64,000 bases of DNA from assembly GCF_018603905.1 (NCBI RefSeq), contig NZ_JAHFZZ010000018.1:27054-91053 (forward strand), given 5' to 3'. Below, piece after piece: positions 1 to 64,000 of this stretch. The stretch comes from Nonomuraea sp. NEAU-A123. GTDB taxonomy: Bacteria; Actinomycetota; Actinomycetes; Streptosporangiales; Streptosporangiaceae. The notes beneath the pieces are model-generated. The model saw only the letters and a program-made list of their open reading frames with translations. It was not told the DNA's origin and made no database searches. Numbering within the stretch: position 1 is the first letter of the stretch; every line of letters starts with the position of its first letter. Made by a program: the position numbers and the translations under genes.

Positions 1-26
1 CGCGGGGCGCGCCCGCCCTCGCGCCT

Positions 27-47
27 CCCCCCCCCCCCCCCCCCCCC
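27..47. repeat. 21-base C homopolymer
   Basis: An uninterrupted run of 21 C lies close to the left edge of the window, about 30 bases beyond the stop codon of the first gene. Runs this long are rare in actinomycete genomes and are error-prone in sequencing, so it may mark a contig edge or an assembly artefact rather than biology. Confidence 0.9.
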
Positions 48-76
48 GGCAGTAGCCGATCACCATCACGAATGGC

Positions 77-973
77 TCAGCTCGGCGGGGTCAGCCCGTT
101 TTTGGAGACTGGTACGGCCAACTGCAAGGCACCGGTCAGTCTCGCGTCCTCTGCCGGCAGCCTCGCCAGCACCGGGTTGAGGTGGGTGAGGGTCAGCCCC
201 ACCGCAGAGATGGTCGGGGCGAGGATGTCGAACTTCTCCAGATCGACCCATTGCACGATGTTCAGCACGTCCGCCGGGATGTCGTCACCGGACTTCTGCA
301 CCGGTACGCAGAGTTGGCGGGCATTGGCGACCCGGACGTCCGCGGCCGGGATCTGGTTGGTCAGCACCGGGTTGAGCTGGGTGAGGGAAAGGCCGACGTT
401 CATGACCGGGTTCGGCGTGTGGGCGTAGCACAGCAGGTCGATGTGCGAGATGAGCCGCACGACGTCCGGGGCGGGGACCACCCCGTTCTTGGCCACCGGG
501 ACGCACAGGTGCTGAGGCACGTTCAGGGTGACCCCTATGCCCGGCACATTCTGCAGGACCGGGTTGAGATGGCGCAGCGCCAGGGGCAGGTTGAGCGAGG
601 GACCAGTGACCTTGTAGCAGGACAGGTCGACGAACCTGATGAAATCGAGGGCGGTCGGCGGCGGGATCACGTTGTTCTTGGCCACCGGGACGCACAGTTG
701 CTCGCGCTGTCCGAGCGTGACCTGCACGGTCGGCTGATTGGCGAGTACGGGGTTGAGGTGCCGCAACAGCAGCGTGGTGGCCGGCGGCTGGTACAGGGTG
801 GTCCTGAAGCATTCCAGGTCGAGGTTCGTCACGAATTCCTTCGGCGTCGGCAGTACCTGGGCCCGGGCGGGCGGCGCGACGAGAAAGGCTACGACGAACA
901 TTGCGAGGCCGGCCGATAAGAGACGTCGTACGAGGTTTTTCGCGCGGCGATGTGGCGTGACCGTGCCGTCCAT
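77..973 (-). CDS. Secreted protein of four tandem ~60-residue repeats
   Basis: Predicted exported protein of 298 residues, function unknown. The ATG at 973 is preferred because GGAG lies 6 bases upstream; an in-frame ATG at 985 lacks this. A basic start (HRRAKNLVRR) is followed by a hydrophobic stretch and an Ala-x-Ala signal-peptidase site (PPARA). The mature part is four repeats, each with an aspartate-leucine then Cys-aromatic near its start, a central LxLxHLNPVL block and a closing LCVPVxKNG block. Repeats 1-3 each carry exactly two Cys; repeat 4 has lost both (DLEKF and LAVPV). Paired loss suggests one disulfide inside each repeat. Repeats rich in such blocks may be adhesion or cell-wall modules, but no known domain is recognised. 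Confidence 0.8.
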   Translation of the reverse strand: MDGTVTPHRRAKNLVRRLLSAGLAMFVVAFLVAPPARAQVLPTPKEFVTNLDLECFRTTLYQPPATTLLLRHLNPVLANQPTVQVTLGQREQLCVPVAKNNVIPPPTALDFIRFVDLSCYKVTGPSLNLPLALRHLNPVLQNVPGIGVTLNVPQHLCVPVAKNGVVPAPDVVRLISHIDLLCYAHTPNPVMNVGLSLTQLNPVLTNQIPAADVRVANARQLCVPVQKSGDDIPADVLNIVQWVDLEKFDILAPTISAVGLTLTHLNPVLARLPAEDARLTGALQLAVPVSKNGLTPPS

Positions 974-1148
974 AAACGACTCCATTTCTGTAGACGGTGC
1001 CTCGACTGTGCTCCTATAAGCCCGGCCGGACAAGGCGTGTGACCCCTTTTTGCCACGCCGACATCCACGGAAAGTCGGGCTTGTTTTCGGCCCGAACCTC
1101 CGGTCATTTCCGCGTTAGAAGATATGGCCGCGCGGTGCTCCAGTAACA

Positions 1149-1180
1149 GCCCCTGCCGGACGTGACGTACCGGCAGGGGC
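1149..1180 (-). terminator. Strong hairpin after the 1213-1764 gene
   Basis: Perfect 11-bp inverted repeat (GCCCCTGCCGG with CCGGCAGGGGC) around a 10-base loop, 33 bases past the stop codon of the leftward gene. No clear U-tract, as is usual in actinomycetes. It also isolates the promoter of the next leftward gene. Confidence 0.75.
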
Positions 1181-1212
1181 GAGCAACACGCCTCTGGTGA
1201 AGACGCGCGAGA

Positions 1213-1764
1213 TCAGCCGACAGACTCGACGGTCCACAGCGGGGCCTGGACCCCCGGAGGAAGCAGCAGGACCCGCTTGGGCAGCAGGCTGCGGTCCTCG
1301 GCGAAGTGCCGTCCGATGTACTGGTCGGTGCCCGCCAGTTTGATGGTGACGACCTTCGCGCCGGCGGAGAGCTCGTCTCCTTCGTCTGCGTCGCCCTCCG
1401 GGGATTCGAGGATCCAGGTCGAGTAAGGCGGGATCTGGCCGGGCTCGCTCACGGAGAGTTGGGAGAAGGGCTCAAGGCTGGGGTCGGCGTACACCACGCC
1501 ACCGGTTCTCTCGTCCCGGAACCGGACGCCCTCAGGGGTGTTGACGACACGGAACTTGGTGGGCAGAGGGTGGGGCAGCAGGGCCGCGAAGAGCTTGTTG
1601 CCGACGTTCACCACGTGCCCTCCGCCGATCTTGAGGATCACCACGCCACTGATGGGCGACGGGGCCTGACGGGCGGTGGCGCAGGAGGCGTCAGCGAGCC
1701 AGGGGGTCAGGGCAACGGCCAGGGTCGCGGCCAGGACGGCCAGCCGGGTGCGAAGCATCCGCAT
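1213..1764 (-). CDS. Secreted beta-trefoil-like protein, possible I66-type protease inhibitor
   Basis: 183-residue exported protein. GGGAG lies 6 bases before the ATG. Residues 1-26 form a signal peptide (RTRLAVLAATLAVALTPWL, cleavage near ADA). The mature chain contains GxxxNVGNKLFA early on and, near the C terminus, YIGRHFAEDRSLLPKRV followed by LPPGVQAPLWTVE. From memory, an EDRSLLPK-type block followed by a closing W-x-V/I-E strand occurs in fungal cospin-like (MEROPS I66) serine protease inhibitors and their actinobacterial relatives. The fold call is by recall of this motif only; inhibitor activity is inference. It is alone, bounded downstream by a strong hairpin. Confidence 0.55.
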   Translation of the reverse strand: MRMLRTRLAVLAATLAVALTPWLADASCATARQAPSPISGVVILKIGGGHVVNVGNKLFAALLPHPLPTKFRVVNTPEGVRFRDERTGGVVYADPSLEPFSQLSVSEPGQIPPYSTWILESPEGDADEGDELSAGAKVVTIKLAGTDQYIGRHFAEDRSLLPKRVLLLPPGVQAPLWTVESVG

Positions 1765-1900
1765 GTCTTCTCCCTATCCTTCGGGTGCGATGAGCCGGCT
1801 GACCGGGTTTCGGCCCGGCAGCCGTATCACAGAAAGCATGCGATCAATTACTCTCCGTAGCTGTAGTCGGATGGTGACGTTGCCGTGACCAAGCCGCTGA

Positions 1901-2048
1901 TCAGTCTGTGACAGCCACCATCGCGATCGACACCAGAATCCCCGGCCGGTCGACGCCCAGCTTGCTCACGCAGCGCGGCGGCCGTACGTCCGGGAAGAAC
2001 TCGTCGAAGACCTCGATGACGCCATCGGCGTCTTCGGGTCGCTTGCCA
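1901..2048 (-). pseudogene. Remnant of a RidA/YjgF-family gene
   Basis: On the minus strand a frame closing at 1901 reads KRPEDADGVIEVFDEFFP, then DVRPPRCVSKLGV, then RPGILVSIAMVAVTD. This matches the C-terminal third of RidA-family imine deaminases (a GRxPED segment, then FFxDVRPxxxxVxV, then LVEIEAVA). The stretch that normally separates RPED from the helix before FFP is missing, and no N-terminal two-thirds is found upstream, where the opposite-strand membrane gene starts at 2103. It is therefore a decayed fragment. Confidence is limited by its short length. Confidence 0.5.
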
Positions 2049-2102
2049 GCGCGTACCGGCCACCTGAGAATGCGAGCAAGTCGTCTACGGGGTGGTGCCG
2101 TC

Positions 2103-3107
2103 ATGGCTCTGACCGCTACCGGGGTGTGGGACGCGCTGGCCGACCCGCTCACAGCCGTGGTCGTCGTCGTGCTCCTCACGGTGCTGGCGTCAGTCAGCAG
2201 ATCATGCCTGCTGCGCGTGGTTCTGCTCGGTCTCGCCATAGCGGAGCTGGTGTGGACGGGCATCACGTACGCGTCCCTGGGCAAGTCCCCGGGGCAGCTG
2301 CTGCGCGAGCTGAAATGGGACGGGGTGGTGTCCTTCCTGGAGCGGCCGCTGGTCGCCCTCGTGCTCGCGGTGTTGCTGGCGTTCATCGGCTCGCAGTCGG
2401 GGTGGCGGCTGACCAAGCTGCTGGCGTTCTGCGGAGCGGTCGCCGCCCTGGTGTGGGCGGCGATCCGCTACTCGGCGGTGGGCGGAATCGTCTCGTCGGC
2501 GTTCCAGTTCGCCGGGACCGTCCTGATCTGGCTCATCGTCGCGGTGGTCGTGATCTCGCTGGCGGTCATCGCCGCGATCCTCGTGATGTTCTTCGCCTCC
2601 CCGCCCGCGCGCCGGCGCTCGTTCGGGCACGTCCCCAGGCTCGACCCCGAGGGGACGGAGGCGGACCGCGTCGCCCGGTTCCAGGCGCTGCCGGACGCGC
2701 TGGCGGAACTGCTGGACGACGCCATGCCGGACTCCGACCAGCCGGGAGAGCTCCTGCGCTTCTACTTCTCCGGCCTCCACGACCTGCGCGAGGAGATCCA
2801 CGACATTCACCTGCGTTGCGATCGGGAGATCGGCGCCCTGGCTGACTCCGCACCGCAGGAGTTTCCCGGCATCGACGCGGACATGCTCCGGGCGCTGGCG
2901 CGCAAGCGGGTGGCCCTGCCCGACAGGTACGAGTGGGCGGTGCTGCTGGACGAGCTGGACGCGCGCATTCCGTACGTCATGCTGCGACTGCTGGTGCTGC
3001 GCCGGGACTGGCGGGAGGTGGCGACCATCATCTACAAGTGCTACTTCTGCGCCGATCTGATGCTGCGCCACAGCACCGCCCGGCCCGCCCAGGACGAGGC
3101 TTACTGA
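2103..3107 (+). CDS. Polytopic membrane protein of unknown function
   Basis: 334 residues starting at ATG 2103 (GGGGTGG upstream). The frame stays open 65 codons further upstream, but that part lies over the RidA remnant and reads as low-complexity antisense, so it is excluded. The N-terminal ~165 residues hold about five hydrophobic helices, including AVVVVVLLTVLA and a long LIVAVVVISLAVIAAILVM helix. The C-terminal ~160 residues are soluble, acidic and Leu/Arg-rich (helical), with EEIHDIHLRCD and a Cys-x4-Cys-like CYFCADLM near the end. No family is recognised. It converges on the carboxylase gene with a 33-base gap. Confidence 0.75.
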   Translation: MALTATGVWDALADPLTAVVVVVLLTVLASVSRSCLLRVVLLGLAIAELVWTGITYASLGKSPGQLLRELKWDGVVSFLERPLVALVLAVLLAFIGSQSGWRLTKLLAFCGAVAALVWAAIRYSAVGGIVSSAFQFAGTVLIWLIVAVVVISLAVIAAILVMFFASPPARRRSFGHVPRLDPEGTEADRVARFQALPDALAELLDDAMPDSDQPGELLRFYFSGLHDLREEIHDIHLRCDREIGALADSAPQEFPGIDADMLRALARKRVALPDRYEWAVLLDELDARIPYVMLRLLVLRRDWREVATIIYKCYFCADLMLRHSTARPAQDEAY

Positions 3108-3140
3108 CCCTCGGAGCCGGGCCGGCCGGGCCGGGAAGCG

Positions 3141-8630
<5,490 letters not shown>

Positions 8631-8724
8631 CGGCTGAGCCTCCCAAGTACCCGCACAGAAGGCGACGTCCGGGTCCCGGAGCGTCGCCTGCACCCTGATT
8701 TCTATACCCTGCTTGATTACCGTG

Positions 8725-8734
8725 TGGTTAACCA
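8725..8734. promoter_or_regulatory. 10-bp palindrome in carboxylase promoter region
   Basis: TGGTTAACCA is a perfect 10-bp palindrome, about 95 bases upstream of the carboxylase GTG. It lies between the larger palindrome at 8768-8784 and the start codon and may be a second operator or part of the promoter. Confidence 0.35.
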
Positions 8735-8767
8735 ATGGTCCGCATGACGCGTGCCGGAGCCGCTTCG

Positions 8768-8784
8768 TTGTAGGGAACCTACAA
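8768..8784. promoter_or_regulatory. Palindromic operator upstream of the carboxylase gene
   Basis: TTGTAGG-GAA-CCTACAA is a perfect inverted repeat with 7-bp arms, about 140 bases upstream of the carboxylase start. The form is typical of TetR- or GntR-like repressor sites. The remaining sequence from 8631 to 8901 has no gene that I can support. Confidence 0.55.
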
Positions 8785-8901
8785 AATGCTATCCGGACCA
8801 CACCGCCCGGCCGCCATCGCACGTAAGGTCTACGACAAAGCACCGCACGGTCAGGTTTGACCTGGCCGCCCAGGCAGGGTGCCGTCCAACGCTCGAGGGC
8901 G

Positions 8902-9051
8902 TCAGCGGGCGAAAAGGGCGCGGTGCAGCATTTCCCGTACGCGCTTGTGACGATTGTCGCGCTGGGCGGCGTCGTTGGTGGTGACGGCGCCCTCGCCCAT
9001 GGAGATGGCGAGCATCAGGTCGTCGATCTCGACGACGGCGCGGAAACCGGG
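8902..9051 (-). pseudogene. C-terminal fragment of a TetR-like regulator
   Basis: The minus-strand frame closing at 8902 reads FRAVVEIDDLMLAISMGEG, then AVTTNDAAQRDNRHKRVREM, then LHRALFAR. The pattern (acidic -DDLLLAI-, then an Arg-rich turn and a final amphipathic helix ending near the stop) is that of the last helices of TetR ligand-binding domains. Upstream of about 9051 the frame runs into sequence that codes on the opposite strand for an SDR tail, so the rest of the gene is gone. Confidence 0.4.
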
Positions 9052-9291
9052 AGCTTCGGCCCCAAGGGCGTGCGCTGCAACGGAGTGATGCCGGGCCTGG
9101 TCATGGGCGAGACGCAGGAGGCGCAGAACGACGTCCAGCTCCAGAAGATGTTCCTGGAGCACGTCCCCACCACCCGGCTGGGCCGCCCGAGCGACCTGGC
9201 CGCGGTCGTGACCTTCCTGCTGTCCGACGACGCCGAGTGGATCAACGGCCAGGTGTGGGCCATCGACGGCGGCGCGAACATGCGCGCCTGA
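9052..9291 (+). pseudogene. 5'-truncated short-chain dehydrogenase/reductase
   Basis: From about 9052 the plus-strand frame gives FGPKGVRCNGVMPGLV, later TTRLGRPSDLAAVVTFLLSD and finally WINGQVWAIDGGANMRA. These are the C-terminal landmarks of classical SDR enzymes (GVRxNxVxPG after the catalytic helix, GRPxDLAxxVxFL, INGQxxxIDGG). The Rossmann glycine motif and the Ser-Tyr-Lys catalytic residues are absent, so about two thirds of the gene is lost. The 5' break coincides with the edge of the opposite-strand TetR fragment. Confidence 0.85.
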
Positions 9292-9312
9292 CCCCCCTGA
9301 GGCTTCTGGTCA

Positions 9313-10296
9313 TCATCGAGGAGCACCGACGTCCGGTCGGGGCGACCCCAGGCCGGGGCGCGAGCTGCGAAAGGTGCGGCGGTAGGTGTCCGGGGGCACG
9401 CCGACAGTGCGGTTGAAGTGTCGGCGCAGCGTCGTGGCGGTGCCCATGCCGGTGGCTTCCGCGATGGCGTCGACGCTGTCGTCGGTGGTCTCCAGCAGTT
9501 CCTGGGCGCGGCGGATCCGCTGAGTCAGCAGCCACTGCAGCGGAGTGGTTCCGGTCACCGACCTGAAGTGCCGGCCCAGATTGCGCGAACTCATCGTCAC
9601 CTGGCGGGCCAGGTCCTCCACGGTCAGCGGATGGTCCAGCCGTTCGATCGCCCAGGGGAACAACTCGGCCAGCGGGTGGTTCTCCTGGGCGGGCACCGGG
9701 GACGAGACGAACTGGGCCTGGCCGCCGGCCCGGTGCGGCGGCACGACCAGGCGGCGGGCAACCGTGTTGGCGATCGCCGAGCCGTGGTCAAGGCGGACGA
9801 GGTGCAGGCACAGGTCCATCGCGGCCGCCTTTCCCGCTGAGGTGAGCACGCTGCCGTTGTCCACGTAGAGCACGTCCGGATCGACCTCCACCCGGGGATA
9901 GCGCGTGGCCAGGACCTGGGCGTGCGCCCAATGCGTGGTCGCGCGCCGCCCGTCCAGCAGGCCGGCGGCGGCCAGCACGAACGCGCCCGTGCAGAGAGCG
10001 GCCACGCGCGCGCCCGCCTCATGGGCCGCGCGCACGGCGTCGACCAGCTCGGCGGGCGGGTCCTGGTCGACATCGGCCCACGCGGGGACGATCACGGTGT
10101 CGGCGCGCGAGAGCTGGTCAAGCCCGCAGTCGGACTCCAGCCGGAAGCGGCCGACCCGTATGACGCCCGGCCCGCAGGTGACCACGCGATACCAGGGGTC
10201 GGCTATGTGGGACAGGTCGGAACCGAAGACCTCGTAGGCCAGGGACAGCTCGAAGTGCAGCATCCCGTCGGTGACGGGAATCGCGACAGTACCCAT
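9313..10296 (-). CDS. GlxA-family AraC-type transcriptional regulator
   Basis: 327 residues from ATG 10296, which gives the usual family start (MGTVAIPVTDGMLHFELSL); an ATG at 10314 would add six residues. Residues 1-~170 form a DJ-1/PfpI-like amidotransferase-fold sensor domain with the nucleophile-elbow sequence ALCTGAFVLAAAGLLDGR. Residues ~215-315 are an AraC DNA-binding domain with two helix-turn-helix units (LARQVTMSSRNLGRHFR and IAEATGMGTATTLRRHF). The gene is divergent from the saccharopine-dehydrogenase-like gene across a 101-base gap and may control it. Confidence 0.9.
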   Translation of the reverse strand: MGTVAIPVTDGMLHFELSLAYEVFGSDLSHIADPWYRVVTCGPGVIRVGRFRLESDCGLDQLSRADTVIVPAWADVDQDPPAELVDAVRAAHEAGARVAALCTGAFVLAAAGLLDGRRATTHWAHAQVLATRYPRVEVDPDVLYVDNGSVLTSAGKAAAMDLCLHLVRLDHGSAIANTVARRLVVPPHRAGGQAQFVSSPVPAQENHPLAELFPWAIERLDHPLTVEDLARQVTMSSRNLGRHFRSVTGTTPLQWLLTQRIRRAQELLETTDDSVDAIAEATGMGTATTLRRHFNRTVGVPPDTYRRTFRSSRPGLGSPRPDVGAPR

Positions 10297-10397
10297 GTCC
10301 GAAATTGTACGCATAACGGCGTTCCAGACACTCGTACCGGGCAGCCGCCATCGACAGGATGTCCTCAGCGCATCATTCGAAGACGGTGGGAGAACTG

Positions 10398-11429
10398 ATG
10401 GAATCGGGTCACGCGGTCGCGGTGTTCGGCGCGTACGGGCACACCGGGCGCTTTGTGGTGGCGGAGCTGCGGGATCGTGGGTTCGTCCCGGTTCTCTCCG
10501 GCCGCGACGCCGGCAAGCTGCGGGCGCTGGCCGCGTCCGATCCGGGGCTGGATGTCCGGCCGGCGTCGGTCGACGATCCGGCCTCGCTCGACCGTGCGCT
10601 GGCCGGCACGGCGGCTGTGATCAACTGTGCCGGGCCCTTCGCCACGACCGCCGCCCCGGTGATCGAGGCGGCTCTGCGCGCCGGGATCCCGTACGTGGAT
10701 GTGGCGGCCGAGATCGAGGCCAATGTCGATACGTTCGCGCACTTCGCCGACCGCGCCCGTGCCGCCGGAGCCGTGATCGTTCCGGCGATGGCCTTCTTCG
10801 GCGGTCTCGGTGACCTGCTGGCCACCGCCGCGATGGGCGACTGGACGGTCGCCGACGAGGCGCACGTCGCGTACGCGCTGAGCAGTTGGCACCCCACCGC
10901 GGGGACGCGCGACGCGGGCAAGGTCTCCCGGGAGCGGCGGGACGGCCGGCGGGTCCGCTTCACCAACGGGAAGCTGGAGTATCACCAGGACGAGCTGCCG
11001 TCCCTGAAGTGGACGTTTCCCGATCCGACGGGCGTGCGGCCCGTCTTCGGGGAGTTCAGCATGGCCGACGTCGTCACGATCCCCAGCCACCTGGCGGTCC
11101 CCGAGGTGCGCTCGTACATGACGGTCGAGGCGGTCGAGGACCTGTCGGCCCCGGACACGCCGGCGCCGGCGGCGGCCGACGAGCGCGGACGCTCCGACCA
11201 GAGGTTCGTCGTCGATGTCGTCGTACGCTCCGGCGGCGCGGAACGGCGCGCCACGGCGAGCGGCCAGGACATCTACGCCGTCAGCGCGCCGCTGGCGGTG
11301 GAGGCGGTCCACCGCATCCTCACCGGTCAGACCACGACGACCGGGGTCGCCTCCGCCGGGGAGATCTTCGACGCGCCCGGCTTCCTCCGCGCGCTGTCCG
11401 CGCACCTTTCGCTCGAACTGCGCCAGTAG
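10398..11429 (+). CDS. Saccharopine dehydrogenase-like NAD(P)-binding protein
   Basis: 343 residues from ATG 10398, chosen because GGGAG lies 6 bases upstream. The N-terminal Rossmann fold shows AVFGAYGHTGRFVVAEL, a GxxGxxG-type nucleotide loop, then LSGRDAGKLRAL and VINCAGPFATTAAPVIEA, characteristic of the saccharopine dehydrogenase/trans-acting enoyl reductase family. The C-terminal half (from about residue 150) is the substrate and dimer domain, with FFGGLGDLLATAAM. The family includes lipid enoyl reductases and amino-acid enzymes; substrate here is unknown. Flanked by a divergent GlxA regulator and a convergent MerR regulator. Confidence 0.8.
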   Translation: MESGHAVAVFGAYGHTGRFVVAELRDRGFVPVLSGRDAGKLRALAASDPGLDVRPASVDDPASLDRALAGTAAVINCAGPFATTAAPVIEAALRAGIPYVDVAAEIEANVDTFAHFADRARAAGAVIVPAMAFFGGLGDLLATAAMGDWTVADEAHVAYALSSWHPTAGTRDAGKVSRERRDGRRVRFTNGKLEYHQDELPSLKWTFPDPTGVRPVFGEFSMADVVTIPSHLAVPEVRSYMTVEAVEDLSAPDTPAPAAADERGRSDQRFVVDVVVRSGGAERRATASGQDIYAVSAPLAVEAVHRILTGQTTTTGVASAGEIFDAPGFLRALSAHLSLELRQ

Positions 11430-11441
11430 CGCCGGCGTCCC

Positions 11442-11990
11442 TCACTCCGCCGGTAGTGCCCGGCGCGTCGGCTGGTGCGGCAGCGTCGTGCGGTCGATGC
11501 GGGTGGCGGGGTCGAGGTGCTCGACGTGCGACCCGGTCGAGCCCCCGTACGTGGCGATCTTGTACTCGGTCGCCGTGAGGGAGAGGGTCAGCTCACGGAT
11601 CCGGCGGCGGATGGTGTCGCGGTGTTCGAGCAGCATGTCGAGCCGCTCGGGCACCGTGCGCTCCCCTGCGTCGACGAGCGAGACGTAGTGCTGCAGGTCA
11701 CGCATCGGCATGCCGGACAGCCGCATCCTGGTGACGAACACCAGGCGCCGCACCGCTCCGGCGTCGTAGACGCGATGACCGTTGCCGTCGCGGGGCACCT
11801 CGACCAGCCCGGCCCGCTCGTAATAGCGCAGCGTGTGAGGCGAGACGTCGAGAAGGTCGGCGACCTCGTTGATCATCATCGACTCGGGCGTGTCGGCCAG
11901 GTCGGCGAGACGATGGATCGCCTCGACCGACAGCGGGCCGTCGTCCCCGAGCGTTTCGAGCGCCCTGGACATCAGATCGTCGGTGGCCAT
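11442..11990 (-). CDS. MerR-family transcriptional regulator
   Basis: 182 residues. After a ~38-residue extension unusual for the family, INEVADLLDVSPHTLRYYERAGLV and RVYDAGAVRRLVFVTRMR form the winged HTH of MerR proteins. A coiled-coil dimerisation helix follows (VPERLDMLLEHRDTIRRRIR). No cysteine cluster for metal sensing is present, so an organic ligand or oxidative signal is likelier. The extension contains LDVSPHTLRYYE only after residue 45; a GTG or later ATG (MMINEV) could be the true start. An SDR fragment lies just upstream, possibly its former partner. Confidence 0.9.
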   Translation of the reverse strand: MATDDLMSRALETLGDDGPLSVEAIHRLADLADTPESMMINEVADLLDVSPHTLRYYERAGLVEVPRDGNGHRVYDAGAVRRLVFVTRMRLSGMPMRDLQHYVSLVDAGERTVPERLDMLLEHRDTIRRRIRELTLSLTATEYKIATYGGSTGSHVEHLDPATRIDRTTLPHQPTRRALPAE

Positions 11991-12064
11991 GACAGCCAGC
12001 CTAGATGGGCCGGACCGATGCCCTCGAATCCGGCACCGCGGGCGATCGCCTCCTGACCACGCCC

Positions 12065-12178
12065 CTACGTCGTACCCGAGATATGCTCAGCGTTCTCGCG
12101 CCCGAGTGGCAGCCGCAGCGGCACCCCCGCACCGTGCGCGAGGGACACGATGATCTCGGCGGCCCGCGCCGGGGACAT
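12065..12178 (-). pseudogene. C-terminal scrap of a short-chain dehydrogenase
   Basis: The minus frame closing at 12065 reads (TGHLA)MSPARAAEIIVSLA, then HGAGVPLRLPLGRENAEHI. The pattern of a P-x-x-A-A-x-x-I-V-x-L-A helix followed by PLRLPLG is the typical C-terminal end of SDR enzymes of the ketoreductase type. Nothing SDR-like is found further upstream. The rest of 11991-12281 shows no gene that I can support. Confidence 0.45.
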
Positions 12179-12281
12179 CGCAAGGTGTCCTGTGAGGCGT
12201 GTGAACACTCGTTTCCAGGATAGAAGCCTCCCCCCGGGAACGCGTACTCAGCGCTCTTACCATGGTGCCGAAAGGGCTTTC

Positions 12282-12473
12282 ATGTCAGCCAACCCTCCGT
12301 TCGTCTGCCCGACCTGCCAGGGCGTGATCGTCTCCTCCCAAGCCGACTCCTATACGCCCACTCGTGGGCGGCTCATCGTGACCAACGGCTTCTGCCAAGG
12401 ACACGGCTCCAGCCCCGAGCCCGCCCCTGAGCCACACGCTGAAAAGCTCCCTGCCGGCCAAGGCGCGCAGTAA
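12282..12473 (+). CDS. Small CxxC/CxxH protein
   Basis: 63-residue protein with ATG 12282 preceded by AAAGGG at 6 bases. It opens MSANPPFVCPTCQG and has a second cluster NGFCQGHGS about 30 residues later. CPxC plus CxxH is a plausible single zinc site, as in short zinc-ribbon proteins. The C-terminal 15 residues are Pro/Glu-rich and probably disordered. A strong hairpin follows, supporting an independent transcript. Family not recognised. Confidence 0.55.
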   Translation: MSANPPFVCPTCQGVIVSSQADSYTPTRGRLIVTNGFCQGHGSSPEPAPEPHAEKLPAGQGAQ

Positions 12474-12500
12474 CGCCCTCAGGACGATCCATAGAGGCCT

Positions 12501-12537
12501 CCGTGCACCCGCGCCAGCAACCGGCGCAGGTGCACGG
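12501..12537 (+). terminator. Hairpin after the small CxxC gene
   Basis: Inverted repeat with 15-bp arms and one mismatch (CCGTGCACCCGCGCC with GGCGCAGGTGCACGG) around a 7-base loop, 28 bases after the stop codon at 12473. It separates the small gene from the RTX-like gene. Confidence 0.7.
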
Positions 12538-12634
12538 CATCGGGAGCTGTCGCCGAACATCGGCTGGAACTCGATGGAACGCCTTCCGGGTGAGTGCTCA
12601 TGAGGCACCGTCTCACCCGAGAAAAGGGGCGTAC

Positions 12635-13495
12635 ATGTCAGAACGTCGATCAGGCCGCGTTCCGCGCGGCATGCTGCGGGTGCTCGGGGGCGCGGCGGCG
12701 CTGGCCACCCTGCCGGCCATTCTGTCCATGCAGCCCGCGATGGCGGCGCCCTGCTACGGCGACTGCCAACCCGGTGTGGTGCGTTCCGCGGGCGTCCTCA
12801 AGTACGACGCCCCCGTGGGAGTGGACGACCAGATCACCATCAGCGCCGGCGACGGGTTCCTCACCGTCGCCGACCCCGCCGCCACGCTCACCGTGGGCCC
12901 CGGATGCACCCTGGTGACCCCGCACGAGGCACGCTGCGCGCCCGCGCCCGCCGGGTTCATGGCCATCCGCGGGTTGGACGGCAACGACGTGATCACGAAC
13001 ACCACGGCCCTCGCCGCGCGCCTGATGGGCGACAACGGCGACGACCGGCTCGTCGGCGGCTCCGGCGACGACACGCTGAACGGCGGGTTCGGCAGCGACG
13101 TGCTGCAGGGCGGCGGCGGTTCCGACACCGCCACCTACTCCGGGATATCGAACCGGCTCAGCGTCCGGGCCGACCTCGACGGCGCGACCGGCGACGACGG
13201 CAGCTCCGAAGACGGCCCCGCGGGGGCCCGCGACACCATCGCCGCGGACGTGGAGAACCTGGAAGGCACCAACACCGACGACGTGCTCATCGGCAACGCG
13301 GGCCCGAACGTCATCAACGGTTCGGGCGGCCACGACCAGATCCAGGGCCTGGGCGGCAACGACCAGCTCACCGGCAGGGGCGGCGGCACCGTCGACGGGG
13401 GCGCCGACACCGACCACTGCACCTCCAACCTCGTGGGGCTGCCGGCGCAGGCGGACACCTTCATCGGCTGCGAGACCACGGAGATCGTCACGTAG
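12635..13495 (+). CDS. Secreted RTX-type calcium-binding repeat protein
   Basis: 286 residues from ATG 12635 (AAAAGGGG upstream). Residues 1-35 form a signal peptide (RVPRGMLRVLGGAAALATL ending AMAAP). Mature N-terminal part has a paired-Cys segment (CYGDC) and a beta-rich region. From about residue 110 there are glycine-aspartate nonapeptides of the haemolysin type: GLDGNDVI, MGDNGDDRLVGGSGDDTLNG, GFGSDVLQGGGGSDTATYSG, and later NTDDVLIGNAGPNVING. These fold as a Ca2+-filled parallel beta-roll outside the cell. No protease, lipase or type I secretion signal is visible. Ten bases from its stop begins the convergent NACHT gene, with palindrome AGGGCGCCCT between. Confidence 0.9.
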   Translation: MSERRSGRVPRGMLRVLGGAAALATLPAILSMQPAMAAPCYGDCQPGVVRSAGVLKYDAPVGVDDQITISAGDGFLTVADPAATLTVGPGCTLVTPHEARCAPAPAGFMAIRGLDGNDVITNTTALAARLMGDNGDDRLVGGSGDDTLNGGFGSDVLQGGGGSDTATYSGISNRLSVRADLDGATGDDGSSEDGPAGARDTIAADVENLEGTNTDDVLIGNAGPNVINGSGGHDQIQGLGGNDQLTGRGGGTVDGGADTDHCTSNLVGLPAQADTFIGCETTEIVT

Positions 13496-13503
13496 GGCGC
13501 CCT

Positions 13504-15729
13504 TCACCGGTCCGCCCCTCCCCCGCTGCCGGGACCGCCGAGAGCCAGGCGGTCTCGCAGCAGGGCGTGGCGGAACTGGAACACTCCGCCCACCTGGCGC
13601 AGCGCCCCCCGCCGCGCGGCGTCCTGCAAGAACGCCATCGGCCGCCAAGGCAGCCTTCCGGCTGCCGCGAGAGACAGCAGCGCGAGCAGGAACTGGGTGT
13701 ACGCCGTGCACAGCCACGCGCAGAGGCCACCCGCCACCCCGACGTGAACGGCCCGGTCGGCGAGCTGCCACGCATCGTGCGGCTCCCCGTCCATGAACGG
13801 GATGAACATGGCGGTCATGAACGCGGTGATGACGGCGCCGAAGAGCGCGGCGGTCGTGGTCCAGCTCCGGTCCGAGCGGAGAACCTCGGCGGGCGTCGCC
13901 CCGCGCTCGGTGTCGATGTCATCGAAGACCGTGACGAACTCAGCGCCGAGCCCGGTGACGAAGCTGTAGAAGAAGCCACAGCAGAAACCGAAGGCGAAGG
14001 CGATCAGCAGCAGGGAAACGGAGTACTGCACGTAGCCGGACACACTCGATACGCCGGGCGGGCGCCTGGTCAAGCAGGTGATCAGGGTGATGATGAGCAT
14101 GGTGGGGACACCGCTCTCCACCCCGCCCCTCAACCCGCGCCGGAGCCCGGAGCCGAGACCCAGGCAGATGCGCAGGCCCGCTGACCGGCCCGTTCGGCGG
14201 ATGGCGAATCGGCGGAACTTCGGGATTTTCGGGAACAACGGCGTCCAAAGGCTGTTCACCGCTCCGACCACGAGCCCACCCCCGAGACCCCATAACAGGT
14301 CCTGCCCTGCTCTCGTGGCGGGGTCTTCGGCTGTCAGGCTCCAGGGGAGTCCCACGAGCGTGTTGGCGAGCGCGAGCACGATCCCGGCCGCGACGGCCCA
14401 GATCAGGACGCGGGCCCGTCGGGGGACGGCGTGGGCCAGCTCCCACCAGGCCAGGTCGTGGATGTCGCGGCGGTGCAGGTGACGGGCGAGGAAGGCGAGC
14501 CAGCGGTGCGCGTCCCGGCCGTTCCAGGGGCGTTCGTCGGCAGTGGCCTCGGGCAGGTCGGGATAGAGGACGCCGAGGAGCTGGTCGAGCAGATACGACC
14601 GCAGGGCGGCGGCGCTGGGCAGGGTCAGCAGCTGATCGGGATCGCCCTGGCCGTCGGCGTAGGCCAGGCGGGCCAGCGACAGGTTCAGCGGCACCGACAG
14701 TGTCGCCGCCAGTTCGCCGCGAGGCTCGCGGCGTATGCGGGTGAACACCTTCTCCCACCGCGCGACCCGGTCAGGTCGCGTCGCGTCACTCAAGTAGGCA
14801 CAGATCTCCTCGGGGGAGAGCGGATCGAGTTCGATCACCGCGGCCCCTGTGATCACATCGGCGTCTCGTACCGCCTCGTGGTATTCGCCGCTCCTGCTGG
14901 TGACGATCAGCGGAGCGCCGGGCGTGAACGCGGCGTTGATGGCGCGCAGGGCCGTCCCGCGGACCCTGGCGGGCATCTCGTCGAGTCCGTCCAGCACCGG
15001 GAGCAGCGACTCGATCCAGGTGAATCCGCTGACGCCGTAGTCCTGGTCCAGCCGCTCCGTGATCCATTGCCGCAGGGTCTGCGCGGTGGGGTCCCAGGTG
15101 GGCAGTCTCAAGATCACGGGTACTGGCCGCGTTCCAGAGGCGGGTGCGGCCAGGCAGGCCAGGGCGAAGCGGATGATCAAGCTGGTCTTGCCTGAGCCGG
15201 GTGCGCCGAGCACGACCAGTCGCCGGGTCGGCACTGACGTGGTCACGACGCGGTGCAGGTCGTCCAGGGTGCCATCCAGCCGCAGCGGGGCATCGCCGTC
15301 GCCTTGGCGGATGACCCGCCAGTGGTCGCAGGCCGGCGGGCCGACCGTGTGCCAGGAGACCGGCATCGGAAGGGGGTCCAGGAGCCGTCGCTGCCGCTTC
15401 TCGGCGTCGCACTGCTCGGACACCTTGGCGGCCAGGAACCGCAGGCGCCGTTCCTTCAGTAGTCCGTGGTCGTCGTCCGGCGCTCCAGTCGCGGTGCGGT
15501 CCTCGCCGCGCCGGCGCAGCCACCCAATCAGCGATGCGGCCGCGGCCAGGACGGCGACGGACGCCGACAGCATGCTCGACCCTTGGTCGGCTGCCGTCGG
15601 CCCTTCCAGGTGGAGGAGCAACCCCAGGCCGAGCAGCCCGCCGCCCGCCGCGACCACCACCGCGGTCACGGTCCACCGCGAGCGCTTGGGACGAAGACGT
15701 CGACTTCGCACGGGACCAGGATGCCGCAC
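13504..15729 (-). CDS. Membrane-associated NACHT-domain NTPase
   Basis: 741 residues from GTG 15729; a GTG at 15672, just before the first membrane helix, is an alternative. Two N-terminal hydrophobic helices (VVVAAGGGLLGLGLLLHL and ASVAVLAAAASLIGWL) precede a NACHT ATPase: Walker A VVLGAPGSGKTSLI near residue 175, Walker B LLPVLDGLDEMP near 246, then the sensor-type LIVTSRSGEY and the LDPLSPEEICAYL segment. The C-terminal third has about six hydrophobic segments and ends in the QVGGVFQFRHALLRDRLA block seen in actinomycete relatives. STAND NTPases act as signal-triggered switches; some bacterial NACHT proteins defend against phage, but that role is not shown here. No effector or ligand-sensing repeat domain is recognisable. 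Confidence 0.9.
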   Translation of the reverse strand: MRHPGPVRSRRLRPKRSRWTVTAVVVAAGGGLLGLGLLLHLEGPTAADQGSSMLSASVAVLAAAASLIGWLRRRGEDRTATGAPDDDHGLLKERRLRFLAAKVSEQCDAEKRQRRLLDPLPMPVSWHTVGPPACDHWRVIRQGDGDAPLRLDGTLDDLHRVVTTSVPTRRLVVLGAPGSGKTSLIIRFALACLAAPASGTRPVPVILRLPTWDPTAQTLRQWITERLDQDYGVSGFTWIESLLPVLDGLDEMPARVRGTALRAINAAFTPGAPLIVTSRSGEYHEAVRDADVITGAAVIELDPLSPEEICAYLSDATRPDRVARWEKVFTRIRREPRGELAATLSVPLNLSLARLAYADGQGDPDQLLTLPSAAALRSYLLDQLLGVLYPDLPEATADERPWNGRDAHRWLAFLARHLHRRDIHDLAWWELAHAVPRRARVLIWAVAAGIVLALANTLVGLPWSLTAEDPATRAGQDLLWGLGGGLVVGAVNSLWTPLFPKIPKFRRFAIRRTGRSAGLRICLGLGSGLRRGLRGGVESGVPTMLIITLITCLTRRPPGVSSVSGYVQYSVSLLLIAFAFGFCCGFFYSFVTGLGAEFVTVFDDIDTERGATPAEVLRSDRSWTTTAALFGAVITAFMTAMFIPFMDGEPHDAWQLADRAVHVGVAGGLCAWLCTAYTQFLLALLSLAAAGRLPWRPMAFLQDAARRGALRQVGGVFQFRHALLRDRLALGGPGSGGGADR

Positions 15730-15809
15730 TCCGCACGCTCTGGGTAATCGAGCCGATGCGCTGGGTCATCGACGGGGTCGATGACTCCGGTAGCGAGGAT
15801 TGTTGGTGA
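15687..15809 (+). other. Possible tail of a lost gene antisense to the NACHT start
   Basis: The plus frame ending at 15809 reads WDEDVDFARDQDAALRTLW, then VIEPMRWVIDGVDD, then SGSEDCW. Its acidic and aromatic composition resembles a real protein end more than an antisense shadow. If real, the NACHT gene starts at GTG 15672. I recognise no family. Confidence 0.2.
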
Positions 15810-15945
15810 CGCTTCATGAGATCATCTAGATCATGATGGGTCTGTCAGGTTTGGGCCGCCGCGTCCCGCACGCCTCCGGGTCGGCCGGCGGGGCTTCCGC
15901 GACGTTCGACGCCGCCCTGGTCGCTGCGTCGGTCGCGTGCTGAGC

Positions 15946-16902
15946 ATGGTCGAAGCAGACACCGCCAAGCGGGTCCCCCGCACGTCCGGAGGCGACCTCG
16001 TCTCCGCCCCTATGAGGCCCGCGAGCGATCCCGAACCGGCGAGCGTCGGGCAGATCGCGGGATTGCGGCCGCGCCTGCGCCCTCGTGACGGGGGTGACGT
16101 CCCCGGAGCCGACGTCGACCTCGTGGACGCGCTGGATCCGCTGACGCGACATGTGGTGACGGCCTGGCTGCGCGACAACTCCTCCGCTTCCCAGCGACAG
16201 ACCCGCCTGCGGGTCCTGGCCTCGTACCTGCGCTGGCTGTACGCGGCCGAACCAGCCCTCGAACTGCTCGCGGCATCTGACGCCCAGTTGGACGCGTACT
16301 GCTATGCCGCCCTCATCACCGGCGTGAGCACGCCCGGCAAGCCCTTGGCCAGGGCGACGGTGATCAGGCGGCGCGCCACGCTGGCCTCCTTCTACGCCTT
16401 CGCCTGGCGATACGGCGCGGTGCGGCCGCGCCGCGACGTGACCGGCACGCCTCCGCCGACCCCGGCGGAGCGGCGCCTGCTGCGAAAGGGGGTCATGCGG
16501 CTGGCCGACGACGGCCGGTGGGCCGAGGCTCTCGCCGTCGCGCTGCTGGAGGCCACCGGCGCCTCCGTGGAGGCGCTGGCCGCTCTGACCGCCCACGATG
16601 TCCATCCCATGACGAGCGACGACCAGCTCACGCTGATCACCCTGCGCGGCGGCCGTGACGGCATCGTCGCGTTCCCGGTGTCGCCGGAGGTCCGCCACCT
16701 GTTGCGCGCGCTGTGCGGCAGCCGGGCCGCTGGGGAGCCGCTGATCTGCCGGGGCGACGGGCGGAGCGTGGATGCCGAGTGGATCGGGGCCGCGCTCACC
16801 GACGCCGCCCTCGCCGCCGGGGTGCGCAGGCAGCGGGCGGAACTCCTGCGCCCGCACCTGCTGCGCGCCCTCACGGTGACCGAACTCGCGGATTGCCCCT
16901 GA
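15946..16902 (+). CDS. Tyrosine-recombinase-like protein lacking catalytic residues
   Basis: 318 residues from ATG 15946 (GTG 15937 also possible). Residues ~55-160 resemble the SAM-like core-binding domain of phage-type integrases (VVTAWLRDNSSASQRQTRLR, LASYLRWLY, TVIRRRATLASFYAFAWR). Then the catalytic-domain pattern appears, but where active recombinases have TGLRxxEL the protein has TGASVEAL, so the first catalytic Arg is Ser. A late PHLLRALTVTEL keeps the H-x-x-R spacing, but the chain ends about ten residues later, without the Tyr nucleophile. It is thus either a decayed integrase or a DNA-binding protein that no longer recombines. Divergent from the NACHT gene. Confidence 0.7.
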   Translation: MVEADTAKRVPRTSGGDLVSAPMRPASDPEPASVGQIAGLRPRLRPRDGGDVPGADVDLVDALDPLTRHVVTAWLRDNSSASQRQTRLRVLASYLRWLYAAEPALELLAASDAQLDAYCYAALITGVSTPGKPLARATVIRRRATLASFYAFAWRYGAVRPRRDVTGTPPPTPAERRLLRKGVMRLADDGRWAEALAVALLEATGASVEALAALTAHDVHPMTSDDQLTLITLRGGRDGIVAFPVSPEVRHLLRALCGSRAAGEPLICRGDGRSVDAEWIGAALTDAALAAGVRRQRAELLRPHLLRALTVTELADCP

Positions 16903-16982
16903 CGCTTTCGATGTCCCGCTCAGCCCCAGTACCGCCGCGCGTTGATACCCGGCGCGACAGGTCTTCGATCATGGCGGACCAA

Positions 16983-16994
16983 CTGGTATGGTAG
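16983..16994. promoter_or_regulatory. GntR operator-like site, copy 1
   Basis: CTGGTATGGTAG lies 46 bases before the GntR start codon. It differs at one base from CTAGTATGGTAG at 18061 and at two bases from the reverse complement of the palindromic core at 18124-18135. Its position suggests autoregulation. Confidence 0.55.
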
Positions 16995-17040
16995 CCTTCA
17001 GTCCGCTATCAGCCGCAACGAGGGGACGGGGCTCAGTCGA

Positions 17041-17796
17041 ATGGCGAGGTCGCAGGCGAGTGGCGGCGGTGCCACGTCGGGCGAGAAGCCGCGAAGCACA
17101 GCCCCCGCGTCGGCGAGTTCGTTGTCTGCCGACGATCTCGACGGCGGCTCGATGAAAGACGCGATCGTCAGACAGCTCCGGCAGGACATCGCCTCAGGAA
17201 CGATCGCTTACGGCGAGAAACTGTCCGAGGCGCGCCTGGCACAGCGGTTCGGCGTCAGCCGGATGCCCGTACGGGAGGCGTTCAAAGAGCTCGAGACCGC
17301 CGGCTTCGTCACCATCGAACGCCGACGCGGCACGTTCGTCAGGCGCCCCAGCCGCCACGAGATACTCGACCTGTTCGAGGTACGCGAGGCCGTGGAAGGC
17401 ATGGCGGCCAGATTGTGCGCCAACCGCGCCAACAACGAGATCGTCGCGCTGATCGACGAGGCGATGGTGGAGATGACGACGGTCGCACAGGCGGGCGACA
17501 CCGACGGTTACAGCGCGACGGATGAGCGTTTACACGAGCTGATCGTCAAGGGGGCGAGCAACGAGCGCCTGACGGATCACTACCGCCTGCTCGTCCACCA
17601 GCTCCATCGGGGGCTTCTGTCGTCCATCGTCACCCGCCGCGAAGGGCGTATGGAGCGGTCGCTGGCCGAGCACTGGGCCATCGTCCAGGCGATCCGGGCC
17701 CACGACGCCGACGCGGCGGAGCGCGCCATGAGGGCGCACGTTCAACAGGGACGTCTGGAGCTGGCCGATGAGGTCAGCGTCAAGTTCGCTCTCTGA
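17041..17796 (+). CDS. GntR-family regulator with FCD domain
   Basis: 251 residues from ATG 17041 (GAGGGGACGGGG upstream). A ~35-residue polar extension is followed by a winged HTH (IVRQLRQDIASGTIAYGEKL, EARLAQRFGVSRMPVREAFK, FVTIERRRGTFVRRP). The C-terminal FCD domain (about 105-245) has the Asp/His pattern of the metal-binding ligand pocket (ATDERLHELIV, LAEHWAIVQAIRAHD). Such proteins usually repress catabolic operons and release DNA on binding a carboxylic acid. The co-directional catabolic operon starts 408 bases downstream, and matching sites lie in front of both, so it is the probable local regulator. Confidence 0.9.
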   Translation: MARSQASGGGATSGEKPRSTAPASASSLSADDLDGGSMKDAIVRQLRQDIASGTIAYGEKLSEARLAQRFGVSRMPVREAFKELETAGFVTIERRRGTFVRRPSRHEILDLFEVREAVEGMAARLCANRANNEIVALIDEAMVEMTTVAQAGDTDGYSATDERLHELIVKGASNERLTDHYRLLVHQLHRGLLSSIVTRREGRMERSLAEHWAIVQAIRAHDADAAERAMRAHVQQGRLELADEVSVKFAL

Positions 17797-17800
17797 TCTT

Positions 17801-17864
17801 CCGGGGCGGCGCGGCTTACGGCGCCTTCGCATGTGCCGCTAGAGGACGCGTCCCGCCGCCCCGG
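17801..17864 (+). terminator. Long-loop hairpin after the GntR gene
   Basis: 11-bp perfect arms, CCGGGGCGGCG at 17801-17811 and CGCCGCCCCGG at 17854-17864, separated by a 42-base loop, starting 4 bases after the GntR stop. A plausible terminator, though the loop is long. Confidence 0.4.
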
Positions 17865-17955
17865 GACCACAGCTCTCGCGGCTAACCGCCCACGGCCTCC
17901 CGCCGAGCAGGCGCGCGCTTGGTGCACCATCTGGAATGTTACGCGCCCGAACCAC

Positions 17956-17971
17956 ATCTGACATGTCAGAT
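17956..17971. promoter_or_regulatory. 16-bp perfect palindrome
   Basis: ATCTGACATGTCAGAT is a perfect palindrome about 100 bases upstream of the -35-like TTGACA of the operon. It differs from the GntR-like sites, so a second regulator is possible. The 408-base gap 17797-18204 otherwise holds the hairpin at 17801, the promoter at 18054 and the operator at 18121; no gene is seen in it. Confidence 0.45.
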
Positions 17972-18053
17972 AGGTATCAGGCGCGAGCCCCGAGCTCTTC
18001 ACGTCGCCACATTTCGCACCACACCCCGAGGACAACGCGACAGCTCCTAGCTC

Positions 18054-18082
18054 TTGACAACTAGTATGGTAGATGGAAATCT
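18054..18082 (+). promoter_or_regulatory. Operon promoter with operator copy 2 in the spacer
   Basis: A consensus -35 hexamer TTGACA (18054-18059) is followed by CTAGTATGGTAG (18061-18072), which would fall between -35 and -10. No strong -10 is seen; AAATCT at 18077-18082 has the right 17-base spacing but poor match. A repressor bound at the operator would block the polymerase directly. Confidence 0.5.
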
Positions 18083-18120
18083 GACGACACCATGCAGGCC
18101 ACATGGTGCTGGTAACTCCC

Positions 18121-18138
18121 AAACTGGCATACCAGTTT
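18121..18138. promoter_or_regulatory. GntR operator-like palindrome, copy 3
   Basis: AAACTGG-CATA-CCAGTTT, perfect 7-bp arms and 4-base centre, downstream of the promoter and 66 bases before the lipoprotein start. Its core CTGGCATACCAG reads CTGGTATGCCAG on the other strand, matching copies 1 and 2. A small hairpin (GCCCGG/CCGGGC, 18173-18188) follows just before the ribosome site. Confidence 0.6.
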
Positions 18139-18204
18139 TCCAGCATGCCCTCCCATATCTAGCTCATGCCCCGCCCGGCGTACCGGGCGTTGGAAAGGGT
18201 CACC

Positions 18205-19260
18205 ATGCGCACCAGGATTCCTCTTACCTCAGCCGCCGCTGCCCTGACGCTCACGCTCGCCGCGTGTGGCACTTCGTCGGGGAGCAGCGCAACGGCCAGT
18301 GACAGCACCGGCCCGGCCAGTCAGACGGTGTCGATCGGCTTCATCTCCCAGGCCCCCCGCAACGACAGCGGATTCACCCAGTACGGCCTGGCCGGGGTGA
18401 ACGCGGCCATCGCCGCGCAGAAGAACCTGAAGCTCTCCTCCATCGTCGACAACGTCTCCAACTCCCAGGAACAGATCAAGGGCCTGCAGACACTGGCCGC
18501 GGGCAACTCGATCGTCGTGGCCGACGGGGCGTCACTCAACAAGGCCGTGCAGGTCGTCGCGCCCAAGTACCCGAAGGTCAGGTTCATTCTGGTCGCGGCG
18601 CACACGGAGTCGTTCGCCGACAATGTGACCTCGGTCGACGCCGCCGTCGGCTACGACGCCATCGTCGTCGGTGCCGTCGCCTCGACGCTGTCGAAGTCGA
18701 AGAAGCTCGGGATGCTGGCGGGACTGCAGGTTCCGGCCTCCGCCAGTTGGTATTACGGCATGGTTCAGGGCGCCGGGCTCGACACCTCGGGCGCCAAGGT
18801 GGTGCAGACCTACACAGGCGACTACAACGACGTCGGCAAGGCGAAGCAGGCCGCCGAAGCGATGATCGCGACTGGCGTCGACTCGATCCTGTCCGACCTG
18901 GACAGCGGTTCTCAGGGCGTCTACCAGGCCTCCGACGCCGCGAGCTCGACAGTGGACGTCTATCAGGTCTTCGGCCTGGACTGTAAGGCCGGCAAGAACA
19001 TCATCGGCTCCGGCGTGGTCAACTGGTCGGCGATCCTGCAGGACTCGGTGACCGCCGCGGCGGCCGGAAACCTTCCCGCCGGGGCGATCAGCTATGGCCT
19101 GGCCAAGGGCGCGGTGAAGTTCGAGTTCTGTCCGGGCAAGGCGACGCCGGCGGCCAAGGAGCTCGCTGACAAGGTGACCAAGCAGCTGATCGGCAACGAG
19201 ATCACCCCGGCGGCGAACGTCCTGCTGCCGAAGCCGTCGTACGCCTTCGCGCAGCGCTAG
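18205..19260 (+). CDS. BMP-family ABC transporter substrate-binding lipoprotein
   Basis: 351 residues from ATG 18205, with GGAAAGGG 5 bases upstream; an upstream in-frame ATG at 18166 lacks a site. Signal sequence RTRIPLTSAAAALTLTLAAC ends in a lipobox, with Cys lipidated and anchored outside the membrane. The mature protein begins with a Ser/Thr/Gly linker then VSIGFISQAPRNDSGFTQYG, a family landmark. Basic membrane protein (PnrA-like) binders take up nucleosides; the Treponema RfuA relative binds riboflavin, so aromatic heterocycles are precedented ligands. First gene of the operon, 11 bases from the ATPase gene. Confidence 0.93.
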   Translation: MRTRIPLTSAAAALTLTLAACGTSSGSSATASDSTGPASQTVSIGFISQAPRNDSGFTQYGLAGVNAAIAAQKNLKLSSIVDNVSNSQEQIKGLQTLAAGNSIVVADGASLNKAVQVVAPKYPKVRFILVAAHTESFADNVTSVDAAVGYDAIVVGAVASTLSKSKKLGMLAGLQVPASASWYYGMVQGAGLDTSGAKVVQTYTGDYNDVGKAKQAAEAMIATGVDSILSDLDSGSQGVYQASDAASSTVDVYQVFGLDCKAGKNIIGSGVVNWSAILQDSVTAAAAGNLPAGAISYGLAKGAVKFEFCPGKATPAAKELADKVTKQLIGNEITPAANVLLPKPSYAFAQR

Positions 19261-19270
19261 GCCGCTGGCG

Positions 19271-20830
19271 ATGTCCAACCGAACGGATTCCACCGTCGTA
19301 CGCCCGCCGGCCCTCCGCCTCCGCGGAGTCACCAAACGCTTCGGCGCCTTCACCGCGAACGATCGCGTCGACCTCGACATCAACCGGGGCGAGATCCACG
19401 CGCTGCTCGGGGAGAACGGCGCCGGGAAGACGACCCTGATGCGTATCGTCACCGGCTTGTACCAGCCCGACGAGGGCGAGATGCGGCTGGACGACGAGAC
19501 GACCCGGTTCAGAAAGCCGGAGCACGCCCTGCGCGCCGGAATCGGCATGGTGCACCAGCACTTCACACTCGTGCCGACGCTCACGGAGCTGCAGAACCTG
19601 GCGATGCGCCCGGCGCGCTTCCCGTGGCGCAACGCGACGGCTGACGTACGCCGGCGCTCGGAGCAGATCGCGGCCACGACGGGCCTGCGGATCGATCCCG
19701 ACCGCCTGGTGGCCGACGCCTCCATCGGCGAGCGTCAGCGGCTGGAGATCGTCAAGCTGCTGTGCCGAGGCGCCCGGATTCTGATCTTCGACGAACCGAG
19801 CGCCGCGTTGAGCCCCGGCGAATGGGACGAGCTGGCCGCACTGATGCGAAAGCTGGCGGCGGAGGGGCACGCCATCGTGCTCATCTCCCACAAGCTCACG
19901 GAAGTGTTCGCCGTCGCCGACCGCTTCACCGTCCTTCGGGCCGGAGCCGTCGTCGGGACCGGGCTCGTCGCGGACGTCACCTCGGACGAGCTGGTGACGA
20001 TGATGGTGGGCGGCCTGGTCACGGAGCGGCCGGCGCGGGCGCCCATCGAGCCGGGCCCGCCGGTGCTGAGCATCCGAGGGCTGGCGGTGGCCCGTGACCC
20101 GCTCGACCCCAAGAGCCCGCCGGCCTTGAGCGGGATCGACCTCGAGGTCCGTGCCGGGGAGATCCTCGGCATCGCCGGCGTGGCAGGCAGTGGTCAGAAC
20201 GAGCTGGTCGAGGCGGTGATGGGAATCCGGCCGGCGTTGTCCGGCCGGATCGAGCTCGACGGCGAGCCGTTCGAGGATCGTACGCCGAGGCGCTTCTACG
20301 AGTCCGGCGGCGCGCTCATCCCCGAGGACCGCCACCACGTCGCGATCGTCTCGGGCATGACCCTCTGGGAGAACGTCACGATGCGGGCGCTCCGGCGACC
20401 GCCACTGAGCCGCCGGGGCATCCTGAACGTCTCCGCGGCACGCGCCGAGACGCGGCGGCTGATGACCGAGTTCGACATCCGAGCCGACACGGAGAAGACC
20501 CCGATCGGCCGGCTGTCCGGTGGAAACCAGCAGAAGGCCGTGCTGGCGCGAGAGTTCTCCGACCACCCGGCGCTGCTCATCGCCGTGCAGCCGGTGCGCG
20601 GCCTCGACGTGCGTGCGACCGACTTCGTCTACCGGCAGCTCAGCGAACATCGGGCGCGCGGCGGAGCGGTCCTGCTCATCTCCATGGATCTCGACGAGAT
20701 CATCGCCATGTCGGACCGGATCGCCGTCCTGGCCCATGGGCGGATCACCGGCGTGGTGGACGCGGACGACGCGACGAGAACGCGCATCGGCGCCCTCATG
20801 ACCTCAGCGGAGGACACGCCATGCTCATGA
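19271..20830 (+). CDS. ABC transporter ATPase with two nucleotide-binding domains
   Basis: 519 residues. Domain 1 (about 15-245) has Walker A LGENGAGKTTLMRI, signature SIGERQRLEIVK and Walker B ILIFDEPSAALSP. Domain 2 (about 265-505) has a degenerate Walker A (GVAGSGQNELVEA), signature LSGGNQQKAVLA and a Walker B with AVQPVRGLDV instead of DEP. This asymmetry, one canonical and one degenerate site, is normal for sugar/nucleoside-type (RbsA/NupA-like) importers. It couples to the two permeases that follow; its stop overlaps the first permease start (ATGCTCATGA). Confidence 0.95.
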   Translation: MSNRTDSTVVRPPALRLRGVTKRFGAFTANDRVDLDINRGEIHALLGENGAGKTTLMRIVTGLYQPDEGEMRLDDETTRFRKPEHALRAGIGMVHQHFTLVPTLTELQNLAMRPARFPWRNATADVRRRSEQIAATTGLRIDPDRLVADASIGERQRLEIVKLLCRGARILIFDEPSAALSPGEWDELAALMRKLAAEGHAIVLISHKLTEVFAVADRFTVLRAGAVVGTGLVADVTSDELVTMMVGGLVTERPARAPIEPGPPVLSIRGLAVARDPLDPKSPPALSGIDLEVRAGEILGIAGVAGSGQNELVEAVMGIRPALSGRIELDGEPFEDRTPRRFYESGGALIPEDRHHVAIVSGMTLWENVTMRALRRPPLSRRGILNVSAARAETRRLMTEFDIRADTEKTPIGRLSGGNQQKAVLAREFSDHPALLIAVQPVRGLDVRATDFVYRQLSEHRARGGAVLLISMDLDEIIAMSDRIAVLAHGRITGVVDADDATRTRIGALMTSAEDTPCS

Positions 20831-21921
20831 GACAGCAACTTCCGCGCGTGCTGATCACCGCGGGAGTGATCGTCGCTGCGGCGCTGATCGCCTCGCTGAT
20901 CCTGCTCGCGAGCGGAGTCGCGCCCGCGGCCGCCGTCTCCGCCTTCTGGGAGGGCACCTTCGGCAACAGCGCCAATGCCGGGACGACCCTCACCCAGGCC
21001 GTGCCGTTGTTGCTGGTCGCGCTCGGCTGGATCGTGGCGACCCGCGCCGGCCGCCTGCACGTCGGCTACCCCGGGCAGGTGATCGCTGGCGGCGCGCTGG
21101 CGACGGCGATCGGCCTGCACTGCGGTGGCCTGCCCGGTCCCCTGGCCGTGCTGGCCACCGCGCTCGCCGGAATCGCCGGCGGCGCGCTGTGGGCGGGACT
21201 GACCGCCTGGCTGTGGGCCTCGCGCGGCGTGCTGGAGATCATTTCCTCGCTGCTGCTCAACCTGGTCGCGGTGCAGGTGGCGGCCTGGCTCGTTCGCGGC
21301 CCCTTGCAGGGCTCGGCGAGCCAGGATCCCCAGACGGACAACTTCCCGCTGTCCACGATCTGGCCGAGCTTTCCCGGCGTCCCCGGTCAGACCCTGTCCT
21401 ACGACGTCGTGCTGCTGCCGATCTGCGCCGTCATCGTGGTGCTGCTGCTGTCCCGGACCGTCTTCGGGTTCGGGCTGCGCGCCTCCGGCGGCAACGGAGA
21501 GGCGGCTCGCTGGTCGGGCATCGACCCCAAGCGCGGCGGAGTGGCCGCCATCGTCATCTCCGGAGGCTTCGCCGGTCTGGCCGGAGCGGCCCTGCTCTTC
21601 GCCGGGACCGCTCCCTGGATGAGCGACGGCTTCGAGGCCGGGGTCGGCTTCAACGGCATCGCGGTCGCGCTGCTGGCGGGCAACTCACCGATCTTCGCGA
21701 TCCTCACGGCCATCGTGTTCGCGTCGTTGAACGTCGGCGGAACGGCCTTGCAGGCCACCCTCGACGTGCCGTCGTCGCTGGCCGAGGTGTTGCAGGGCGC
21801 GGTGATCGTGCTCGTGCTGCTGGCCGCCGTTCTGGCCGGACGACGTAGGGGACGGACGCCGGCGACCCAACCGGCCGCCGCCACGAAGAGCCTCGCGCTC
21901 GTGGGCACCGAGGAGGTCTGA
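20821..21921 (+). CDS. ABC transporter permease 1 (BPD_transp_2 family)
   Basis: 366 residues with about eight to ten hydrophobic helices. ATG 20821 overlaps the ATPase stop; ATG 20827 is an alternative start two codons on. The permease-family stretch GVLEIISSLLLNLVAVQ and the loop FGLRASGGNGEAARWSGID are those of nucleoside/BMP-type permeases, where the GxNxxAAxYxGI region contacts the ATPase. Located in the cytoplasmic membrane as one half of a heterodimeric pore. Confidence 0.93.
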   Translation: MLMRQQLPRVLITAGVIVAAALIASLILLASGVAPAAAVSAFWEGTFGNSANAGTTLTQAVPLLLVALGWIVATRAGRLHVGYPGQVIAGGALATAIGLHCGGLPGPLAVLATALAGIAGGALWAGLTAWLWASRGVLEIISSLLLNLVAVQVAAWLVRGPLQGSASQDPQTDNFPLSTIWPSFPGVPGQTLSYDVVLLPICAVIVVLLLSRTVFGFGLRASGGNGEAARWSGIDPKRGGVAAIVISGGFAGLAGAALLFAGTAPWMSDGFEAGVGFNGIAVALLAGNSPIFAILTAIVFASLNVGGTALQATLDVPSSLAEVLQGAVIVLVLLAAVLAGRRRGRTPATQPAAATKSLALVGTEEV

Positions 21922-21922
21922 C

Positions 21923-23023
21923 ATGGGAATCTTCGATGTCGCGTTTCTCGTCTCGGCGGTGACAATCGCCGCGCCGATCCTGCTGGCCGCGACCGGCGAG
22001 CTCGTCTCCGAACGCGCCGGTGTGCTGAACGTGGGCCTGGAAGGCGTCATGCTGACCGGCGCGTTCGGGGGTTACCTCGTGATGTGGGGAACCGGCTCGC
22101 TCGTCCTCGGGTTCCTCGGCGGCATGATCGCCGGCCTGCTGTTCGGCGCCATCATGGCCCTGCTCTCGATCGAGGCGAAGGTCGACCAGATCGTGTCGGG
22201 CATCGCGCTGACCCTGCTCGGCTACGGCCTCACCGCGTTCCTCAACGAACGCTTCCTCGTCCCGTCGCGGACCTTCGAACCGCTGCCCCGGCTCGCGATC
22301 CCGTTGCTGAGCGACATCCCGGTGATCGGCCCGGTCCTGTTCCACCAGGACGTGTTCATCTACGCCACGGCGATCCTGCTCGTCCTCGTCGTGCTCGCGC
22401 TCAGCCGTACCACCTGGGGCATCAACCTCAAGGCGGTCGGCGAAAGTCCCATCTCGGCCGACGCGGCCGGGGTGGGCGTCCGCGGGATGCGATGGGCCGC
22501 CGTGCTCTTCTCCGGCCTCTGCGCCGGTGCGGCCGGCGCCTACCTCTCCATCGGCGACGTCGGGGTGTTCCGCGAGGGCATGACCGGCGGCCGGGGCTAC
22601 CTCGCCATCGCCGCGGTGCTCTTCGGCGGCTGGCGGATGGCGGGGCTCGGGATCGCGGCGATGATCTTCGCGGTCGCCGACGCGACGCAGCTCAGGCTGC
22701 AGGCCATCGGTGTCATCCCCCGCGAGGTGTGGGTGGCCGCGACGATCCTCGTCGTGCTCGGGATGGTGCTCGGCCGGATGCGGCGCGGCGGAGGTGCCCG
22801 GTGGCTCGCCTCCGGGCGACCCACCGGCATCGAGGTCGCCGGGCTCGCCCTCGTCGTCGTCCTCTCCGCCCTCGTCCTCATATCCCCCTCCATCACGTTG
22901 CCGGTGTCTCTGTGGCTTGGCATGCCCTACCTCCTGGCGCTGGTCGCTCTCGGCACCGAGGGAAAGCGGCGGCACAGGGCCCCCACAGCACTGGCGATTC
23001 CCTATCTGCGAAGTGAGGTCTAG
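21923..23023 (+). CDS. ABC transporter permease 2 (BPD_transp_2 family)
   Basis: 366 residues, starting one base after the stop of permease 1. Begins ITIAAPILLAATGELVSERA-like, then GVLNVGLEGVMLTGAF, the hallmark of the second permease of BMP systems, and INLKAVGESPISADAAGV near residue 175. The C terminus carries an extra ~60 residues beyond the typical end, with two more hydrophobic helices (GLALVVVLSALVLI and a following LGMPYLLALVAL), which is unusual. Pairs with permease 1. Confidence 0.93.
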   Translation: MGIFDVAFLVSAVTIAAPILLAATGELVSERAGVLNVGLEGVMLTGAFGGYLVMWGTGSLVLGFLGGMIAGLLFGAIMALLSIEAKVDQIVSGIALTLLGYGLTAFLNERFLVPSRTFEPLPRLAIPLLSDIPVIGPVLFHQDVFIYATAILLVLVVLALSRTTWGINLKAVGESPISADAAGVGVRGMRWAAVLFSGLCAGAAGAYLSIGDVGVFREGMTGGRGYLAIAAVLFGGWRMAGLGIAAMIFAVADATQLRLQAIGVIPREVWVAATILVVLGMVLGRMRRGGGARWLASGRPTGIEVAGLALVVVLSALVLISPSITLPVSLWLGMPYLLALVALGTEGKRRHRAPTALAIPYLRSEV

Positions 23024-23028
23024 CGGCC

Positions 23029-23928
23029 GTGATCACCGATGTACATACGCATTTCTGGGTCCCGGACCATCAGGGACCGCCGTGGACCGACGGCCTCGGC
23101 CGCGTCTCCACCCGCCTGGCCGCGGACTCCATCAACCGTGTCACCGTCGAGTCCTACCGGCGGCGGGTCGCCCCCGCGGAACGGACCATCGTGTTCGGCC
23201 TGCAAGCTCAGGCGTCGGGGATCATGGTCCCGAACGACGCCGTGGCCGCCTTCGTACGCGAAGTCGGCGGCCAGACCGTCGGGTTCATGTCGGTGGACCC
23301 CCTGCGGCACGACGCGGTGGACGAGATCGAGCGGTGTCATGCCGACCTCGGGTTGTGCGGTATCAAACTCGGTCCGATCTATCAGGGGACCTCGCCGCTG
23401 AACCCGTTGACGATGCGCGTCTTCTCGGCCGCCGAGCGGCTCGGCCTGCCCGTGATGATCCACCAGGGTGCGATCTTCGCCAACGCCGGCCGGCTCGCCG
23501 ACGCCAACCCGTTGCTGATGGACGACGTCGCGATCGCGTTCCCGGACCTGCGCGTGGTCATCGCCCACATGGGTCACCCGTGGGTGTACGAGACCGCCAT
23601 CGTCATGCGGCGGAACCCGAACGTGTACGCCGACACCTCCGCGATCGCGAGCCGGCCGACCGTGCTGGCCACCGCGCTGTCGGCGGCCAAGGAGTACGGC
23701 GTGCTCGACAAGGTGCTGTTCGGCAGCGACTCGCCCATGGTCTCGGCCGAGAGCGCGGCCACCGCGCTCACCCGCATCGTGACTCGCATGCAGCACATCG
23801 CCCACACGCCCATCACGGACGAGGAGCTGCACGCGCTGATGCACCGCCCCTCCTTCGAGCTGCTCGGGATCCCCACACCCGCCGAACTCGAGCTCGTCCC
23901 TTCCGTCCAACAAGGAATGCGCCCATGA
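23029..23928 (+). CDS. Amidohydrolase-superfamily enzyme (ACMSD-like)
   Basis: 299 residues from GTG 23029. TIM-barrel metal hydrolase/decarboxylase pattern: DVHTHFWVPD (HxH) at the N terminus, GIKLGPIYQG near 112, PVMIHQGAIF (His) near 143, VVIAHMGHPWVYE (His) near 180 and LFGSDSPMVSAE (Asp) near 232. Members hydrolyse C-N or C-O bonds or decarboxylate aromatic acids without redox cofactors. Within this operon it could open or decarboxylate an intermediate; which is not decided by the sequence. Its stop overlaps the next start (ATGA). Confidence 0.85.
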   Translation: MITDVHTHFWVPDHQGPPWTDGLGRVSTRLAADSINRVTVESYRRRVAPAERTIVFGLQAQASGIMVPNDAVAAFVREVGGQTVGFMSVDPLRHDAVDEIERCHADLGLCGIKLGPIYQGTSPLNPLTMRVFSAAERLGLPVMIHQGAIFANAGRLADANPLLMDDVAIAFPDLRVVIAHMGHPWVYETAIVMRRNPNVYADTSAIASRPTVLATALSAAKEYGVLDKVLFGSDSPMVSAESAATALTRIVTRMQHIAHTPITDEELHALMHRPSFELLGIPTPAELELVPSVQQGMRP

Positions 23929-24686
23929 CCGGGACACCGTCCGTTTTTCTCGACGCCCATCAGGTGCTGGCAGGACCACTGCCCGAAGAGGTGTCGATGG
24001 AGCCCATCATCGAGGGGGTGCCCTTCGCGTACGAGAAGACGCTCTTCGACGGCGCCGACGGCTTCTTCGCGGTCTGGGCCTGCGACGCGGGGGTGTTTCC
24101 CCGGGTCAAGGACCGGCGCGGATCGTTCATGTACATCATCTCCGGCGAGGCCACGATCACCGACGACGACGGCACGTCGCACGAGCTGACGGCCGGCAGC
24201 GTGCTGGTGCTGCCGTTCGGCTGGGTGGGCACGTGGCACATCCGGGAGACGATCCGCAAGGTCTATCTGCACACCAGCCCGGTTCCCCCGCTGCCGGACG
24301 CGATCGTCGCGTCCGCGTTCATGCCCGCGACCCAGGTGCTCGAAGGGGCGCTGCCGATCGAGGTGCCGATGGAACCGGTGACCCGCGGCGCGCGCACCGC
24401 GAAAGAGGCCGTGGTCTTCGACGGCCCGGACGGCCACTGCGCCGTCTGGGAGTGCGAGCCGGGGGTATATCCGCGGGTCAAGGACCAGCGCGGATCGTTC
24501 ATGTACATCATCTCCGGCGAGGCCACGATCACCGACCGCGACGGCACGTCGCACGAGCTGACGGCCGGCAGCGTGATCGCGCTCCCTTACGGCTGGGTGG
24601 GCACCTGGGACATCCACCGGACCATCCGCAAGGTGTACGTCCACAGCACACCCTCCTCCGACCAACCTCGACAGGACACCACATGA
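23925..24686 (+). CDS. Tandem double-cupin protein (DUF861-like)
   Basis: 253 residues made of two cupin units of about 124 residues each. Each unit contains RGSFMYIISGEATITD, DGTSHELTAGSV, a GWVGTW segment and a terminal IRKVYxH strand, as in the cupin_3/(S)-ureidoglycine-aminohydrolase-like group. Classic metal-binding His residues are sparse, so catalysis is uncertain. At DNA level 24102-24203 and 24474-24575 differ at only 3 of 102 bases, far less than the flanks, so the cores were recently duplicated or homogenised. ATGA overlap on both sides places it firmly in the operon; role unknown. Confidence 0.85.
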   Translation: MTGTPSVFLDAHQVLAGPLPEEVSMEPIIEGVPFAYEKTLFDGADGFFAVWACDAGVFPRVKDRRGSFMYIISGEATITDDDGTSHELTAGSVLVLPFGWVGTWHIRETIRKVYLHTSPVPPLPDAIVASAFMPATQVLEGALPIEVPMEPVTRGARTAKEAVVFDGPDGHCAVWECEPGVYPRVKDQRGSFMYIISGEATITDRDGTSHELTAGSVIALPYGWVGTWDIHRTIRKVYVHSTPSSDQPRQDTT

Positions 24687-25210
24687 TCAACGACGACCCT
24701 TACGCCGCGGTCACCCCGGTGCCGGCGCTGGACGTACGCAGCGATGACCTCCGTCGCGGAGAGGAGATGCCGCTGGCCTTCCGCGACCCGCAGATCGGCG
24801 GCGCCAACACCTCACCGCACCTCGCGTGGAGCGGGTTCCCGCCGGAGACGAAGAGCTTCGCGGTGAACTGCTACGACCCTGACGCGCCGACCGGAACCGG
24901 TTTCATGCACTGGGCGGTGGCCAACATCCCCGCCGAGGTGACGTCGTTGCCGGCCGGTGCCGGGGCCCTCGACGGCCCGCTGCCCGCCGGATCCCTGACG
25001 CTGCCGAACGACCTGCGGATGCGTCAGTACATCGGGCCCAACCCGCCACCCGGTTCCGGTCGTCACCGCTACGTCTTCATCGTCCACGCGGTCGACGTCC
25101 CCCATCTGGACATCGACCCTGACATGACCCCGGTCGTGCTCGGCTTCAACCTGCACTTCCACACCCTGGCCCGCGGCAGCATGACCGTCTGGACAGACGC
25201 GGTCGGCTGA
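24683..25210 (+). CDS. YbhB/YbcL-family (PEBP) protein
   Basis: 175 residues from ATG 24683, overlapping the cupin stop. Family landmarks: NTSPHLAWSGFPPETKSFAV, CYDPDAPTGTGFMHWAVANI (the DPDAP and H-W anion-pocket residues), YIGPNPPPGSGRHRYVFIVH and a C-terminal LARGSMTVW. PEBP proteins bind phosphorylated or anionic ligands; bacterial members have no settled enzymatic role. Its presence inside a catabolic operon suggests binding of a pathway intermediate, but that is inference. Confidence 0.9.
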   Translation: MINDDPYAAVTPVPALDVRSDDLRRGEEMPLAFRDPQIGGANTSPHLAWSGFPPETKSFAVNCYDPDAPTGTGFMHWAVANIPAEVTSLPAGAGALDGPLPAGSLTLPNDLRMRQYIGPNPPPGSGRHRYVFIVHAVDVPHLDIDPDMTPVVLGFNLHFHTLARGSMTVWTDAVG

Positions 25211-25239
25211 ACGTTTCTCAGCCTCCGGGAGGCACTGAT

Positions 25240-26400
25240 ATGACAACACCACAGACGCCGGCCCGTCACGTCGAGGTCGCCGGGGCCGGCTTCGCCGGTC
25301 TGACCGTGAGCACCGCGCTGGCGCAGCGGGGCTGGAGCGTGCGCCTGCACGAGCAGAACGAGGACGTCCGCGACTTCGGGGCCGGCATCCTGCTGTGGCG
25401 CAACGCGATGCTCGCGCTCGAGGTCATCGGCGTCGCCGAGGCGATCCGGGACAACGGCGTGCGGCCGCACTACTACGAGACGAACCTGGACGGCGTCTCG
25501 GTCTCAGCCGAGTTGCCCGGCTACCCCTACTGGGCGATCACCCGGCCGAAGCTGCATTCCCTGCTGGCCGGGGCCGCGCGAGCGGCGGGCGTCGAGATCG
25601 TCACCGGATCGCGGGCCGTCGGCGCCGATCCGGCGGGCGAGCTGCTCCTGGAGGACGGCAGCAGGCTGACCGCGGATCTCGTCATCGGCGCCGACGGCGC
25701 CGGGTCGGCGGTCCGGAGCTCCCTCGGCAACCCCGTTCAGGAGCGCAAGAAGTACTCCGACGGCGTGTGCCGGGTGCTGATTCCACGTCCGGAGGAGTTC
25801 CGCGGCGAGCGGTGGGACCGGGTGGTCGACTTCTGGACGCTCAAGCCGGACGCGATGCGCATCCTGTTCATCGCGACCGGGCCGGAGACGCTCTACCTCG
25901 GGATGATGGCGGAGACGAGCAACGAGCGCGCGTCGCGGATTCCGATCGACGTCGAGGTCTGGTCGGAGCGCTTTCCGCACCTGGCGCCGATCATCGAGCT
26001 GGCCGGCAAGGCCGAGGGTGGGCGGCACGACAGCTACCAGACCACCCGCGTCGCGCCATGGTCGGCCGGGCGCGCGGTGCTCGTGGGCGATTCGGCACAC
26101 TCCATGTGCCCCGCGCTGGGTCAGGGAGCCAGCGTGGGCATCGTCAACGCCGTCGATCTGGCCCACGCCCTCGACCAGTACGACGACATCGGCGAGGCCC
26201 TCGCCGCGTGGGAGCAGCGCGAACGCCGGATGACCGACGACGCGCAGGCGCGCAGCGCCCACATGGCCGAAACCCGCACCCTGGCCAAGGGAAACGGCTT
26301 CACACCGCAACTGCTGGAGACGGCGAACTTCGTCTCGGCCGCCGTCTCGCCGGAGCTGGCGGCGCGGTATCCGGTGCCTGAGGCGAACCGGTCGTGGTGA
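25240..26400 (+). CDS. FAD-dependent monooxygenase resembling pyridine-ring-opening oxygenases
   Basis: 386 residues, group A flavoprotein. Dinucleotide fold VEVAGAGFAGLTVSTAL, then RLHEQNEDVRDFGAGILLW; DG-motif region VIGADGAGSAVRSSLG; FAD ribityl motif VLVGDSAHSMCPALGQGAS followed by VNAVDLAHAL. From memory of the family, FGAGIxLWxN, IPIDxEVWxExFP, the MCPALxQGA variant and LxKGNxFTP are shared with 2-methyl-3-hydroxypyridine-5-carboxylate oxygenase of vitamin B6 degradation, which hydroxylates and opens the pyridine ring. Salicylate- or hydroxynicotinate-type hydroxylases are the alternative. Preceded by GGGAGG; next gene overlaps its stop. Confidence 0.85.
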   Translation: MTTPQTPARHVEVAGAGFAGLTVSTALAQRGWSVRLHEQNEDVRDFGAGILLWRNAMLALEVIGVAEAIRDNGVRPHYYETNLDGVSVSAELPGYPYWAITRPKLHSLLAGAARAAGVEIVTGSRAVGADPAGELLLEDGSRLTADLVIGADGAGSAVRSSLGNPVQERKKYSDGVCRVLIPRPEEFRGERWDRVVDFWTLKPDAMRILFIATGPETLYLGMMAETSNERASRIPIDVEVWSERFPHLAPIIELAGKAEGGRHDSYQTTRVAPWSAGRAVLVGDSAHSMCPALGQGASVGIVNAVDLAHALDQYDDIGEALAAWEQRERRMTDDAQARSAHMAETRTLAKGNGFTPQLLETANFVSAAVSPELAARYPVPEANRSW

Positions 26401-27308
26401 CCTCCCCATCCCGCGTCGTCCTCGGCGACGTCGAGGTCACGCGGGTGCAGGAGTACGCGGGTCCCAGTCCCGCCACGCCGTCGTTCATCTTCCCCGACGG
26501 CGACCCCGGCTACTGGGCCGACAACGCGGGCTGGCTCGACCCCGCCTTCTACGACGCGCGGAGCGGCACCTTGCGTTCGGTGCTGCACACCTGGCTGATC
26601 CGCAGTCAGGGGATGGTGATCCTCGTCGACACCGGCGCCGGTAACGGCAAGGAGCGTCCGTACGCACCCGTGTACGGGCATCACGACACCCCGTATCTGG
26701 AGAATCTCCTGGCCGCCGGGGTGGCGCCGGAGGACGTCGACATCGTGATCAACACGCACCTGCACGTCGATCACGTCGGGTGGAACACCCGGCTGGACGG
26801 GCGCGCGTGGGTGCCCACGTTTCCCAACGCCCGCTATCTCATCCCGGAGCCGGACTTCCTGTACTGGGATCCCGTTCGCACGCCCCGCCCGCCGGGCGAC
26901 GGCAACCAGAACGTCTTCGAGGACAGCGTCATGCCGGTGCGCCGGGCCGGGCTGATCGACCTGTGGAACGGCGAGCACCGGATCAACTCGGAGCTCGTCC
27001 TGCGGGAGGCTCCGGGCCACACGCCAGGGTCCGCCGTCCTGCGGCTGGACTCGAAAGGAGCCGGCGCGCTCTTCGTGGGCGACGTGCTCCATTCACCGGT
27101 GCAGATCGTCTCTCCCGACGTCAACAGCTGTTTCTGCGAGGACCCGGCCATGGCGCGGGCCACGCGCCGCCGGCTGCTCGCCGAGGCGGCGGACCGCGAC
27201 CTGCTCGTCTTCCCCGGGCACTTCGGCGGCCACTCGGCCTGCCGGGTGGATCACAGCGGTACGGACGTCTTCGTCATTCGTGACTGGGCCGACTTCGCCC
27301 GAATCTGA
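26394..27308 (+). CDS. Metallo-beta-lactamase-fold hydrolase
   Basis: 304 residues from GTG 26394, overlapping the monooxygenase end. Zn-binding motif INTHLHVDHVGWN (HxHxDH), then REAPGHTPGSAVL (His), LFVGDVLHSPVQI (Asp) and FPGHFGGHSA (His): a complete dinuclear site. The arrangement is that of N-acyl-homoserine-lactonase-like enzymes, a group that includes pyridoxolactonase. A lactonase step fits the neighbouring monooxygenase and GMC enzyme. Cytoplasmic; no signal peptide. Confidence 0.88.
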   Translation: MVTSPSRVVLGDVEVTRVQEYAGPSPATPSFIFPDGDPGYWADNAGWLDPAFYDARSGTLRSVLHTWLIRSQGMVILVDTGAGNGKERPYAPVYGHHDTPYLENLLAAGVAPEDVDIVINTHLHVDHVGWNTRLDGRAWVPTFPNARYLIPEPDFLYWDPVRTPRPPGDGNQNVFEDSVMPVRRAGLIDLWNGEHRINSELVLREAPGHTPGSAVLRLDSKGAGALFVGDVLHSPVQIVSPDVNSCFCEDPAMARATRRRLLAEAADRDLLVFPGHFGGHSACRVDHSGTDVFVIRDWADFARI

Positions 27309-27335
27309 CCACCGACTCTCTACCAGGAGCACACC

Positions 27336-27719
27336 ATGAACAAGGACCTGTACGACGCCGGGCTCGCCGTGCGGCGCCAGGTGCTCGGCGACGCCCACGT
27401 CGACGCCTCCCTCGCGGCCGCCACCGACTTCTCCCGTGACATCCAGGAGTACGTCACCCAGTACTGCTGGGGCGATCTGTGGAACCGGCCGGGACTCAGC
27501 CTGCAGGAACGCAGCCTCATCAACCTCGCCATGATCACCGCCCTCAACCGTTCGCACGAGTTCAAGGCGCATGTGCGCGGCGCTCTCAACAACGGCGTGC
27601 CGCGCGAGAAGATCAAGGAGGTGCTGATGCAGAGCGCCTTCTACTGCGGCGGACCGGCGGCACTGGAGGCGTTCCGCCTGGCCGCCGAGGTCTTCGAGAC
27701 GATGGACGCCGAACGGTGA
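27336..27719 (+). CDS. Carboxymuconolactone decarboxylase-like protein
   Basis: 127 residues. Typical AhpD/CMD-fold sequence: FSRDIQEYVTQYCWGDLWNR, LNRSHEFKAHVRGALNNGV and IKEVLMQSAFYCGGPAALEA. This matches the PcaC-type group (RGALNNGV then YCG). Members decarboxylate a muconolactone or have peroxidase activity; the two-Cys CxxC of AhpD is absent, which favours the PcaC-like role. Here the substrate would be an intermediate of the local pathway. Its stop overlaps the next GTG start (GTGA). Confidence 0.88.
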   Translation: MNKDLYDAGLAVRRQVLGDAHVDASLAAATDFSRDIQEYVTQYCWGDLWNRPGLSLQERSLINLAMITALNRSHEFKAHVRGALNNGVPREKIKEVLMQSAFYCGGPAALEAFRLAAEVFETMDAER

Positions 27720-28618
27720 GACTCGACCACGTTGGTTTCATCGGCCTCGGGAACATGGGAGCGCCGATGGCGGCGCACCTCGCCGACGCCGGCCACCGGC
27801 TGACGGTCGCGGACGCGGCACCCGGCGTGGCCGCCGCCTTCGTCACCGAACACCCGGCCGCGGCGGTGGCGAAGGGGCCCGAGTCGTTCGCGGCGGTTCA
27901 GATCCTGATCCTCATGCTGCCGAACTCGGCGGTCGTGGAGGAGGTACTCGAGCGCGACGGGGTGGCCGACGCTCTGCGGCCCGGGTCTCTCGTCATCGAC
28001 ATGAGCTCCTCCGAACCGCTGCGCACCCGCGCGCTCGCCGCCCGCCTGGCCGCCAAAGGTCTCTCCATGCTGGACGCGCCGGTGTCCGGCGGTGTCCGCG
28101 GCGCGAAAGCGCGCACGCTCTCCGTACTCGTCGGCGGGTCCCCGCACGAGCTGGTGCGGGCGACCCCGGTGCTGCAGGCCATGGCCCGCACCGTCATCCC
28201 CGTCGGCGACATCGGATCGGGCCACACGGCGAAGGCGCTGAACAACCTCGTCTCGGCGGCCACCATCTCGATCACCGTCGAGGCGCTGGCACTGGCCGAG
28301 TCCTTCGGCATCTCCCCCGAAACGATGACGCACGTGCTCAACAGCTCGTCGGGCCGGAGCAACACCAGCGAGAACAAGGTGTCCCAGTTCATGACGAGCG
28401 GCAGCTTCGACTCCGGCTTCTCGCTGCGGCTGATGTCCAAGGACGTGGACATCGCGGTCGCCCTGGCGCGGGCCCTCAGCCGGCCCGCCGAGATCGCCGA
28501 CGGGGTGGCGCGCCAGTGGCGGCGCATCGCCGGCGCCGCGCCGGCTCAGACCGACCACACCGAGATGTACGCGCTGCTGGGCGCGGGTACGTCGATGAGC
28601 GAGGCGGAGTCCGCATGA
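27716..28618 (+). CDS. Beta-hydroxyacid dehydrogenase (3-hydroxyisobutyrate dehydrogenase family)
   Basis: 300 residues from GTG 27716. N-terminal NAD(P) fold VGFIGLGNMGAPMAAHLADA; substrate motif MLDAPVSGGVRGAKARTLSV; catalytic-lysine region SGHTAKALNNLVSAA; C-terminal cofactor segment FSLRLMSKDVDIAVALA. The family oxidises primary alcohols beta to a carboxylate (hydroxymethyl-acids), as in 3-hydroxyisobutyrate and 2-(hydroxymethyl)glutarate dehydrogenases. A hydroxymethyl-succinate/oxobutanoate type product of ring cleavage would suit it. Stop overlaps the next start (ATGATGA). Confidence 0.93.
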   Translation: MRLDHVGFIGLGNMGAPMAAHLADAGHRLTVADAAPGVAAAFVTEHPAAAVAKGPESFAAVQILILMLPNSAVVEEVLERDGVADALRPGSLVIDMSSSEPLRTRALAARLAAKGLSMLDAPVSGGVRGAKARTLSVLVGGSPHELVRATPVLQAMARTVIPVGDIGSGHTAKALNNLVSAATISITVEALALAESFGISPETMTHVLNSSSGRSNTSENKVSQFMTSGSFDSGFSLRLMSKDVDIAVALARALSRPAEIADGVARQWRRIAGAAPAQTDHTEMYALLGAGTSMSEAESA

Positions 28619-30048
28619 TGAGCACACCGCTGCTGCACTGGATCGACGGCAAGGCGGTGCCGTCCACCGGCGGCACGACGCGCGTCGGCACCAATCCGTC
28701 GACCGGCGGCCCGGGAGCCGAGGTGAGCCTGGGCACCGCGGCCGACGTGGACTCCGCCGTGCGAGCCGCGCACGGCTCCGCCAAGGGCTGGCGGCACCTG
28801 AACTCACTCGACCGTGGCCGCGTCCTCGCGGCCATCAGCCGCCGGCTGCTGGCCGACATCGACGAACTCGCCGCGATGGAGAGCGCCGACACCGGCAAGC
28901 CCCTCGCCCTGTCGACGGCCGAGATCCGCGGCGCCGCCGAGTATTTCGAGTTCTACGCCGCCCTGGTGAACCTGCCGGTCGGCGAGGTCCTCGACATCCA
29001 ACCGAACCTGCACGTGTACACGCTGCGGGAACCGCTGGGCGTGGTGGGCGTGATCACCCCGTGGAACCTGCCGCTCAACCAGGCGGCACGCGCCTGCGCA
29101 CCGGCCCTGGCCGCCGGCAACACCATCGTGGCCAAGCCCGCGGAGTCGACGTCGCGCACCACCGTCGCGCTCGCGCGGATCGGCAGCGAAGAAGGGCTGC
29201 CGCCGGGCGTGTTCAACGTGGTGCTCGGCCGGGGTACCGAGGTGGGCACGGCCATCGTGCGGCACCCGCTGGTGCGCAAGGTCGCGTTCACGGGTTCGGT
29301 GCCGGTCGGGCAGGAGATCGGCCGGATCGCCGCCGATCGCATCCTGCCGCTGACCCTGGAACTCGGCGGCAAGTCGGCGAACATCGTCTTCGCCGACGCC
29401 GACCTGGAGTTCGCCGCGTCCGAGGCGGTGCGTGCGTTCACCACCAACGCCGGTCAGGTCTGCTCCTCGGGCACGCGCCTGCTCGTGCAGCGTGAGGTCC
29501 AGGAGCGGTTCACCGCGGCTGTGGTGGCCGCTACCGGCAGGCTGCGTCCCGGCCACGAGGTAGGCCCGATGATCACCCGTGGCCAGTGGGAGACCGTACA
29601 GAAGTACTTCCAGATCGCCGAAGAGGAAGGCGCCACCGCGGAGATCGGCGGCGGCGCGCCCCTCGACCCCGAACTCACCGCGGGGTTCTACGTCGAGCCC
29701 ACCATCTATTCCGGCGTGACCAACGAGATGCGCATCGCCCGCGAGGAGATCTTCGGCCCGGTTCTCGTCGTCATCCCGTTCGAGACGGAGGACGAAGCGG
29801 TGGCGCTGGCCAACGATTCGGACTTCGGCCTGGTCGGCGGGGTGTTCACCGCGGACATGTCCCGGGCCATTCGGGTGGCGGAGTCCCTCGAAGCCGGACA
29901 GGTGTACATAAACTCGTGGTCGACCCAGTCGGTGCAGATGCCCTTCGGCGGGCACAAGCACAGCGGCTATGGGCGCGAGAAGGGCATCGAAGCCCTGAAC
30001 CACTACTCCCACGTCAAGAGCATCAGCATCCGCCTGACGGGCCGGTAG
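28615..30048 (+). CDS. NAD(P)-dependent aldehyde dehydrogenase 1
   Basis: 477 residues from ATG 28615 (or 28618). Complete ALDH: GVVGVITPWNLPLNQAARAC, FTGSVPVGQEIGRIA, catalytic Glu in LELGGKSANIVFADADLE, catalytic Cys in TTNAGQVCSSGTRLLVQ, and the PFGGHKHSGYGREKG end block. It oxidises an aldehyde to the acid in the cytoplasm. One of two ALDHs of the operon, about 35% alike by eye, so they probably serve different steps. A 32-base gap separates it from the second ALDH. Confidence 0.95.
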   Translation: MMSTPLLHWIDGKAVPSTGGTTRVGTNPSTGGPGAEVSLGTAADVDSAVRAAHGSAKGWRHLNSLDRGRVLAAISRRLLADIDELAAMESADTGKPLALSTAEIRGAAEYFEFYAALVNLPVGEVLDIQPNLHVYTLREPLGVVGVITPWNLPLNQAARACAPALAAGNTIVAKPAESTSRTTVALARIGSEEGLPPGVFNVVLGRGTEVGTAIVRHPLVRKVAFTGSVPVGQEIGRIAADRILPLTLELGGKSANIVFADADLEFAASEAVRAFTTNAGQVCSSGTRLLVQREVQERFTAAVVAATGRLRPGHEVGPMITRGQWETVQKYFQIAEEEGATAEIGGGAPLDPELTAGFYVEPTIYSGVTNEMRIAREEIFGPVLVVIPFETEDEAVALANDSDFGLVGGVFTADMSRAIRVAESLEAGQVYINSWSTQSVQMPFGGHKHSGYGREKGIEALNHYSHVKSISIRLTGR

Positions 30049-30080
30049 ACATTTTGCTTATTCATGAGGAAGGCACAGAC

Positions 30081-31577
30081 ATGGCCGAGGCGCGCTTCGC
30101 CCCCACCGTCAGCGATGACATCCGGCTCGCGCAGAAGATGCTCATCGGCGGCGAGTGGGTCGGCGCGATCAGTGGCAAGACGTTCCCGGTGTACGACCCC
30201 GCCGACGGGCAGCTGATCGTCGAGGTTCCGGCCGGTGCGGCGGCGGACGTCGATCGTGCGGTGGCGGCGGCACGCGCCGCGCTCGCGCCGGGGAGCACCT
30301 GGCGGTCGATGACGCCGCAGACGCGCGGGCGGCTGATCTGGAAGCTGGCCGATCTCGTCGAGCAGAACGCCGAACGGCTGTCGATGCTCGACTCGATCGA
30401 CAGTGGTAAGCCGATCAACGAGATGCGGTACTTCGACATCCCGTTCTCGGCGGACGTCCTGCGCTACTACGCGGGCTGGCCGACGAAGATCACCGGTGAC
30501 ACCATCCCGATCTCCTACCCGGCCAGTTCCGGTGGCCGCTTTCACGCGTACACCCTCAAGGAGCCGGTCGGCGTCGTCGGCGCGATCGTGCCCTGGAACC
30601 TGCCGTTGCTCATGGCGATCAAGAAGCTGGCGCCGGCCTTGGCGACCGGCTGCACCATCGTCCTCAAGCCGGCCGAGCAGACGCCGATCTCCATCGCGCT
30701 GCTGGCCCAGCTCACCATCGAGGCCGGCATCCCCGCCGGGGTGGTCAACTACGTCACCGGGTTCGGGGAGAGCGCGGGTGCGGCCCTTGTCGAGCACCGC
30801 GGCGTCGACAAGGTGACGTTCACCGGGTCGGTCGAGACCGGTAAGGCGATCGTCCGCTCGGCGGCCCAGGACCTCAAGCGGGTGTCGCTGGAGCTCGGCG
30901 GCAAGTCCCCGAACATCGTGTTCGAGGACGCCGACCTCGACGCCGTCGTCGCGGGCGCGGCGGCCGGCGCGTTCGCCACCCAGGGCGAGAGCTGCATCGC
31001 CGGATCCAGGCTCTACGTGCAGCGCGCCGTCTTCGACGAGGTCGTGCAGCGCCTCGCCGACCACGCGGCCTCGCTCAAGCTCGGGCGTGGCATCGATCCC
31101 ACCACCCAGATGGGCCCGCTCATCTCCGCCGAGCACCGCGACAAGGTGCTCGGCTACGTCAAGATCGGCGTTGCCGAGGGCGCCAAGGTCGTCACCGGTG
31201 GCCGCGCCCTGGAGGGCGAGGGGTTCTTCGCCGAGCCCACCGTGCTGGTGAATGCCCAGCCCGACTCGCGCATCATGCACGAAGAGATCTTCGGGCCGGT
31301 CGTCTGCGCGGTCCCGTTCGACACCGAGGCGGAGGTGCTGGCATTGGCCAACAACACGCGGTTCGGGCTGGGCGCCGCGGTGTGGACCAAGGACATCTCG
31401 CGCGCGCACCGGATGGCGGCGGCCATCGAGTCGGGGCAGGTGTGGGTGAACTGCTACCAGGCGGCGGACTCCGCCCTTCCGTTCGGCGGGACGAAGGAGT
31501 CCGGCTGGGGCCGCGAGACGTGCCGGGAGAACCTTGACGAGTATCTCGAGACCAAGACCGTGGTGGTGTCGCTGTGA
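30081..31577 (+). CDS. NAD(P)-dependent aldehyde dehydrogenase 2
   Basis: 498 residues from ATG 30081 with GAGGAAGG upstream. Motifs: GVVGAIVPWNLPLLMAIKKL, FTGSVETGKAIVRSA, LELGGKSPNIVFEDADLD (Glu), FATQGESCIAGSRLYVQ (Cys) and PFGGTKESGWGRE. Resembles broad-range or betaine/phenylacetaldehyde-type ALDHs. Its stop overlaps the GMC gene start (GTGA). In the pathway proposed here it would oxidise a semialdehyde or a pyridine aldehyde. Confidence 0.95.
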   Translation: MAEARFAPTVSDDIRLAQKMLIGGEWVGAISGKTFPVYDPADGQLIVEVPAGAAADVDRAVAAARAALAPGSTWRSMTPQTRGRLIWKLADLVEQNAERLSMLDSIDSGKPINEMRYFDIPFSADVLRYYAGWPTKITGDTIPISYPASSGGRFHAYTLKEPVGVVGAIVPWNLPLLMAIKKLAPALATGCTIVLKPAEQTPISIALLAQLTIEAGIPAGVVNYVTGFGESAGAALVEHRGVDKVTFTGSVETGKAIVRSAAQDLKRVSLELGGKSPNIVFEDADLDAVVAGAAAGAFATQGESCIAGSRLYVQRAVFDEVVQRLADHAASLKLGRGIDPTTQMGPLISAEHRDKVLGYVKIGVAEGAKVVTGGRALEGEGFFAEPTVLVNAQPDSRIMHEEIFGPVVCAVPFDTEAEVLALANNTRFGLGAAVWTKDISRAHRMAAAIESGQVWVNCYQAADSALPFGGTKESGWGRETCRENLDEYLETKTVVVSL

Positions 31578-33109
31578 CACGGGGCGAGGGTGACCGGGTC
31601 TACGACTACATCGTCGTCGGAGCGGGCACCGCCGGCTGTGTGGTGGCGGCCCGTCTCAGCGAAGATCCGTCCCGCAGCGTACTGCTGATCGAAGCCGGTC
31701 GCGCCGAGACGAGCGACCGGATCACGACCCCCCACGCCTGGCCCGCCCTGTACAAGACCGACCTCGATTGGGCGTACCAGACAGTGCCCCAGCCGAAGAC
31801 GGGCCGAGTGCACGACATTCCCCGGGGCCGGACGGTGGGCGGCAGCGGAAGCACGAACGCGATGGCCTTCCTGCGCGGCGACCGCCTCGATTTCGACACC
31901 TGGGCGTACGCGGGTTGCACAGGATGGGACTACGCATCCGTCCTGCCGTATTTTCGACGGGCAGAGTCCGTGCCGAACGGCGATCAGCGTTACCGGGGCA
32001 GGACCGGTCCGCTTCGCCCGGCCCCGGCTGGCCGGTTGCATCCGCTGTCCCAGGCCTACCTGGCCGCGGCGCAGCAGGCCGGGCATCCGCTGACCGCCGA
32101 CCTGAACGGCGCGCGGCTGCGGGGTGTGAGCAGCCATGATCTCCTCATCGTGGACGGGCGCCGGCAGAGCACCGCGACGGCCTACCTCGAACCGGCGCTG
32201 AGCCGCGCCAATCTCGAACTGCTGCCGGGAGCCTTCGTCGATCGCCTCACCTTGGACGGCGACCGCTGCACCGGCGTCGACGTGGTCGTCGACGGCGAGC
32301 TGATCCACTGTACGGCGAGCGCGGAGGTCGTGCTCTGCGCCGGAGCCATCGGCACTCCGCACATCCTCCTGTGCTCCGGCATAGGCCCGGCCGACGAACT
32401 CGAGCGGGTGGGGGTGAAGGTGCTGCACGACCTGCCCGGCGTGGGACGGAACCTACAGGATCACATCATCCTGGCCGGTCTGACCGTTCCCGCGCGCGGA
32501 GCCCTGCCCCCGCCGTCCGGCAATCTCGGGGAGGTGACCCTGCTGCTCGACAGCGAGCCGGGGCGCGCCTCGATCGACCTGCAGATCGTGTTCATCCATG
32601 TGCCCTTCACCAACCCCTGGCAGGCGGCCCCGGAGCACGGTTACACCTTCGGCGTCGGGCACATGCGCCCGGCGAGCAGAGGGTCGCTGACCCTCGCGAG
32701 CCCCGATCCGAAGGTCTCGCCGCTGATCGACTTCCGCTACCTCGACGAGATCCACGATCTGCGCGCTCTCGTCTCAGGCGTGCGCCACGCGCTTGAGATC
32801 AGCGACATGGCGGCGTTCGACGAATGGCGGGGTGGCGGGCATCCGCTCGTCGGCGCGGACGACGAGACGATCGCCGCCTTCGTCCGCACCGCGGTGCAGT
32901 CCTACGGTCATGCCGCCGGCTCGTGCCGGATGGGAGTCGACGCGTTGTCGGTCGTCGATCCGCGGCTTCGCGTTCAGGGCCTCGCGGGCCTGAGGGTGGC
33001 CGACGCCTCCGTCATGCCGGAGATCGTCTCCACCAACACCAATGCGGCGACCGTGATGATCGCCGAAAAGGCCGCCGATCTCCTGCGGGGGCTGACCGGC
33101 GCGGAGTAA
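31574..33109 (+). CDS. GMC-family FAD alcohol oxidoreductase
   Basis: 511 residues from GTG 31574. FAD-binding start YDYIVVGAGTAGCVVAARLS; GMC signature 1 GRTVGGSGSTNAMAFLRG; signature 2 region GAIGTPHILLCSGIGPA; C-terminal active site YGHAAGSCRMG (His) and STNTNAATVMIAEKAA (Asn). It oxidises a primary alcohol to an aldehyde. GMC enzymes include choline and glucose oxidases and pyridoxine 4-oxidase. Last gene of the operon; an inverted repeat follows at 33169. Confidence 0.95.
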   Translation: MTRGEGDRVYDYIVVGAGTAGCVVAARLSEDPSRSVLLIEAGRAETSDRITTPHAWPALYKTDLDWAYQTVPQPKTGRVHDIPRGRTVGGSGSTNAMAFLRGDRLDFDTWAYAGCTGWDYASVLPYFRRAESVPNGDQRYRGRTGPLRPAPAGRLHPLSQAYLAAAQQAGHPLTADLNGARLRGVSSHDLLIVDGRRQSTATAYLEPALSRANLELLPGAFVDRLTLDGDRCTGVDVVVDGELIHCTASAEVVLCAGAIGTPHILLCSGIGPADELERVGVKVLHDLPGVGRNLQDHIILAGLTVPARGALPPPSGNLGEVTLLLDSEPGRASIDLQIVFIHVPFTNPWQAAPEHGYTFGVGHMRPASRGSLTLASPDPKVSPLIDFRYLDEIHDLRALVSGVRHALEISDMAAFDEWRGGGHPLVGADDETIAAFVRTAVQSYGHAAGSCRMGVDALSVVDPRLRVQGLAGLRVADASVMPEIVSTNTNAATVMIAEKAADLLRGLTGAE

Positions 33110-33168
33110 CTCCGCGCCCTGTCGGCGTACGACGGGTGCGACGCCATCGCCCGCGTCCGCCATGAGGC

Positions 33169-33219
33169 CCATGGAGATTCCTCTACCAGCAGCTCCGGAT
33201 GCCGTAGCAATCTCCATGG
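33169..33219 (+). terminator. Inverted repeat after the operon
   Basis: CCATGGAGATT (33169-33179) and AATCTCCATGG (33209-33219) are perfect 11-bp arms around a 29-base loop, between the GMC stop and the DUF1989 start. It could end the operon transcript or be a regulatory site for the next gene. Confidence 0.4.
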
Positions 33220-33252
33220 TCCGGCTCGTGTCCCGGTTGGTTGGCTGTGGGC

Positions 33253-33846
33253 ATGCGAGTCATCGTGCCCGCCACCGAAGGACGGGCGGTAAGGGTCGGC
33301 GCCGGCCGGCGCGTACGCGTCACGGACCTCGAAGGAGGCCAGGTCGGCGACGTGTTCGCGGTCGCCGCGGACGACGTCGACGAGCACCTCAGCGCGTCGC
33401 ACACGCGGGCCGCCACCAGCCGCCTGTTCCCGGTGGCCGGCGAGCAGTTCGTCACCAGCCGGCGCAGGCCCATCCTCACCCTGGTGGAGGACACCTCCCC
33501 CGGCTGTCACGACATGCTCATCGCGGCCTGCGACGCGGAGCGCTATCGCGCCCTGGGCGTGCCCGGCCACGCCTCGTGCGCGGACAACCTGCGTACGAGC
33601 CTGGCCGCGCTCGGCCTGTCCGTGCCGGTCATCCCGCAGCCCGTCAACGTGTTCATGCGGATCCCGGTGGCCGGCGACGGCCGGCTGAGCTGGCTGAGCT
33701 CGATCAGCCGTCCCGGTGACGCGATCACGTTCGAGGCGGCGATGGACTGCGTTCTCGTGGTCTCGGCCTGCCCGCAGGACCTGGTGGGGATCAACGGGCA
33801 CCACCCGACGGCGTTGGCGACCGACCTGCTCACATCAGAGAAATGA
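33253..33846 (+). CDS. DUF1989 (urea carboxylase-associated) family protein
   Basis: 197 residues from ATG 33253; GTG 33247 is possible. Landmarks: DLEGGQVGDVFAVAADD, SASHTRAATSRLFPVAGEQF, CHDMLIAACDAERYRALG, HASCADNLRTSLAALG, and PQDLVGINGHHPTAL. Conserved Cys and His residues suggest a metal site. Relatives sit beside urea carboxylase or aminoacid-degradation genes; no enzyme activity is firmly established. Separated by only 7 bases from the flavin oxidoreductase, so probably one transcript. Confidence 0.85.
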   Translation: MRVIVPATEGRAVRVGAGRRVRVTDLEGGQVGDVFAVAADDVDEHLSASHTRAATSRLFPVAGEQFVTSRRRPILTLVEDTSPGCHDMLIAACDAERYRALGVPGHASCADNLRTSLAALGLSVPVIPQPVNVFMRIPVAGDGRLSWLSSISRPGDAITFEAAMDCVLVVSACPQDLVGINGHHPTALATDLLTSEK

Positions 33847-33853
33847 GTGAACG

Positions 33854-34984
33854 ATGAACGACCTTCTGCACCCCGCTCTGCGCCCGGAGCGCATCGGCGG
33901 TCTCAGCCTGGCCAACCGGCTGGCGGTCTCCCCCATGACCAGGGTGTCCGCCGCCGCCGACGGCACGCCGACCGGCGAGATGGCCGGCTACTACGCGGAG
34001 TACGCCCGCGGCGGCTTCTCCCTCGTCGTGACCGAGGGAACCTACACCGACACCTGGCACAGCCAGGGGTACGCCAACCAGCCCGGCATCGTCACCGACG
34101 GCCACGAGGCCGCCTGGCGGGAGATCGCCGGCCAGGTGCGCGCGGCCGGCGCGGCCTTCGTCCTCCAGCTCATGCACGCCGGAGCGCTGTCGCAGGGCAA
34201 CCGCTACCGCGACGACACCGTCGCCCCGTCGGCCGTCCGGCCGCGCGGCGAGAAGATGCCCGAATACGGCGGGCACGGCCCGTGGCCCACGCCCCGGGCG
34301 ATGGACCAGGACGACATCGACCGCGCGGTGCGGGGCTTCGTGGCCGCGGCCGTCCGCGCCAGGCGGGCCGGCTTCGACGGGGTCGAGGTGCACGGCGCCA
34401 ACGGCTACCTGGTCGACCAGTTCCTGACCGACTACACCAACAGGCGCGACGACCGCTACGGCGGCGCGGTCGCCCACCGGGTACGGCTGGCGGCGGAGAT
34501 CGTCTCCGCCATCCGCGCGGAGCTCAGCCCGGACTTCTGCGTGGGCATCCGGCTGTCGCAGGGCAAGGTCAACGACTTCACGCACCGATGGGCGGGCGGC
34601 TCCAGGGACGCCGAGACCATCTTCGCCGCGCTCGCCGAGGCAGGCGCGAGCTACCTGCACATCGCCAGCGAAGGCCGGGACTGGGTGGAGACGGCGACCC
34701 TGGACGGAGCGATGACGATCACGGGCCTGGCCCGGAAGGTCACCGGGCTGCCCGTGCTGGCCAACGGCGGCATGCACGACCCGGCCCAGGCGGCCACGGT
34801 GCTGGAGGATGGCCACGCCGACGTCCTGGCCGTCGGCCGGGGGGCACTCGCCAACCCGGACTTCCCGCGACGCCTGGCCCAAGGGCTGCCCATGACGCGC
34901 TTCGATGACCAGATGCTCCAGCCAATGGCGACACTGAGCAACGCCCGCCAGTGGCGGCGGGGCACCGAGGCGACCGCCACCTGA
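33854..34984 (+). CDS. NADH:flavin oxidoreductase (old yellow enzyme family)
   Basis: 376 residues, FMN-binding TIM barrel. Family features: LANRLAVSPMTRVSAA, AFVLQLMHAGALSQ (His/Gln of FMN and substrate sites), GFDGVEVHGANGYLVDQFL, NRRDDRYGG, and LANGGMHDPAQAATVLEDG with AVGRGALANPDFP. Reduces activated C=C bonds of enones or nitro compounds with NAD(P)H. Longer 2,4-dienoyl-CoA reductase-type Fe-S extensions are absent. Ends 2 bases before the convergent PucR gene. Confidence 0.93.
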   Translation: MNDLLHPALRPERIGGLSLANRLAVSPMTRVSAAADGTPTGEMAGYYAEYARGGFSLVVTEGTYTDTWHSQGYANQPGIVTDGHEAAWREIAGQVRAAGAAFVLQLMHAGALSQGNRYRDDTVAPSAVRPRGEKMPEYGGHGPWPTPRAMDQDDIDRAVRGFVAAAVRARRAGFDGVEVHGANGYLVDQFLTDYTNRRDDRYGGAVAHRVRLAAEIVSAIRAELSPDFCVGIRLSQGKVNDFTHRWAGGSRDAETIFAALAEAGASYLHIASEGRDWVETATLDGAMTITGLARKVTGLPVLANGGMHDPAQAATVLEDGHADVLAVGRGALANPDFPRRLAQGLPMTRFDDQMLQPMATLSNARQWRRGTEATAT

Positions 34985-34986
34985 GC

Positions 34987-36546
34987 TCAGTCCATCGCGT
35001 CGATGGTCAGCGCCAGGAACAGGTCCACCCGGTCCTCGGTGCGGCCCACGTCCCGGCCGGTGAGCTCGGTGATCTTGGCCAGCCGGTTGCGCAGCGTGTT
35101 GACGTGGACGTGCAGCGCTCCGGCCGTCGCCCCCCACTGCCCATCGTGATCGAGGAACGTCCGTAGCGTCAGCTCGAGCTCACCGCCCCGCCGCGCGTCA
35201 TGGTTCTTCATCGGCCCGAGGAGCTCGCCGGCGAACTGCCGCGAAGTCTCCACGTCGAGCGATCCAAGGAGCAACCGGTGCGTCCCCAGCTCGGCGAAGG
35301 CCCGTACGGAAGGTCCCGTGGAGGTGCGCCGCAGCACGCGGCAGGCCTCCCTGGACTGCAGGAGCCGGGGTCGCAGCTCGGCCGCCTGAGAGGCGATGCC
35401 GCTCAGCCCCGCGACCGGGCGGAGGCCGGGAAAGCGCCGCTCGACGCCGCGCACCAGGCGCTGGGCGAGCAGCGGCAGCTCGCGTTCGGGATGGCGCCAG
35501 GGCAGCACGGCGACGACGTCCTGCGTGCCGCCGGCGACGACCGCCGGCACGCCTTCGGCCGCGAAGAACTCCCCGATCACCTCGGCGAGCCCGTGCATCG
35601 TGGCGGCCTCGCCCTGCGCGAACGCCACGGCGCACACGGCCAGCGGGCCGCCCGGATCGACGCCGAAGGCGCGCAGCCGGCCGGGGACCTCCGTGGCGCG
35701 CCGGCCGCCCGAAAGGATCATCTCCAGGAGCTCGCTCGCGAAGCGCATCTCGATCGCCTGGACCGCCTGCTGCTTGGCGACCTCCAGGCTCAGGAACCGG
35801 GCCGTCTGCTCCAGCGCCTCCCGCTCGTCCGCCGCGAGCTCGCGCAAGGGGCGCAGGCAGATGAGGGCCGCGTCGATGTCGCCGACGGCGCCCACCGGGA
35901 ACAGCGCCACGCGTCCGGCGTCCCCCAGGTCCACCTCCAGGGCCGGTGGATGCCTGGCCAGCCCCGCGGCCACGGCGTGGAGTTGGTCCGCTGCGAGGTC
36001 GGCGCCGGCCACCGCGAGCGAGCGAGCCATCCTGTCGACCACCGCGAGTGGCAGGTCGTGGTCGCGCCGCAGGACGTCGAGCACACCGGAGGCGCCGGCG
36101 CCCCGGGAGATCGCCGTGGCCAGGGCGTCTCCCCGGCGCACCATGCCGACCAGCGACTGCTTGCGCTCTTCGGCCAGCAGGTCGGCGACGGCCGCCGAGA
36201 CCGCCGTGAACGGCACCGCGATGGAGATCTCCAGCAGCGGCAGCTCCTCCTCGCGGCAGGCCTCGACCAGCGCGGGCGGAGTGGCGGGCAGCTCGGCGCG
36301 CAGGCCGAACACGATGCCGCCGGCCCCGGCCTTCTTGACGTGGCGGACGAACTGCGCCGGATGCACCCGGTCGAGCCACACGCCGTTCGTCAGCACGAGC
36401 TCGCCTTCCCGTACGTAGGCCGACGGGTCGGGCAGCTCGGTGTTGTGCACCCAGGCGATGGGCTCGTCCAGCGCGCCCGGACGGCCCGGCACCAGCACGC
36501 CGAGTTCGAGCGAGGAGCGATCGACCAGGGATTGGAGCGTGAACAC
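34987..36546 (-). CDS. PucR-family transcriptional regulator
   Basis: 519 residues from GTG 36546. N-terminal PucR domain (FTLQSLVDRSSLELGVLV, VHNTELPDPSAYVREGELVL), a central GGDEF-like CdaR region, and a C-terminal HTH_30 domain (ELELTLRTFLDHDGQWGATA, LHVHVNTLRNRLAKITELTG). Such activators control purine, aromatic or amino-acid catabolism. It converges on the DUF1989/OYE pair and is divergent from the sirtuin gene. A small inverted repeat ACAGC-AGAGA-GCTGT (36560-36574) lies 14 bases upstream and could be its own site. Confidence 0.93.
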   Translation of the reverse strand: MFTLQSLVDRSSLELGVLVPGRPGALDEPIAWVHNTELPDPSAYVREGELVLTNGVWLDRVHPAQFVRHVKKAGAGGIVFGLRAELPATPPALVEACREEELPLLEISIAVPFTAVSAAVADLLAEERKQSLVGMVRRGDALATAISRGAGASGVLDVLRRDHDLPLAVVDRMARSLAVAGADLAADQLHAVAAGLARHPPALEVDLGDAGRVALFPVGAVGDIDAALICLRPLRELAADEREALEQTARFLSLEVAKQQAVQAIEMRFASELLEMILSGGRRATEVPGRLRAFGVDPGGPLAVCAVAFAQGEAATMHGLAEVIGEFFAAEGVPAVVAGGTQDVVAVLPWRHPERELPLLAQRLVRGVERRFPGLRPVAGLSGIASQAAELRPRLLQSREACRVLRRTSTGPSVRAFAELGTHRLLLGSLDVETSRQFAGELLGPMKNHDARRGGELELTLRTFLDHDGQWGATAGALHVHVNTLRNRLAKITELTGRDVGRTEDRVDLFLALTIDAMD

Positions 36547-36647
36547 GATGTGACTCTATACAGCAGAGAGCTGTTTTCATGAAACTTCGTCCACCGCTTC
36601 TTGAGCCGGTGCGCGGATCGGCGTGGCGCGTCGGGCACCATGGTGCT

Positions 36648-37499
36648 GTGACCGAAAGTGCGGGAGGCCGCGGGAGTGTGCTCGGCCGTTCTCCGCTCGC
36701 GTCGCTGGCCGAGTTGGTGGCCGGGGGCGGCGTGGCGGTGCTCAGCGGGGCGGGGCTGTCGACGGAGTCGGGGATCCCTGACTACCGGGGGCCGACGGGC
36801 CGGGCCCGGCGGGCGGAGCCCATGACGTACCAGCGGTTCGTCGGCAGCGCGGAGGCGCGGCGGCGCTACTGGGCGCGCAGTCACGTCGGGTGGCGGCAGA
36901 TCGGCCTGGCCGCGCCCAACGCGGGGCATCGGGCGGTGGCCGAGTTGGAGCGGCGTGGGCTCATCGAGGGGATCGTCACCCAGAACGTGGACGGCCTGCA
37001 CCAGGCGGCCGGCGCGCGGCGGGTGATCGAGTTGCACGGCGGGCTCGACCGGGTCGTGTGCCTGACCTGCCGGGAGCGGACCCCCCGTACGGAGCTGGAG
37101 GACCGCCTGCGCTCAGCCAATCCCGGTTGGGAGGCGAGCGGGCAGATCAACCCTGACGGTGACGCCGTGCTCGCCGACGAGCAGGTCGAGCGGTTTCGGG
37201 TGGTGGACTGCGCGACGTGCGGCGGGCTGCTCAAGCCCGACGTGGTGTTCTTCGGCGAGAACGTGCCCAGGACCCGGGTGGACGAGTGCTTCGCGCTCGT
37301 CGCGGGGGCGCGGACGCTGCTGATCCTCGGATCGTCGCTGACGGTCCGATCCGGTCTGCGGTTCGTCACCAAGGCCGCCGCGCTCGGCATCCCGATCGCC
37401 ATCGTGAACCAGGGGCCGACCGGCGGTGACGCCGAAGCCGTGCTCACCCTGGACGCACCCCTCGGCGCGACACTGACCCACCTCGCCGCCCAGCTCTGA
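36648..37499 (+). CDS. Sirtuin NAD-dependent protein deacylase
   Basis: 283 residues from GTG 36648; ATG 36579 would add 23 residues. NAD-binding GAGLSTESGIPDYRGPTG, catalytic TQNVDGLHQAAGARRVIELHG (His), zinc Cys pairs CLTCRE and CATCGG, then LKPDVVFFGENVP and LLILGSSLTVRSGL. A complete class with all catalytic residues. Removes acyl groups from lysines using NAD, often controlling acyl-CoA synthetases. Confidence 0.95.
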   Translation: MTESAGGRGSVLGRSPLASLAELVAGGGVAVLSGAGLSTESGIPDYRGPTGRARRAEPMTYQRFVGSAEARRRYWARSHVGWRQIGLAAPNAGHRAVAELERRGLIEGIVTQNVDGLHQAAGARRVIELHGGLDRVVCLTCRERTPRTELEDRLRSANPGWEASGQINPDGDAVLADEQVERFRVVDCATCGGLLKPDVVFFGENVPRTRVDECFALVAGARTLLILGSSLTVRSGLRFVTKAAALGIPIAIVNQGPTGGDAEAVLTLDAPLGATLTHLAAQL

Positions 37500-37527
37500 A
37501 ACACCCGGCGAACGCGGCCCAGGACGG

Positions 37528-38103
37528 TCACACGTCAGCCGGCGGCCAGTTTCTGAGAACGGAGTCGAGGGCGTCCAGGGCCCTGGACCACGAGGCATCC
37601 GCGTCGCGCGGGTGGTGGCTGAACCCGCCCGCCCTCTCCAGACTCACATAGCCGTGGAACGTGCTGTGCAGCAGTCGTACCGCGTCTGTCTGGTCGGGCT
37701 CCTGGAGCTCATAGGCGCGCAGTATCGCCCGCGTCATCTCCGCGTGCCGGCGCGCGGGGCCGGCGGCCGCCGACTCCGGGTCGAGCTCGATCTGCGCCGC
37801 GGCGTACCTGCCCGGATGCTCCTTCGCATAGTCCCGGTACGCGCCCGCGAAGGCTGCCAGCGCGTCCTTGCCCGCGCGGCCGGCCAGTGCGGCGGCGACC
37901 CTGTCGGCGAGCTCCGTCAGGGCCAGTGCCGCCAGCCTCATCCTCAGGTCCTGCGCGTTCTTGATGTGGGAGTACAGGCTCGGGTCCGTGACGCCGAATC
38001 TGCGCGCGAGCGCCGAGACGGTCACGTTCTCGAAGCCGACCTCGTCGGCCAGTTCCGCCGCCGCCTGGGTCAGGCGTTCGGCGGTCACCCCCGCGCGTGC
38101 CAT
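37528..38103 (-). CDS. TetR-family regulator (WHG domain)
   Basis: 191 residues from ATG 38103 with GAGGAGGG upstream. HTH: LTQAAAELADEVGFENVTVS, ALARRFGVTDPSLYSHIKN. C-terminal ligand domain ends HSTFHGYVSLERAGGF, the WHG-type pattern. Divergent from the FBP zinc-finger gene over an AT-rich 74-base gap carrying the inverted repeat 38130-38151. Confidence 0.93.
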   Translation of the reverse strand: MARAGVTAERLTQAAAELADEVGFENVTVSALARRFGVTDPSLYSHIKNAQDLRMRLAALALTELADRVAAALAGRAGKDALAAFAGAYRDYAKEHPGRYAAAQIELDPESAAAGPARRHAEMTRAILRAYELQEPDQTDAVRLLHSTFHGYVSLERAGGFSHHPRDADASWSRALDALDSVLRNWPPADV

Positions 38104-38129
38104 GTGCCGCCCTCCTCGCTTACCTAGAG

Positions 38130-38151
38130 GTATTAAGTATTTGCATAATAC
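38130..38151. promoter_or_regulatory. Operator between TetR and FBP genes
   Basis: GTATTA (38130-38135) and TAATAC (38146-38151), perfect arms with a 10-base centre, in an unusually AT-rich divergent promoter. Outer CCTAG elements flank it. A likely site for the adjacent TetR protein. Confidence 0.45.
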
Positions 38152-38177
38152 TCCTAGGGAAGCTAGTTTCCCCACCT

Positions 38178-38672
38178 ATGAGAGTGGTTTCCGAGAGCGA
38201 CATCCGCGCGTCAATGGTCAATTGCACCAAGGGCGAGGCGAAGCGGCTGGCCGTGCCCAGGGATCTGGCCGCGCGGCCGTGGGACGACCTGGACTTCCTC
38301 GGGTGGCAGGACCCCGCCTCACCGGAACGGGCCTATCTGGTCGCCGAGTCCGGCGACGGGTTCGTGGGGGTGGCGCTGCGCCGGGCCACGCCGCATGCCG
38401 GGCATGTAAGGCGCAGCATGTGCTCGTTCTGCCTGACCATGCACACGGGAGACGGCGTATCGCTGATGACCGCACGCAGAGCGGGACGGACCGGACAGCA
38501 GGGCAACTCGGTGGGCGCCTACATCTGCACCGATCTGGCCTGCTCGCTCTACCTGCGCGGGAAGAAGGAGGTCGGGCCCGGCGGGCGGCTTCACGAGTCG
38601 CTCACGCTGGAGGAGCAGATCGAGCGGACCGCGGCCAACCTGGCCGGGTTCCTGGACAAGGTGGTCGGGTGA
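38178..38672 (+). CDS. FBP/FusB-like treble-clef zinc-finger protein
   Basis: 164 residues from ATG 38178. N-terminal helices precede VRRSMCSFCLTMH (CxxC), TARRAGRTGQQGNSVGAYIC and TDLACSLYLRGKK (second Cys pair), the treble-clef arrangement of the FBP domain. The domain is the C-terminal half of FusB-type proteins that bind elongation factor G and rescue it from fusidic acid. Actinobacterial relatives are chromosomal and not proven resistance genes. Controlled probably by the divergent TetR. Confidence 0.88.
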   Translation: MRVVSESDIRASMVNCTKGEAKRLAVPRDLAARPWDDLDFLGWQDPASPERAYLVAESGDGFVGVALRRATPHAGHVRRSMCSFCLTMHTGDGVSLMTARRAGRTGQQGNSVGAYICTDLACSLYLRGKKEVGPGGRLHESLTLEEQIERTAANLAGFLDKVVG

Positions 38673-38727
38673 CCACGCGAAAGACCCATGGCCACCCGTT
38701 CGCCTCGCCGGCGCGGCCGGAGGCGAG

Positions 38728-39253
38728 TCAGGCCGCGTCGGTACGTGGCGAAAGCTTCGAAGGCTGCTCGTGTGCGGCCAGGTCGAGCAGGACCATCGCG
38801 TCGTGCTCAGGGGTACCGGGTTCGGCGTAGTACGCGACCAGGCGGTGCCCCGGGGTGCCCTCGAGCTGCATGGACTGGTAGCCGAGCGTGAGGTCGCCGA
38901 CGTCGGGGTGGTGGAAGGTCTTGAGGCCGTGGGAGTGCGCCTTGACGTCGTAGCGCTCCCACAGGCGCGCGAACTCCGGGCTCTTGAGCATGAGCTCGCC
39001 GATGAGTTCGGCCAGGTCGGGGGCGTCCGGGTCGATGCCGGCCAGGGCGCGCCTCTTTGCCGCGTTCCAGCCGGATGTAGTAGTCGATGCTGACCCCGGC
39101 GAGAGTGGCCAGCTCCTCACGGCGCAGCCCGGGCGTGCGGCGCAGGCCGGGACCGACCTTGAGACCGGCCTCTTCGGGAGTCACCTGGGTACGGCGGGCG
39201 CGCAGGAAACACCCCAGCTCGGTGCCGCCGCCGCTGTGCTGCTCACTCGTCAT
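38728..39253 (-). pseudogene. XRE/MmyB-type regulator with internal deletion and frameshift
   Basis: The N-terminal frame from ATG 39253 reads GTELGCFLRARRTQVTPEE, then GLRRTPGLRREELATLAGVS and DYYIRLERGK, the HTH start of MmyB-like regulators. It then continues in the wrong frame. The other frame supplies the C-terminal half: RALAGIDPDAPDLAELIGEL, then SPEFARLWERYDVKAHSHG, up to PSKLSPRTDAA. The ~110 residues that normally lie between (rest of HTH, start of the MmyB ligand domain) are missing. The join is near 39055. Both halves are otherwise well preserved, so loss looks recent. Confidence 0.85.
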
Positions 39254-39353
39254 GCCTTCAGTCTTACAGGGCCATGACCTGCGGGGCAGGAGTGGGAGGG
39301 GCCCTGTCGCACCCCCATACGCGCGCGATCTCCGTATGGGCACCGGGCTCGAG

Positions 39354-40082
39354 CTACCCGTCGGCGGCCAGGCGGTCGAGCCATTCGCCGAGGAGGTGCC
39401 GCTCCGCGCCGCTCAGCGCGGTCTGCTCGGGCAGTGCGGCACGCAAGGCTCGGGCCGCGCCGGCCGGGCCCGCGTCCTGCACGGCGGGCTTCTCGTTGGT
39501 TACGGCCGTGACCATCGACTCCCGCATGGCGGTCAGCAGGGCCGGGTCGCGTTGATCGGCGGGCAGTGACAGCCAGGTGAGCACGGCGCCGCGCGCCGTC
39601 GCGTGGATGAGGGCGGCCGCGAGCCGTTCGTCGACGCGCAGCCAGCCGCCGGCGGCGAGGCGCCGGATGCGCCCCAGCAGGATCTCCATGCCGGCCTGGA
39701 AAGCGGCCGACGTCGTGCCGCGTCTGGGCTCGCCGTACATGAGCACGTACAGCGCGGGGTTGGCGAGGCCGAACTCGACGGCGAGGTCCCAGCCCGCGCG
39801 CAGATCCTCGATCGGGTCGGACGGGTGGGGATCGACGCGCTTGGCCGCCAGGAACGTGACGTAGCCGTGCTCGGCCACCGCCTCGAGCAGCGCGTCCATG
39901 TCGGCGAAGTGGCGATAGATCGCCGGGGGCTGCAACCCGGCCGCCGCCGCGACCGCGCGGGTGGTGACCGCGTCGCGGCCCTCACGCGCGAGCAGGTCCG
40001 CGGCGGCCTCGATCACGCGCCGGCGAATGAGCTCGCGCCCGCCGGCCGCGGAAGTCACGTCGTCCTTCGTCCCACGAGGCAT
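39354..40082 (-). CDS. TetR-family regulator
   Basis: 242 residues. HTH: IEAAADLLAREGRDAVTTRA, VAAAAGLQPPAIYRHFADMD. The C-terminal ligand domain is TetR_C type with ALIHATARGAVLTWLSLP. Divergent from the ACMSD-like amidohydrolase gene; two operator-like sites lie between, one of them touching its own start codon, so it very likely represses both genes. Confidence 0.93.
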   Translation of the reverse strand: MPRGTKDDVTSAAGGRELIRRRVIEAAADLLAREGRDAVTTRAVAAAAGLQPPAIYRHFADMDALLEAVAEHGYVTFLAAKRVDPHPSDPIEDLRAGWDLAVEFGLANPALYVLMYGEPRRGTTSAAFQAGMEILLGRIRRLAAGGWLRVDERLAAALIHATARGAVLTWLSLPADQRDPALLTAMRESMVTAVTNEKPAVQDAGPAGAARALRAALPEQTALSGAERHLLGEWLDRLAADG

Positions 40083-40130
40083 GAATCAATGATACGGCCA
40101 TCGCTGTACTGCCGCTAGTATCACTGATAC
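40083..40130. promoter_or_regulatory. Two operator sites in the TetR/amidohydrolase divergent promoter
   Basis: GTATCA-C-TGATAC (40118-40130) is a perfect 13-bp palindrome. GAATCA-A-TGATAC (40083-40095) has the same layout with one mismatch and abuts the TetR start codon. Centre spacing is 35 bases. Both match what TetR dimers bind. Confidence 0.6.
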
Positions 40131-40168
40131 CGTTCAAGTGTTGCCAATGGAAACGCAGGGAGCATGGA

Positions 40169-41209
40169 ATGTCAGCGAAAATGCGTATCGTCGGGCTCGA
40201 GGAACACGTCGCCTTGCCGGTAGTGCTCGACGCCTGGACGCGGGCGGGGGTGCCGCAGATTCCGCAGCTCGGCTACGGCGATGAGCCGATCGCGCGGCGG
40301 CTGCGCGACGTCTCCGATCGGCGCCTGGCCGACATGGACGATCAGGGCGTGGACGTCGCGGTGCTGTCCCTGGCCACACCGGGCGTACAGAACCTCGCGG
40401 CGGCGGACGCCGTGAGCGTCGCGCGCGCGGCCAACGACGCGCTCGCCGAGGTCGTCGCCGGTAACCCGGAGCGGCTCCAGGCGCTCGCGGCCATCCCGAC
40501 GCCGGCGCCCGAAGCCGCCGTCGAGGAGCTGGAACGCGCGGTCACGCGGCTCGGCTTCCGCGGCGCGATGCTGTACGGGCGCACCGGGGACAGGCTGGCC
40601 GACGCGCCGGAGTTCGACGACCTCTACGCGGCCGCCGCGCGGCTCCGGGTACCCCTGCACTTCCACCCGCAGACCCCCGCGCAGCCGGTCCTGGACGCGT
40701 ACTACTCGGGGCTGGGCGGCGTCGGCATGGGGCTGGCCACCGCGGGGCTGGGCTGGTACTACGACCTGGGCGTCCAGTACCTACGGATGATCTTCTCCGG
40801 GGTGTTCGACCGCCACCCCGAGCTGCAGGTGATCGCCGGGCACTGGGGCGAGGTCATCCTCTTCTACCTCGACCACACGGGCATCCTGGCGCACAACGCG
40901 AAGCTGGAGCGGCCCCTGGCCGACTACTTCCGCCAGAACTTCTGGGTAGCGGGCAGCGGCACGGTGAGCGAGCGCTACCTGCGGTGGACCGCGGAGGTCG
41001 TCGGGACCGAACGCATGCTGTACTCCACCGACTACCCCTACACCTACGGCACGCGGCCCGGCGGCTTCCCGTACCTCGACACCAGCGGCGGGGTCGCGCG
41101 GTCCTTCCTGGAGCGAGCGCCGTTCACCGAGGAGCAGAAGGCCGCGATCGGGTCCGGCAACTGGGAGCGGCTCACCGGGCATGTCGCAGCGGCGCGCAGG
41201 CAGCACTGA
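40169..41209 (+). CDS. Amidohydrolase-family (de)carboxylase, ACMSD/gamma-resorcylate type
   Basis: 346 residues. Starts RIVGLEEHVALPVVLDAW: the ExH variant of the HxH metal motif found in aryl-acid decarboxylases. RVPLHFHPQTP near 160 (His), VIAGHWGEVILFY near 223 (His) and MLYSTDYPYTYG near 285 (Asp) complete the site. The family decarboxylates hydroxy-aromatic acids without cofactor. Substrate unknown. Paired with its own divergent TetR, so it probably responds to an aromatic effector. Confidence 0.88.
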   Translation: MSAKMRIVGLEEHVALPVVLDAWTRAGVPQIPQLGYGDEPIARRLRDVSDRRLADMDDQGVDVAVLSLATPGVQNLAAADAVSVARAANDALAEVVAGNPERLQALAAIPTPAPEAAVEELERAVTRLGFRGAMLYGRTGDRLADAPEFDDLYAAAARLRVPLHFHPQTPAQPVLDAYYSGLGGVGMGLATAGLGWYYDLGVQYLRMIFSGVFDRHPELQVIAGHWGEVILFYLDHTGILAHNAKLERPLADYFRQNFWVAGSGTVSERYLRWTAEVVGTERMLYSTDYPYTYGTRPGGFPYLDTSGGVARSFLERAPFTEEQKAAIGSGNWERLTGHVAAARRQH

Positions 41210-41213
41210 GGAC

Positions 41214-41687
41214 TCAGCTCCGCGTCGGTATGACGGGCTCGAGGTGGAACATGCCGGTCACCACCTCGCCGTGCTCCTTCGGGTGCTGGGTACGGCCCGC
41301 CACCGCCAGCACGACATCGCGGGCGGTGATCATCCCGACCAGTCCCCGGTCGGACACCACGGGTACGGCGTCACAGCCGGCGTCGGTCATGACGGCCGCG
41401 ACCCGGGTCAACAGGTCGTCCGGCTGCACGCGCGGCCTGCGTTCGCCGGCCAGCAGCTCGCCCACCCGGCGGTTCGACTGTTCCTGCGGACCGCCCGACC
41501 AGGACGCCGCCAGTTGCTCGCGCGACAGGATGCCCAGGACGTGCTGCCCCTCGACCACTGGAAGATGGCGTACGTCGGCGCGGCGCATCAGTTCCCAGGC
41601 CATCAGCGGCGACTCATCCGCCTTGACCGCCACCAGGATGCGGCTCATCACCCGCTCGGCGGTCAGCGACTCGATGCTCAGGTTCAT
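41214..41687 (-). CDS. CBS-domain pair protein
   Basis: 157 residues from ATG 41687 with GGAGGGGCC upstream. Two CBS motifs: MSRILVAVKADESPLMAWEL with VRHLPVVEGQHVLGILSRE, and DAGCDAVPVVSDRGLVGMIT with ARDVVLAVAG. CBS pairs bind adenine nucleotides. It overlaps the universal stress gene by 4 bases (ATGA) and resembles the Rv2626c-type hypoxic response proteins of mycobacterial dormancy regulons. Confidence 0.92.
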   Translation of the reverse strand: MNLSIESLTAERVMSRILVAVKADESPLMAWELMRRADVRHLPVVEGQHVLGILSREQLAASWSGGPQEQSNRRVGELLAGERRPRVQPDDLLTRVAAVMTDAGCDAVPVVSDRGLVGMITARDVVLAVAGRTQHPKEHGEVVTGMFHLEPVIPTRS

Positions 41688-42529
41688 GGCCCCTCCTGAC
41701 GGGGCCGTACGACCGCGACCGGGCAGGTCACATGGTGCAGCACGGCGTGACCGACCGAGCCGAGCACCGCCGAGGCGAAGCCGCCCAGCCCCCGCGACCC
41801 GACCACGACCAGGTCGGCCGTGGCCGCGGCCCTGATCAGGGCGCCGGCCGGGTCGTCGCACAGGTGCTCGTCGGTGATCTCGACATCCGGGTTCTTCTCC
41901 CGCCAAGGCACCACCCGCTCGCCCGCCGCATGGACCTCCTGCTGGAAGGCCTTCTCCAGCACGCTGTCGTAGGCGGCCGCGTACGGCGAGAAGACCGGCG
42001 GCCGCCAGGCGTACAGGACGTGCAGCCGCGTATGGCACGCGCGGGCCTGCTCGATGGCGTACTGCATGGCCGCCTCGGAATGCGCCGACCCGTCGTAGCC
42101 GACGACGATCCGGCCGTACTCCTCCCGCCTGGCCCCGCGTACGATCACCACCGGACCCCGCGCATGGCCCGCGACGGCCATGCTGACCGAGCCGAGCACC
42201 ATACCCTCGAAACCGCCGAGCCCCCGGCTGCCCAGCACCAGGCTGTCAGCCGACGCGGACTCGCCGATCAGCTCGTCGATCACGTTCCCCGCGCGCAGGT
42301 CCGTCGTCACCTCGACCTCACCGGCCAGCTCGCGCGCCCGATCGGCGGCGGCCTCCAGCGCGCCCGCGCAGTACTCCGTGCTGAAGTCACCGACTCCGTG
42401 CGGCCACTGCTCACAGATGTGCACGATCCGCAGATCCAGCCCCCGACGCCGCGCGTCGGCGGCGGCCCACTCCGCCGCCGCCGTCGCCGGCGCGGAGCCG
42501 TCCACCCCGGCCACGATCCGTGCGTTCAT
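41684..42529 (-). CDS. Tandem universal stress protein
   Basis: 281 residues from ATG 42529 (GGGAGACCGGTG upstream). Two Usp domains, each beginning IVAGVDGSAPATAAAEWAAA or RIVVGYDGSAHSEAAMQYAI and each closing with an ATP-loop LGSRGLGGFEGMVLGSVS / VGSRGLGGFASAVLGSVG followed by CPVAVVR. This double form is typical of DosR-regulon proteins. DosR-like boxes lie 68-103 bases upstream. Co-transcribed with the CBS gene. Confidence 0.94.
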   Translation of the reverse strand: MNARIVAGVDGSAPATAAAEWAAADARRRGLDLRIVHICEQWPHGVGDFSTEYCAGALEAAADRARELAGEVEVTTDLRAGNVIDELIGESASADSLVLGSRGLGGFEGMVLGSVSMAVAGHARGPVVIVRGARREEYGRIVVGYDGSAHSEAAMQYAIEQARACHTRLHVLYAWRPPVFSPYAAAYDSVLEKAFQQEVHAAGERVVPWREKNPDVEITDEHLCDDPAGALIRAAATADLVVVGSRGLGGFASAVLGSVGHAVLHHVTCPVAVVRPRQEGP

Positions 42530-42596
42530 CACCGGTCTCCCTTCACAAGCTCGCCCTCCACCTCCAGCCTCGCCGAACAGGCGCCCGGCCACCGGA

Positions 42597-42632
42597 GGAC
42601 GAAGTCCCGAATTCGGGTGCCATTGGTCCCAA
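42597..42632 (-). promoter_or_regulatory. Two DosR-like boxes upstream of the universal stress gene
   Basis: On the minus strand, TTCGGGACTTCGTCC (42597-42611) and TTGGGACCAATGG-CACCCGAA (42612-42632) lie end to end. Both share the TTCGGGAC/GTCCCGAA half-sites of the DosR (DevR) dormancy consensus, with one spacing gap in the first. They are about 70-100 bases upstream of the universal stress start. Confidence 0.45.
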
Positions 42633-42647
42633 GGGGGATCCGCTCTG

Positions 42648-43595
42648 TCACACGATCTGGATGATGTGCTTTCCGCGTACGCCACCGGCCTCCAAGGCGC
42701 GGTGGGCCGCGGCGATGTCGGCGAGGGGGTGGACGGTGTCGACGACGGGGCGGAGGTCGCCGTTCTCGGTGTGCCGGGTCAGCTCGGCGAACAGCTCGTG
42801 CCGGGGGTTGCCGCTGAAGAAACGCACCCGCCGGGAGCCGTGGACGGTCGAGGCGAGGACGTAGGAGAGGCTGGCCAGGACGTTCTCGATGTCGAAGGCG
42901 ATGGCCACCATGCGTCCGCCCGGAGCCAGCAGCCCGCGGTAGACGGAGTGCTGGGTGCCGACGGTGTCCATGATGACGTCGAACCTGCCCAGCTCCGACG
43001 GGTGGGCCGTCCGGTAGTCGAGCACCTCGTCGGCACCCAGCCCGTGGACGAAGTCCAGGTTCTTCGAACCCGCCAGAGCGGTCACGTGAGCGCCGAGGAG
43101 CTTGCCGATCTGGACCGCGACGCTGCCGACCCCGCCGCTGGCGCCGCGGACCAGAAGGCGTTCGCCGGGCTTGAGCCGGGCTTTGGCGCGCAGGGCGGTG
43201 ATCGCGGTCGTTCCGCCCGCCGGGAGGGAGACCGCCTGCACCGGAGTGAGGTTGGCGGGGGCGAGGGAGATCTGCCGTGGGTGGACGGCCACGTACTCCG
43301 CCGCGCTGCCGAACCGCCGCGGCAGGCTGCCCCACACCCGTTCCCCTTCCCGTGGTCCGGTCACCGAGGAGCCGACCTCGGCGATCTCGCCGGCGAAGTC
43401 GATCCCGGTGCGCTGGGGGAAGCGGCGCCCGGTCACCAGCCGCATTCGCCCGGCCCGGCCGTGCAGCTCGCCGCCGTTGACGCTGGCCGCGTGGACGCGG
43501 ACCAGCACCTGGTCGGGCTTGACGGCCGGCACGGGGACCTTGCCCTCGTACAGCACCTCCGGGGGCCCGTACCGGTCGTAGAGGGCCGCGCGCAT
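42648..43595 (-). CDS. Zinc-type NADP-dependent quinone oxidoreductase (MDR family)
   Basis: 315 residues from ATG 43595; GTG 43625 would add ten residues. MRAALYDRYGPPEVL, then RTGIDFAGEIAEVGSSVTG, LLVRGASGGVGSVAVQIGKL (NADP loop) and GADEVLDYRT. Lacks catalytic-zinc ligands, as for quinone oxidoreductases. C-terminal HTENGDLRPVVDTVHPLADI and AHRALEAGGVRGKHIIQIV are typical. Divergent from a TetR gene that probably represses it. Confidence 0.93.
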   Translation of the reverse strand: MRAALYDRYGPPEVLYEGKVPVPAVKPDQVLVRVHAASVNGGELHGRAGRMRLVTGRRFPQRTGIDFAGEIAEVGSSVTGPREGERVWGSLPRRFGSAAEYVAVHPRQISLAPANLTPVQAVSLPAGGTTAITALRAKARLKPGERLLVRGASGGVGSVAVQIGKLLGAHVTALAGSKNLDFVHGLGADEVLDYRTAHPSELGRFDVIMDTVGTQHSVYRGLLAPGGRMVAIAFDIENVLASLSYVLASTVHGSRRVRFFSGNPRHELFAELTRHTENGDLRPVVDTVHPLADIAAAHRALEAGGVRGKHIIQIV

Positions 43596-43695
43596 CTCGT
43601 TCACGATCTCGTCCTGTTCTGTCACCGGAGCCGCGAGCAAAGGGATGTTCCGCTCGCTCGCCCAAGCTAAGGCGTTAAACGGATGACACATTCCA

Positions 43696-43706
43696 TTTAC
43701 GGTAAA
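43696..43706. promoter_or_regulatory. Operator for the TetR/quinone oxidoreductase pair
   Basis: TTTAC-G-GTAAA, perfect 5-bp arms, 9 bases upstream of TetR ATG 43716, with another related TAAACGG half-site near 43675. It lies in the divergent promoter between the two genes. Confidence 0.45.
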
Positions 43707-43715
43707 GTGAGAGAT

Positions 43716-44369
43716 ATGCCTGCTCAGCTCTCTCAAAAGCCCCCTGCGGCCATGCGTGCCGACGCGAGGCACAACCGCGAGCGCATCCTCCGAGCCGCCC
43801 GCGAGGCGTACGCCGTCCGGGGAATCGACGTGCCCGTCACCACGATCGCCCGCCGGGCCGGCGTGGCCGCGGCCACCCTCTACCGGCACTTCCCCACCCG
43901 CGCCGCGCTCATCAATGAGGCCTTCGCCGAACAGTTCGCCCACTGCGTCGCGGCCCTCGACGAGGCGCTGGCGGACCCCGATCCCTGGCGCGGCTTCTGC
44001 TCCGTCATCGAAAAGGTGTGCGCCATGCAGGCCACCGACCGGGGCTTCACCGGTGCGTTCCTCACCCAGTTCCCCGACGCCATCGACTATGACAGCGAAC
44101 GCACCCGCGCCGAGGATGGCATCGCCGAGCTGGTACGGCGTGCCAAAGACACCGGGCAGTTGCGCGAGGACTTCGACCCCACCGACATCACCCTCCTGCT
44201 CCTCGCCAACTGCGGCGTCGTCGAAGGGTCCCAGCAGGTCTCGCCGGCCGCGTCCCGGCGCCTGGTCACCTACCTCCTGCAGTCCTTCCGGGCCGGCCAC
44301 GCCGAACCCCTGGCGCCGCCCGCACCGCTGGAACTGCACCAGATCCATCAGCCCGCGCGCCGCCACTAG
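43716..44369 (+). CDS. TetR-family regulator
   Basis: 217 residues from ATG 43716 (GTGAGAGAT upstream); an upstream ATG (43683) would put the operator inside the gene. HTH: RERILRAAREAYAVRGIDVP, TTIARRAGVAAATLYRHFPT. The C-terminal domain is the TetR_C_7-like or SbtR type (DATDITLLLLANCGVVEG-like segment). A hairpin terminator follows its stop. Confidence 0.93.
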   Translation: MPAQLSQKPPAAMRADARHNRERILRAAREAYAVRGIDVPVTTIARRAGVAAATLYRHFPTRAALINEAFAEQFAHCVAALDEALADPDPWRGFCSVIEKVCAMQATDRGFTGAFLTQFPDAIDYDSERTRAEDGIAELVRRAKDTGQLREDFDPTDITLLLLANCGVVEGSQQVSPAASRRLVTYLLQSFRAGHAEPLAPPAPLELHQIHQPARRH

Positions 44370-44382
44370 CTCAGGCGCCCCT

Positions 44383-44404
44383 ATCCCCCCAGATCAAGGG
44401 GGAT
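44383..44404 (+). terminator. Hairpin after the TetR gene
   Basis: ATCCCCC and GGGGGAT, perfect 7-bp arms around an 8-base loop, 14 bases after the stop at 44369. Confidence 0.55.
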
Positions 44405-44470
44405 GTGGGAGACCAGGAAGCTGCCGACGATGGGAGGGAGCCGAACGGGCTCGTCCAGAAAGGGGTCCCC

Positions 44471-44794
44471 ATGTCCACGGAAGCCGTCGGCGTCATCCCC
44501 ACCATCGAAGCCGACACCGACCCGCCCGCCACAGCCACCGACTGGGCCAACGGCCGGAACGTCCTGTTCAGCGCCGGCGGCGAGGTCATCCTCCGGGCCG
44601 CGCTGGCCGGTGTCACACCATTCACCCCGGTCACCGTGTCGATCACGGAGGTCGACGCCAACGGTCACCCCTTCATCGGCGGCGCCCGTATGACCGTGCA
44701 CAACGTGCGCGCCTTCGAGGGCGGCGTCGACACCCGGGTCAGCATCGAGTTCAACGGGGCGCTGCGGGTCAGACTCAGCTATCTCTGGTCCTGA
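44471..44794 (+). CDS. Small protein of unknown function
   Basis: 107 residues from ATG 44471 (AAAGGGG 6 bases upstream). No signal peptide. The sequence alternates beta strands (EVILRAALAGVTPFTPVTVS, MTVHNVRAFEGGVDTRVSIE, RVRLSYLWS). No Cys. It looks like a small all-beta domain; no family recognised. Isolated between a terminator and an alpha/beta hydrolase gene on the same strand. Confidence 0.6.
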   Translation: MSTEAVGVIPTIEADTDPPATATDWANGRNVLFSAGGEVILRAALAGVTPFTPVTVSITEVDANGHPFIGGARMTVHNVRAFEGGVDTRVSIEFNGALRVRLSYLWS

Positions 44795-44869
44795 ACCCCA
44801 CCTGCCGTCGCCTCCCCCGGCGCGGCAGACTGGTGTCTGGCAACACGCTGCGCTTCATCTGGAGAAATC

Positions 44870-46036
44870 GTGACGGACCTTCATCTCGTGGTCGTCACCG
44901 GCCCGCGGCTCGTCGCCGACCCGGGGCTGCTCCGGCAGATCGTGGCGACCGAATGCGACGCGCTCGGGCTGCCCGGCCGTCTGGAGGCCGCCGCCGACGG
45001 CGAGGCACTGGGGAAACTGCTCCTCGACGGCGGCCTTGACGACACCTGCGCGATCGTGGCGCTGCCGGGAGCCGACCCCGCCGGCCGGTCGATGCTCACG
45101 CGGCCCGGATCCCACACCTCCCGGACCGTGTGGTACGACGTGAGCGACACCGGGCCGGCCGAGGTCGCCGCCGGCTCCGTTCACCTGTTCGGCCGTGGGA
45201 TCGGGGGGCTGACCTGGGCGATCCGGCACGCCATACACCGGCTGCGCCACCCGGCGCGCAGGATCTCCTACGGCCCGCACGCCGACCAGTGGGCCGAGCT
45301 CCGCCTGCCGGCCGATCATGACGCCCGGCCGCTGCCGGTCGCCGTTCTGCTGCACGGCGGATACTGGCGCTCGATCTGGGGCGCCGACCTGATGGACGCG
45401 CTGAGCATCGATCTGGCCGGGCGCGGCTACGCCGCCTGGAACCTCGAATACCGCCGCCCGGACCGGCATGGCTGGGACGCGACCACCGCGGACGTCGCCA
45501 CCGGATTCGCCGCGCTGGCCACCGCGGCCCGCGAGCACCCGCTCGACCTCGGCCGGACCGCGGTGATCGGCCACTCGGCGGGCGGGCAGCTCGCCCTGCG
45601 ACTGGCCGCCGACGTGGCCGGGATCGGCGGGCAGCTCGCCCCGCGGCCGGCCACCGACGTGGCCGGGATCGCGCTGGCGGTCTCGCTGGCCGGGGTGCTG
45701 GACCTCGGCGAAGGCGCCCTGCGGCGGATCAGCTCGGGCGCCGTCCCGGCTGCCCTGGGCGGCGCTCCGGAGGAGATTCCCGAGGTGTACGCGGCCTCTG
45801 ACCCGCTGACCCGGCTCCCGCTGGGCGTGCCGCAGTTGATCGTGCAAGGGCTGGACGACGACCTCGACCTCGTCGACTTCAACCGCCGCTACGCCGCCAG
45901 GGGGCAGCGGGCCGGCGACGAGCTGGTCCATGTCGAGCAGCGAGGCGACCACTTCGCCGTCATCGACCCCGCCTCCGACATCTGGCGGGCGACCGCCGCC
46001 CGCCTATCCCGTGAGAAGATCCGTGGCGATATGTGA
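44870..46036 (+). CDS. Alpha/beta hydrolase with N-terminal dehydroquinase-like domain
   Basis: 388 residues from GTG 44870. Residues 1-~125 read LHLVVVTGPRLVADPGLLRQ, an ALGL helix, CAIVALPGADP, TVWYDVSDTGP and HLFGRGIGGLTWAIRHAIHRL, which follows the order of elements in type II 3-dehydroquinases but lacks their catalytic Tyr and His. Residues ~130-388 are an alpha/beta hydrolase: oxyanion LLHGGYWRSIW, nucleophile VIGHSAGGQLAL, acid in QGLDDDLDLV, His in RGDHFAVIDP. This resembles kynurenine-formamidase-like hydrolases. Directly after the nucleophile a 45-bp in-frame tandem duplication (45581-45625, 45626-45670) adds 15 residues. Confidence 0.8.
   Translation: MTDLHLVVVTGPRLVADPGLLRQIVATECDALGLPGRLEAAADGEALGKLLLDGGLDDTCAIVALPGADPAGRSMLTRPGSHTSRTVWYDVSDTGPAEVAAGSVHLFGRGIGGLTWAIRHAIHRLRHPARRISYGPHADQWAELRLPADHDARPLPVAVLLHGGYWRSIWGADLMDALSIDLAGRGYAAWNLEYRRPDRHGWDATTADVATGFAALATAAREHPLDLGRTAVIGHSAGGQLALRLAADVAGIGGQLAPRPATDVAGIALAVSLAGVLDLGEGALRRISSGAVPAALGGAPEEIPEVYAASDPLTRLPLGVPQLIVQGLDDDLDLVDFNRRYAARGQRAGDELVHVEQRGDHFAVIDPASDIWRATAARLSREKIRGDM
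45581..45670 (+). repeat. In-frame 45-bp tandem duplication
   Basis: Two copies of a 45-base unit encode GGQLALRLAADVAGI and GGQLAPRPATDVAGI. The copies differ at about six bases. The duplication lies beside the GHSAGG nucleophile of the hydrolase and is expected to lengthen the helix after the active site. Confidence 0.85.
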
Positions 46037-46060
46037 TGGTTTCGATGGCGGAAGAGGGCC

Positions 46061-46621
46061 ATGTACGCGATATCCCTGGGTGACGACGGCGCGGAGTTGC
46101 GGCCGCTTGAGCCGTGGCAGGCCGAGGAGTTCCTGACCCACATCGATCGGGGACGGGAGTTCATCGGGCAGTACGTCGCGATGCCGGACGCGGTCACGGA
46201 CCTGGAGTCGAGCCGCTCGTTCCTGCGGGCGTACGCGGAGAAGGCCGCGGCCGACGCCGGGCGGATCCACGGCATCTGGGCGGACGGCACGCTGGTCGGC
46301 GGAGTCATCTTCCGGACGATGGACCTCGAGCACGGCACCGCGGAGGCGGGCTGCTGGCTGGAGCCGTCGGCGGCGGGCAAGGGCCTGGTGACCAGGGCCA
46401 TCCGCGTGATCATCGACTGGGCCATCGAGGAGCGGGGCATCCACCGCGTGGAATGGCAGGTCTCGGCGGCGAATGCGGCCAGCATCGCGGTGGCCCGGCG
46501 GCTCGGGATGACCAAGGACGGCGTGCTGCGGGAGAGCTACTCGTACCGGGGGAAGCGGCACGACATCGAGGTCTGGTCGGTGCTCGCGCCGGAGTGGCGG
46601 GCGGGCCGCCCGGCGTCTTAG
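46061..46621 (+). CDS. GNAT acetyltransferase (RimJ/RimL type)
   Basis: 186 residues. ELRPLEPWQAEEFLTHIDRG start; GCWLEPSAAGKGLVTRAIRV acetyl-CoA loop (R/Q-x-x-G-x-G/A form); EWQVSAANAASIAVARRLGM and DGVLRESYSYRGKRHDIEVW end block. Typical of N-terminal protein acetylases of RimL type. 24 bases after the hydrolase stop, possibly co-transcribed. Confidence 0.93.
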   Translation: MYAISLGDDGAELRPLEPWQAEEFLTHIDRGREFIGQYVAMPDAVTDLESSRSFLRAYAEKAAADAGRIHGIWADGTLVGGVIFRTMDLEHGTAEAGCWLEPSAAGKGLVTRAIRVIIDWAIEERGIHRVEWQVSAANAASIAVARRLGMTKDGVLRESYSYRGKRHDIEVWSVLAPEWRAGRPAS

Positions 46622-46717
46622 AGGCTCAGCGCTAGAGGCCGTAGCTGGCGAAAAACGAGGAGGGACTGCAACCTTTCGCCCGACGCATCGCGTTGGCATG
46701 AGCGAGAGGAGATCACA

Positions 46718-47236
46718 TTGGATCGTCACGTCGGCTTCCGCGAGTTCGTACTCGCCCGCGAGCAAGCGCTGATGCGGAACGCGTACCTGCTCACGGGAGA
46801 CGCCCACCTCGCCGAGGACCTGCTGCAGAGCGTCCTCATCAAGGTTCTCGGGCAGTGGTCCAAGCTGTCCAAAGGCGGCAACCCCGAGGCCTACACGCGC
46901 AAGGCACTGGTCAACCAGTACATCTCCTGGAGGCGCCGGCCACGTCGCGAGTCACCGAGCGCCGACCCGCCCGAGCACGGCGTCTCCTACGACGGAGCCG
47001 CGCTCGACCGGATCGTGCTGCGCCAGGCGCTGGCCAAGTTGACGCCCAAGCAGCGTGCCGTGATCGTGCTGCGTTTCTGGGAGGACCTCACCGAGGCGCA
47101 GACGGCCGAGGTGCTCGGCTGCGCGGTCGGCACCGTGAAAAGCCAGGCCCATCACGCGCTGGCCCGCCTGCGCATGGTCGCGCCCGAGTTGGCGCATCTG
47201 CTGTCCGATTCCGAGATCGAGGAGGTGATCCGATGA
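46718..47236 (+). CDS. SigE-family ECF RNA polymerase sigma factor
   Basis: 172 residues from TTG 46718 with AGGAG 8 bases upstream. Region 2: FREFVLAREQALMRNAYLLTG, AEDLLQSVLIKVLGQW. Region 4: ALAKLTPKQRAVIVLRFWED, TEAQTAEVLGCAVGTVKSQA. The family is abundant in actinomycetes and often paired with a membrane protein acting as anti-sigma factor; the next gene overlaps its stop by 4 bases (ATGA). Confidence 0.95.
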   Translation: MDRHVGFREFVLAREQALMRNAYLLTGDAHLAEDLLQSVLIKVLGQWSKLSKGGNPEAYTRKALVNQYISWRRRPRRESPSADPPEHGVSYDGAALDRIVLRQALAKLTPKQRAVIVLRFWEDLTEAQTAEVLGCAVGTVKSQAHHALARLRMVAPELAHLLSDSEIEEVIR

Positions 47237-48324
47237 CGAGGCTGCGTGAGGCGCTGAACGACCTCGCTGACGAGGCTCCCATGGTGAGCCTGGTCAACGG
47301 GGCCATCGCGGGCCACCGGCGCAGGCAGCGCACCACCCGGGCGGTGGCCGCGGTCGCCGCCGTCGGGGTGCTGCTGGGTGTGGGGATCACCGCCGCGACG
47401 CTGCCGTGGTCGTGGGCCGACCGCACGGCCACGCCGCGGGCCACCGACACGGTGCCCGACCTGCCCGACGGCAAGGTGGGGTTGATCGGCAGCGCGTACC
47501 AGACATCCTGCGAGGTCGACGCGCAGCGGCGAATCGACTGCGGCACCGTCGAGTGGCGGGTGGTCACCCGCGCCGGCACGACCTACCGGGTGCCGCAGGC
47601 GCTCGCCAACACCACCAAGCTGCGGCGCGTACCCATCGCGATCAGCCGGGACGGGCGCAAGCTCGCCTACTACAGCCATCAGGCCCAGGCGCATGTGGTC
47701 CGCGACCTGATGACCGGATCCGAGGTGACCTCCCCGGTCAAGGTGAAGGAGGAACGGATCGGCATCGGCTCCATGCTCGTGGTCTCCGACGACGGCCGCT
47801 ACCTGTCCTTCGACCCGCGTGAGGGAAGCAAGGAGCCCGGGCTGCTGATCGACATGCAGACGGGCAAGACGGTGCCGGTGCCCGGCAAGTACGAGCCGGT
47901 CAGCGTCAAGGGCGGCGTCGCCGAGCTGGTCCGGTACATCAAGACCGACTTGTGGCTGATGCCCGTCACCGGCGGAGGCGCGCCGGTGCGCTTCCATGGC
48001 ACGTTCATCATGTTCAGCGAGCTCGCCCCGGACGGCCATACGGTGGCCGCCATCGAGTTTCGGGACATGAAGAAGCGCACGCTCACCCTTCTCGACGCCA
48101 AGAGCGGGCGGACCCTGCGGAAGGTGGCCATCCGCGGCCTGCCGAAGACCGGCGCCATCGCCGGCACCTCGATCTGGGAGAGCGGATCCGAGGTCACCAT
48201 CGCCACCCGAGACAAGAGTTCCATGATCACCTACGCCGTCGATGTCCGCACGGGGCAGAGCCGGCAGTTGGCCCGCCACCCCGGCAAGTCCTTGCAAGTG
48301 GCCTTGCCGGGCGCCGCAGGTTAG
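47233..48324 (+). CDS. Membrane-anchored putative sigma-factor regulator with beta-propeller-like exterior
   Basis: 363 residues from ATG 47233. A short cytoplasmic segment (TRLREALNDLADEAP) precedes one transmembrane helix (VAAVAAVGVLLGVGITAATL) near residue 45, followed by an extracytoplasmic domain with repeated strand-turn units (ISRDGRKLAYYSHQ, VVSDDGRYLSFDPR, LAPDGHTVAAIEFR), like TolB/WD-type propellers. Position and overlap with the sigma gene suggest anti-sigma function, though no zinc-binding anti-sigma motif is present. Confidence 0.75.
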   Translation: MTRLREALNDLADEAPMVSLVNGAIAGHRRRQRTTRAVAAVAAVGVLLGVGITAATLPWSWADRTATPRATDTVPDLPDGKVGLIGSAYQTSCEVDAQRRIDCGTVEWRVVTRAGTTYRVPQALANTTKLRRVPIAISRDGRKLAYYSHQAQAHVVRDLMTGSEVTSPVKVKEERIGIGSMLVVSDDGRYLSFDPREGSKEPGLLIDMQTGKTVPVPGKYEPVSVKGGVAELVRYIKTDLWLMPVTGGGAPVRFHGTFIMFSELAPDGHTVAAIEFRDMKKRTLTLLDAKSGRTLRKVAIRGLPKTGAIAGTSIWESGSEVTIATRDKSSMITYAVDVRTGQSRQLARHPGKSLQVALPGAAG

Positions 48325-48339
48325 TCGCCGGTTGGGAGG

Positions 48340-49116
48340 TCACGCGTCGCGCAGCCGTAGCAGCAGCCCGCCGCCCAGGAGCGCGGCGGCGGCCCAGGCG
48401 GCGAGTACGCCGAGCCCCGCCCATGGGCTGAGGGGCAGGGTGGACAGGTGGGTGGTGGCCTGGATGGCGAGCCCGGCGTTCATCGGCGAGAGCTGCCAGA
48501 GGAGCTTCTGCCAGACCGGGTCGGCGATCATGAAGGGCAGGATCGAGAGGATGTAGAGCAGGCCGAGCACGGCTCCGATGGCCGTCGCCGAGTCCCGTAC
48601 GGCGGCGGCGATGCCGAGGCTGAGCAGGGCGATCAGCGCGAGGTAGAGGACCGAGCCGAAGGCGGCGCGCAGCATCGGCCCTTCGGCCAGGGACAGCATC
48701 GGGGTGCCGGGGCCGCGGGTGAAGCCGTTGTCGAGCAGGATCCGCCGCCCGACCATCATCGAGGCGAGCACGGAGACGGTGCCCGCGGCCAGCGTCAGCC
48801 CGGTGACGACGGCCGCCTTGGCGGCCAGGACGGTGACCCGGCGCGGCATCGCCGCCAGCGTGGTGCGGATCATGCCGGTGCTGTATTCGCCGCTGATCGC
48901 CAGTACGGCCAGGATGGCGACCATCGCCTGGCCTACCTGGACCCCGAAAAGACTGATCTTGGCCGGGTCGTAGTTACAACCGGCCGACGTGCAGGACACG
49001 GCGGCGGCCGCCACGACGCTCACGGTGACGGTGAGCGTGATGAGCCCGGCCAGCAGCCAGCCGGTGCCCGCCACGGTACGGAGTTTCGTCCACTCCGCAT
49101 ACAGCTGTTGTCTCAT
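48340..49116 (-). CDS. ABC-2 type exporter permease (short)
   Basis: 258 residues from ATG 49116 (CGGAGGGACGC upstream), about six transmembrane helices. Starts QQLYAEWTKLRTVAGTGWLL, the E-W-T-K-L/F-R-T coupling motif of ABC-2 permeases, followed by ISGEYSTGMIRTTLAAMPRR, another family landmark. Overlaps the large permease gene by 4 bases. Confidence 0.9.
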   Translation of the reverse strand: MRQQLYAEWTKLRTVAGTGWLLAGLITLTVTVSVVAAAAVSCTSAGCNYDPAKISLFGVQVGQAMVAILAVLAISGEYSTGMIRTTLAAMPRRVTVLAAKAAVVTGLTLAAGTVSVLASMMVGRRILLDNGFTRGPGTPMLSLAEGPMLRAAFGSVLYLALIALLSLGIAAAVRDSATAIGAVLGLLYILSILPFMIADPVWQKLLWQLSPMNAGLAIQATTHLSTLPLSPWAGLGVLAAWAAAALLGGGLLLRLRDA

Positions 49117-50657
49117 GCGTCCCTCCGACGGAGTTGGAAGATGGCCAGGCCGAGAGCCAGCGCGGCGTATCCGCAGAGCACGGCGAGGCCGGCCCAGGGT
49201 GCCAGCGGGTAGTAGCCGGCCGACGGGGCGTAGTTGCCGAGCACGTGCGCGTACTCGGGAATGCTCTGCTGGATCGCGAAGCCGGCGGCCGGGGTGAGCC
49301 GCAGCAGCCACTGCGCCGCGCTCGCGGGCAGGACGGAGGCGGTCGCGAGGATGTAGGGGACGACGATCACCACGATGGCGACGATGACCGCGGCGACGCT
49401 GCGCCGGAACAGCGTGCCCACGGCGAGGGCGAGGACGGCGGCGGCCGCGAACAGCACCGCCGTGCCGACGATGACGCGCAGTTCGGTGAACACGGTCACC
49501 GGGAGGATGTAGTTGCCGTTGGCGCGCAGGACCTGCTCACCGAACGCCACCGCGGCCGTGGTGGCGGCCAGTCCGGCGACGAAGGTGACCAGGCCGATCG
49601 CGAGGGCCTTGGCCGCGAGCGTCCGGCCGCGCCGCGGCCCGGCGAGCAGGGTGGTGCGGATCAGGCCGCGCCGGTATTCGGCGGTGATGAACATGACCGC
49701 CACCACGATCACCACGATCAGCCCGGTCAGCACGCCGGTGAGGGTGTTCTCGATCTGCTGGCCGTCCGACAGGGGCGCGATGTCGCCGACCCCGGTCACG
49801 GTGTACGTGCTGCCGGACTCCTTGAACCCGCCCGGATGGTGCGCCGACCCATCGGGATTCAGGGTGACTCCGACATCGTCGGGCCGCCACGTGCCGCCGC
49901 CGACCGGCCCCTGGAGGCTGACCTGGTCGAAGACCGCGGTGGCCTCGGCGAAGCGCGATGCCGCGCTGGACCCGCCGAAATCGCCCGGCGTCACCGTCAG
50001 ATCGCCGGGAGAGGCGGAGAAGAGCCCGACCTGCACCGCGGCCGGCAGCCCGGTCAGGTGCGCGGTGCCGACCTTGGTCCACTGCCGGCCGTCGGCGGAC
50101 TCGTAGCCGGTGAGCTCCTCGCCGGAGCGGGTCAGCCGCAGCCAGCGCGGGGACTGCTTCGAGACGCCGCCCGGGCTGCCGGCCACATCCTGGGTGAAGT
50201 TGTGCTGCATCCGCACCCCGTGCTTACCGGTGACCATCACCGCCGCGTAGGCGGAGCCCTGCTTCATGCTCTCCTTGATCATGATTCCGGCCTTCGCCCA
50301 CGGCACGACCCCGGAGATGACGCGCCGGTTCCCCGGGGTGAGGTCGGGCAGGCGGATCTGGCCGGTCATGGAGGTCACGCGGACGGTGATGCTGCCGTCC
50401 CCCTCCAGCGGCCGGTGGACGAAGTAGAACTTGTCCTCCACCGCTTCGCCGCCCGGCCCCACCGGGACCGCGGGGCATACACCGTCGCACGACTGGTGGC
50501 TGCCCGAGGCGGACAGCAGTCCGAGCAGGACGGTGACCAGCGCCGCGGCCGCCGTGGCGACCACCCAGCCGCGGACCGTCCGGAACTTGGTCCATTCGGC
50601 GCGCAGCAGCAGCGCGAAGCCGCCACGCACGGCCCGGTGCGGGGCGGTGGCGCTCAT
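49113..50657 (-). CDS. ABC-2 type permease with extracytoplasmic lectin-like insertion
   Basis: 514 residues. Starts with LLRAEWTKFRTVRGWVVATA and ends like its neighbour, with six helices from about 305 to 505 (ITAEYRRGLIRTTLLAGPRR). Between the first helix (about 40-55) and the next lies a ~240-residue soluble insertion outside the membrane containing DKFYFVHRPLEGDGSITVRV, WAKAGIMIKESMKQGSAYAAV, WLRLTRSGEELTGYESADGR and VQVGLFSASPGD. The pattern is that of DUF1349/concanavalin-like glucan-binding modules. This would couple exporter and surface ligand. Overlaps the ATPase stop. Confidence 0.9.
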   Translation of the reverse strand: MSATAPHRAVRGGFALLLRAEWTKFRTVRGWVVATAAAALVTVLLGLLSASGSHQSCDGVCPAVPVGPGGEAVEDKFYFVHRPLEGDGSITVRVTSMTGQIRLPDLTPGNRRVISGVVPWAKAGIMIKESMKQGSAYAAVMVTGKHGVRMQHNFTQDVAGSPGGVSKQSPRWLRLTRSGEELTGYESADGRQWTKVGTAHLTGLPAAVQVGLFSASPGDLTVTPGDFGGSSAASRFAEATAVFDQVSLQGPVGGGTWRPDDVGVTLNPDGSAHHPGGFKESGSTYTVTGVGDIAPLSDGQQIENTLTGVLTGLIVVIVVAVMFITAEYRRGLIRTTLLAGPRRGRTLAAKALAIGLVTFVAGLAATTAAVAFGEQVLRANGNYILPVTVFTELRVIVGTAVLFAAAAVLALAVGTLFRRSVAAVIVAIVVIVVPYILATASVLPASAAQWLLRLTPAAGFAIQQSIPEYAHVLGNYAPSAGYYPLAPWAGLAVLCGYAALALGLAIFQLRRRDA

Positions 50658-51583
50658 CGTGCCGCCTCCTGCCCGGCGGCGCGGAACTCGACGGCGTCCC
50701 GGGTCAGCTCCATGTACGCCTCCTCGAGCGTCGCGCGATGCGCCGACACCTCCGAGAACGGCACGGCGTACCGGTTGAGGAGCGACACGATGTGCTCGCC
50801 CGCCAGGCCGATCACGGTCAGGGTGTCGCGGCCGGTGGCGGTCACGGTGGCGCCGGCGTGCGTGAGCGCCGCCATCGCCGCAGGCGGCGCCGAGGTACGC
50901 AGGGTGACCCGGCCGCCGGAGGCGGTCGCGATCAGGCCGGCCACGCTGGTGTCGGCGACCACCCGGCCGCGGCCCACCACCACGAGGTGGTCGGCGGTGT
51001 CCTCAAGTTCGCTCATCAGATGGCTGGAGACCAGGACGGCGCGCCCCTCGGCGGCCAGCGACCGCAGGAAACCGCGCATCCAGATGATGCCCTCGGGATC
51101 GAGGCCGTTGGAGGGTTCGTCGAGCATGAGCACCGGCGGGTCACCGAGCAGCGCCGCGGCGATGCCGAGCCGCTGCCGCATGCCCAGGGAGAAGCCGCCC
51201 GCCTTGCGCTGGGCCGCCGAGCCGAGCCCGACCTGCTCGATCACCTCATCGACGCGGCCGGCGCCCAGGCCCTGGGAGTGGGCCAGCCACAGCAGGTGGT
51301 TGCGGGCGGTGCGGCTGGGCTGCAGGGCCGAGGCGTCCAGCAGCGCGCCGACGTGATGCAGCGGCCTGCGCAGGCTGGTGTACGGCCGCCCGCCCACCAG
51401 CGCGGTGCCCTCGTCGGCCGTGTCCAGGCCGAGGATCACCCGCATCGTGGTGGACTTGCCCGCGCCGTTGGGGCCGACGAAACCGGTGACCTGCCCCGGC
51501 GTCACGGTGAAGGACATCCCGTCCAGCGCCATGGTGTGACCGAACCGCTTACGCAGCCCGGCGACTTCGATGGTTGCTTGCAT
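50654..51583 (-). CDS. ABC exporter ATP-binding protein
   Basis: 309 residues. Walker A GFVGPNGAGKSTTMRVIL, Q-loop region around DASALQPSRTARN, signature FSLGMRQRLGIAAALLG, Walker B VLMLDEPSNGLDPEGI, H-loop VSSHLMSELEDTADHL. A ~70-residue C-terminal extension is typical of the antibiotic/peptide exporter class. First gene of the leftward operon, divergent from the two-component genes. Confidence 0.95.
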   Translation of the reverse strand: MQATIEVAGLRKRFGHTMALDGMSFTVTPGQVTGFVGPNGAGKSTTMRVILGLDTADEGTALVGGRPYTSLRRPLHHVGALLDASALQPSRTARNHLLWLAHSQGLGAGRVDEVIEQVGLGSAAQRKAGGFSLGMRQRLGIAAALLGDPPVLMLDEPSNGLDPEGIIWMRGFLRSLAAEGRAVLVSSHLMSELEDTADHLVVVGRGRVVADTSVAGLIATASGGRVTLRTSAPPAAMAALTHAGATVTATGRDTLTVIGLAGEHIVSLLNRYAVPFSEVSAHRATLEEAYMELTRDAVEFRAAGQEAAR

Positions 51584-51692
51584 GGGTTCGGTTCTACGGA
51601 GGTGGCCATAACGTGGGCCGAACGGAGGCTGTCATGTCGTTGTTAGGTCCGGCGCGGCATCCTGGAGGCCGGTATGGAACGGGAGAGGATCG

Positions 51693-52877
51693 ATGAGGAA
51701 GCTGCGACGCCTGGCACTGGCCGACCGCACCGTACGACTGCGCTTCACCGCCCTGTACGGTGCCCTGTTCCTGCTGTCCGGCGTCGGGCTGCTGGTCATC
51801 ACCAACCTCGTGGGCCTCGGGTCGCGGATCAGCTCCCCCGCCCAGATTCCGCCGGGCGAGCCGCTGACGCTCGGGACCGCCCAGGAGCTCATCGGCCGGC
51901 TCCAGACCCAGCTGTCGGAGATCGAAGCGCTCCAGGCGCGCCAGCTCCTGATCGGCTCGGCGGTCGCGCTCGCCGTCATGGCCGTGGTGTCGGTCGTGCT
52001 GGGCCGGATCGTCGCGGGCCGGGTGCTGCGCCCGCTGCGGACGATCACCGCGACCACGCGGCGGATCTCCGCCGACAACCTGCACGAGCGGCTGGCCGCG
52101 CCGGGCCCCGACGACGAGGTGAAGGACCTGGCCGACACCATCGACGGGCTGCTGGAGCGCTTGGAGGGCTCCTTCGCCGCGCAGCGCCGCTTCGTCGCCA
52201 ACGCCTCCCACGAGCTGCGCACCCCGCTGGCGACCATGCGGGCCTCGCTGGACGTGGCCGTGGCCAAGCCGGAGCCCGTACCGGCGCAGACGATCGCGCT
52301 GGCCGGCCGGATCCGCACCGAACTCGACCAGGTGGACCGGCTTCTGGAAGGCTTCCTCATGCTCGCCCGCACCCAGCACGGCGCCCTGTCCGACCGGGCG
52401 AGGCTCTCGCTCGGCCGGGTGGTGGCCGCGGCCCTGATCGCCCGGGCCGCCGACATCACGGCCAAGAACCTGACCGTCCACGACGACGACGTCCATGACG
52501 GCGCCTGGACGCAAGGCAGCCGGACACTCCTGACCCGCATGGCCGACAACGTGATCGACAACGCGATCACCCACAACCACGACGGCGGCTGGATCCGGCT
52601 GACCACCACGGCCGACGGCGCGACCGCGCTGCTGGTGGTGGAGACGGGCGGTCCGGTGCTCGATCAGGAGCAGGTCGCGCGGCTGGCCCAGCCGTTCCAG
52701 CGGCTCGGCACGGACCGGACCGGCTCCAGCAACGGCTCCGGGCTGGGGCTGTCGATCGTCGCGGCCATCGCCGCGGCCCACGGCGGCGGCCTGGACCTGC
52801 GTGCCCGGCCCGAGGGCGGCCTCCGGGTCGCCATCTCCCTGCCTCTGGCATCCGCGCGGGCGGGGGTCGCGGCGTGA
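51693..52877 (+). CDS. Sensor histidine kinase
   Basis: 394 residues from ATG 51693 (GGGAGAGGATCG upstream). Two transmembrane helices (LYGALFLLSGVGLLVITNL and LLIGSAVALAVMAVVSVVLG) with only about 45 residues outside, a HAMP linker (RPLRTITATTRRISADNLHE), HisKA FVANASHELRTPLATMRASL (phospho-His) and HATPase N box DNVIDNAITHNHDGGW plus G box SSNGSGLGLSIVAAIAAAHG. The short sensor loop suggests input from a partner membrane protein, perhaps the divergent exporter. Confidence 0.95.
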   Translation: MRKLRRLALADRTVRLRFTALYGALFLLSGVGLLVITNLVGLGSRISSPAQIPPGEPLTLGTAQELIGRLQTQLSEIEALQARQLLIGSAVALAVMAVVSVVLGRIVAGRVLRPLRTITATTRRISADNLHERLAAPGPDDEVKDLADTIDGLLERLEGSFAAQRRFVANASHELRTPLATMRASLDVAVAKPEPVPAQTIALAGRIRTELDQVDRLLEGFLMLARTQHGALSDRARLSLGRVVAAALIARAADITAKNLTVHDDDVHDGAWTQGSRTLLTRMADNVIDNAITHNHDGGWIRLTTTADGATALLVVETGGPVLDQEQVARLAQPFQRLGTDRTGSSNGSGLGLSIVAAIAAAHGGGLDLRARPEGGLRVAISLPLASARAGVAA

Positions 52878-53530
52878 GGGTGCTGGTGGTCGAGGACGCG
52901 CGCTCCCTCGCCGCCGTCCTGGTCGAGGGCCTGGGTGATCAGGGCATGGCCGTGGACGTGGCGTACGACGGGCTGGAGGCGGCGGCCAAACTCGACCTCA
53001 ACACCTACGACGTGGTCGTGCTCGACCGGGACCTGCCGGGGATCCACGGCGACACCCTCTGCCAGATGATCACCGAACGCGACGACCGCGTCATGGTCCT
53101 CATGCTGACCGCGGCCGGCGCGCCCGGCGACCGGGTCAGCGGCCTGACCCTGGGCGCCGACGACTACCTCGCCAAGCCGTTCCACTTCCCCGAACTGGTC
53201 CTGCGCATCCGCTCCCTGGCCCGCCGCCGGCCCGCCGCCCGCGCCCGCGTCCTGCGCGCGGCGGGCCTCGAACTCGACCCCCTGCGCCGTACGGCCACCC
53301 GCGACGGCAACCGGCTCGACCTGTCGGTCAAGGAGTTCGCCCTCCTCGAAGCCCTCCTGCGCGCCACCCCGGCCTTCCTCAGCACCGAGGACCTGCTGGA
53401 ACAGGTGTGGGACGAGCACGCCGACCCGTTCACCAACACCGTGACCGTCACCATCGGCCGCCTGCGCCGCAAACTCGGCAACCCCCCGATCATCACCACC
53501 ACCCCCGGCGTGGGTTACCGCATCGGTTAG
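52874..53530 (+). CDS. OmpR-type response regulator
   Basis: 218 residues from GTG 52874, overlapping the kinase stop by 4 bases. Receiver domain: VLVVEDARSLAAVL, phospho-Asp in YDVVVLDRDLPGIHGD, Thr/Lys switch MVLMLTAAGAP and DDYLAKPFHFPELVLRIRSL. Winged helix: LDLSVKEFALLEALLRATPA, and VGYRIG at the C terminus. Predicted to regulate the divergent ABC genes. Confidence 0.95.
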   Translation: MRVLVVEDARSLAAVLVEGLGDQGMAVDVAYDGLEAAAKLDLNTYDVVVLDRDLPGIHGDTLCQMITERDDRVMVLMLTAAGAPGDRVSGLTLGADDYLAKPFHFPELVLRIRSLARRRPAARARVLRAAGLELDPLRRTATRDGNRLDLSVKEFALLEALLRATPAFLSTEDLLEQVWDEHADPFTNTVTVTIGRLRRKLGNPPIITTTPGVGYRIG

Positions 53531-53538
53531 GCGTCGCT

Positions 53539-54144
53539 TCACCCTTGGGAGCCGTCGGCGGACAGGGAGTCCAGCCAGCCGACCAGGCGGGCGCACTGCC
53601 GCGTCATGATGTCGGGGTCGCGCAGGGCGTTGGCCAGCAACGACATGCCCTGGTAGGCGCCCACCAGGGTCAGGGCGAGCCCGTCGGGATCAGGCAGCCC
53701 GAGCTCGCGGAACTGGCGTTCGGCCCAGTCCAGCAGCACCCGGATGGCCTTGCCCGCCGCCACGTCCAGGCCGCCCTCGGTGCGCTTGTCCAGCTCGGCG
53801 GCCAGCGTCCCGGTCGGGCAGCCGTAGCGGGCCGCGAGCTCGCGCTGACCGGCCCATGCCTCCACGAGCCCCTTGAGCCGCTCCCTCGGGTCGCCAAGAT
53901 TGTCCAGGTGGCCGGTGAGCAGGCCCAGTTGCCGGACGTGCTCGGTGAGCGCGGCCGCGACCAGATCGTCCTTGGTCTTGAAGTAGTAGTACACGTTGCC
54001 CACCGGGACGTCGGCGGCGTGGGCGATGTCGGCGATGGTGGTGCGTTCCGCGCCCTGCTGGTGCACGACCCGGGCGGCGGCGGCCATCAGCCGCTGCCGC
54101 TTGGCGGACGCGGCCTGCACCCGGGAGTTTTTCGAGTCAGTCAC
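53539..54144 (-). CDS. TetR-family regulator
   Basis: 201 residues from GTG 54144. HTH: LMAAAARVVHQQGAERTTIA, DIAHAADVPVGNVYYYFKTK, closest to the class with GNVYYYF that usually controls NADH/SDR or efflux genes. C-terminal domain AWAGQRELAARYGCPTGTLA is the TetR_C_11 type. A repeat TAACTAACTATAGG abuts the start codon and may be its site. The following gene converges with a 10-base gap from the response regulator. Confidence 0.92.
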   Translation of the reverse strand: MTDSKNSRVQAASAKRQRLMAAAARVVHQQGAERTTIADIAHAADVPVGNVYYYFKTKDDLVAAALTEHVRQLGLLTGHLDNLGDPRERLKGLVEAWAGQRELAARYGCPTGTLAAELDKRTEGGLDVAAGKAIRVLLDWAERQFRELGLPDPDGLALTLVGAYQGMSLLANALRDPDIMTRQCARLVGWLDSLSADGSQG

Positions 54145-54211
54145 CTAACTAACTATAGGCGCTGGGCGGCAAGGTCCACCCCCTGCCGCGCAGACAGGTG
54201 CGGGACCGCTG

Positions 54212-55069
54212 TCAGATCCTGCGTCTGGTACGGCGGGCCGCCACCGCCGAAGCGACCACCAGCAGGGTGAGCAGCCCCCAGTAGGCGAAGCCCTTCCTGC
54301 CGTGCGCGGGCAGGTTCTCCGCCAAATAGGCCAGGCCCGGGATCATATAGATGGCGGCGGCGAGAGACCACCTGGCGTCCTTGGCCGCCACGGTGGCCCA
54401 GAGCACGGCGCTCAGCGCCAGCACCTCCACGCCCGAGCGGAACAGCAACCAGGGCAGTTCCTCCTCGAAGGAGAAGTCCACGAACTGCAGCATCCAGCAG
54501 GACACCGGGATGAGCAGCCACAACCACGACCGCGCGGGCAGCGCCTTCCCACGCCGTCCTATGGCGAGGATGGCCAGCCCGGCCACGATCACCACGTGGG
54601 GGACCACGTTCGACGTCTCGACGTAGGCCGGCCCGAAACGGGGGACGCCCATCCGGGCCGCGAGGCCGCTGGCCTGGACGACGGCCACGATCGCGAGCGG
54701 CAGCGCCAGCCGCAGCCAGCCTCGGGTGAGCGCCACCAGCAGCAGGATCGCGAGCGCGATCCAGATCGGCCGGATCAGGTGGGGCAGGACGTCGACCTTC
54801 ATGGCGTAGGTGGTCGTCGCCACGGCCAGCACACCGAGATGCAGGCCGTCCACCCACCAGGGCGCGCGGGACCTGGCGTCTCTGGCGTGGGCGGCGAAGC
54901 CGCCGGCCAGGAGCGGGAGCGCTTCGCGGATCGCCGGCCGGCGGGTCTCCGGGTCGGCTGCCTCCATCAGCGTGCTGAGGAGTTCCTCGCCGTGCTGCTC
55001 CCGGTAGGTCCGGGGATAGGCCCTCAGCAGGCGGCGGTAGCGTTGTTCGAGCGTGGCGGAGTCGTTCAC
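54212..55069 (-). CDS. Polytopic membrane protein, PadR-coupled
   Basis: 285 residues from GTG 55069, which overlaps the PadR stop (GTGA). Starts TLEQRYRRLLRAYPRTYREQ then HGEELLSTLMEAADPETRRP, a domain found at the N terminus of many actinobacterial proteins next to PadR genes. About seven to eight transmembrane segments follow (LGVLAVATTTYAM, WIALAILLLVALT, VVIVAGLAILAI). Function unknown; the pair is a conserved PadR/membrane operon. Confidence 0.9.
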   Translation of the reverse strand: MNDSATLEQRYRRLLRAYPRTYREQHGEELLSTLMEAADPETRRPAIREALPLLAGGFAAHARDARSRAPWWVDGLHLGVLAVATTTYAMKVDVLPHLIRPIWIALAILLLVALTRGWLRLALPLAIVAVVQASGLAARMGVPRFGPAYVETSNVVPHVVIVAGLAILAIGRRGKALPARSWLWLLIPVSCWMLQFVDFSFEEELPWLLFRSGVEVLALSAVLWATVAAKDARWSLAAAIYMIPGLAYLAENLPAHGRKGFAYWGLLTLLVVASAVAARRTRRRI

Positions 55070-55377
55070 GTGCCCATCACCATGATCTGGCTGGTCACGA
55101 CGGCCGCGGCGCTCTGGAGCCGCACGGCCTCCGCGCGCACCGCGGCGGTGCCCTCTTCGGTGATCCGGTAGTAGCGTCTGGCCCGCCCGTCGACGATCTC
55201 CTCGCGGTCGATCACCACCAGTCCGGCCTCGGCGAGCCGATCGAGCGCGCCGTACAGGGTGCCGACGGCGAGCTTCATGCGTCCCGAGGACTGCTCGCCC
55301 GCGCGCTTGATGATCCCGTAGCCGTGGAGCGGCTTCTCCAGCAGTGCGGCGAGGATGAAATACGTCGCCTCTGTCAT
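55066..55377 (-). CDS. PadR-family transcriptional regulator
   Basis: 103 residues from ATG 55377; GTG 55386 would add three residues. Winged HTH TEATYFILAALLEKPLHGYG, IIKRAGEQSSGRMKLAVGTL, YGALDRLAEAGLVVIDREEI, then the short C-terminal dimer helix. The gene heads an operon with the membrane protein. A palindrome upstream is a likely autorepression site. Confidence 0.95.
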   Translation of the reverse strand: MTEATYFILAALLEKPLHGYGIIKRAGEQSSGRMKLAVGTLYGALDRLAEAGLVVIDREEIVDGRARRYYRITEEGTAAVRAEAVRLQSAAAVVTSQIMVMGT

Positions 55378-55395
55378 CTTGGTCACGCGGACAGC

Positions 55396-55416
55396 ATATA
55401 TCGAGCGTCGAAATAT
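55396..55416. promoter_or_regulatory. PadR operator-like site
   Basis: ATATATCGA-GCG-TCGAAATAT, near-perfect arms (8 of 9 pairs), 19 bases upstream of the PadR start; ATATATCG also recurs directly at 55413-55420. An AT-rich palindrome in very GC-rich DNA, in the position expected of autoregulation. Confidence 0.55.
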
Positions 55417-55425
55417 ATCGGCCGT

Positions 55426-56304
55426 TTAGCGGAGGAGGAGGTCGCGGAGGACCTTGGTGATGTCGGCGGGGGCTTCTTCGGCCATGAAGTGACCGCAGGT
55501 GACCGTGTCATGTCGCAGGTCGGGCGCCCAGGCGCGCCACCGGGCGGCCGCGTCGAAGCCGAGGGCGGCGCCCCAGTCCTGCTGGACCACGGTGACCGGC
55601 ATCCGCAGCCGGTGGCCGGCGTCCCGGTCGGCCTGGTCGTGGATGACGTCGATGCCGGCGGAGGCGCGGTAGTCGGCCACGATCGAGGGGACCGCGTCGC
55701 GGCAGGCGGCCAGGTAGGCGGCCCGGACCTCGGCGGGGATCGCCCGCGGGTCGGTGGCCCAGATGTCGAGGAAGTGGCCGAAGAAGGCGTCCGAGCCGGC
55801 GGCGATCAGCTTCTCGGGCAGGCCCGGCGGCTGGGCCATCAGGTAGAGGTGGAAGCCGACGGCGGCACTGGTGCCGTGCATCACGTCCCACATGTCCAGG
55901 GTCGGCAGGACGTCGAGGCAGGCCAGGTGCGTGATCGCCTCGGGGTGATCGAGGGCGGCGCGGAAGGCGACCAGGGCGCCGCGGTCGTGCCCGGCCAGCG
56001 CGAAGCGCTCATGTCCCAGCGCGCGGGCCAGGGCGACGACGTCGGCGGCCATGGTCCGCTTGGCGTAGGTGGTGCCGTCGGTCTCGGCGGGTTTGTCGCT
56101 GGCGCCGTAGCCGCGCAGGTCGGGGCAGATCACGGTGTGGTCGGCCGCGAGGTCGGCGGCGACGTGCCGCCACATCAGGTGGGTCTGCGGGAAGCCGTGC
56201 AGCAGTACGATCGGCGTGCCCGAGCCGGCGACGGCCGCGTTCAGGGCCACGCCGTCGGCGACGGGGACGCGCCGGTAGTCGAAGCCGGCGATGGCAGGCG
56301 TCAT
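55426..56304 (-). CDS. Alpha/beta hydrolase (fluoroacetate dehalogenase/epoxide hydrolase-like)
   Basis: 292 residues from ATG 56304. Oxyanion motif VLLHGFPQTHLMWRHVA; VICPDLRGYGASDKP; nucleophile Asp in LAGHDRGALVAFRAALDHP; general base His in TCGHFMAEEAPADI. Of fluoroacetate dehalogenases the HGFPQT, GHDRG and GHF-EEAP blocks are kept, but in the halide pocket the region aligned with H-W-Y reads FHLYLMAQPPG, so the Trp is Leu. Epoxide or haloalkane hydrolysis is possible; substrate undecided. Divergent from the SARP-like regulator. Confidence 0.88.
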   Translation of the reverse strand: MTPAIAGFDYRRVPVADGVALNAAVAGSGTPIVLLHGFPQTHLMWRHVAADLAADHTVICPDLRGYGASDKPAETDGTTYAKRTMAADVVALARALGHERFALAGHDRGALVAFRAALDHPEAITHLACLDVLPTLDMWDVMHGTSAAVGFHLYLMAQPPGLPEKLIAAGSDAFFGHFLDIWATDPRAIPAEVRAAYLAACRDAVPSIVADYRASAGIDVIHDQADRDAGHRLRMPVTVVQQDWGAALGFDAAARWRAWAPDLRHDTVTCGHFMAEEAPADITKVLRDLLLR

Positions 56305-56397
56305 GGTCGAGCCCTTTCCGTAGGTGAGCGGGTGTCCCCAGACTGCCGGGCGCCGATGAGCATCGGATGAGCGCGCTATAGCGTGGCCGGGGTGGCG

Positions 56398-58371
56398 ATG
56401 ACGCGGAAGGTGTTCGGGGTGCTGGGGCCGGTGACGGCCTGGGACGAAGCCGGGGGCGCGATCGCCTTGAAGGGGCCGCGGCACCGCGCGGTGCTGGCCC
56501 GGCTGATCGTCGCCCGCCGCCGCGTCGTCCCGGTCTCCCGCCTGGTCGAGGACCTGTGGCTCGATCCGCCGCCAGGCGCGGTGGGTGCGGTGCGCACCTT
56601 CGTGGCCGCGCTGCGCCGCGCGCTGGAGCCCGAGCGCCCGCCGCGCACCGCCGCCCGGCTGCTGGTCACCGAGGGGCCGGGGTACGCCCTGCGCACCGAG
56701 CCGGACGCGGTGGACGCCTGGCGGTTCGAGCAGGCGGTGGCCGCGACGCTGCCGCCCGAAGGTGTGCTCGCCCGGCTGGAGGAGGCGCTGGGATGGTGGC
56801 GCGGGCCCGCTTACGCCGAGTTCGCCGAGGAGGACTGGGCCCGGGCGGAGCGTTCCCGCCTGGCGGAGCTGCGGCTGCAGGCGGTGGAACGCCGGGCCGA
56901 GGCACGCCTGGCCCTGGGCCTCGCCGCCGAGGCGGTGCCGGATCTGGACGCGCACGTGGCCGAGCATCCCTGGCGCGAGGACGCGTGGCGGCTGCTGGCC
57001 CTCGCGCTGTACCGTACCGGCCGCCAGGGTGACGCGCTGGCGGTGCTGCGCCGGGCACGTACGCTCCTGGTCGAGCAGCTTGGGGTGGATCCGGGCCCGG
57101 CACTGCGCGGCCTGGAGACCGACATCCTGCACCAGTCCGGCCACCTCGACCCGGCCGGTGCGGCGGGCCGGGTGTGGGCGCAGACGGCCGCCGCCTATGA
57201 CCGGACCGTGGCATCCGGCGCCCGGGCGCGGCTGGAGTCGACGGTGGGCCTGCTGCGTAATCTGGCGGTGACCGGCGGCGGCGGTCTGGAGGCGGCCCGC
57301 CGGTATCGCGTGGCGGCCGTCGCCGCAGCGGAGGAACTGGGCGACGCGGAGCTGACCGCCCGCGTGATCGGCGCGTACGACGTACCGGCGATCTGGACCC
57401 GCTCGGACGACCCGGAACAGGCGGCCCAGATCGTGGCGGCGGCCGAACGCGCCCTGACCGCCCTCCCACCCGCCGCGCACCAGGCGGCGCGGGCCCGGCT
57501 GCTGGCCACGATCGCCCTGGAGTCGCGCGGCACCCGCGCGGAACGCGGACCTCAGGCAGCAGGGCAGGCGGAGGAGATCGCCCGCCGCCTGGACGATCCG
57601 GCGCTGCTGGCGTTCGCGCTCAACGGCGTGTTCATGCAGACCTTCCACCGGGCGGGTCTGGCGCCGCGCCGGGACGAGCTCGGCGCCGAGCTGGTCGCCC
57701 TGTCCACCCGGCATGGCCTGGTCACCTTCGAGGTGCTCGGGCACCTCATCCGCCTCCAAGCCCGCAGCGCGCTCGCCGACTTCCCCGGCGCCGACGAGCA
57801 CGCGGCCGCCGCCGACCGCCTGGCCGAACGGCACGAACTGCCGCTGGTGGGCGTGTTCGCCCAGTGGTACCGGGCACTGCGGCTCGCCGCCACCGAGCGG
57901 GCGCCGGTGGCGGAGGCGGTGGAGGCGGTGGAGGCGGCCTACCGGGACGCCGCCGCGCGGCTGGACGGCGCCGGCATGCCCGGGCTGCAGTCCGGGCTGT
58001 TGCCGCTCGCGCTGCTGTGCCTGCGTCTGCGGCACGCACGGCCCGCCCAGGCCGACGAGGGCATCGACTGGGGGCCCTACGAGCCGTGGACCCGTCCCCT
58101 GGTGCTGCTGGCCCAAGACCGCCCGGGCGAGGCCGCGGCGGCACTGCGCCTGATACCGGAACCGCCCCGCGACCTGCTGTACGAGGCGCTGTGGTGCCTC
58201 ACCGCGCGGGCGGCCATCGCCGTCGGCGACCGGGAGACGATGGAACGGGCCTACACCGAACTTCTCCCCGCGGCGGCGGAACTGGCGGGGGCGGGCAGCG
58301 GCCTGCTCACCCTGGGCCCGGTCTCCGAACACCTCGACGACCTCACCACCGCCCTCCGCCGCCCCCTGTGA
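56398..58371 (+). CDS. SARP/AfsR-family transcriptional regulator with BTAD and tetratricopeptide-like tail
   Basis: 657 residues from ATG 56398 (GGCCGGGGTGGC upstream). N-terminal OmpR-like DNA-binding domain (KVFGVLGPVTAWDEAGGAIA, RHRAVLARLIVARRRVVPVS, GAVRTFVAALRRALEPE), then the bacterial transcriptional activator domain (WWRGPAYAEFAEEDWARAER, DLDAHVAEHPWREDAWRLLA, GRQGDALAVLRRARTLLVEQ) and a helical tail of about 380 residues. There is no NB-ARC ATPase, unlike AfsR. The local target is likely the divergent hydrolase. Confidence 0.93.
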   Translation: MTRKVFGVLGPVTAWDEAGGAIALKGPRHRAVLARLIVARRRVVPVSRLVEDLWLDPPPGAVGAVRTFVAALRRALEPERPPRTAARLLVTEGPGYALRTEPDAVDAWRFEQAVAATLPPEGVLARLEEALGWWRGPAYAEFAEEDWARAERSRLAELRLQAVERRAEARLALGLAAEAVPDLDAHVAEHPWREDAWRLLALALYRTGRQGDALAVLRRARTLLVEQLGVDPGPALRGLETDILHQSGHLDPAGAAGRVWAQTAAAYDRTVASGARARLESTVGLLRNLAVTGGGGLEAARRYRVAAVAAAEELGDAELTARVIGAYDVPAIWTRSDDPEQAAQIVAAAERALTALPPAAHQAARARLLATIALESRGTRAERGPQAAGQAEEIARRLDDPALLAFALNGVFMQTFHRAGLAPRRDELGAELVALSTRHGLVTFEVLGHLIRLQARSALADFPGADEHAAAADRLAERHELPLVGVFAQWYRALRLAATERAPVAEAVEAVEAAYRDAAARLDGAGMPGLQSGLLPLALLCLRLRHARPAQADEGIDWGPYEPWTRPLVLLAQDRPGEAAAALRLIPEPPRDLLYEALWCLTARAAIAVGDRETMERAYTELLPAAAELAGAGSGLLTLGPVSEHLDDLTTALRRPL

Positions 58372-58408
58372 GCTCGCACCACACGCCCAACGCGCTTGGG
58401 GATGGCGT

Positions 58409-59653
58409 TCATGAGGTCTTCGCGGGTCCCGCGGCCCGTGCGGGGCCGGCGCCGAAGGCGTCCGCGCACAACTGGGCGAACCAGCCCACCCCCGGCAGCA
58501 GGAGCAGCCAGCCGAGCAGCGCCCAGCCCAGGTGGAGGTGCTGGGCCACGTGGGCGAAGGCAGCCACTCCCTGGGCGCGCAGCCCGTCGGCGCGTTCGTA
58601 GGTCATCCGGCGCAGGCCGTGCGGATAGCCCTCGGCGGGCCGAATCCGCAGCGAGACCGGCCGCCGGTGCGCGATCCAACGGCCGAGTGCGCCGCATCGC
58701 TCGCAGGTCGCGGCCACGTAGACGTCGGCGTGCGGCATGCCGGTGTAGGGGCGGAGCCGGGGCAACCAGGGGCGTACCTGATCACGATAGGTCGCCCAGT
58801 CCCGGCCGTACCGCGTGGCAAGGTATGTCCCTTCGTGCCAAGAAGCCAGCCCAGCACCGTAGGCGACGCAGATCGCCGCAGCGGCGGCGAACCGGAGGTC
58901 GAAGACCGCGAGCACCAGGTAGGCGCCCGCCATGGATGCCTGCATGGGATTGCGCAGGTAGGCGTACGGGCCGCTCGTGACGAGCCGTTTCGGCGGGTCG
59001 TACGGCAGCGGCGTCCCTCCCCCGGCGGCGGCGAACTCGCGGACGGCGGCCAGACCGAACAGCAGCGGCACGGCGAGGACCTGGGCCAGCAGCCCGATCA
59101 CCCACTCGGGCTGCCGCCACACGCCGGTGAGCGCGACGGGCGCGCCGAGCATGAGCCCGCCCGCGAGGACCACCTGAAGCGGCGCGCGCCAGGCGAGCCG
59201 GCGGTCCGCGGCGGTCCACCGGGCCATCAGCAGGCCGGGCAGCAGGCAGAGCGCGATCGCGACGGCCTCGCCGTACAGCCAGCCGTGCCCCAGCACCACG
59301 ACCGGCTCGGCCGGCGGCATTACGCCCAGGTCCAGCCAGGCGAACCCGGCCAGGACCAGAGGGAGCGGGTAGGCGCGCGCCGTGTGCGCGGGCAGCGCCC
59401 CCCACAGCAACGCCCAGCCCAGCAGCAGATCGACGGGGATGCCCGCGACGACGGCGCCGTCGGCGGCGAACCGCCACCAGCCCGCGTACGGGGCGAGGAC
59501 GTTCACGATCGCGAGGGTGAGCAGATTCCACGCCGTGGCCAGGATCATCGCGGCGATGTCCCGCTCCCCCGGCCGCCGTACGGCCGCCGCGATCCAGACG
59601 GCGGCCATCGGGCCGAAGAGCGCGACGCCGCGGATCAGCGTGGGGTCGTTCAT
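58409..59653 (-). CDS. Isoprenylcysteine-methyltransferase-like protein fused to a DCC-like domain
   Basis: 414 residues. Residues 1-~310: about eight membrane helices; the end holds RLVTSGPYAYLRNPMQASMA and TRYGRDWATYRDQVRPWLPR, landmarks of ICMT/phospholipid methyltransferases. Residues ~325-414: VYVAATCERCGALGRWIAHR (CxxC), then RMTYERADGLRAQGVAAFAH and WALLGWLLLLPGVGWFAQL, a layout like DCC (DUF393) thiol oxidoreductases. The first part probably methylates a lipid or thiol, the second carries a redox-active Cys pair. I know of no such fusion. Overlaps the next gene by 4 bases. Confidence 0.8.
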   Translation of the reverse strand: MNDPTLIRGVALFGPMAAVWIAAAVRRPGERDIAAMILATAWNLLTLAIVNVLAPYAGWWRFAADGAVVAGIPVDLLLGWALLWGALPAHTARAYPLPLVLAGFAWLDLGVMPPAEPVVVLGHGWLYGEAVAIALCLLPGLLMARWTAADRRLAWRAPLQVVLAGGLMLGAPVALTGVWRQPEWVIGLLAQVLAVPLLFGLAAVREFAAAGGGTPLPYDPPKRLVTSGPYAYLRNPMQASMAGAYLVLAVFDLRFAAAAAICVAYGAGLASWHEGTYLATRYGRDWATYRDQVRPWLPRLRPYTGMPHADVYVAATCERCGALGRWIAHRRPVSLRIRPAEGYPHGLRRMTYERADGLRAQGVAAFAHVAQHLHLGWALLGWLLLLPGVGWFAQLCADAFGAGPARAAGPAKTS

Positions 59654-60534
59654 GAGGTGAAGGTCTTGGCCAGGTAGCCGGCCGCCTCGGAGACCGCGTA
59701 GCGCTGGAGCGGGCCGAAGTACCAGCCCGGGTCGAAGGTACGACGATAGCCGAGGGTCAGCCTCAGGTCGCCGCTTCGCCAGTCGAACGTCGCCCGGCGC
59801 AGGTCCATCCAGCGGGCGAGGGTGGTGTCCGCCACCACGGCGAACACGACCCGTCCGGGCGAGCGCTCGCTCACGCGCAGGGTCATGGACCGAGGTTCGA
59901 GGGGAGCGCCGATGCCCAGTGAGCGGCGCGGCGTGAAGATGATCTTCCGGGTGTCGCCGACGGCCAGTCCGGTGCCTTCGGCCCGTAACGGCCGGGGGAA
60001 GCCGAGTGCCAGGAACCGCGACTCCACCGGCCCGAATCGTGGTTCGGCGGCCAGCGCCCGTTCGACGTCCGTGGTTCCCGTGGCCTGGGTGACGCTGACC
60101 TCGTTGTCACGGGGCAGCGAGGCCGCGGTGCCCTCCAGCATGGCGGCGATGAGGAGCGGCGCGATGAGGAGGTTCATCCGCCCGTTGCCATCGCGGCGCC
60201 TGCCGTGATCGATGAACAACCCGACCACCGCGCCGACGAGGTAGAACAGCGGCGCGGCCATGACCAAGCAGACGATCCCCTCGCCGAGCAGCGGGCCGGC
60301 CAGGGCCAGCGCCACGGTGATGGACGCCATGACCATCCCGGTCGTGCTGCGGGCCCGCGCGGTGAGGGCGACGGTGATGGCGATCACGGCCGGGAGGCCG
60401 ATGTAGAACAACGCCGTCTGCTCCAGATGCCCCTCGTGCAGAACTCTGTGGAGCAACATCGCCGCGAACAGCGCGGCCAGCACCCCGGCCAGCGTGCGCC
60501 GCGCTCTCAGCTGCGGTTGGCGTTCAGGCTCCAC
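59650..60534 (-). CDS. Membrane protein with soluble C-terminal domain
   Basis: 294 residues from GTG 60534 (AAGAGG 5 bases upstream); GTG 60540 adds two residues. N-terminal ~145 residues hold five hydrophobic helices (TLAGVLAALFAAMLL, LFYIGLPAVIAITVAL, CLVMAAPLFYLVGAVVG). The C-terminal part is soluble with beta strands and resembles a START-like or SRPBCC ligand pocket (RVSERSPGRVVFAVVADTT, TFDPGWYFGPLQRYAVSEAA). Function unknown. Co-transcribed with the methyltransferase fusion and divergent from TetR. Confidence 0.8.
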   Translation of the reverse strand: MEPERQPQLRARRTLAGVLAALFAAMLLHRVLHEGHLEQTALFYIGLPAVIAITVALTARARSTTGMVMASITVALALAGPLLGEGIVCLVMAAPLFYLVGAVVGLFIDHGRRRDGNGRMNLLIAPLLIAAMLEGTAASLPRDNEVSVTQATGTTDVERALAAEPRFGPVESRFLALGFPRPLRAEGTGLAVGDTRKIIFTPRRSLGIGAPLEPRSMTLRVSERSPGRVVFAVVADTTLARWMDLRRATFDWRSGDLRLTLGYRRTFDPGWYFGPLQRYAVSEAAGYLAKTFTS

Positions 60535-60543
60535 ACGCACCTC

Positions 60544-60573
60544 TTAATCGAGAGATTTAATCAGGTGATTAAA
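60544..60573. promoter_or_regulatory. Paired TetR operators
   Basis: TTTAATC-AGGT-GATTAAA (60556-60573) is a perfect inverted repeat. TTAATC-GAGA-GATTTA at 60544-60559 repeats the same layout with one mismatch, sharing bases with the first. Both lie between the divergent membrane gene and TetR; this is a strong signature of TetR dimers on both faces. Confidence 0.65.
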
Positions 60574-60615
60574 CTGTACGATGAGGACGCGGGACTCTGT
60601 CAAGCGGGGGTGCGG

Positions 60616-61266
60616 GTGGCCGGAAAGCAACAGTCGGGTGCGGAGACCCGCGACCGGCTCATCGACGCCGCGGCCGAGACGATACGGAGCCAGGGATACG
60701 CCGGCACCAGCGCGCGGGCCATCGCCAAGGCCGCGGAGGTCAACTCGGCGCTGGTCTTCTATCACTTCGGCGGCGTCGACGCGCTGCTGCTCGCCGCGCT
60801 GGACCGGTCATCGGAGCAGCGCATGGCGACCTACCGGCAGGCCGTGGAGAAGGCCGGGAACCTCGAGGAACTGGTCCAGACCGCGAGCGAGATCTACCGG
60901 GCCGACCTCGAAGGCGGGCACATCACCCTCTTCTCCGAAATGGTCGGCGCGAGCATCGCCCGGCCCGAACTCCGCGCGGAGATCACCGCCCGGTCCGAGC
61001 CCTGGATCGACTTCATCGAGCAGGCCCTGGACCGGGTCATCGGGGGGTCGCCCCTGGCCAAACTGCTGCCACCGCGCGATCTCGCGTACGCGGCGATCAC
61101 GTTCTACCTCGGCGTCAACCTCTTCACCCACCTCGACGCCGACCGCACCCGGACCGAGGCCCTGTTCAACCTGGCCGAACGGGTGGCGCCCCGCGCGAGG
61201 CTGCTCACCATGCGCCTCCCCGGCCGCCGCAAGCCGGGGTCGACGCCGAAGGCTGTTACGGAATGA
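60616..61266 (+). CDS. TetR-family regulator
   Basis: 216 residues from GTG 60616 (GGGGG 5 bases upstream). HTH: DRLIDAAAETIRSQGYAGTS, ARAIAKAAEVNSALVFYHFG. C-terminal domain begins LLAALDRSSEQRMATYRQAV. The operators above are placed to control it and the leftward pair. Its last 11 bases overlap the end of the convergent secreted-protein gene. Confidence 0.93.
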   Translation: MAGKQQSGAETRDRLIDAAAETIRSQGYAGTSARAIAKAAEVNSALVFYHFGGVDALLLAALDRSSEQRMATYRQAVEKAGNLEELVQTASEIYRADLEGGHITLFSEMVGASIARPELRAEITARSEPWIDFIEQALDRVIGGSPLAKLLPPRDLAYAAITFYLGVNLFTHLDADRTRTEALFNLAERVAPRARLLTMRLPGRRKPGSTPKAVTE

Positions 61267-61675
61267 CGATGGAGAATGCCCGGTCTTCCCACTTATTTGG
61301 CATTCCGGTAATGACCAGGAAAGTGTCCGTTCGGGTACCGCAGGTGGGGTCAGGCCACATTGACACCCGGATTCCGTACTCGAATGACGTGTACTGCAGA
61401 GTGGCCGACGGAACAAGCCTCGTGACGTCCAGTTCCTTGTCCGCCAACTCGACGCAGTAGCGCCCGGTGGCAGGCTTCGTGACCGACGCGATTCCCTTGG
61501 CCCGGTTGATGCTTCCGTCGGCGTTGACCACGGCCGCCGCCTGCGCGTACGGGGCCGTCACCTTGGTCGGGGCGGCGATGGTCGCCGCCGCGGCCCCGGC
61601 GCCCGCGACCGCCACGACGAGGCCGGCCGCCGCGCTTGCCCAGACAAAAGCGCGTACCTTCTTGTTCTCAAGCAT
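61256..61675 (-). CDS. Small secreted protein
   Basis: 139 residues from ATG 61675. Basic start (ENKKVRAF), hydrophobic AAAGLVVAVAGAGAAAATI and Ala-rich cleavage area near AQAAA. Mature part: ASVTKPATGRYCVELADKEL, then SATLQYTSFEYGIRVSMWPD and CGTRTDTFLVITGMPNKWED. Two Cys may form a disulfide. No family recognised; similar to short Streptosporangiales secreted proteins that follow the pattern VTKPxTGxYCV. Confidence 0.8.
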   Translation of the reverse strand: MLENKKVRAFVWASAAAGLVVAVAGAGAAAATIAAPTKVTAPYAQAAAVVNADGSINRAKGIASVTKPATGRYCVELADKELDVTRLVPSATLQYTSFEYGIRVSMWPDPTCGTRTDTFLVITGMPNKWEDRAFSIVIP

Positions 61676-61800
61676 GCCATTCCCTTTTCGAGAGCACTGA
61701 AGTCACGCATGAATATGCAGCACGTCTCGATGGCCCCGTGTGCATCGCGGGTGGTGGCGAGGTAAAAGTAGTGAATTACGGAGTTGGTCGCCGTGGAGGT

Positions 61801-63675
61801 TTATCGGTCGCAGGTCGTGATCCCCGGATGCCAGCGGCAGGCGATCGCCGCGTACCCGCCCTCGGCCGGCACCGCCACCGAGAGCCGGCCGCGCGGCCCG
61901 TCGACCACCTGGCTCTCCCGCACCAGGCCGGTCGGGCCGTCACGCACCACCTCGACCAGCCAGCGCCCGCGCAGCATGCCGAGCGCGACGTCGAGCGTCC
62001 GGGCCGCGCCGGAGATCCCGGCGCCCACGAACCACCGGTCGCCGCCGCGCCGGGCCAGCACCACGTGGTCGGCCGGGCGGCCGGACAGCAGGCGCGTCTC
62101 GTCCCAGACCGTGGGCACCTGTTCCAGGAAGCGTTCGGCCTCCGGCCGGGTCTGGTAGGACGCCACGGTGCCGGCCAGGTCCTGCAGGCCGGACTCGTAC
62201 GTCACGGCCAGGCCCAGCTCATGGGCGTCGGAGGTGGGCCGGGCCGGACGCTGGAAGGCCATCGGGGTGTAGTCCATCGAGCCGACGACGTTCCTGGTGA
62301 ACGGCAGGGTCGTCAGGTGGGCGGTGGTGAGGGTGCGCTTCTCGCTGCCGTGCACGCCTTCCATGGTCATCACCTGCGGCCAGGTGCGGTGGATGCCCTT
62401 GGGGATGGTCGAGCCGTGGAAGTTGACCATCAGGTGGTTCTCGGCGGTGGCGGGCAGGATCTCGTCGTACCAGCGCAGCCGTTCCTGCGACTCCGCGTCC
62501 ATGAAGTCGATCTTGACGCCGCGTACGCCCCACTTCCGCAGGGTGGGCAGCCACAGGGCGCGCTCCTCCGGCGTGTCCAGGTCCCGGAAGTGGATCCAGA
62601 CCACGATCTCCACGCCCTTGCCGCGCCCGTACTCGACAAGCTGGGGTATCCAGCTCGTGGACGGCCATTCCGGGTCGGTGACGTCCCACTGGTCCTTCAG
62701 GAAGTACCAGCCGGCGTCCACCGCCACGTACGGCCAGCCGCGGGCCGAGGCGTAGTCGACGAACTCCTTCTGCAGGTCCAGGCTCTGCCCGGCCTCCCTG
62801 CCGCCCGCGAGCCAGGTCCACAGCACCTGGCCGGGCTCGATCCAGGAGGTGTCGCGGACCTTGGAGTCCGGGGCGAGGTCGTCCACCAGCGTGGACTCGG
62901 TGACCGTGGCCAGGTCCCCGACGATCATGACGCGCCACGGGGTGGCCAGGGGCCCGCTGACCTGCACCTGCGGATCCCATAACTGCAGGCGGTAGGTGCC
63001 GGTGCCCTGTTCGTGGGTGAGCCTGGGACCGGAGTAGCGGCCGTCGAGGTCGGACTCGGTGACCAGGAGGTAGGTGCCGCCGTTCTCGAACAGGGCGGGC
63101 ACCATGAAGTCGGCCGCGGGCGCGCTCTGGGCCGTGTACTGCAGGAACGGGTTCTCGTAGTCGCGGCGATGCACGGCCAGCCAGGCGGTGGCGTCCTGCG
63201 CGGGCGTGAACGCCGAGGTCTCGCGCAGGACCGCGCCGTGGTCCTCCGGCAGCCGGTAGCGGTAGGCGACACCGTCGTGGGCGACCCTGACGACCAGGTC
63301 GAGGCGGGCGCCGGCGGCGTTCTCGAAGGTGAAGACGGTCTCTCGCATGAGCGCCCACCGCTTGAGGCGCTTGCCGACCGTGGTGGTGTAGTGCTCGGTC
63401 ACCACCCGGTCGCGGCGGTGCAGGAATCGCAGGCCCTGTGACAGGTCGGCGCGCTCGGTGACGATGCCCGCGGGGCTGGGCTCCAGCACTCGGACGCCAC
63501 CGCGGGTCACGGCGAGGGCGAGGGTGCCCGCCTGCGGGTCGAGCACGAGCTCCGCCGAGGGGCCGCCGGGGAAGCCGGTGATCTTCCAGCTTCCCCGGGC
63601 CGCCTGGGCGGGCAGCGCGGGGAGGAGGCCGAGGGCCAGGAGGAGAGCGACGCACAGACGGATCAACGCGGCCAT
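61801..63675 (-). CDS. Glycoside hydrolase family 97 enzyme, secreted
   Basis: 624 residues from ATG 63675 (CAGGAGCCCCC upstream). Signal peptide to about residue 25 (LIRLCVALLLALGLLPALPA). GH97 elements: N-terminal beta-sandwich (GSWKITGFPGGPSAELVLDP), TIM barrel PGQVLWTWLAGGREAGQSLD and YVAVDAGWYFLKDQWDVTDP, nucleophile-region WGVRGVKIDFMDAESQERLR, then LMVNFHGSTIPKGIHRTWPQ with VMTMEGVHGSEK. An Asp (not Glu) in KIDFMD points to the retaining, alpha-galactosidase-like subgroup. Active outside the cell on alpha-linked glycans. Confidence 0.92.
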   Translation of the reverse strand: MAALIRLCVALLLALGLLPALPAQAARGSWKITGFPGGPSAELVLDPQAGTLALAVTRGGVRVLEPSPAGIVTERADLSQGLRFLHRRDRVVTEHYTTTVGKRLKRWALMRETVFTFENAAGARLDLVVRVAHDGVAYRYRLPEDHGAVLRETSAFTPAQDATAWLAVHRRDYENPFLQYTAQSAPAADFMVPALFENGGTYLLVTESDLDGRYSGPRLTHEQGTGTYRLQLWDPQVQVSGPLATPWRVMIVGDLATVTESTLVDDLAPDSKVRDTSWIEPGQVLWTWLAGGREAGQSLDLQKEFVDYASARGWPYVAVDAGWYFLKDQWDVTDPEWPSTSWIPQLVEYGRGKGVEIVVWIHFRDLDTPEERALWLPTLRKWGVRGVKIDFMDAESQERLRWYDEILPATAENHLMVNFHGSTIPKGIHRTWPQVMTMEGVHGSEKRTLTTAHLTTLPFTRNVVGSMDYTPMAFQRPARPTSDAHELGLAVTYESGLQDLAGTVASYQTRPEAERFLEQVPTVWDETRLLSGRPADHVVLARRGGDRWFVGAGISGAARTLDVALGMLRGRWLVEVVRDGPTGLVRESQVVDGPRGRLSVAVPAEGGYAAIACRWHPGITTCDR

Positions 63676-63770
63676 GGGGGCTCCTGCGAGGCACATACAT
63701 CGGATGTGTGCCCGGATCGTAACCCGTAGATCTTCGCTTGACCAGCGCCACCCACCGACGCGTTGACCCG

Positions 63771-63872
63771 CCGACGGGATCAGTGTCGAGGCGCGCGGAA
63801 CCCGCCGACCGGGTCAGCGGCAAGGCGTGCGGAACCCCGCGACCGGGTCAGCGGCGGGGCGCCAGGAACCCG
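63771..63872. repeat. Three 34-bp degenerate tandem repeats at the end of the last gene
   Basis: Units 63771-63804, 63805-63838 and 63839-63872 share CGACCGGGTCAGCGGC-type and GGCG-GCGGAACCC blocks. The third unit holds the stop codon and final codons of the TetR gene at the edge, so the other two look like copies of that 3' end. Confidence 0.7.
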
Positions 63873-64000
63873 TCGACCACGCGGCGGGCCTTGTCCCCGG
63901 CGTCCTTGTCGCCCAGGCGCAACGCGGTGTTCGCGGCGGTGAACACGGCGTCGATCTGGAAGGCCGCCAGATCGGCGTCCAGGTCGGCGATCTCGCCGGA
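63848..64000 (-). CDS. TetR-family regulator, C-terminal part (runs off the window)
   Basis: Frame closing at 63848 gives the last 50 residues: SGEIADLDADLAAFQIDAVF, then TAANTALRLGDKDAGDKARR and VVDGFLAPRR. The DxxLAAFQIDAVxxAANxALRxGD helix followed by VxRxVDGFLA is the C terminus of a common actinobacterial TetR group. The N-terminal HTH lies outside the window. Confidence 0.8.
   Translation of the reverse strand, partial: SGEIADLDADLAAFQIDAVFTAANTALRLGDKDAGDKARRVVDGFLAPRR

Follow-up and report, generated by a model that had tools for sequence, protein, structure and literature searches.

A 14-gene operon of Nonomuraea sp. NEAU-A123 with an MHPCO-type monooxygenase and a possible 5-pyridoxate-like route for the breakdown of a pyridoxine-type compound

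Genes and features of the locus

The window analyzed here is a stretch of 64,000 nucleotides from Nonomuraea sp. NEAU-A123, a large-genome actinomycete. In Table 1, we have listed the features of an operon of 14 ORFs, all on the + strand, that runs from a BMP gene to a GMC gene, together with the regulator and conserved region that precede it. Gene families were assigned by using Pfam and NCBIfam and comprise Bmp, an ABC ATPase, two BPD_transp_2 permeases, Amidohydro_2, a tandem Cupin_3 protein (bicupin), PEBP, a FAD_binding_3 monooxygenase, Lactamase_B, CMD, a 3-hydroxyisobutyrate-type dehydrogenase, two Aldedh proteins and GMC. The bicupin, the PEBP and the PcaC-like CMD protein do not figure in the description given by the initial annotation.

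The 13 junctions between operon genes span -10 to +32 bp when the amidohydrolase start is set at 23029 (junction +5), and these tight junctions, the gene families and the synteny in relatives bear out the same-strand operon that had been proposed for 18205-33109; its genes had also been said to overlap, which holds for 7 of the 13 junctions (by 4-10 bp) and not for the others. The DUF1989, OYE and PucR genes that follow (33241-36546) were excluded from the operon, as they lie behind a gap of 131 bp and are also not found 3' of the operon at two Acrocarpospora loci.

Table 1. Features of the operon and its upstream region, in window coordinates
Feature	Position	Strand	Evidence
GntR/FCD transcription regulator of the FadR type, probably controlling the operon	17152..17796	+	Pfam FCD 101 bits, GntR 75 bits
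Conserved upstream region	17956..18138	.	three-genome alignment; strong conservation from TTGACA on
Upstream elements ATCTGACATGTCAGAT; TTGACA	17956-17971; 18054	.	three-genome alignment
Upstream inverted repeats CACCAT-N9-ATGGTG; AACTGG-CATA-CCAGTT	18088-18108; 18122-18137	.	three-genome alignment
BMP-family substrate-binding lipoprotein (SBP)	18205..19260	+	Pfam Bmp 93 bits; NCBIfam ABC_BMP_B6 42 bits (cut-off 400)
ABC importer ATPase	19271..20830	+	NCBIfam ABC_ATP_B6 454 bits (cut-off 670)
ABC permease A	20821..21921	+	BPD_transp_2 131 bits
ABC permease B	21923..23023	+	BPD_transp_2 117 bits
Amidohydro_2 protein; may hydrolyze an amide or decarboxylate once the ring is open	23029..23928	+	PF04909 127 bits
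Bicupin, two Cupin_3 domains	23925..24686	+	PF05899, 2 stretches, 118 bits
PEBP (YbhB/YbcL-type) protein	24683..25210	+	PF01161 124.5 bits
MHPCO-type FAD monooxygenase, proposed ring-opening enzyme	25240..26400	+	PDB MHPCO 3alj, E 1.3e-98
MBL-fold hydrolase, lactonase/organophosphate-hydrolase type	26394..27308	+	Lactamase_B 100 bits; PDB 4le6, E 1.5e-23
PcaC-like carboxymuconolactone-decarboxylase (CMD) family protein	27336..27719	+	TIGR02425 153.6 bits (cut-off 155.7); CMD 87 bits
Beta-hydroxyacid dehydrogenase	27716..28618	+	PDB 9rb2 167 bits, 3cky 162, 3-hydroxyisobutyrate dehydrogenase 147
Aldehyde dehydrogenase 1 (ALDH1)	28615..30048	+	Aldedh 532 bits; full length in both Acrocarpospora genomes
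Aldehyde dehydrogenase 2 (ALDH2)	30081..31577	+	Aldedh 590 bits; truncated in both Acrocarpospora genomes
GMC alcohol oxidoreductase	31574..33109	+	GMC_oxred_N/C

From the GntR gene to ALDH1 the locus is syntenic in two Acrocarpospora genomes, with protein identities of 84-97% (93% for the regulator in both), and a third relative has a 5-kb contig that carries six of these genes, the last one broken off at the contig end. Thirteen genes compared between the two Acrocarpospora species have dN/dS values of 0.08-0.44, which also include the period preceding the ALDH2 and GMC losses described below. The conserved region at 17956-18138 may act as promoter and operator; its TTGACA and inverted repeats ahead of the BMP gene fit the single promoter that had been proposed for the operon, although a sigma-70 scan over 17700-35200 found no promoter (shuffles 1.0).

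The monooxygenase

When compared to the PDB, the monooxygenase scores 334 bits with MHPCO and 90 bits (E 2.2e-24) with the next different protein, a margin of 244 bits. A tree of 25 rows joins a window clade of four members to the MHPCO clade at 100/100, the MHPCO clade itself being supported at 99/95 and consisting of the Mesorhizobium loti enzyme and four actinobacterial sequences (L026-L029); the remaining 16 rows are monooxygenases that are either unnamed or carried by plasmids. The resemblance to MHPCO reported by the initial annotation is borne out by both comparisons, and the grouping with salicylate or hydroxynicotinate enzymes that it had named as counterevidence was not seen: a salicylate enzyme reaches about 54 bits and a 6-hydroxynicotinate enzyme about 63, a comparison by score rather than by full phylogeny, the tree holding no named enzymes of either kind.

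In alignment, Y79, R207, Y219 and Y266 of the window enzyme correspond to Y82, R211, Y223 and Y270 of MHPCO, so that the active-site residues for which a check had been proposed are all kept. The most telling positions are Y82, C294 and A296, which every one of the nine joint-clade sequences has, as against 1, 0 and 1 of the 16 sequences outside it; R211, Y223 and Y270 are also conserved, but are found in 11, 11 and 5 of those 16. We take R211 and Y270 to be catalytic residues of MHPCO. Deprotonation of the substrate is ensured there by Tyr223 and Tyr82 (PMC6180312). Identity to the M. loti enzyme is 46% for the window enzyme as compared to 59-61% for the four actinobacterial pathway-I rows, and 43 positions are fixed differently between the two clades, including A298G in a loop that presumably faces the substrate. 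On these alignments, the window monooxygenase is an MHPCO-type enzyme of a sister form and not simply MHPCO.

KnmB1, which is 45% identical to MHPCO and 55% identical to CaeB6, hydroxylates a pyridine in karnamicin synthesis (PMC9838390), so that an identity of 46% is no proof of ring cleavage. The window enzyme could likewise be a pyridine hydroxylase that leaves the ring closed, with a role in biosynthesis or detoxification. The docked Arg205 and Tyr217 of KnmB1 (PMC9838390) are each offset by 6 from R211 and Y223 of MHPCO, and we suggest that these two residues may be shared. We consider this quite improbable, given the conservation of Y82, C294 and A296 and a set of 14 genes that follows a GntR regulator and combines an importer with oxidizing and hydrolyzing enzymes, none of them a PKS or NRPS.

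Relatives of the monooxygenase were found at three loci in a contig scan, in nine genomes of a family sample (n=341) and three of a class sample (n=394), both at E 1e-75, and in its own genome alone in a phylum sample at E 1e-70 (n=396). A search of plasmids, our sole look outside the actinobacteria, gave 11 records at E 1e-40, the best of them 40% identical.

Contrast with clusters for the 4-pyridoxate route

Six loci have monooxygenases of the MHPCO type (L026-L029 as assigned by the tree, L067 and L068 by BLAST), and all six hold relatives of the FHMPC dehydrogenase, class II aldolase and E-2AMS hydrolase of the 4-pyridoxate route (pathway I), none of which were found in the window operon. 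The best matches in its own genome are weak: 169 bits with the FHMPC dehydrogenase model NF042925 (cut-off 500; the L027 reference reaches 399), 77 bits at 32% identity with the L027 aldolase, which is identified as HMPDdc by its context (2z7b comes fifth among its PDB matches, at E 5e-14), and 89 bits over residues 3-123 for the E-2AMS alpha/beta hydrolase, for which the L027 query matches 3kxp at E 7e-71. These absences fit the 5-pyridoxate reading that the initial annotation had favored.

A PEBP of another group is present in all six of these clusters. As a marker common to both cluster types the PEBP is weakened, since the two kinds form separate groups (95/98 and 89/90, with the other forks of the tree unresolved); the window PEBP is nearer to a paralogue in its own genome (about 50%) than to those of pathway I, and in a MAG relative (L035) it is missing between the bicupin and the monooxygenase.

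The operon could instead encode a variant of pathway I with a plain MHPCO and unrelated replacement enzymes, in which GMC and ALDH would oxidize first the 4-hydroxymethyl and next the 5-hydroxymethyl group, the MBL hydrolase would be the 4-pyridoxolactonase, and the Amidohydro_2 protein would replace the class II aldolase in decarboxylating 3-hydroxy-2-methylpyridine-4,5-dicarboxylate. Amidohydro_2 proteins include arene carboxylate decarboxylases, pathway I likewise uses MBL and GMC folds, and the MHPCO catalytic residues that we checked are all conserved. We nevertheless regard such a variant as distinctly unlikely: the window clade, with its lower identity and fixed differences, stands apart from that of M. 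loti MHPCO and the four pathway-I rows; the E-2AMS hydrolase is neither in the operon nor strongly matched in the genome; and the hydroxymethyl-acid dehydrogenase and the second ALDH would be left without a job.

Importer and entry-step candidates

All components of the window importer, which had been read as serving the uptake of a pyridine-type compound, fall below the curated cut-offs of the NCBIfam models for a putative B6 ABC transporter (NF047927-NF047930), the permeases scoring 139 of 400 and 194 of 465 bits (see Table 1 for the others). There are two other BMP operons in the same genome; one (L047) exceeds the window operon, with 469 bits for its ATPase and 81 for its SBP stretch, and the ATPase of the other (L048) has 333. 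The importer is thus ruled out as evidence for B6 and, as judged by these models, is not diagnostic. A BMP-class importer also adjoins the MHPCO cluster of L067, and its ATPase passes the NCBI B6 cut-off (755 vs 670), with incomplete permease stretches at 289 of 465 and 307 of 400.

Nor did the enzymes proposed for the entry steps live up to the statement that this gene set covers each step of the 5-pyridoxate route. The PDB match of the GMC protein with choline dehydrogenase (326 bits) outscores that with pyridoxine 4-oxidase, which ranks tenth of 45 at 272 bits, and the MBL hydrolase has 44 bits of the 325 required by the 4-pyridoxolactonase model NF047925 and 92 with the AidB lactonase model, far below its cut-off; its relatives on plasmids amount to 81 records (E 1e-40). 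Neither protein is specifically close to B6 enzymes. The GMC gene is missing at the Acrocarpospora macrocephala locus, and A. pleiomorpha retains residues 309-510 alone; losses in these genomes are confined to ALDH2 and GMC, the rest of the operon being intact with dN/dS <0.45. Two different losses in two relatives fit entry-step roles for ALDH2 and GMC, but could also mean that neither belongs to the pathway. As replacements elsewhere in Acrocarpospora, GMC proteins with long matches of at best 41% and 38%, and partial ones of <=45%, are not orthologues by identity, and around a GMC relative in a MAG (48%) no operon genes lie within the 9 kb read.

The compound degraded could be another 3-hydroxypyridine carboxylate than one derived from vitamin B6, e.g., of the 5-hydroxynicotinate type or a plant or microbial hydroxypyridine with CH2OH or CH2R, as the importer, GMC and MBL proteins are not B6-specific and MHPCO itself also cleaves 5-hydroxynicotinate (PMC6180312). 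This is the alternative that we take most seriously, and we still find it unlikely: outside the window type, all six loci detected at E 1e-75 in the family and class samples are B6-type clusters, one of them with the adjoining L067 importer.

Candidates for the steps after ring opening

In the amidohydrolase, H6, H8, H145, H180 and D234, which we take to be metal ligands, are invariant in 4/4 aligned relatives. At E 0.001 the protein has a single relative in the PDB, 3irs (E 8e-9), and its relatives occur in 21 of 200 genomes of the family at E 1e-40, 17 of them just 34-40% alike, and in one plasmid record (E 1e-30); none of the bicupin were found on plasmids (E 1e-25). With four closely related sequences as input, structure prediction gave poor models (mean pLDDT 41.5 for the amidohydrolase and 32.2 for the monooxygenase), which were not used. 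No deacetylating hydrolase could be recognized among the operon genes, and since an E-2AMS-type alpha/beta hydrolase is not among them, the role of the amidohydrolase is a guess.

For the dehydrogenase, an oxidoreductase without assignment (9rb2) tops the PDB matches and 2-(hydroxymethyl)glutarate dehydrogenase (3cky) comes second, in support of the earlier claim of enzymes for 2-(hydroxymethyl)-4-oxobutanoate; the best NCBIfam model is 3-hydroxyisobutyrate dehydrogenase (HIBADH, 191 bits, under its cut-off of 291.6). A place in the beta-ketoadipate pathway is ruled out for the PcaC-like gene, as none of the other enzymes of that pathway were recognized in the operon.

A proposed 5-pyridoxate-like route

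The explanation that we rank first, at a probability of roughly 0.5, is that this GntR-controlled operon encodes the import of a pyridoxine-type compound and its full degradation along a pathway II-like, 5-pyridoxate route. Pathway II, observed in Arthrobacter Cr-7 and Pseudomonas IA, has 2-(hydroxymethyl)-4-oxobutanoate as its end product (PMC3538738). Isopyridoxal gives rise to 5-pyridoxolactone, which has an inducible lactonase of its own for ring opening of the lactone (PMC8307608). Intermediates of this route keep a hydroxymethyl group, and the enzyme set of the operon fits it; a hydroxymethyl acid would be expected only if the C4 substituent outlasts ring opening. The fold classes of pathway II are present, the oxygenase alone being specific. 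The B6-breakdown reading is supported by the MHPCO-type monooxygenase and the missing 4-pyridoxate genes, but not as regards coverage of every step.

In the route that we propose, for which we infer all substrates and the order of steps, the vitamer would enter via the BMP-type ABC importer, GMC would oxidize a hydroxymethyl substituent, ALDH2 would carry the resulting aldehyde on to the acid or lactone, and the MBL hydrolase would open 5-pyridoxolactone to 5-pyridoxate. The monooxygenase would hydroxylate the ring and cleave C2-C3 to give an acetamidomethylene succinate that retains the hydroxymethyl group, from which the amidohydrolase, perhaps with the bicupin, would release acetate, ammonia and CO2 to yield 2-(hydroxymethyl)-4-oxobutanoate. 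An ALDH could oxidize this to 2-(hydroxymethyl)succinate and the beta-hydroxyacid dehydrogenase could form 2-formylsuccinate, which the CMD protein might decarboxylate to succinic semialdehyde, the substrate from which an ALDH would make succinate. The bicupin and the PEBP are without a clear place in this scheme. More tentative, and somewhat doubtful, are two of its particulars: that the branch continues past 2-(hydroxymethyl)-4-oxobutanoate via the dehydrogenase and the PcaC-like decarboxylase to succinic semialdehyde, and that the amide/enamine step, carried out in pathway I by an alpha/beta hydrolase, falls here to a metal amidohydrolase together with the bicupin.

The enzymology of the 5-pyridoxate route was worked out decades ago in Arthrobacter and Pseudomonas, and a search of the open-access literature, as judged from listings, turned up no paper linking it to genes. 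If the proposal is true, several enzyme activities without known genes would gain sequences together, what becomes of 2-(hydroxymethyl)-4-oxobutanoate could be tested, and annotation could separate the two B6 routes by the gene content beside the ring-opening enzyme. The contrast with the six pathway-I clusters suggests a simple rule for this: in clusters of the one kind MHPCO is accompanied by FHMPC dehydrogenase, aldolase and E-2AMS hydrolase, and those of the window type lack these three.

Comparison with known systems

The window enzyme shares with M. loti MHPCO not only the four aligned active-site residues but also P295 and A296, and differs from it in its separate clade. KnmB1 is likewise a relative of MHPCO, a likeness drawn here from its description rather than its sequence, and differs, as does CaeB6, in its biosynthetic setting; the authors who described it report that alignment did not reveal the catalytic residues of MHPCO (PMC9838390). 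With the pathway-I clusters of M. loti and the six loci, the operon has in common a PEBP gene, a monooxygenase of the MHPCO type whose catalytic residues are identical and, in L067, a BMP-class importer; it is set apart by the three enzymes that all six contain, and five of the six have an NMT1-type binding protein. Pathway II of Arthrobacter Cr-7 and Pseudomonas IA is described, in the source available, as biochemistry only, so that likeness to it is one of enzyme classes and not of sequence; the operon adds a bicupin, a PEBP and a CMD protein without named counterparts there, and it has a candidate for each of alcohol oxidation, aldehyde oxidation, the lactonase, the flavin ring-opening oxygenase and the enzymes for the hydroxymethyl oxobutanoate.

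Organization and conservation of the operon

The genome carrying the window is 12.7 Mb long with a GC content of about 70%, and its relatives, Acrocarpospora among them, are put in the same family (the A. macrocephala entry is filed under Streptosporangiaceae). The 14 genes that the initial annotation had read as one operon are confirmed as a same-strand run, with gaps of at most 32 bp and overlaps of 4-10 bp at 7 of the 13 junctions when the amidohydrolase is taken to start at 23029; protein families were assigned from Pfam and NCBIfam. The order from the GntR regulator to the first aldehyde dehydrogenase (ALDH1) is kept in A. macrocephala and A. pleiomorpha at 84-97% protein identity. A metagenome-derived relative (L035) has six operon genes on a 5-kb contig, which holds no PEBP gene between those for the bicupin and the monooxygenase. 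Upstream of the BMP gene, conservation is strong from a TTGACA at 18054 onward, in a stretch that contains inverted repeats. Because a sigma-70 promoter scan of 17700-35200 found none, and terminator-like sites are about as frequent as expected by chance (6 vs 4.1 in shuffles), we put transcription of the operon as one unit no higher than likely.

Features of the window and of related loci
Feature	Location	Strand	Remark
Operon	18205-33109	+	14 genes, BMP binding protein to GMC oxidoreductase
GntR/FCD regulator	17152-17796		ahead of operon
Monooxygenase	25240-26400	+	in operon
Biotin-dependent carboxylase	3144-9014	-	1957-codon open frame
RTX-type calcium-repeat protein	12443-13492		
NACHT-domain protein	13507-15765	-	
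ORF	15937-16902	+	just 5' of GntR gene
DUF1989, reductase and PucR genes	33241-36546		directly 3' of operon
A. macrocephala ALDH2 remnant	L021:14832-15551		
A. pleiomorpha ALDH2-GMC fusion	L022:14847-15650		
Pathway-I-type cluster	L027:6774-15549		reference
ORF 3' of MHPCO	L027:10944-11573		

Among the neighboring genes, the carboxylase is a single chain that combines biotin carboxylase, ACC_central, biotin carrier and carboxyltransferase domains, and the NACHT-domain and RTX-type proteins adjoin one another. The ORF next to the GntR gene, which to the eye resembles an integrase, has no Pfam match. Neither Acrocarpospora locus showed the genes for DUF1989 (UAAP2-like), an old-yellow-enzyme reductase and a convergent PucR regulator 3' of its operon.

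The operon ends differently in Acrocarpospora. In A. macrocephala the match to the second aldehyde dehydrogenase (ALDH2) stops at residue 209 and gives way to other sequence, and in A. pleiomorpha ALDH2 residues 1 to about 65 are fused in frame to GMC residues from about 305-309 to 510. These losses differ in form, the remaining operon is intact in both species, and neither genome has a GMC match above 45% identity elsewhere (best long matches, 41% and 38%). Most simply, ALDH2 and GMC would make up an entry module, and these species would begin with the acid or the lactone; mere decay of the 3' end is another possible explanation. Between the two species dN/dS is 0.08-0.44 for 13 genes, a measure that also spans the time before the losses.

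Relationship of the monooxygenase to MHPCO

The best PDB match of the window monooxygenase is the M. loti 2-methyl-3-hydroxypyridine-5-carboxylate oxygenase (MHPCO; E 1.3e-98, 334 bits); the nearest protein of another kind, tropone monooxygenase, reaches 90 bits (E 2e-24). In a 25-row tree, four window-type and five MHPCO-type enzymes (M. loti and the actinobacterial loci L026-L029) share one clade with 100/100 support, the MHPCO-type subgroup having 99/95; several own-genome outgroup rows, far from this clade, have long branches flagged by the program. The catalytic residues Y82, R211, Y223 and Y270 of MHPCO align with Y79, R207, Y219 and Y266 of the window enzyme. All nine joint-clade rows have Y82, C294 and A296, as against 1/16, 0/16 and 1/16 of the remaining rows; R211, Y223 and Y270 are less telling, since they are common outside it (11/16, 11/16 and 5/16). 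PMC6180312 assigns Tyr223 and Tyr82 to substrate deprotonation. The resemblance to MHPCO that had been proposed thus holds by score, clade and aligned residues. An affiliation solely with salicylate or hydroxynicotinate enzymes disagrees with the scores (at most 54 bits for salicylate hydroxylases and 63 for 6-hydroxynicotinate 3-monooxygenase, vs 334), the tree being one that holds no named enzymes of these kinds.

The two sister groups are fixed differently at 43 positions, including A298G. Glycine at 298 may be the older state, since it also occurs in nine plasmid and family outgroup rows (L030-L034, L049-L052, loci with less similar monooxygenases). The loop holding this position presumably lies at the substrate, where glycine would make room for a C4 group. 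Caution over ring cleavage by the window enzyme is called for by PMC9838390, according to which KnmB1, 45% identical to MHPCO, hydroxylates without cleavage; its authors were unable to identify the MHPCO catalytic residues in it by alignment.

Joint-clade enzymes were found (E 1e-75) in 9 of 341 family genomes, four of window type (our own, two Acrocarpospora and one metagenome-derived) and five of MHPCO type. The search found them in 3/394 genomes of the class sample and, at 1e-70, in 1/396 of the phylum sample, namely our own genome.

Clusters around the MHPCO-type enzymes

Six MHPCO-type loci were read: L026-L029 (enzymes 48-49% identical) and two outside the tree, L068 (same genus) and L067 (another family), with 76% and 59% identity, in that order, to the L027 MHPCO. 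In all six, relatives of a class II aldolase, FHMPC dehydrogenase, E-2AMS hydrolase and PEBP adjoin MHPCO; the nine loci whose monooxygenases are less similar all lack this set. In L027 the hydrolase matches 3kxp (E 7e-71), the dehydrogenase scores 399 bits on NF042925 (cut-off 500), and the aldolase matches 2z7b (E 5e-14), other aldolases matching better. The L067 importer ATPase exceeds its NCBI B6 cut-off (755 vs 670), and two incomplete permease stretches fall below theirs. We take these loci as putative clusters for pathway I, the 4-pyridoxate route of vitamin B6 breakdown. The ORF 3' of the L027 MHPCO is matched in 3/5 other such clusters. PEBP is discounted as a common marker, the window and pathway-I proteins falling in separate groups.

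Plasmids of Variovorax, Rhodococcus and Arthrobacter (L050, L051 and L052) carry MHPCO-family monooxygenases 37-40% identical to the window enzyme, adjoined by ABC importers. L050 and L051 also have ring-degradation or amidohydrolase-type genes alongside. All three probably belong to other heteroaromatic pathways.

A proposed route for the operon

PMC3538738 describes two routes of vitamin B6 breakdown, one leading to succinic semialdehyde (Pseudomonas MA-1 and M. loti) and another that takes seven steps and ends in 2-(hydroxymethyl)-4-oxobutanoate (Pseudomonas IA and Arthrobacter Cr-7), and in PMC8307608 isopyridoxal is converted to 5-pyridoxolactone, which is opened by its own lactonase. The second of these routes, the 5-pyridoxate route, leaves the C4 hydroxymethyl group in place, which removes the need for a C4 decarboxylase. 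Its ring-opened acid has a CH2OH adjoining the carboxylate and would so be of the kind that 2-(hydroxymethyl)glutarate and 3-hydroxyisobutyrate dehydrogenases act on.

In the PDB, the beta-hydroxyacid dehydrogenase of the operon scores 167 bits with a "probable oxidoreductase" and 162 with 2-(hydroxymethyl)glutarate dehydrogenase, its best matches, and 147 with 3-hydroxyisobutyrate dehydrogenase; its top NCBIfam model is the last of these, below cut-off (191 of 291.6). The PcaC-like decarboxylase is marginally below the PcaC cut-off (153.6 of 155.7), and the amidohydrolase has an invariant HxH, His, His and Asp, presumably its metal site. The operon also encodes the bicupin, the MBL hydrolase, both ALDHs and the GMC enzyme. 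Own-genome matches to the pathway-I proteins are weak: 169 bits on NF042925 for FHMPC dehydrogenase, 89 bits over residues 3-123 for E-2AMS hydrolase and 77 bits for the class II aldolase.

Of the B6 or pyridine route that the initial annotation had advanced, the MHPCO-type oxygenase stands, and the importer, GMC and MBL proved not to be B6-specific by score. On the B6 model, ATPases of other BMP operons in this genome reach 469 and 333 bits vs 454 here, and another binding protein 81 vs 42. Pyridoxine 4-oxidase ranks 10th of 45 PDB matches of GMC, below choline dehydrogenase and others; MBL scores 44 of 325 bits on 4-pyridoxolactonase and has relatives in 81 plasmid records. AlphaFold models of the amidohydrolase and the monooxygenase were set aside for poor quality. 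No genes for the 5-pyridoxate route were found in open-access literature by title or start of abstract, which is no proof, as subscription journals mostly lie outside it.

The 5-pyridoxate route is our leading reading of the operon, since its expected chemistry agrees with both the missing and the present genes; the order of steps is proposed from sequence and pathway facts. As judged from gene content, the MHPCO-sister enzyme sits in a different degradative operon: the pathway-I clusters have the aldolase, FHMPC dehydrogenase and E-2AMS hydrolase, whereas the window operon is without them.
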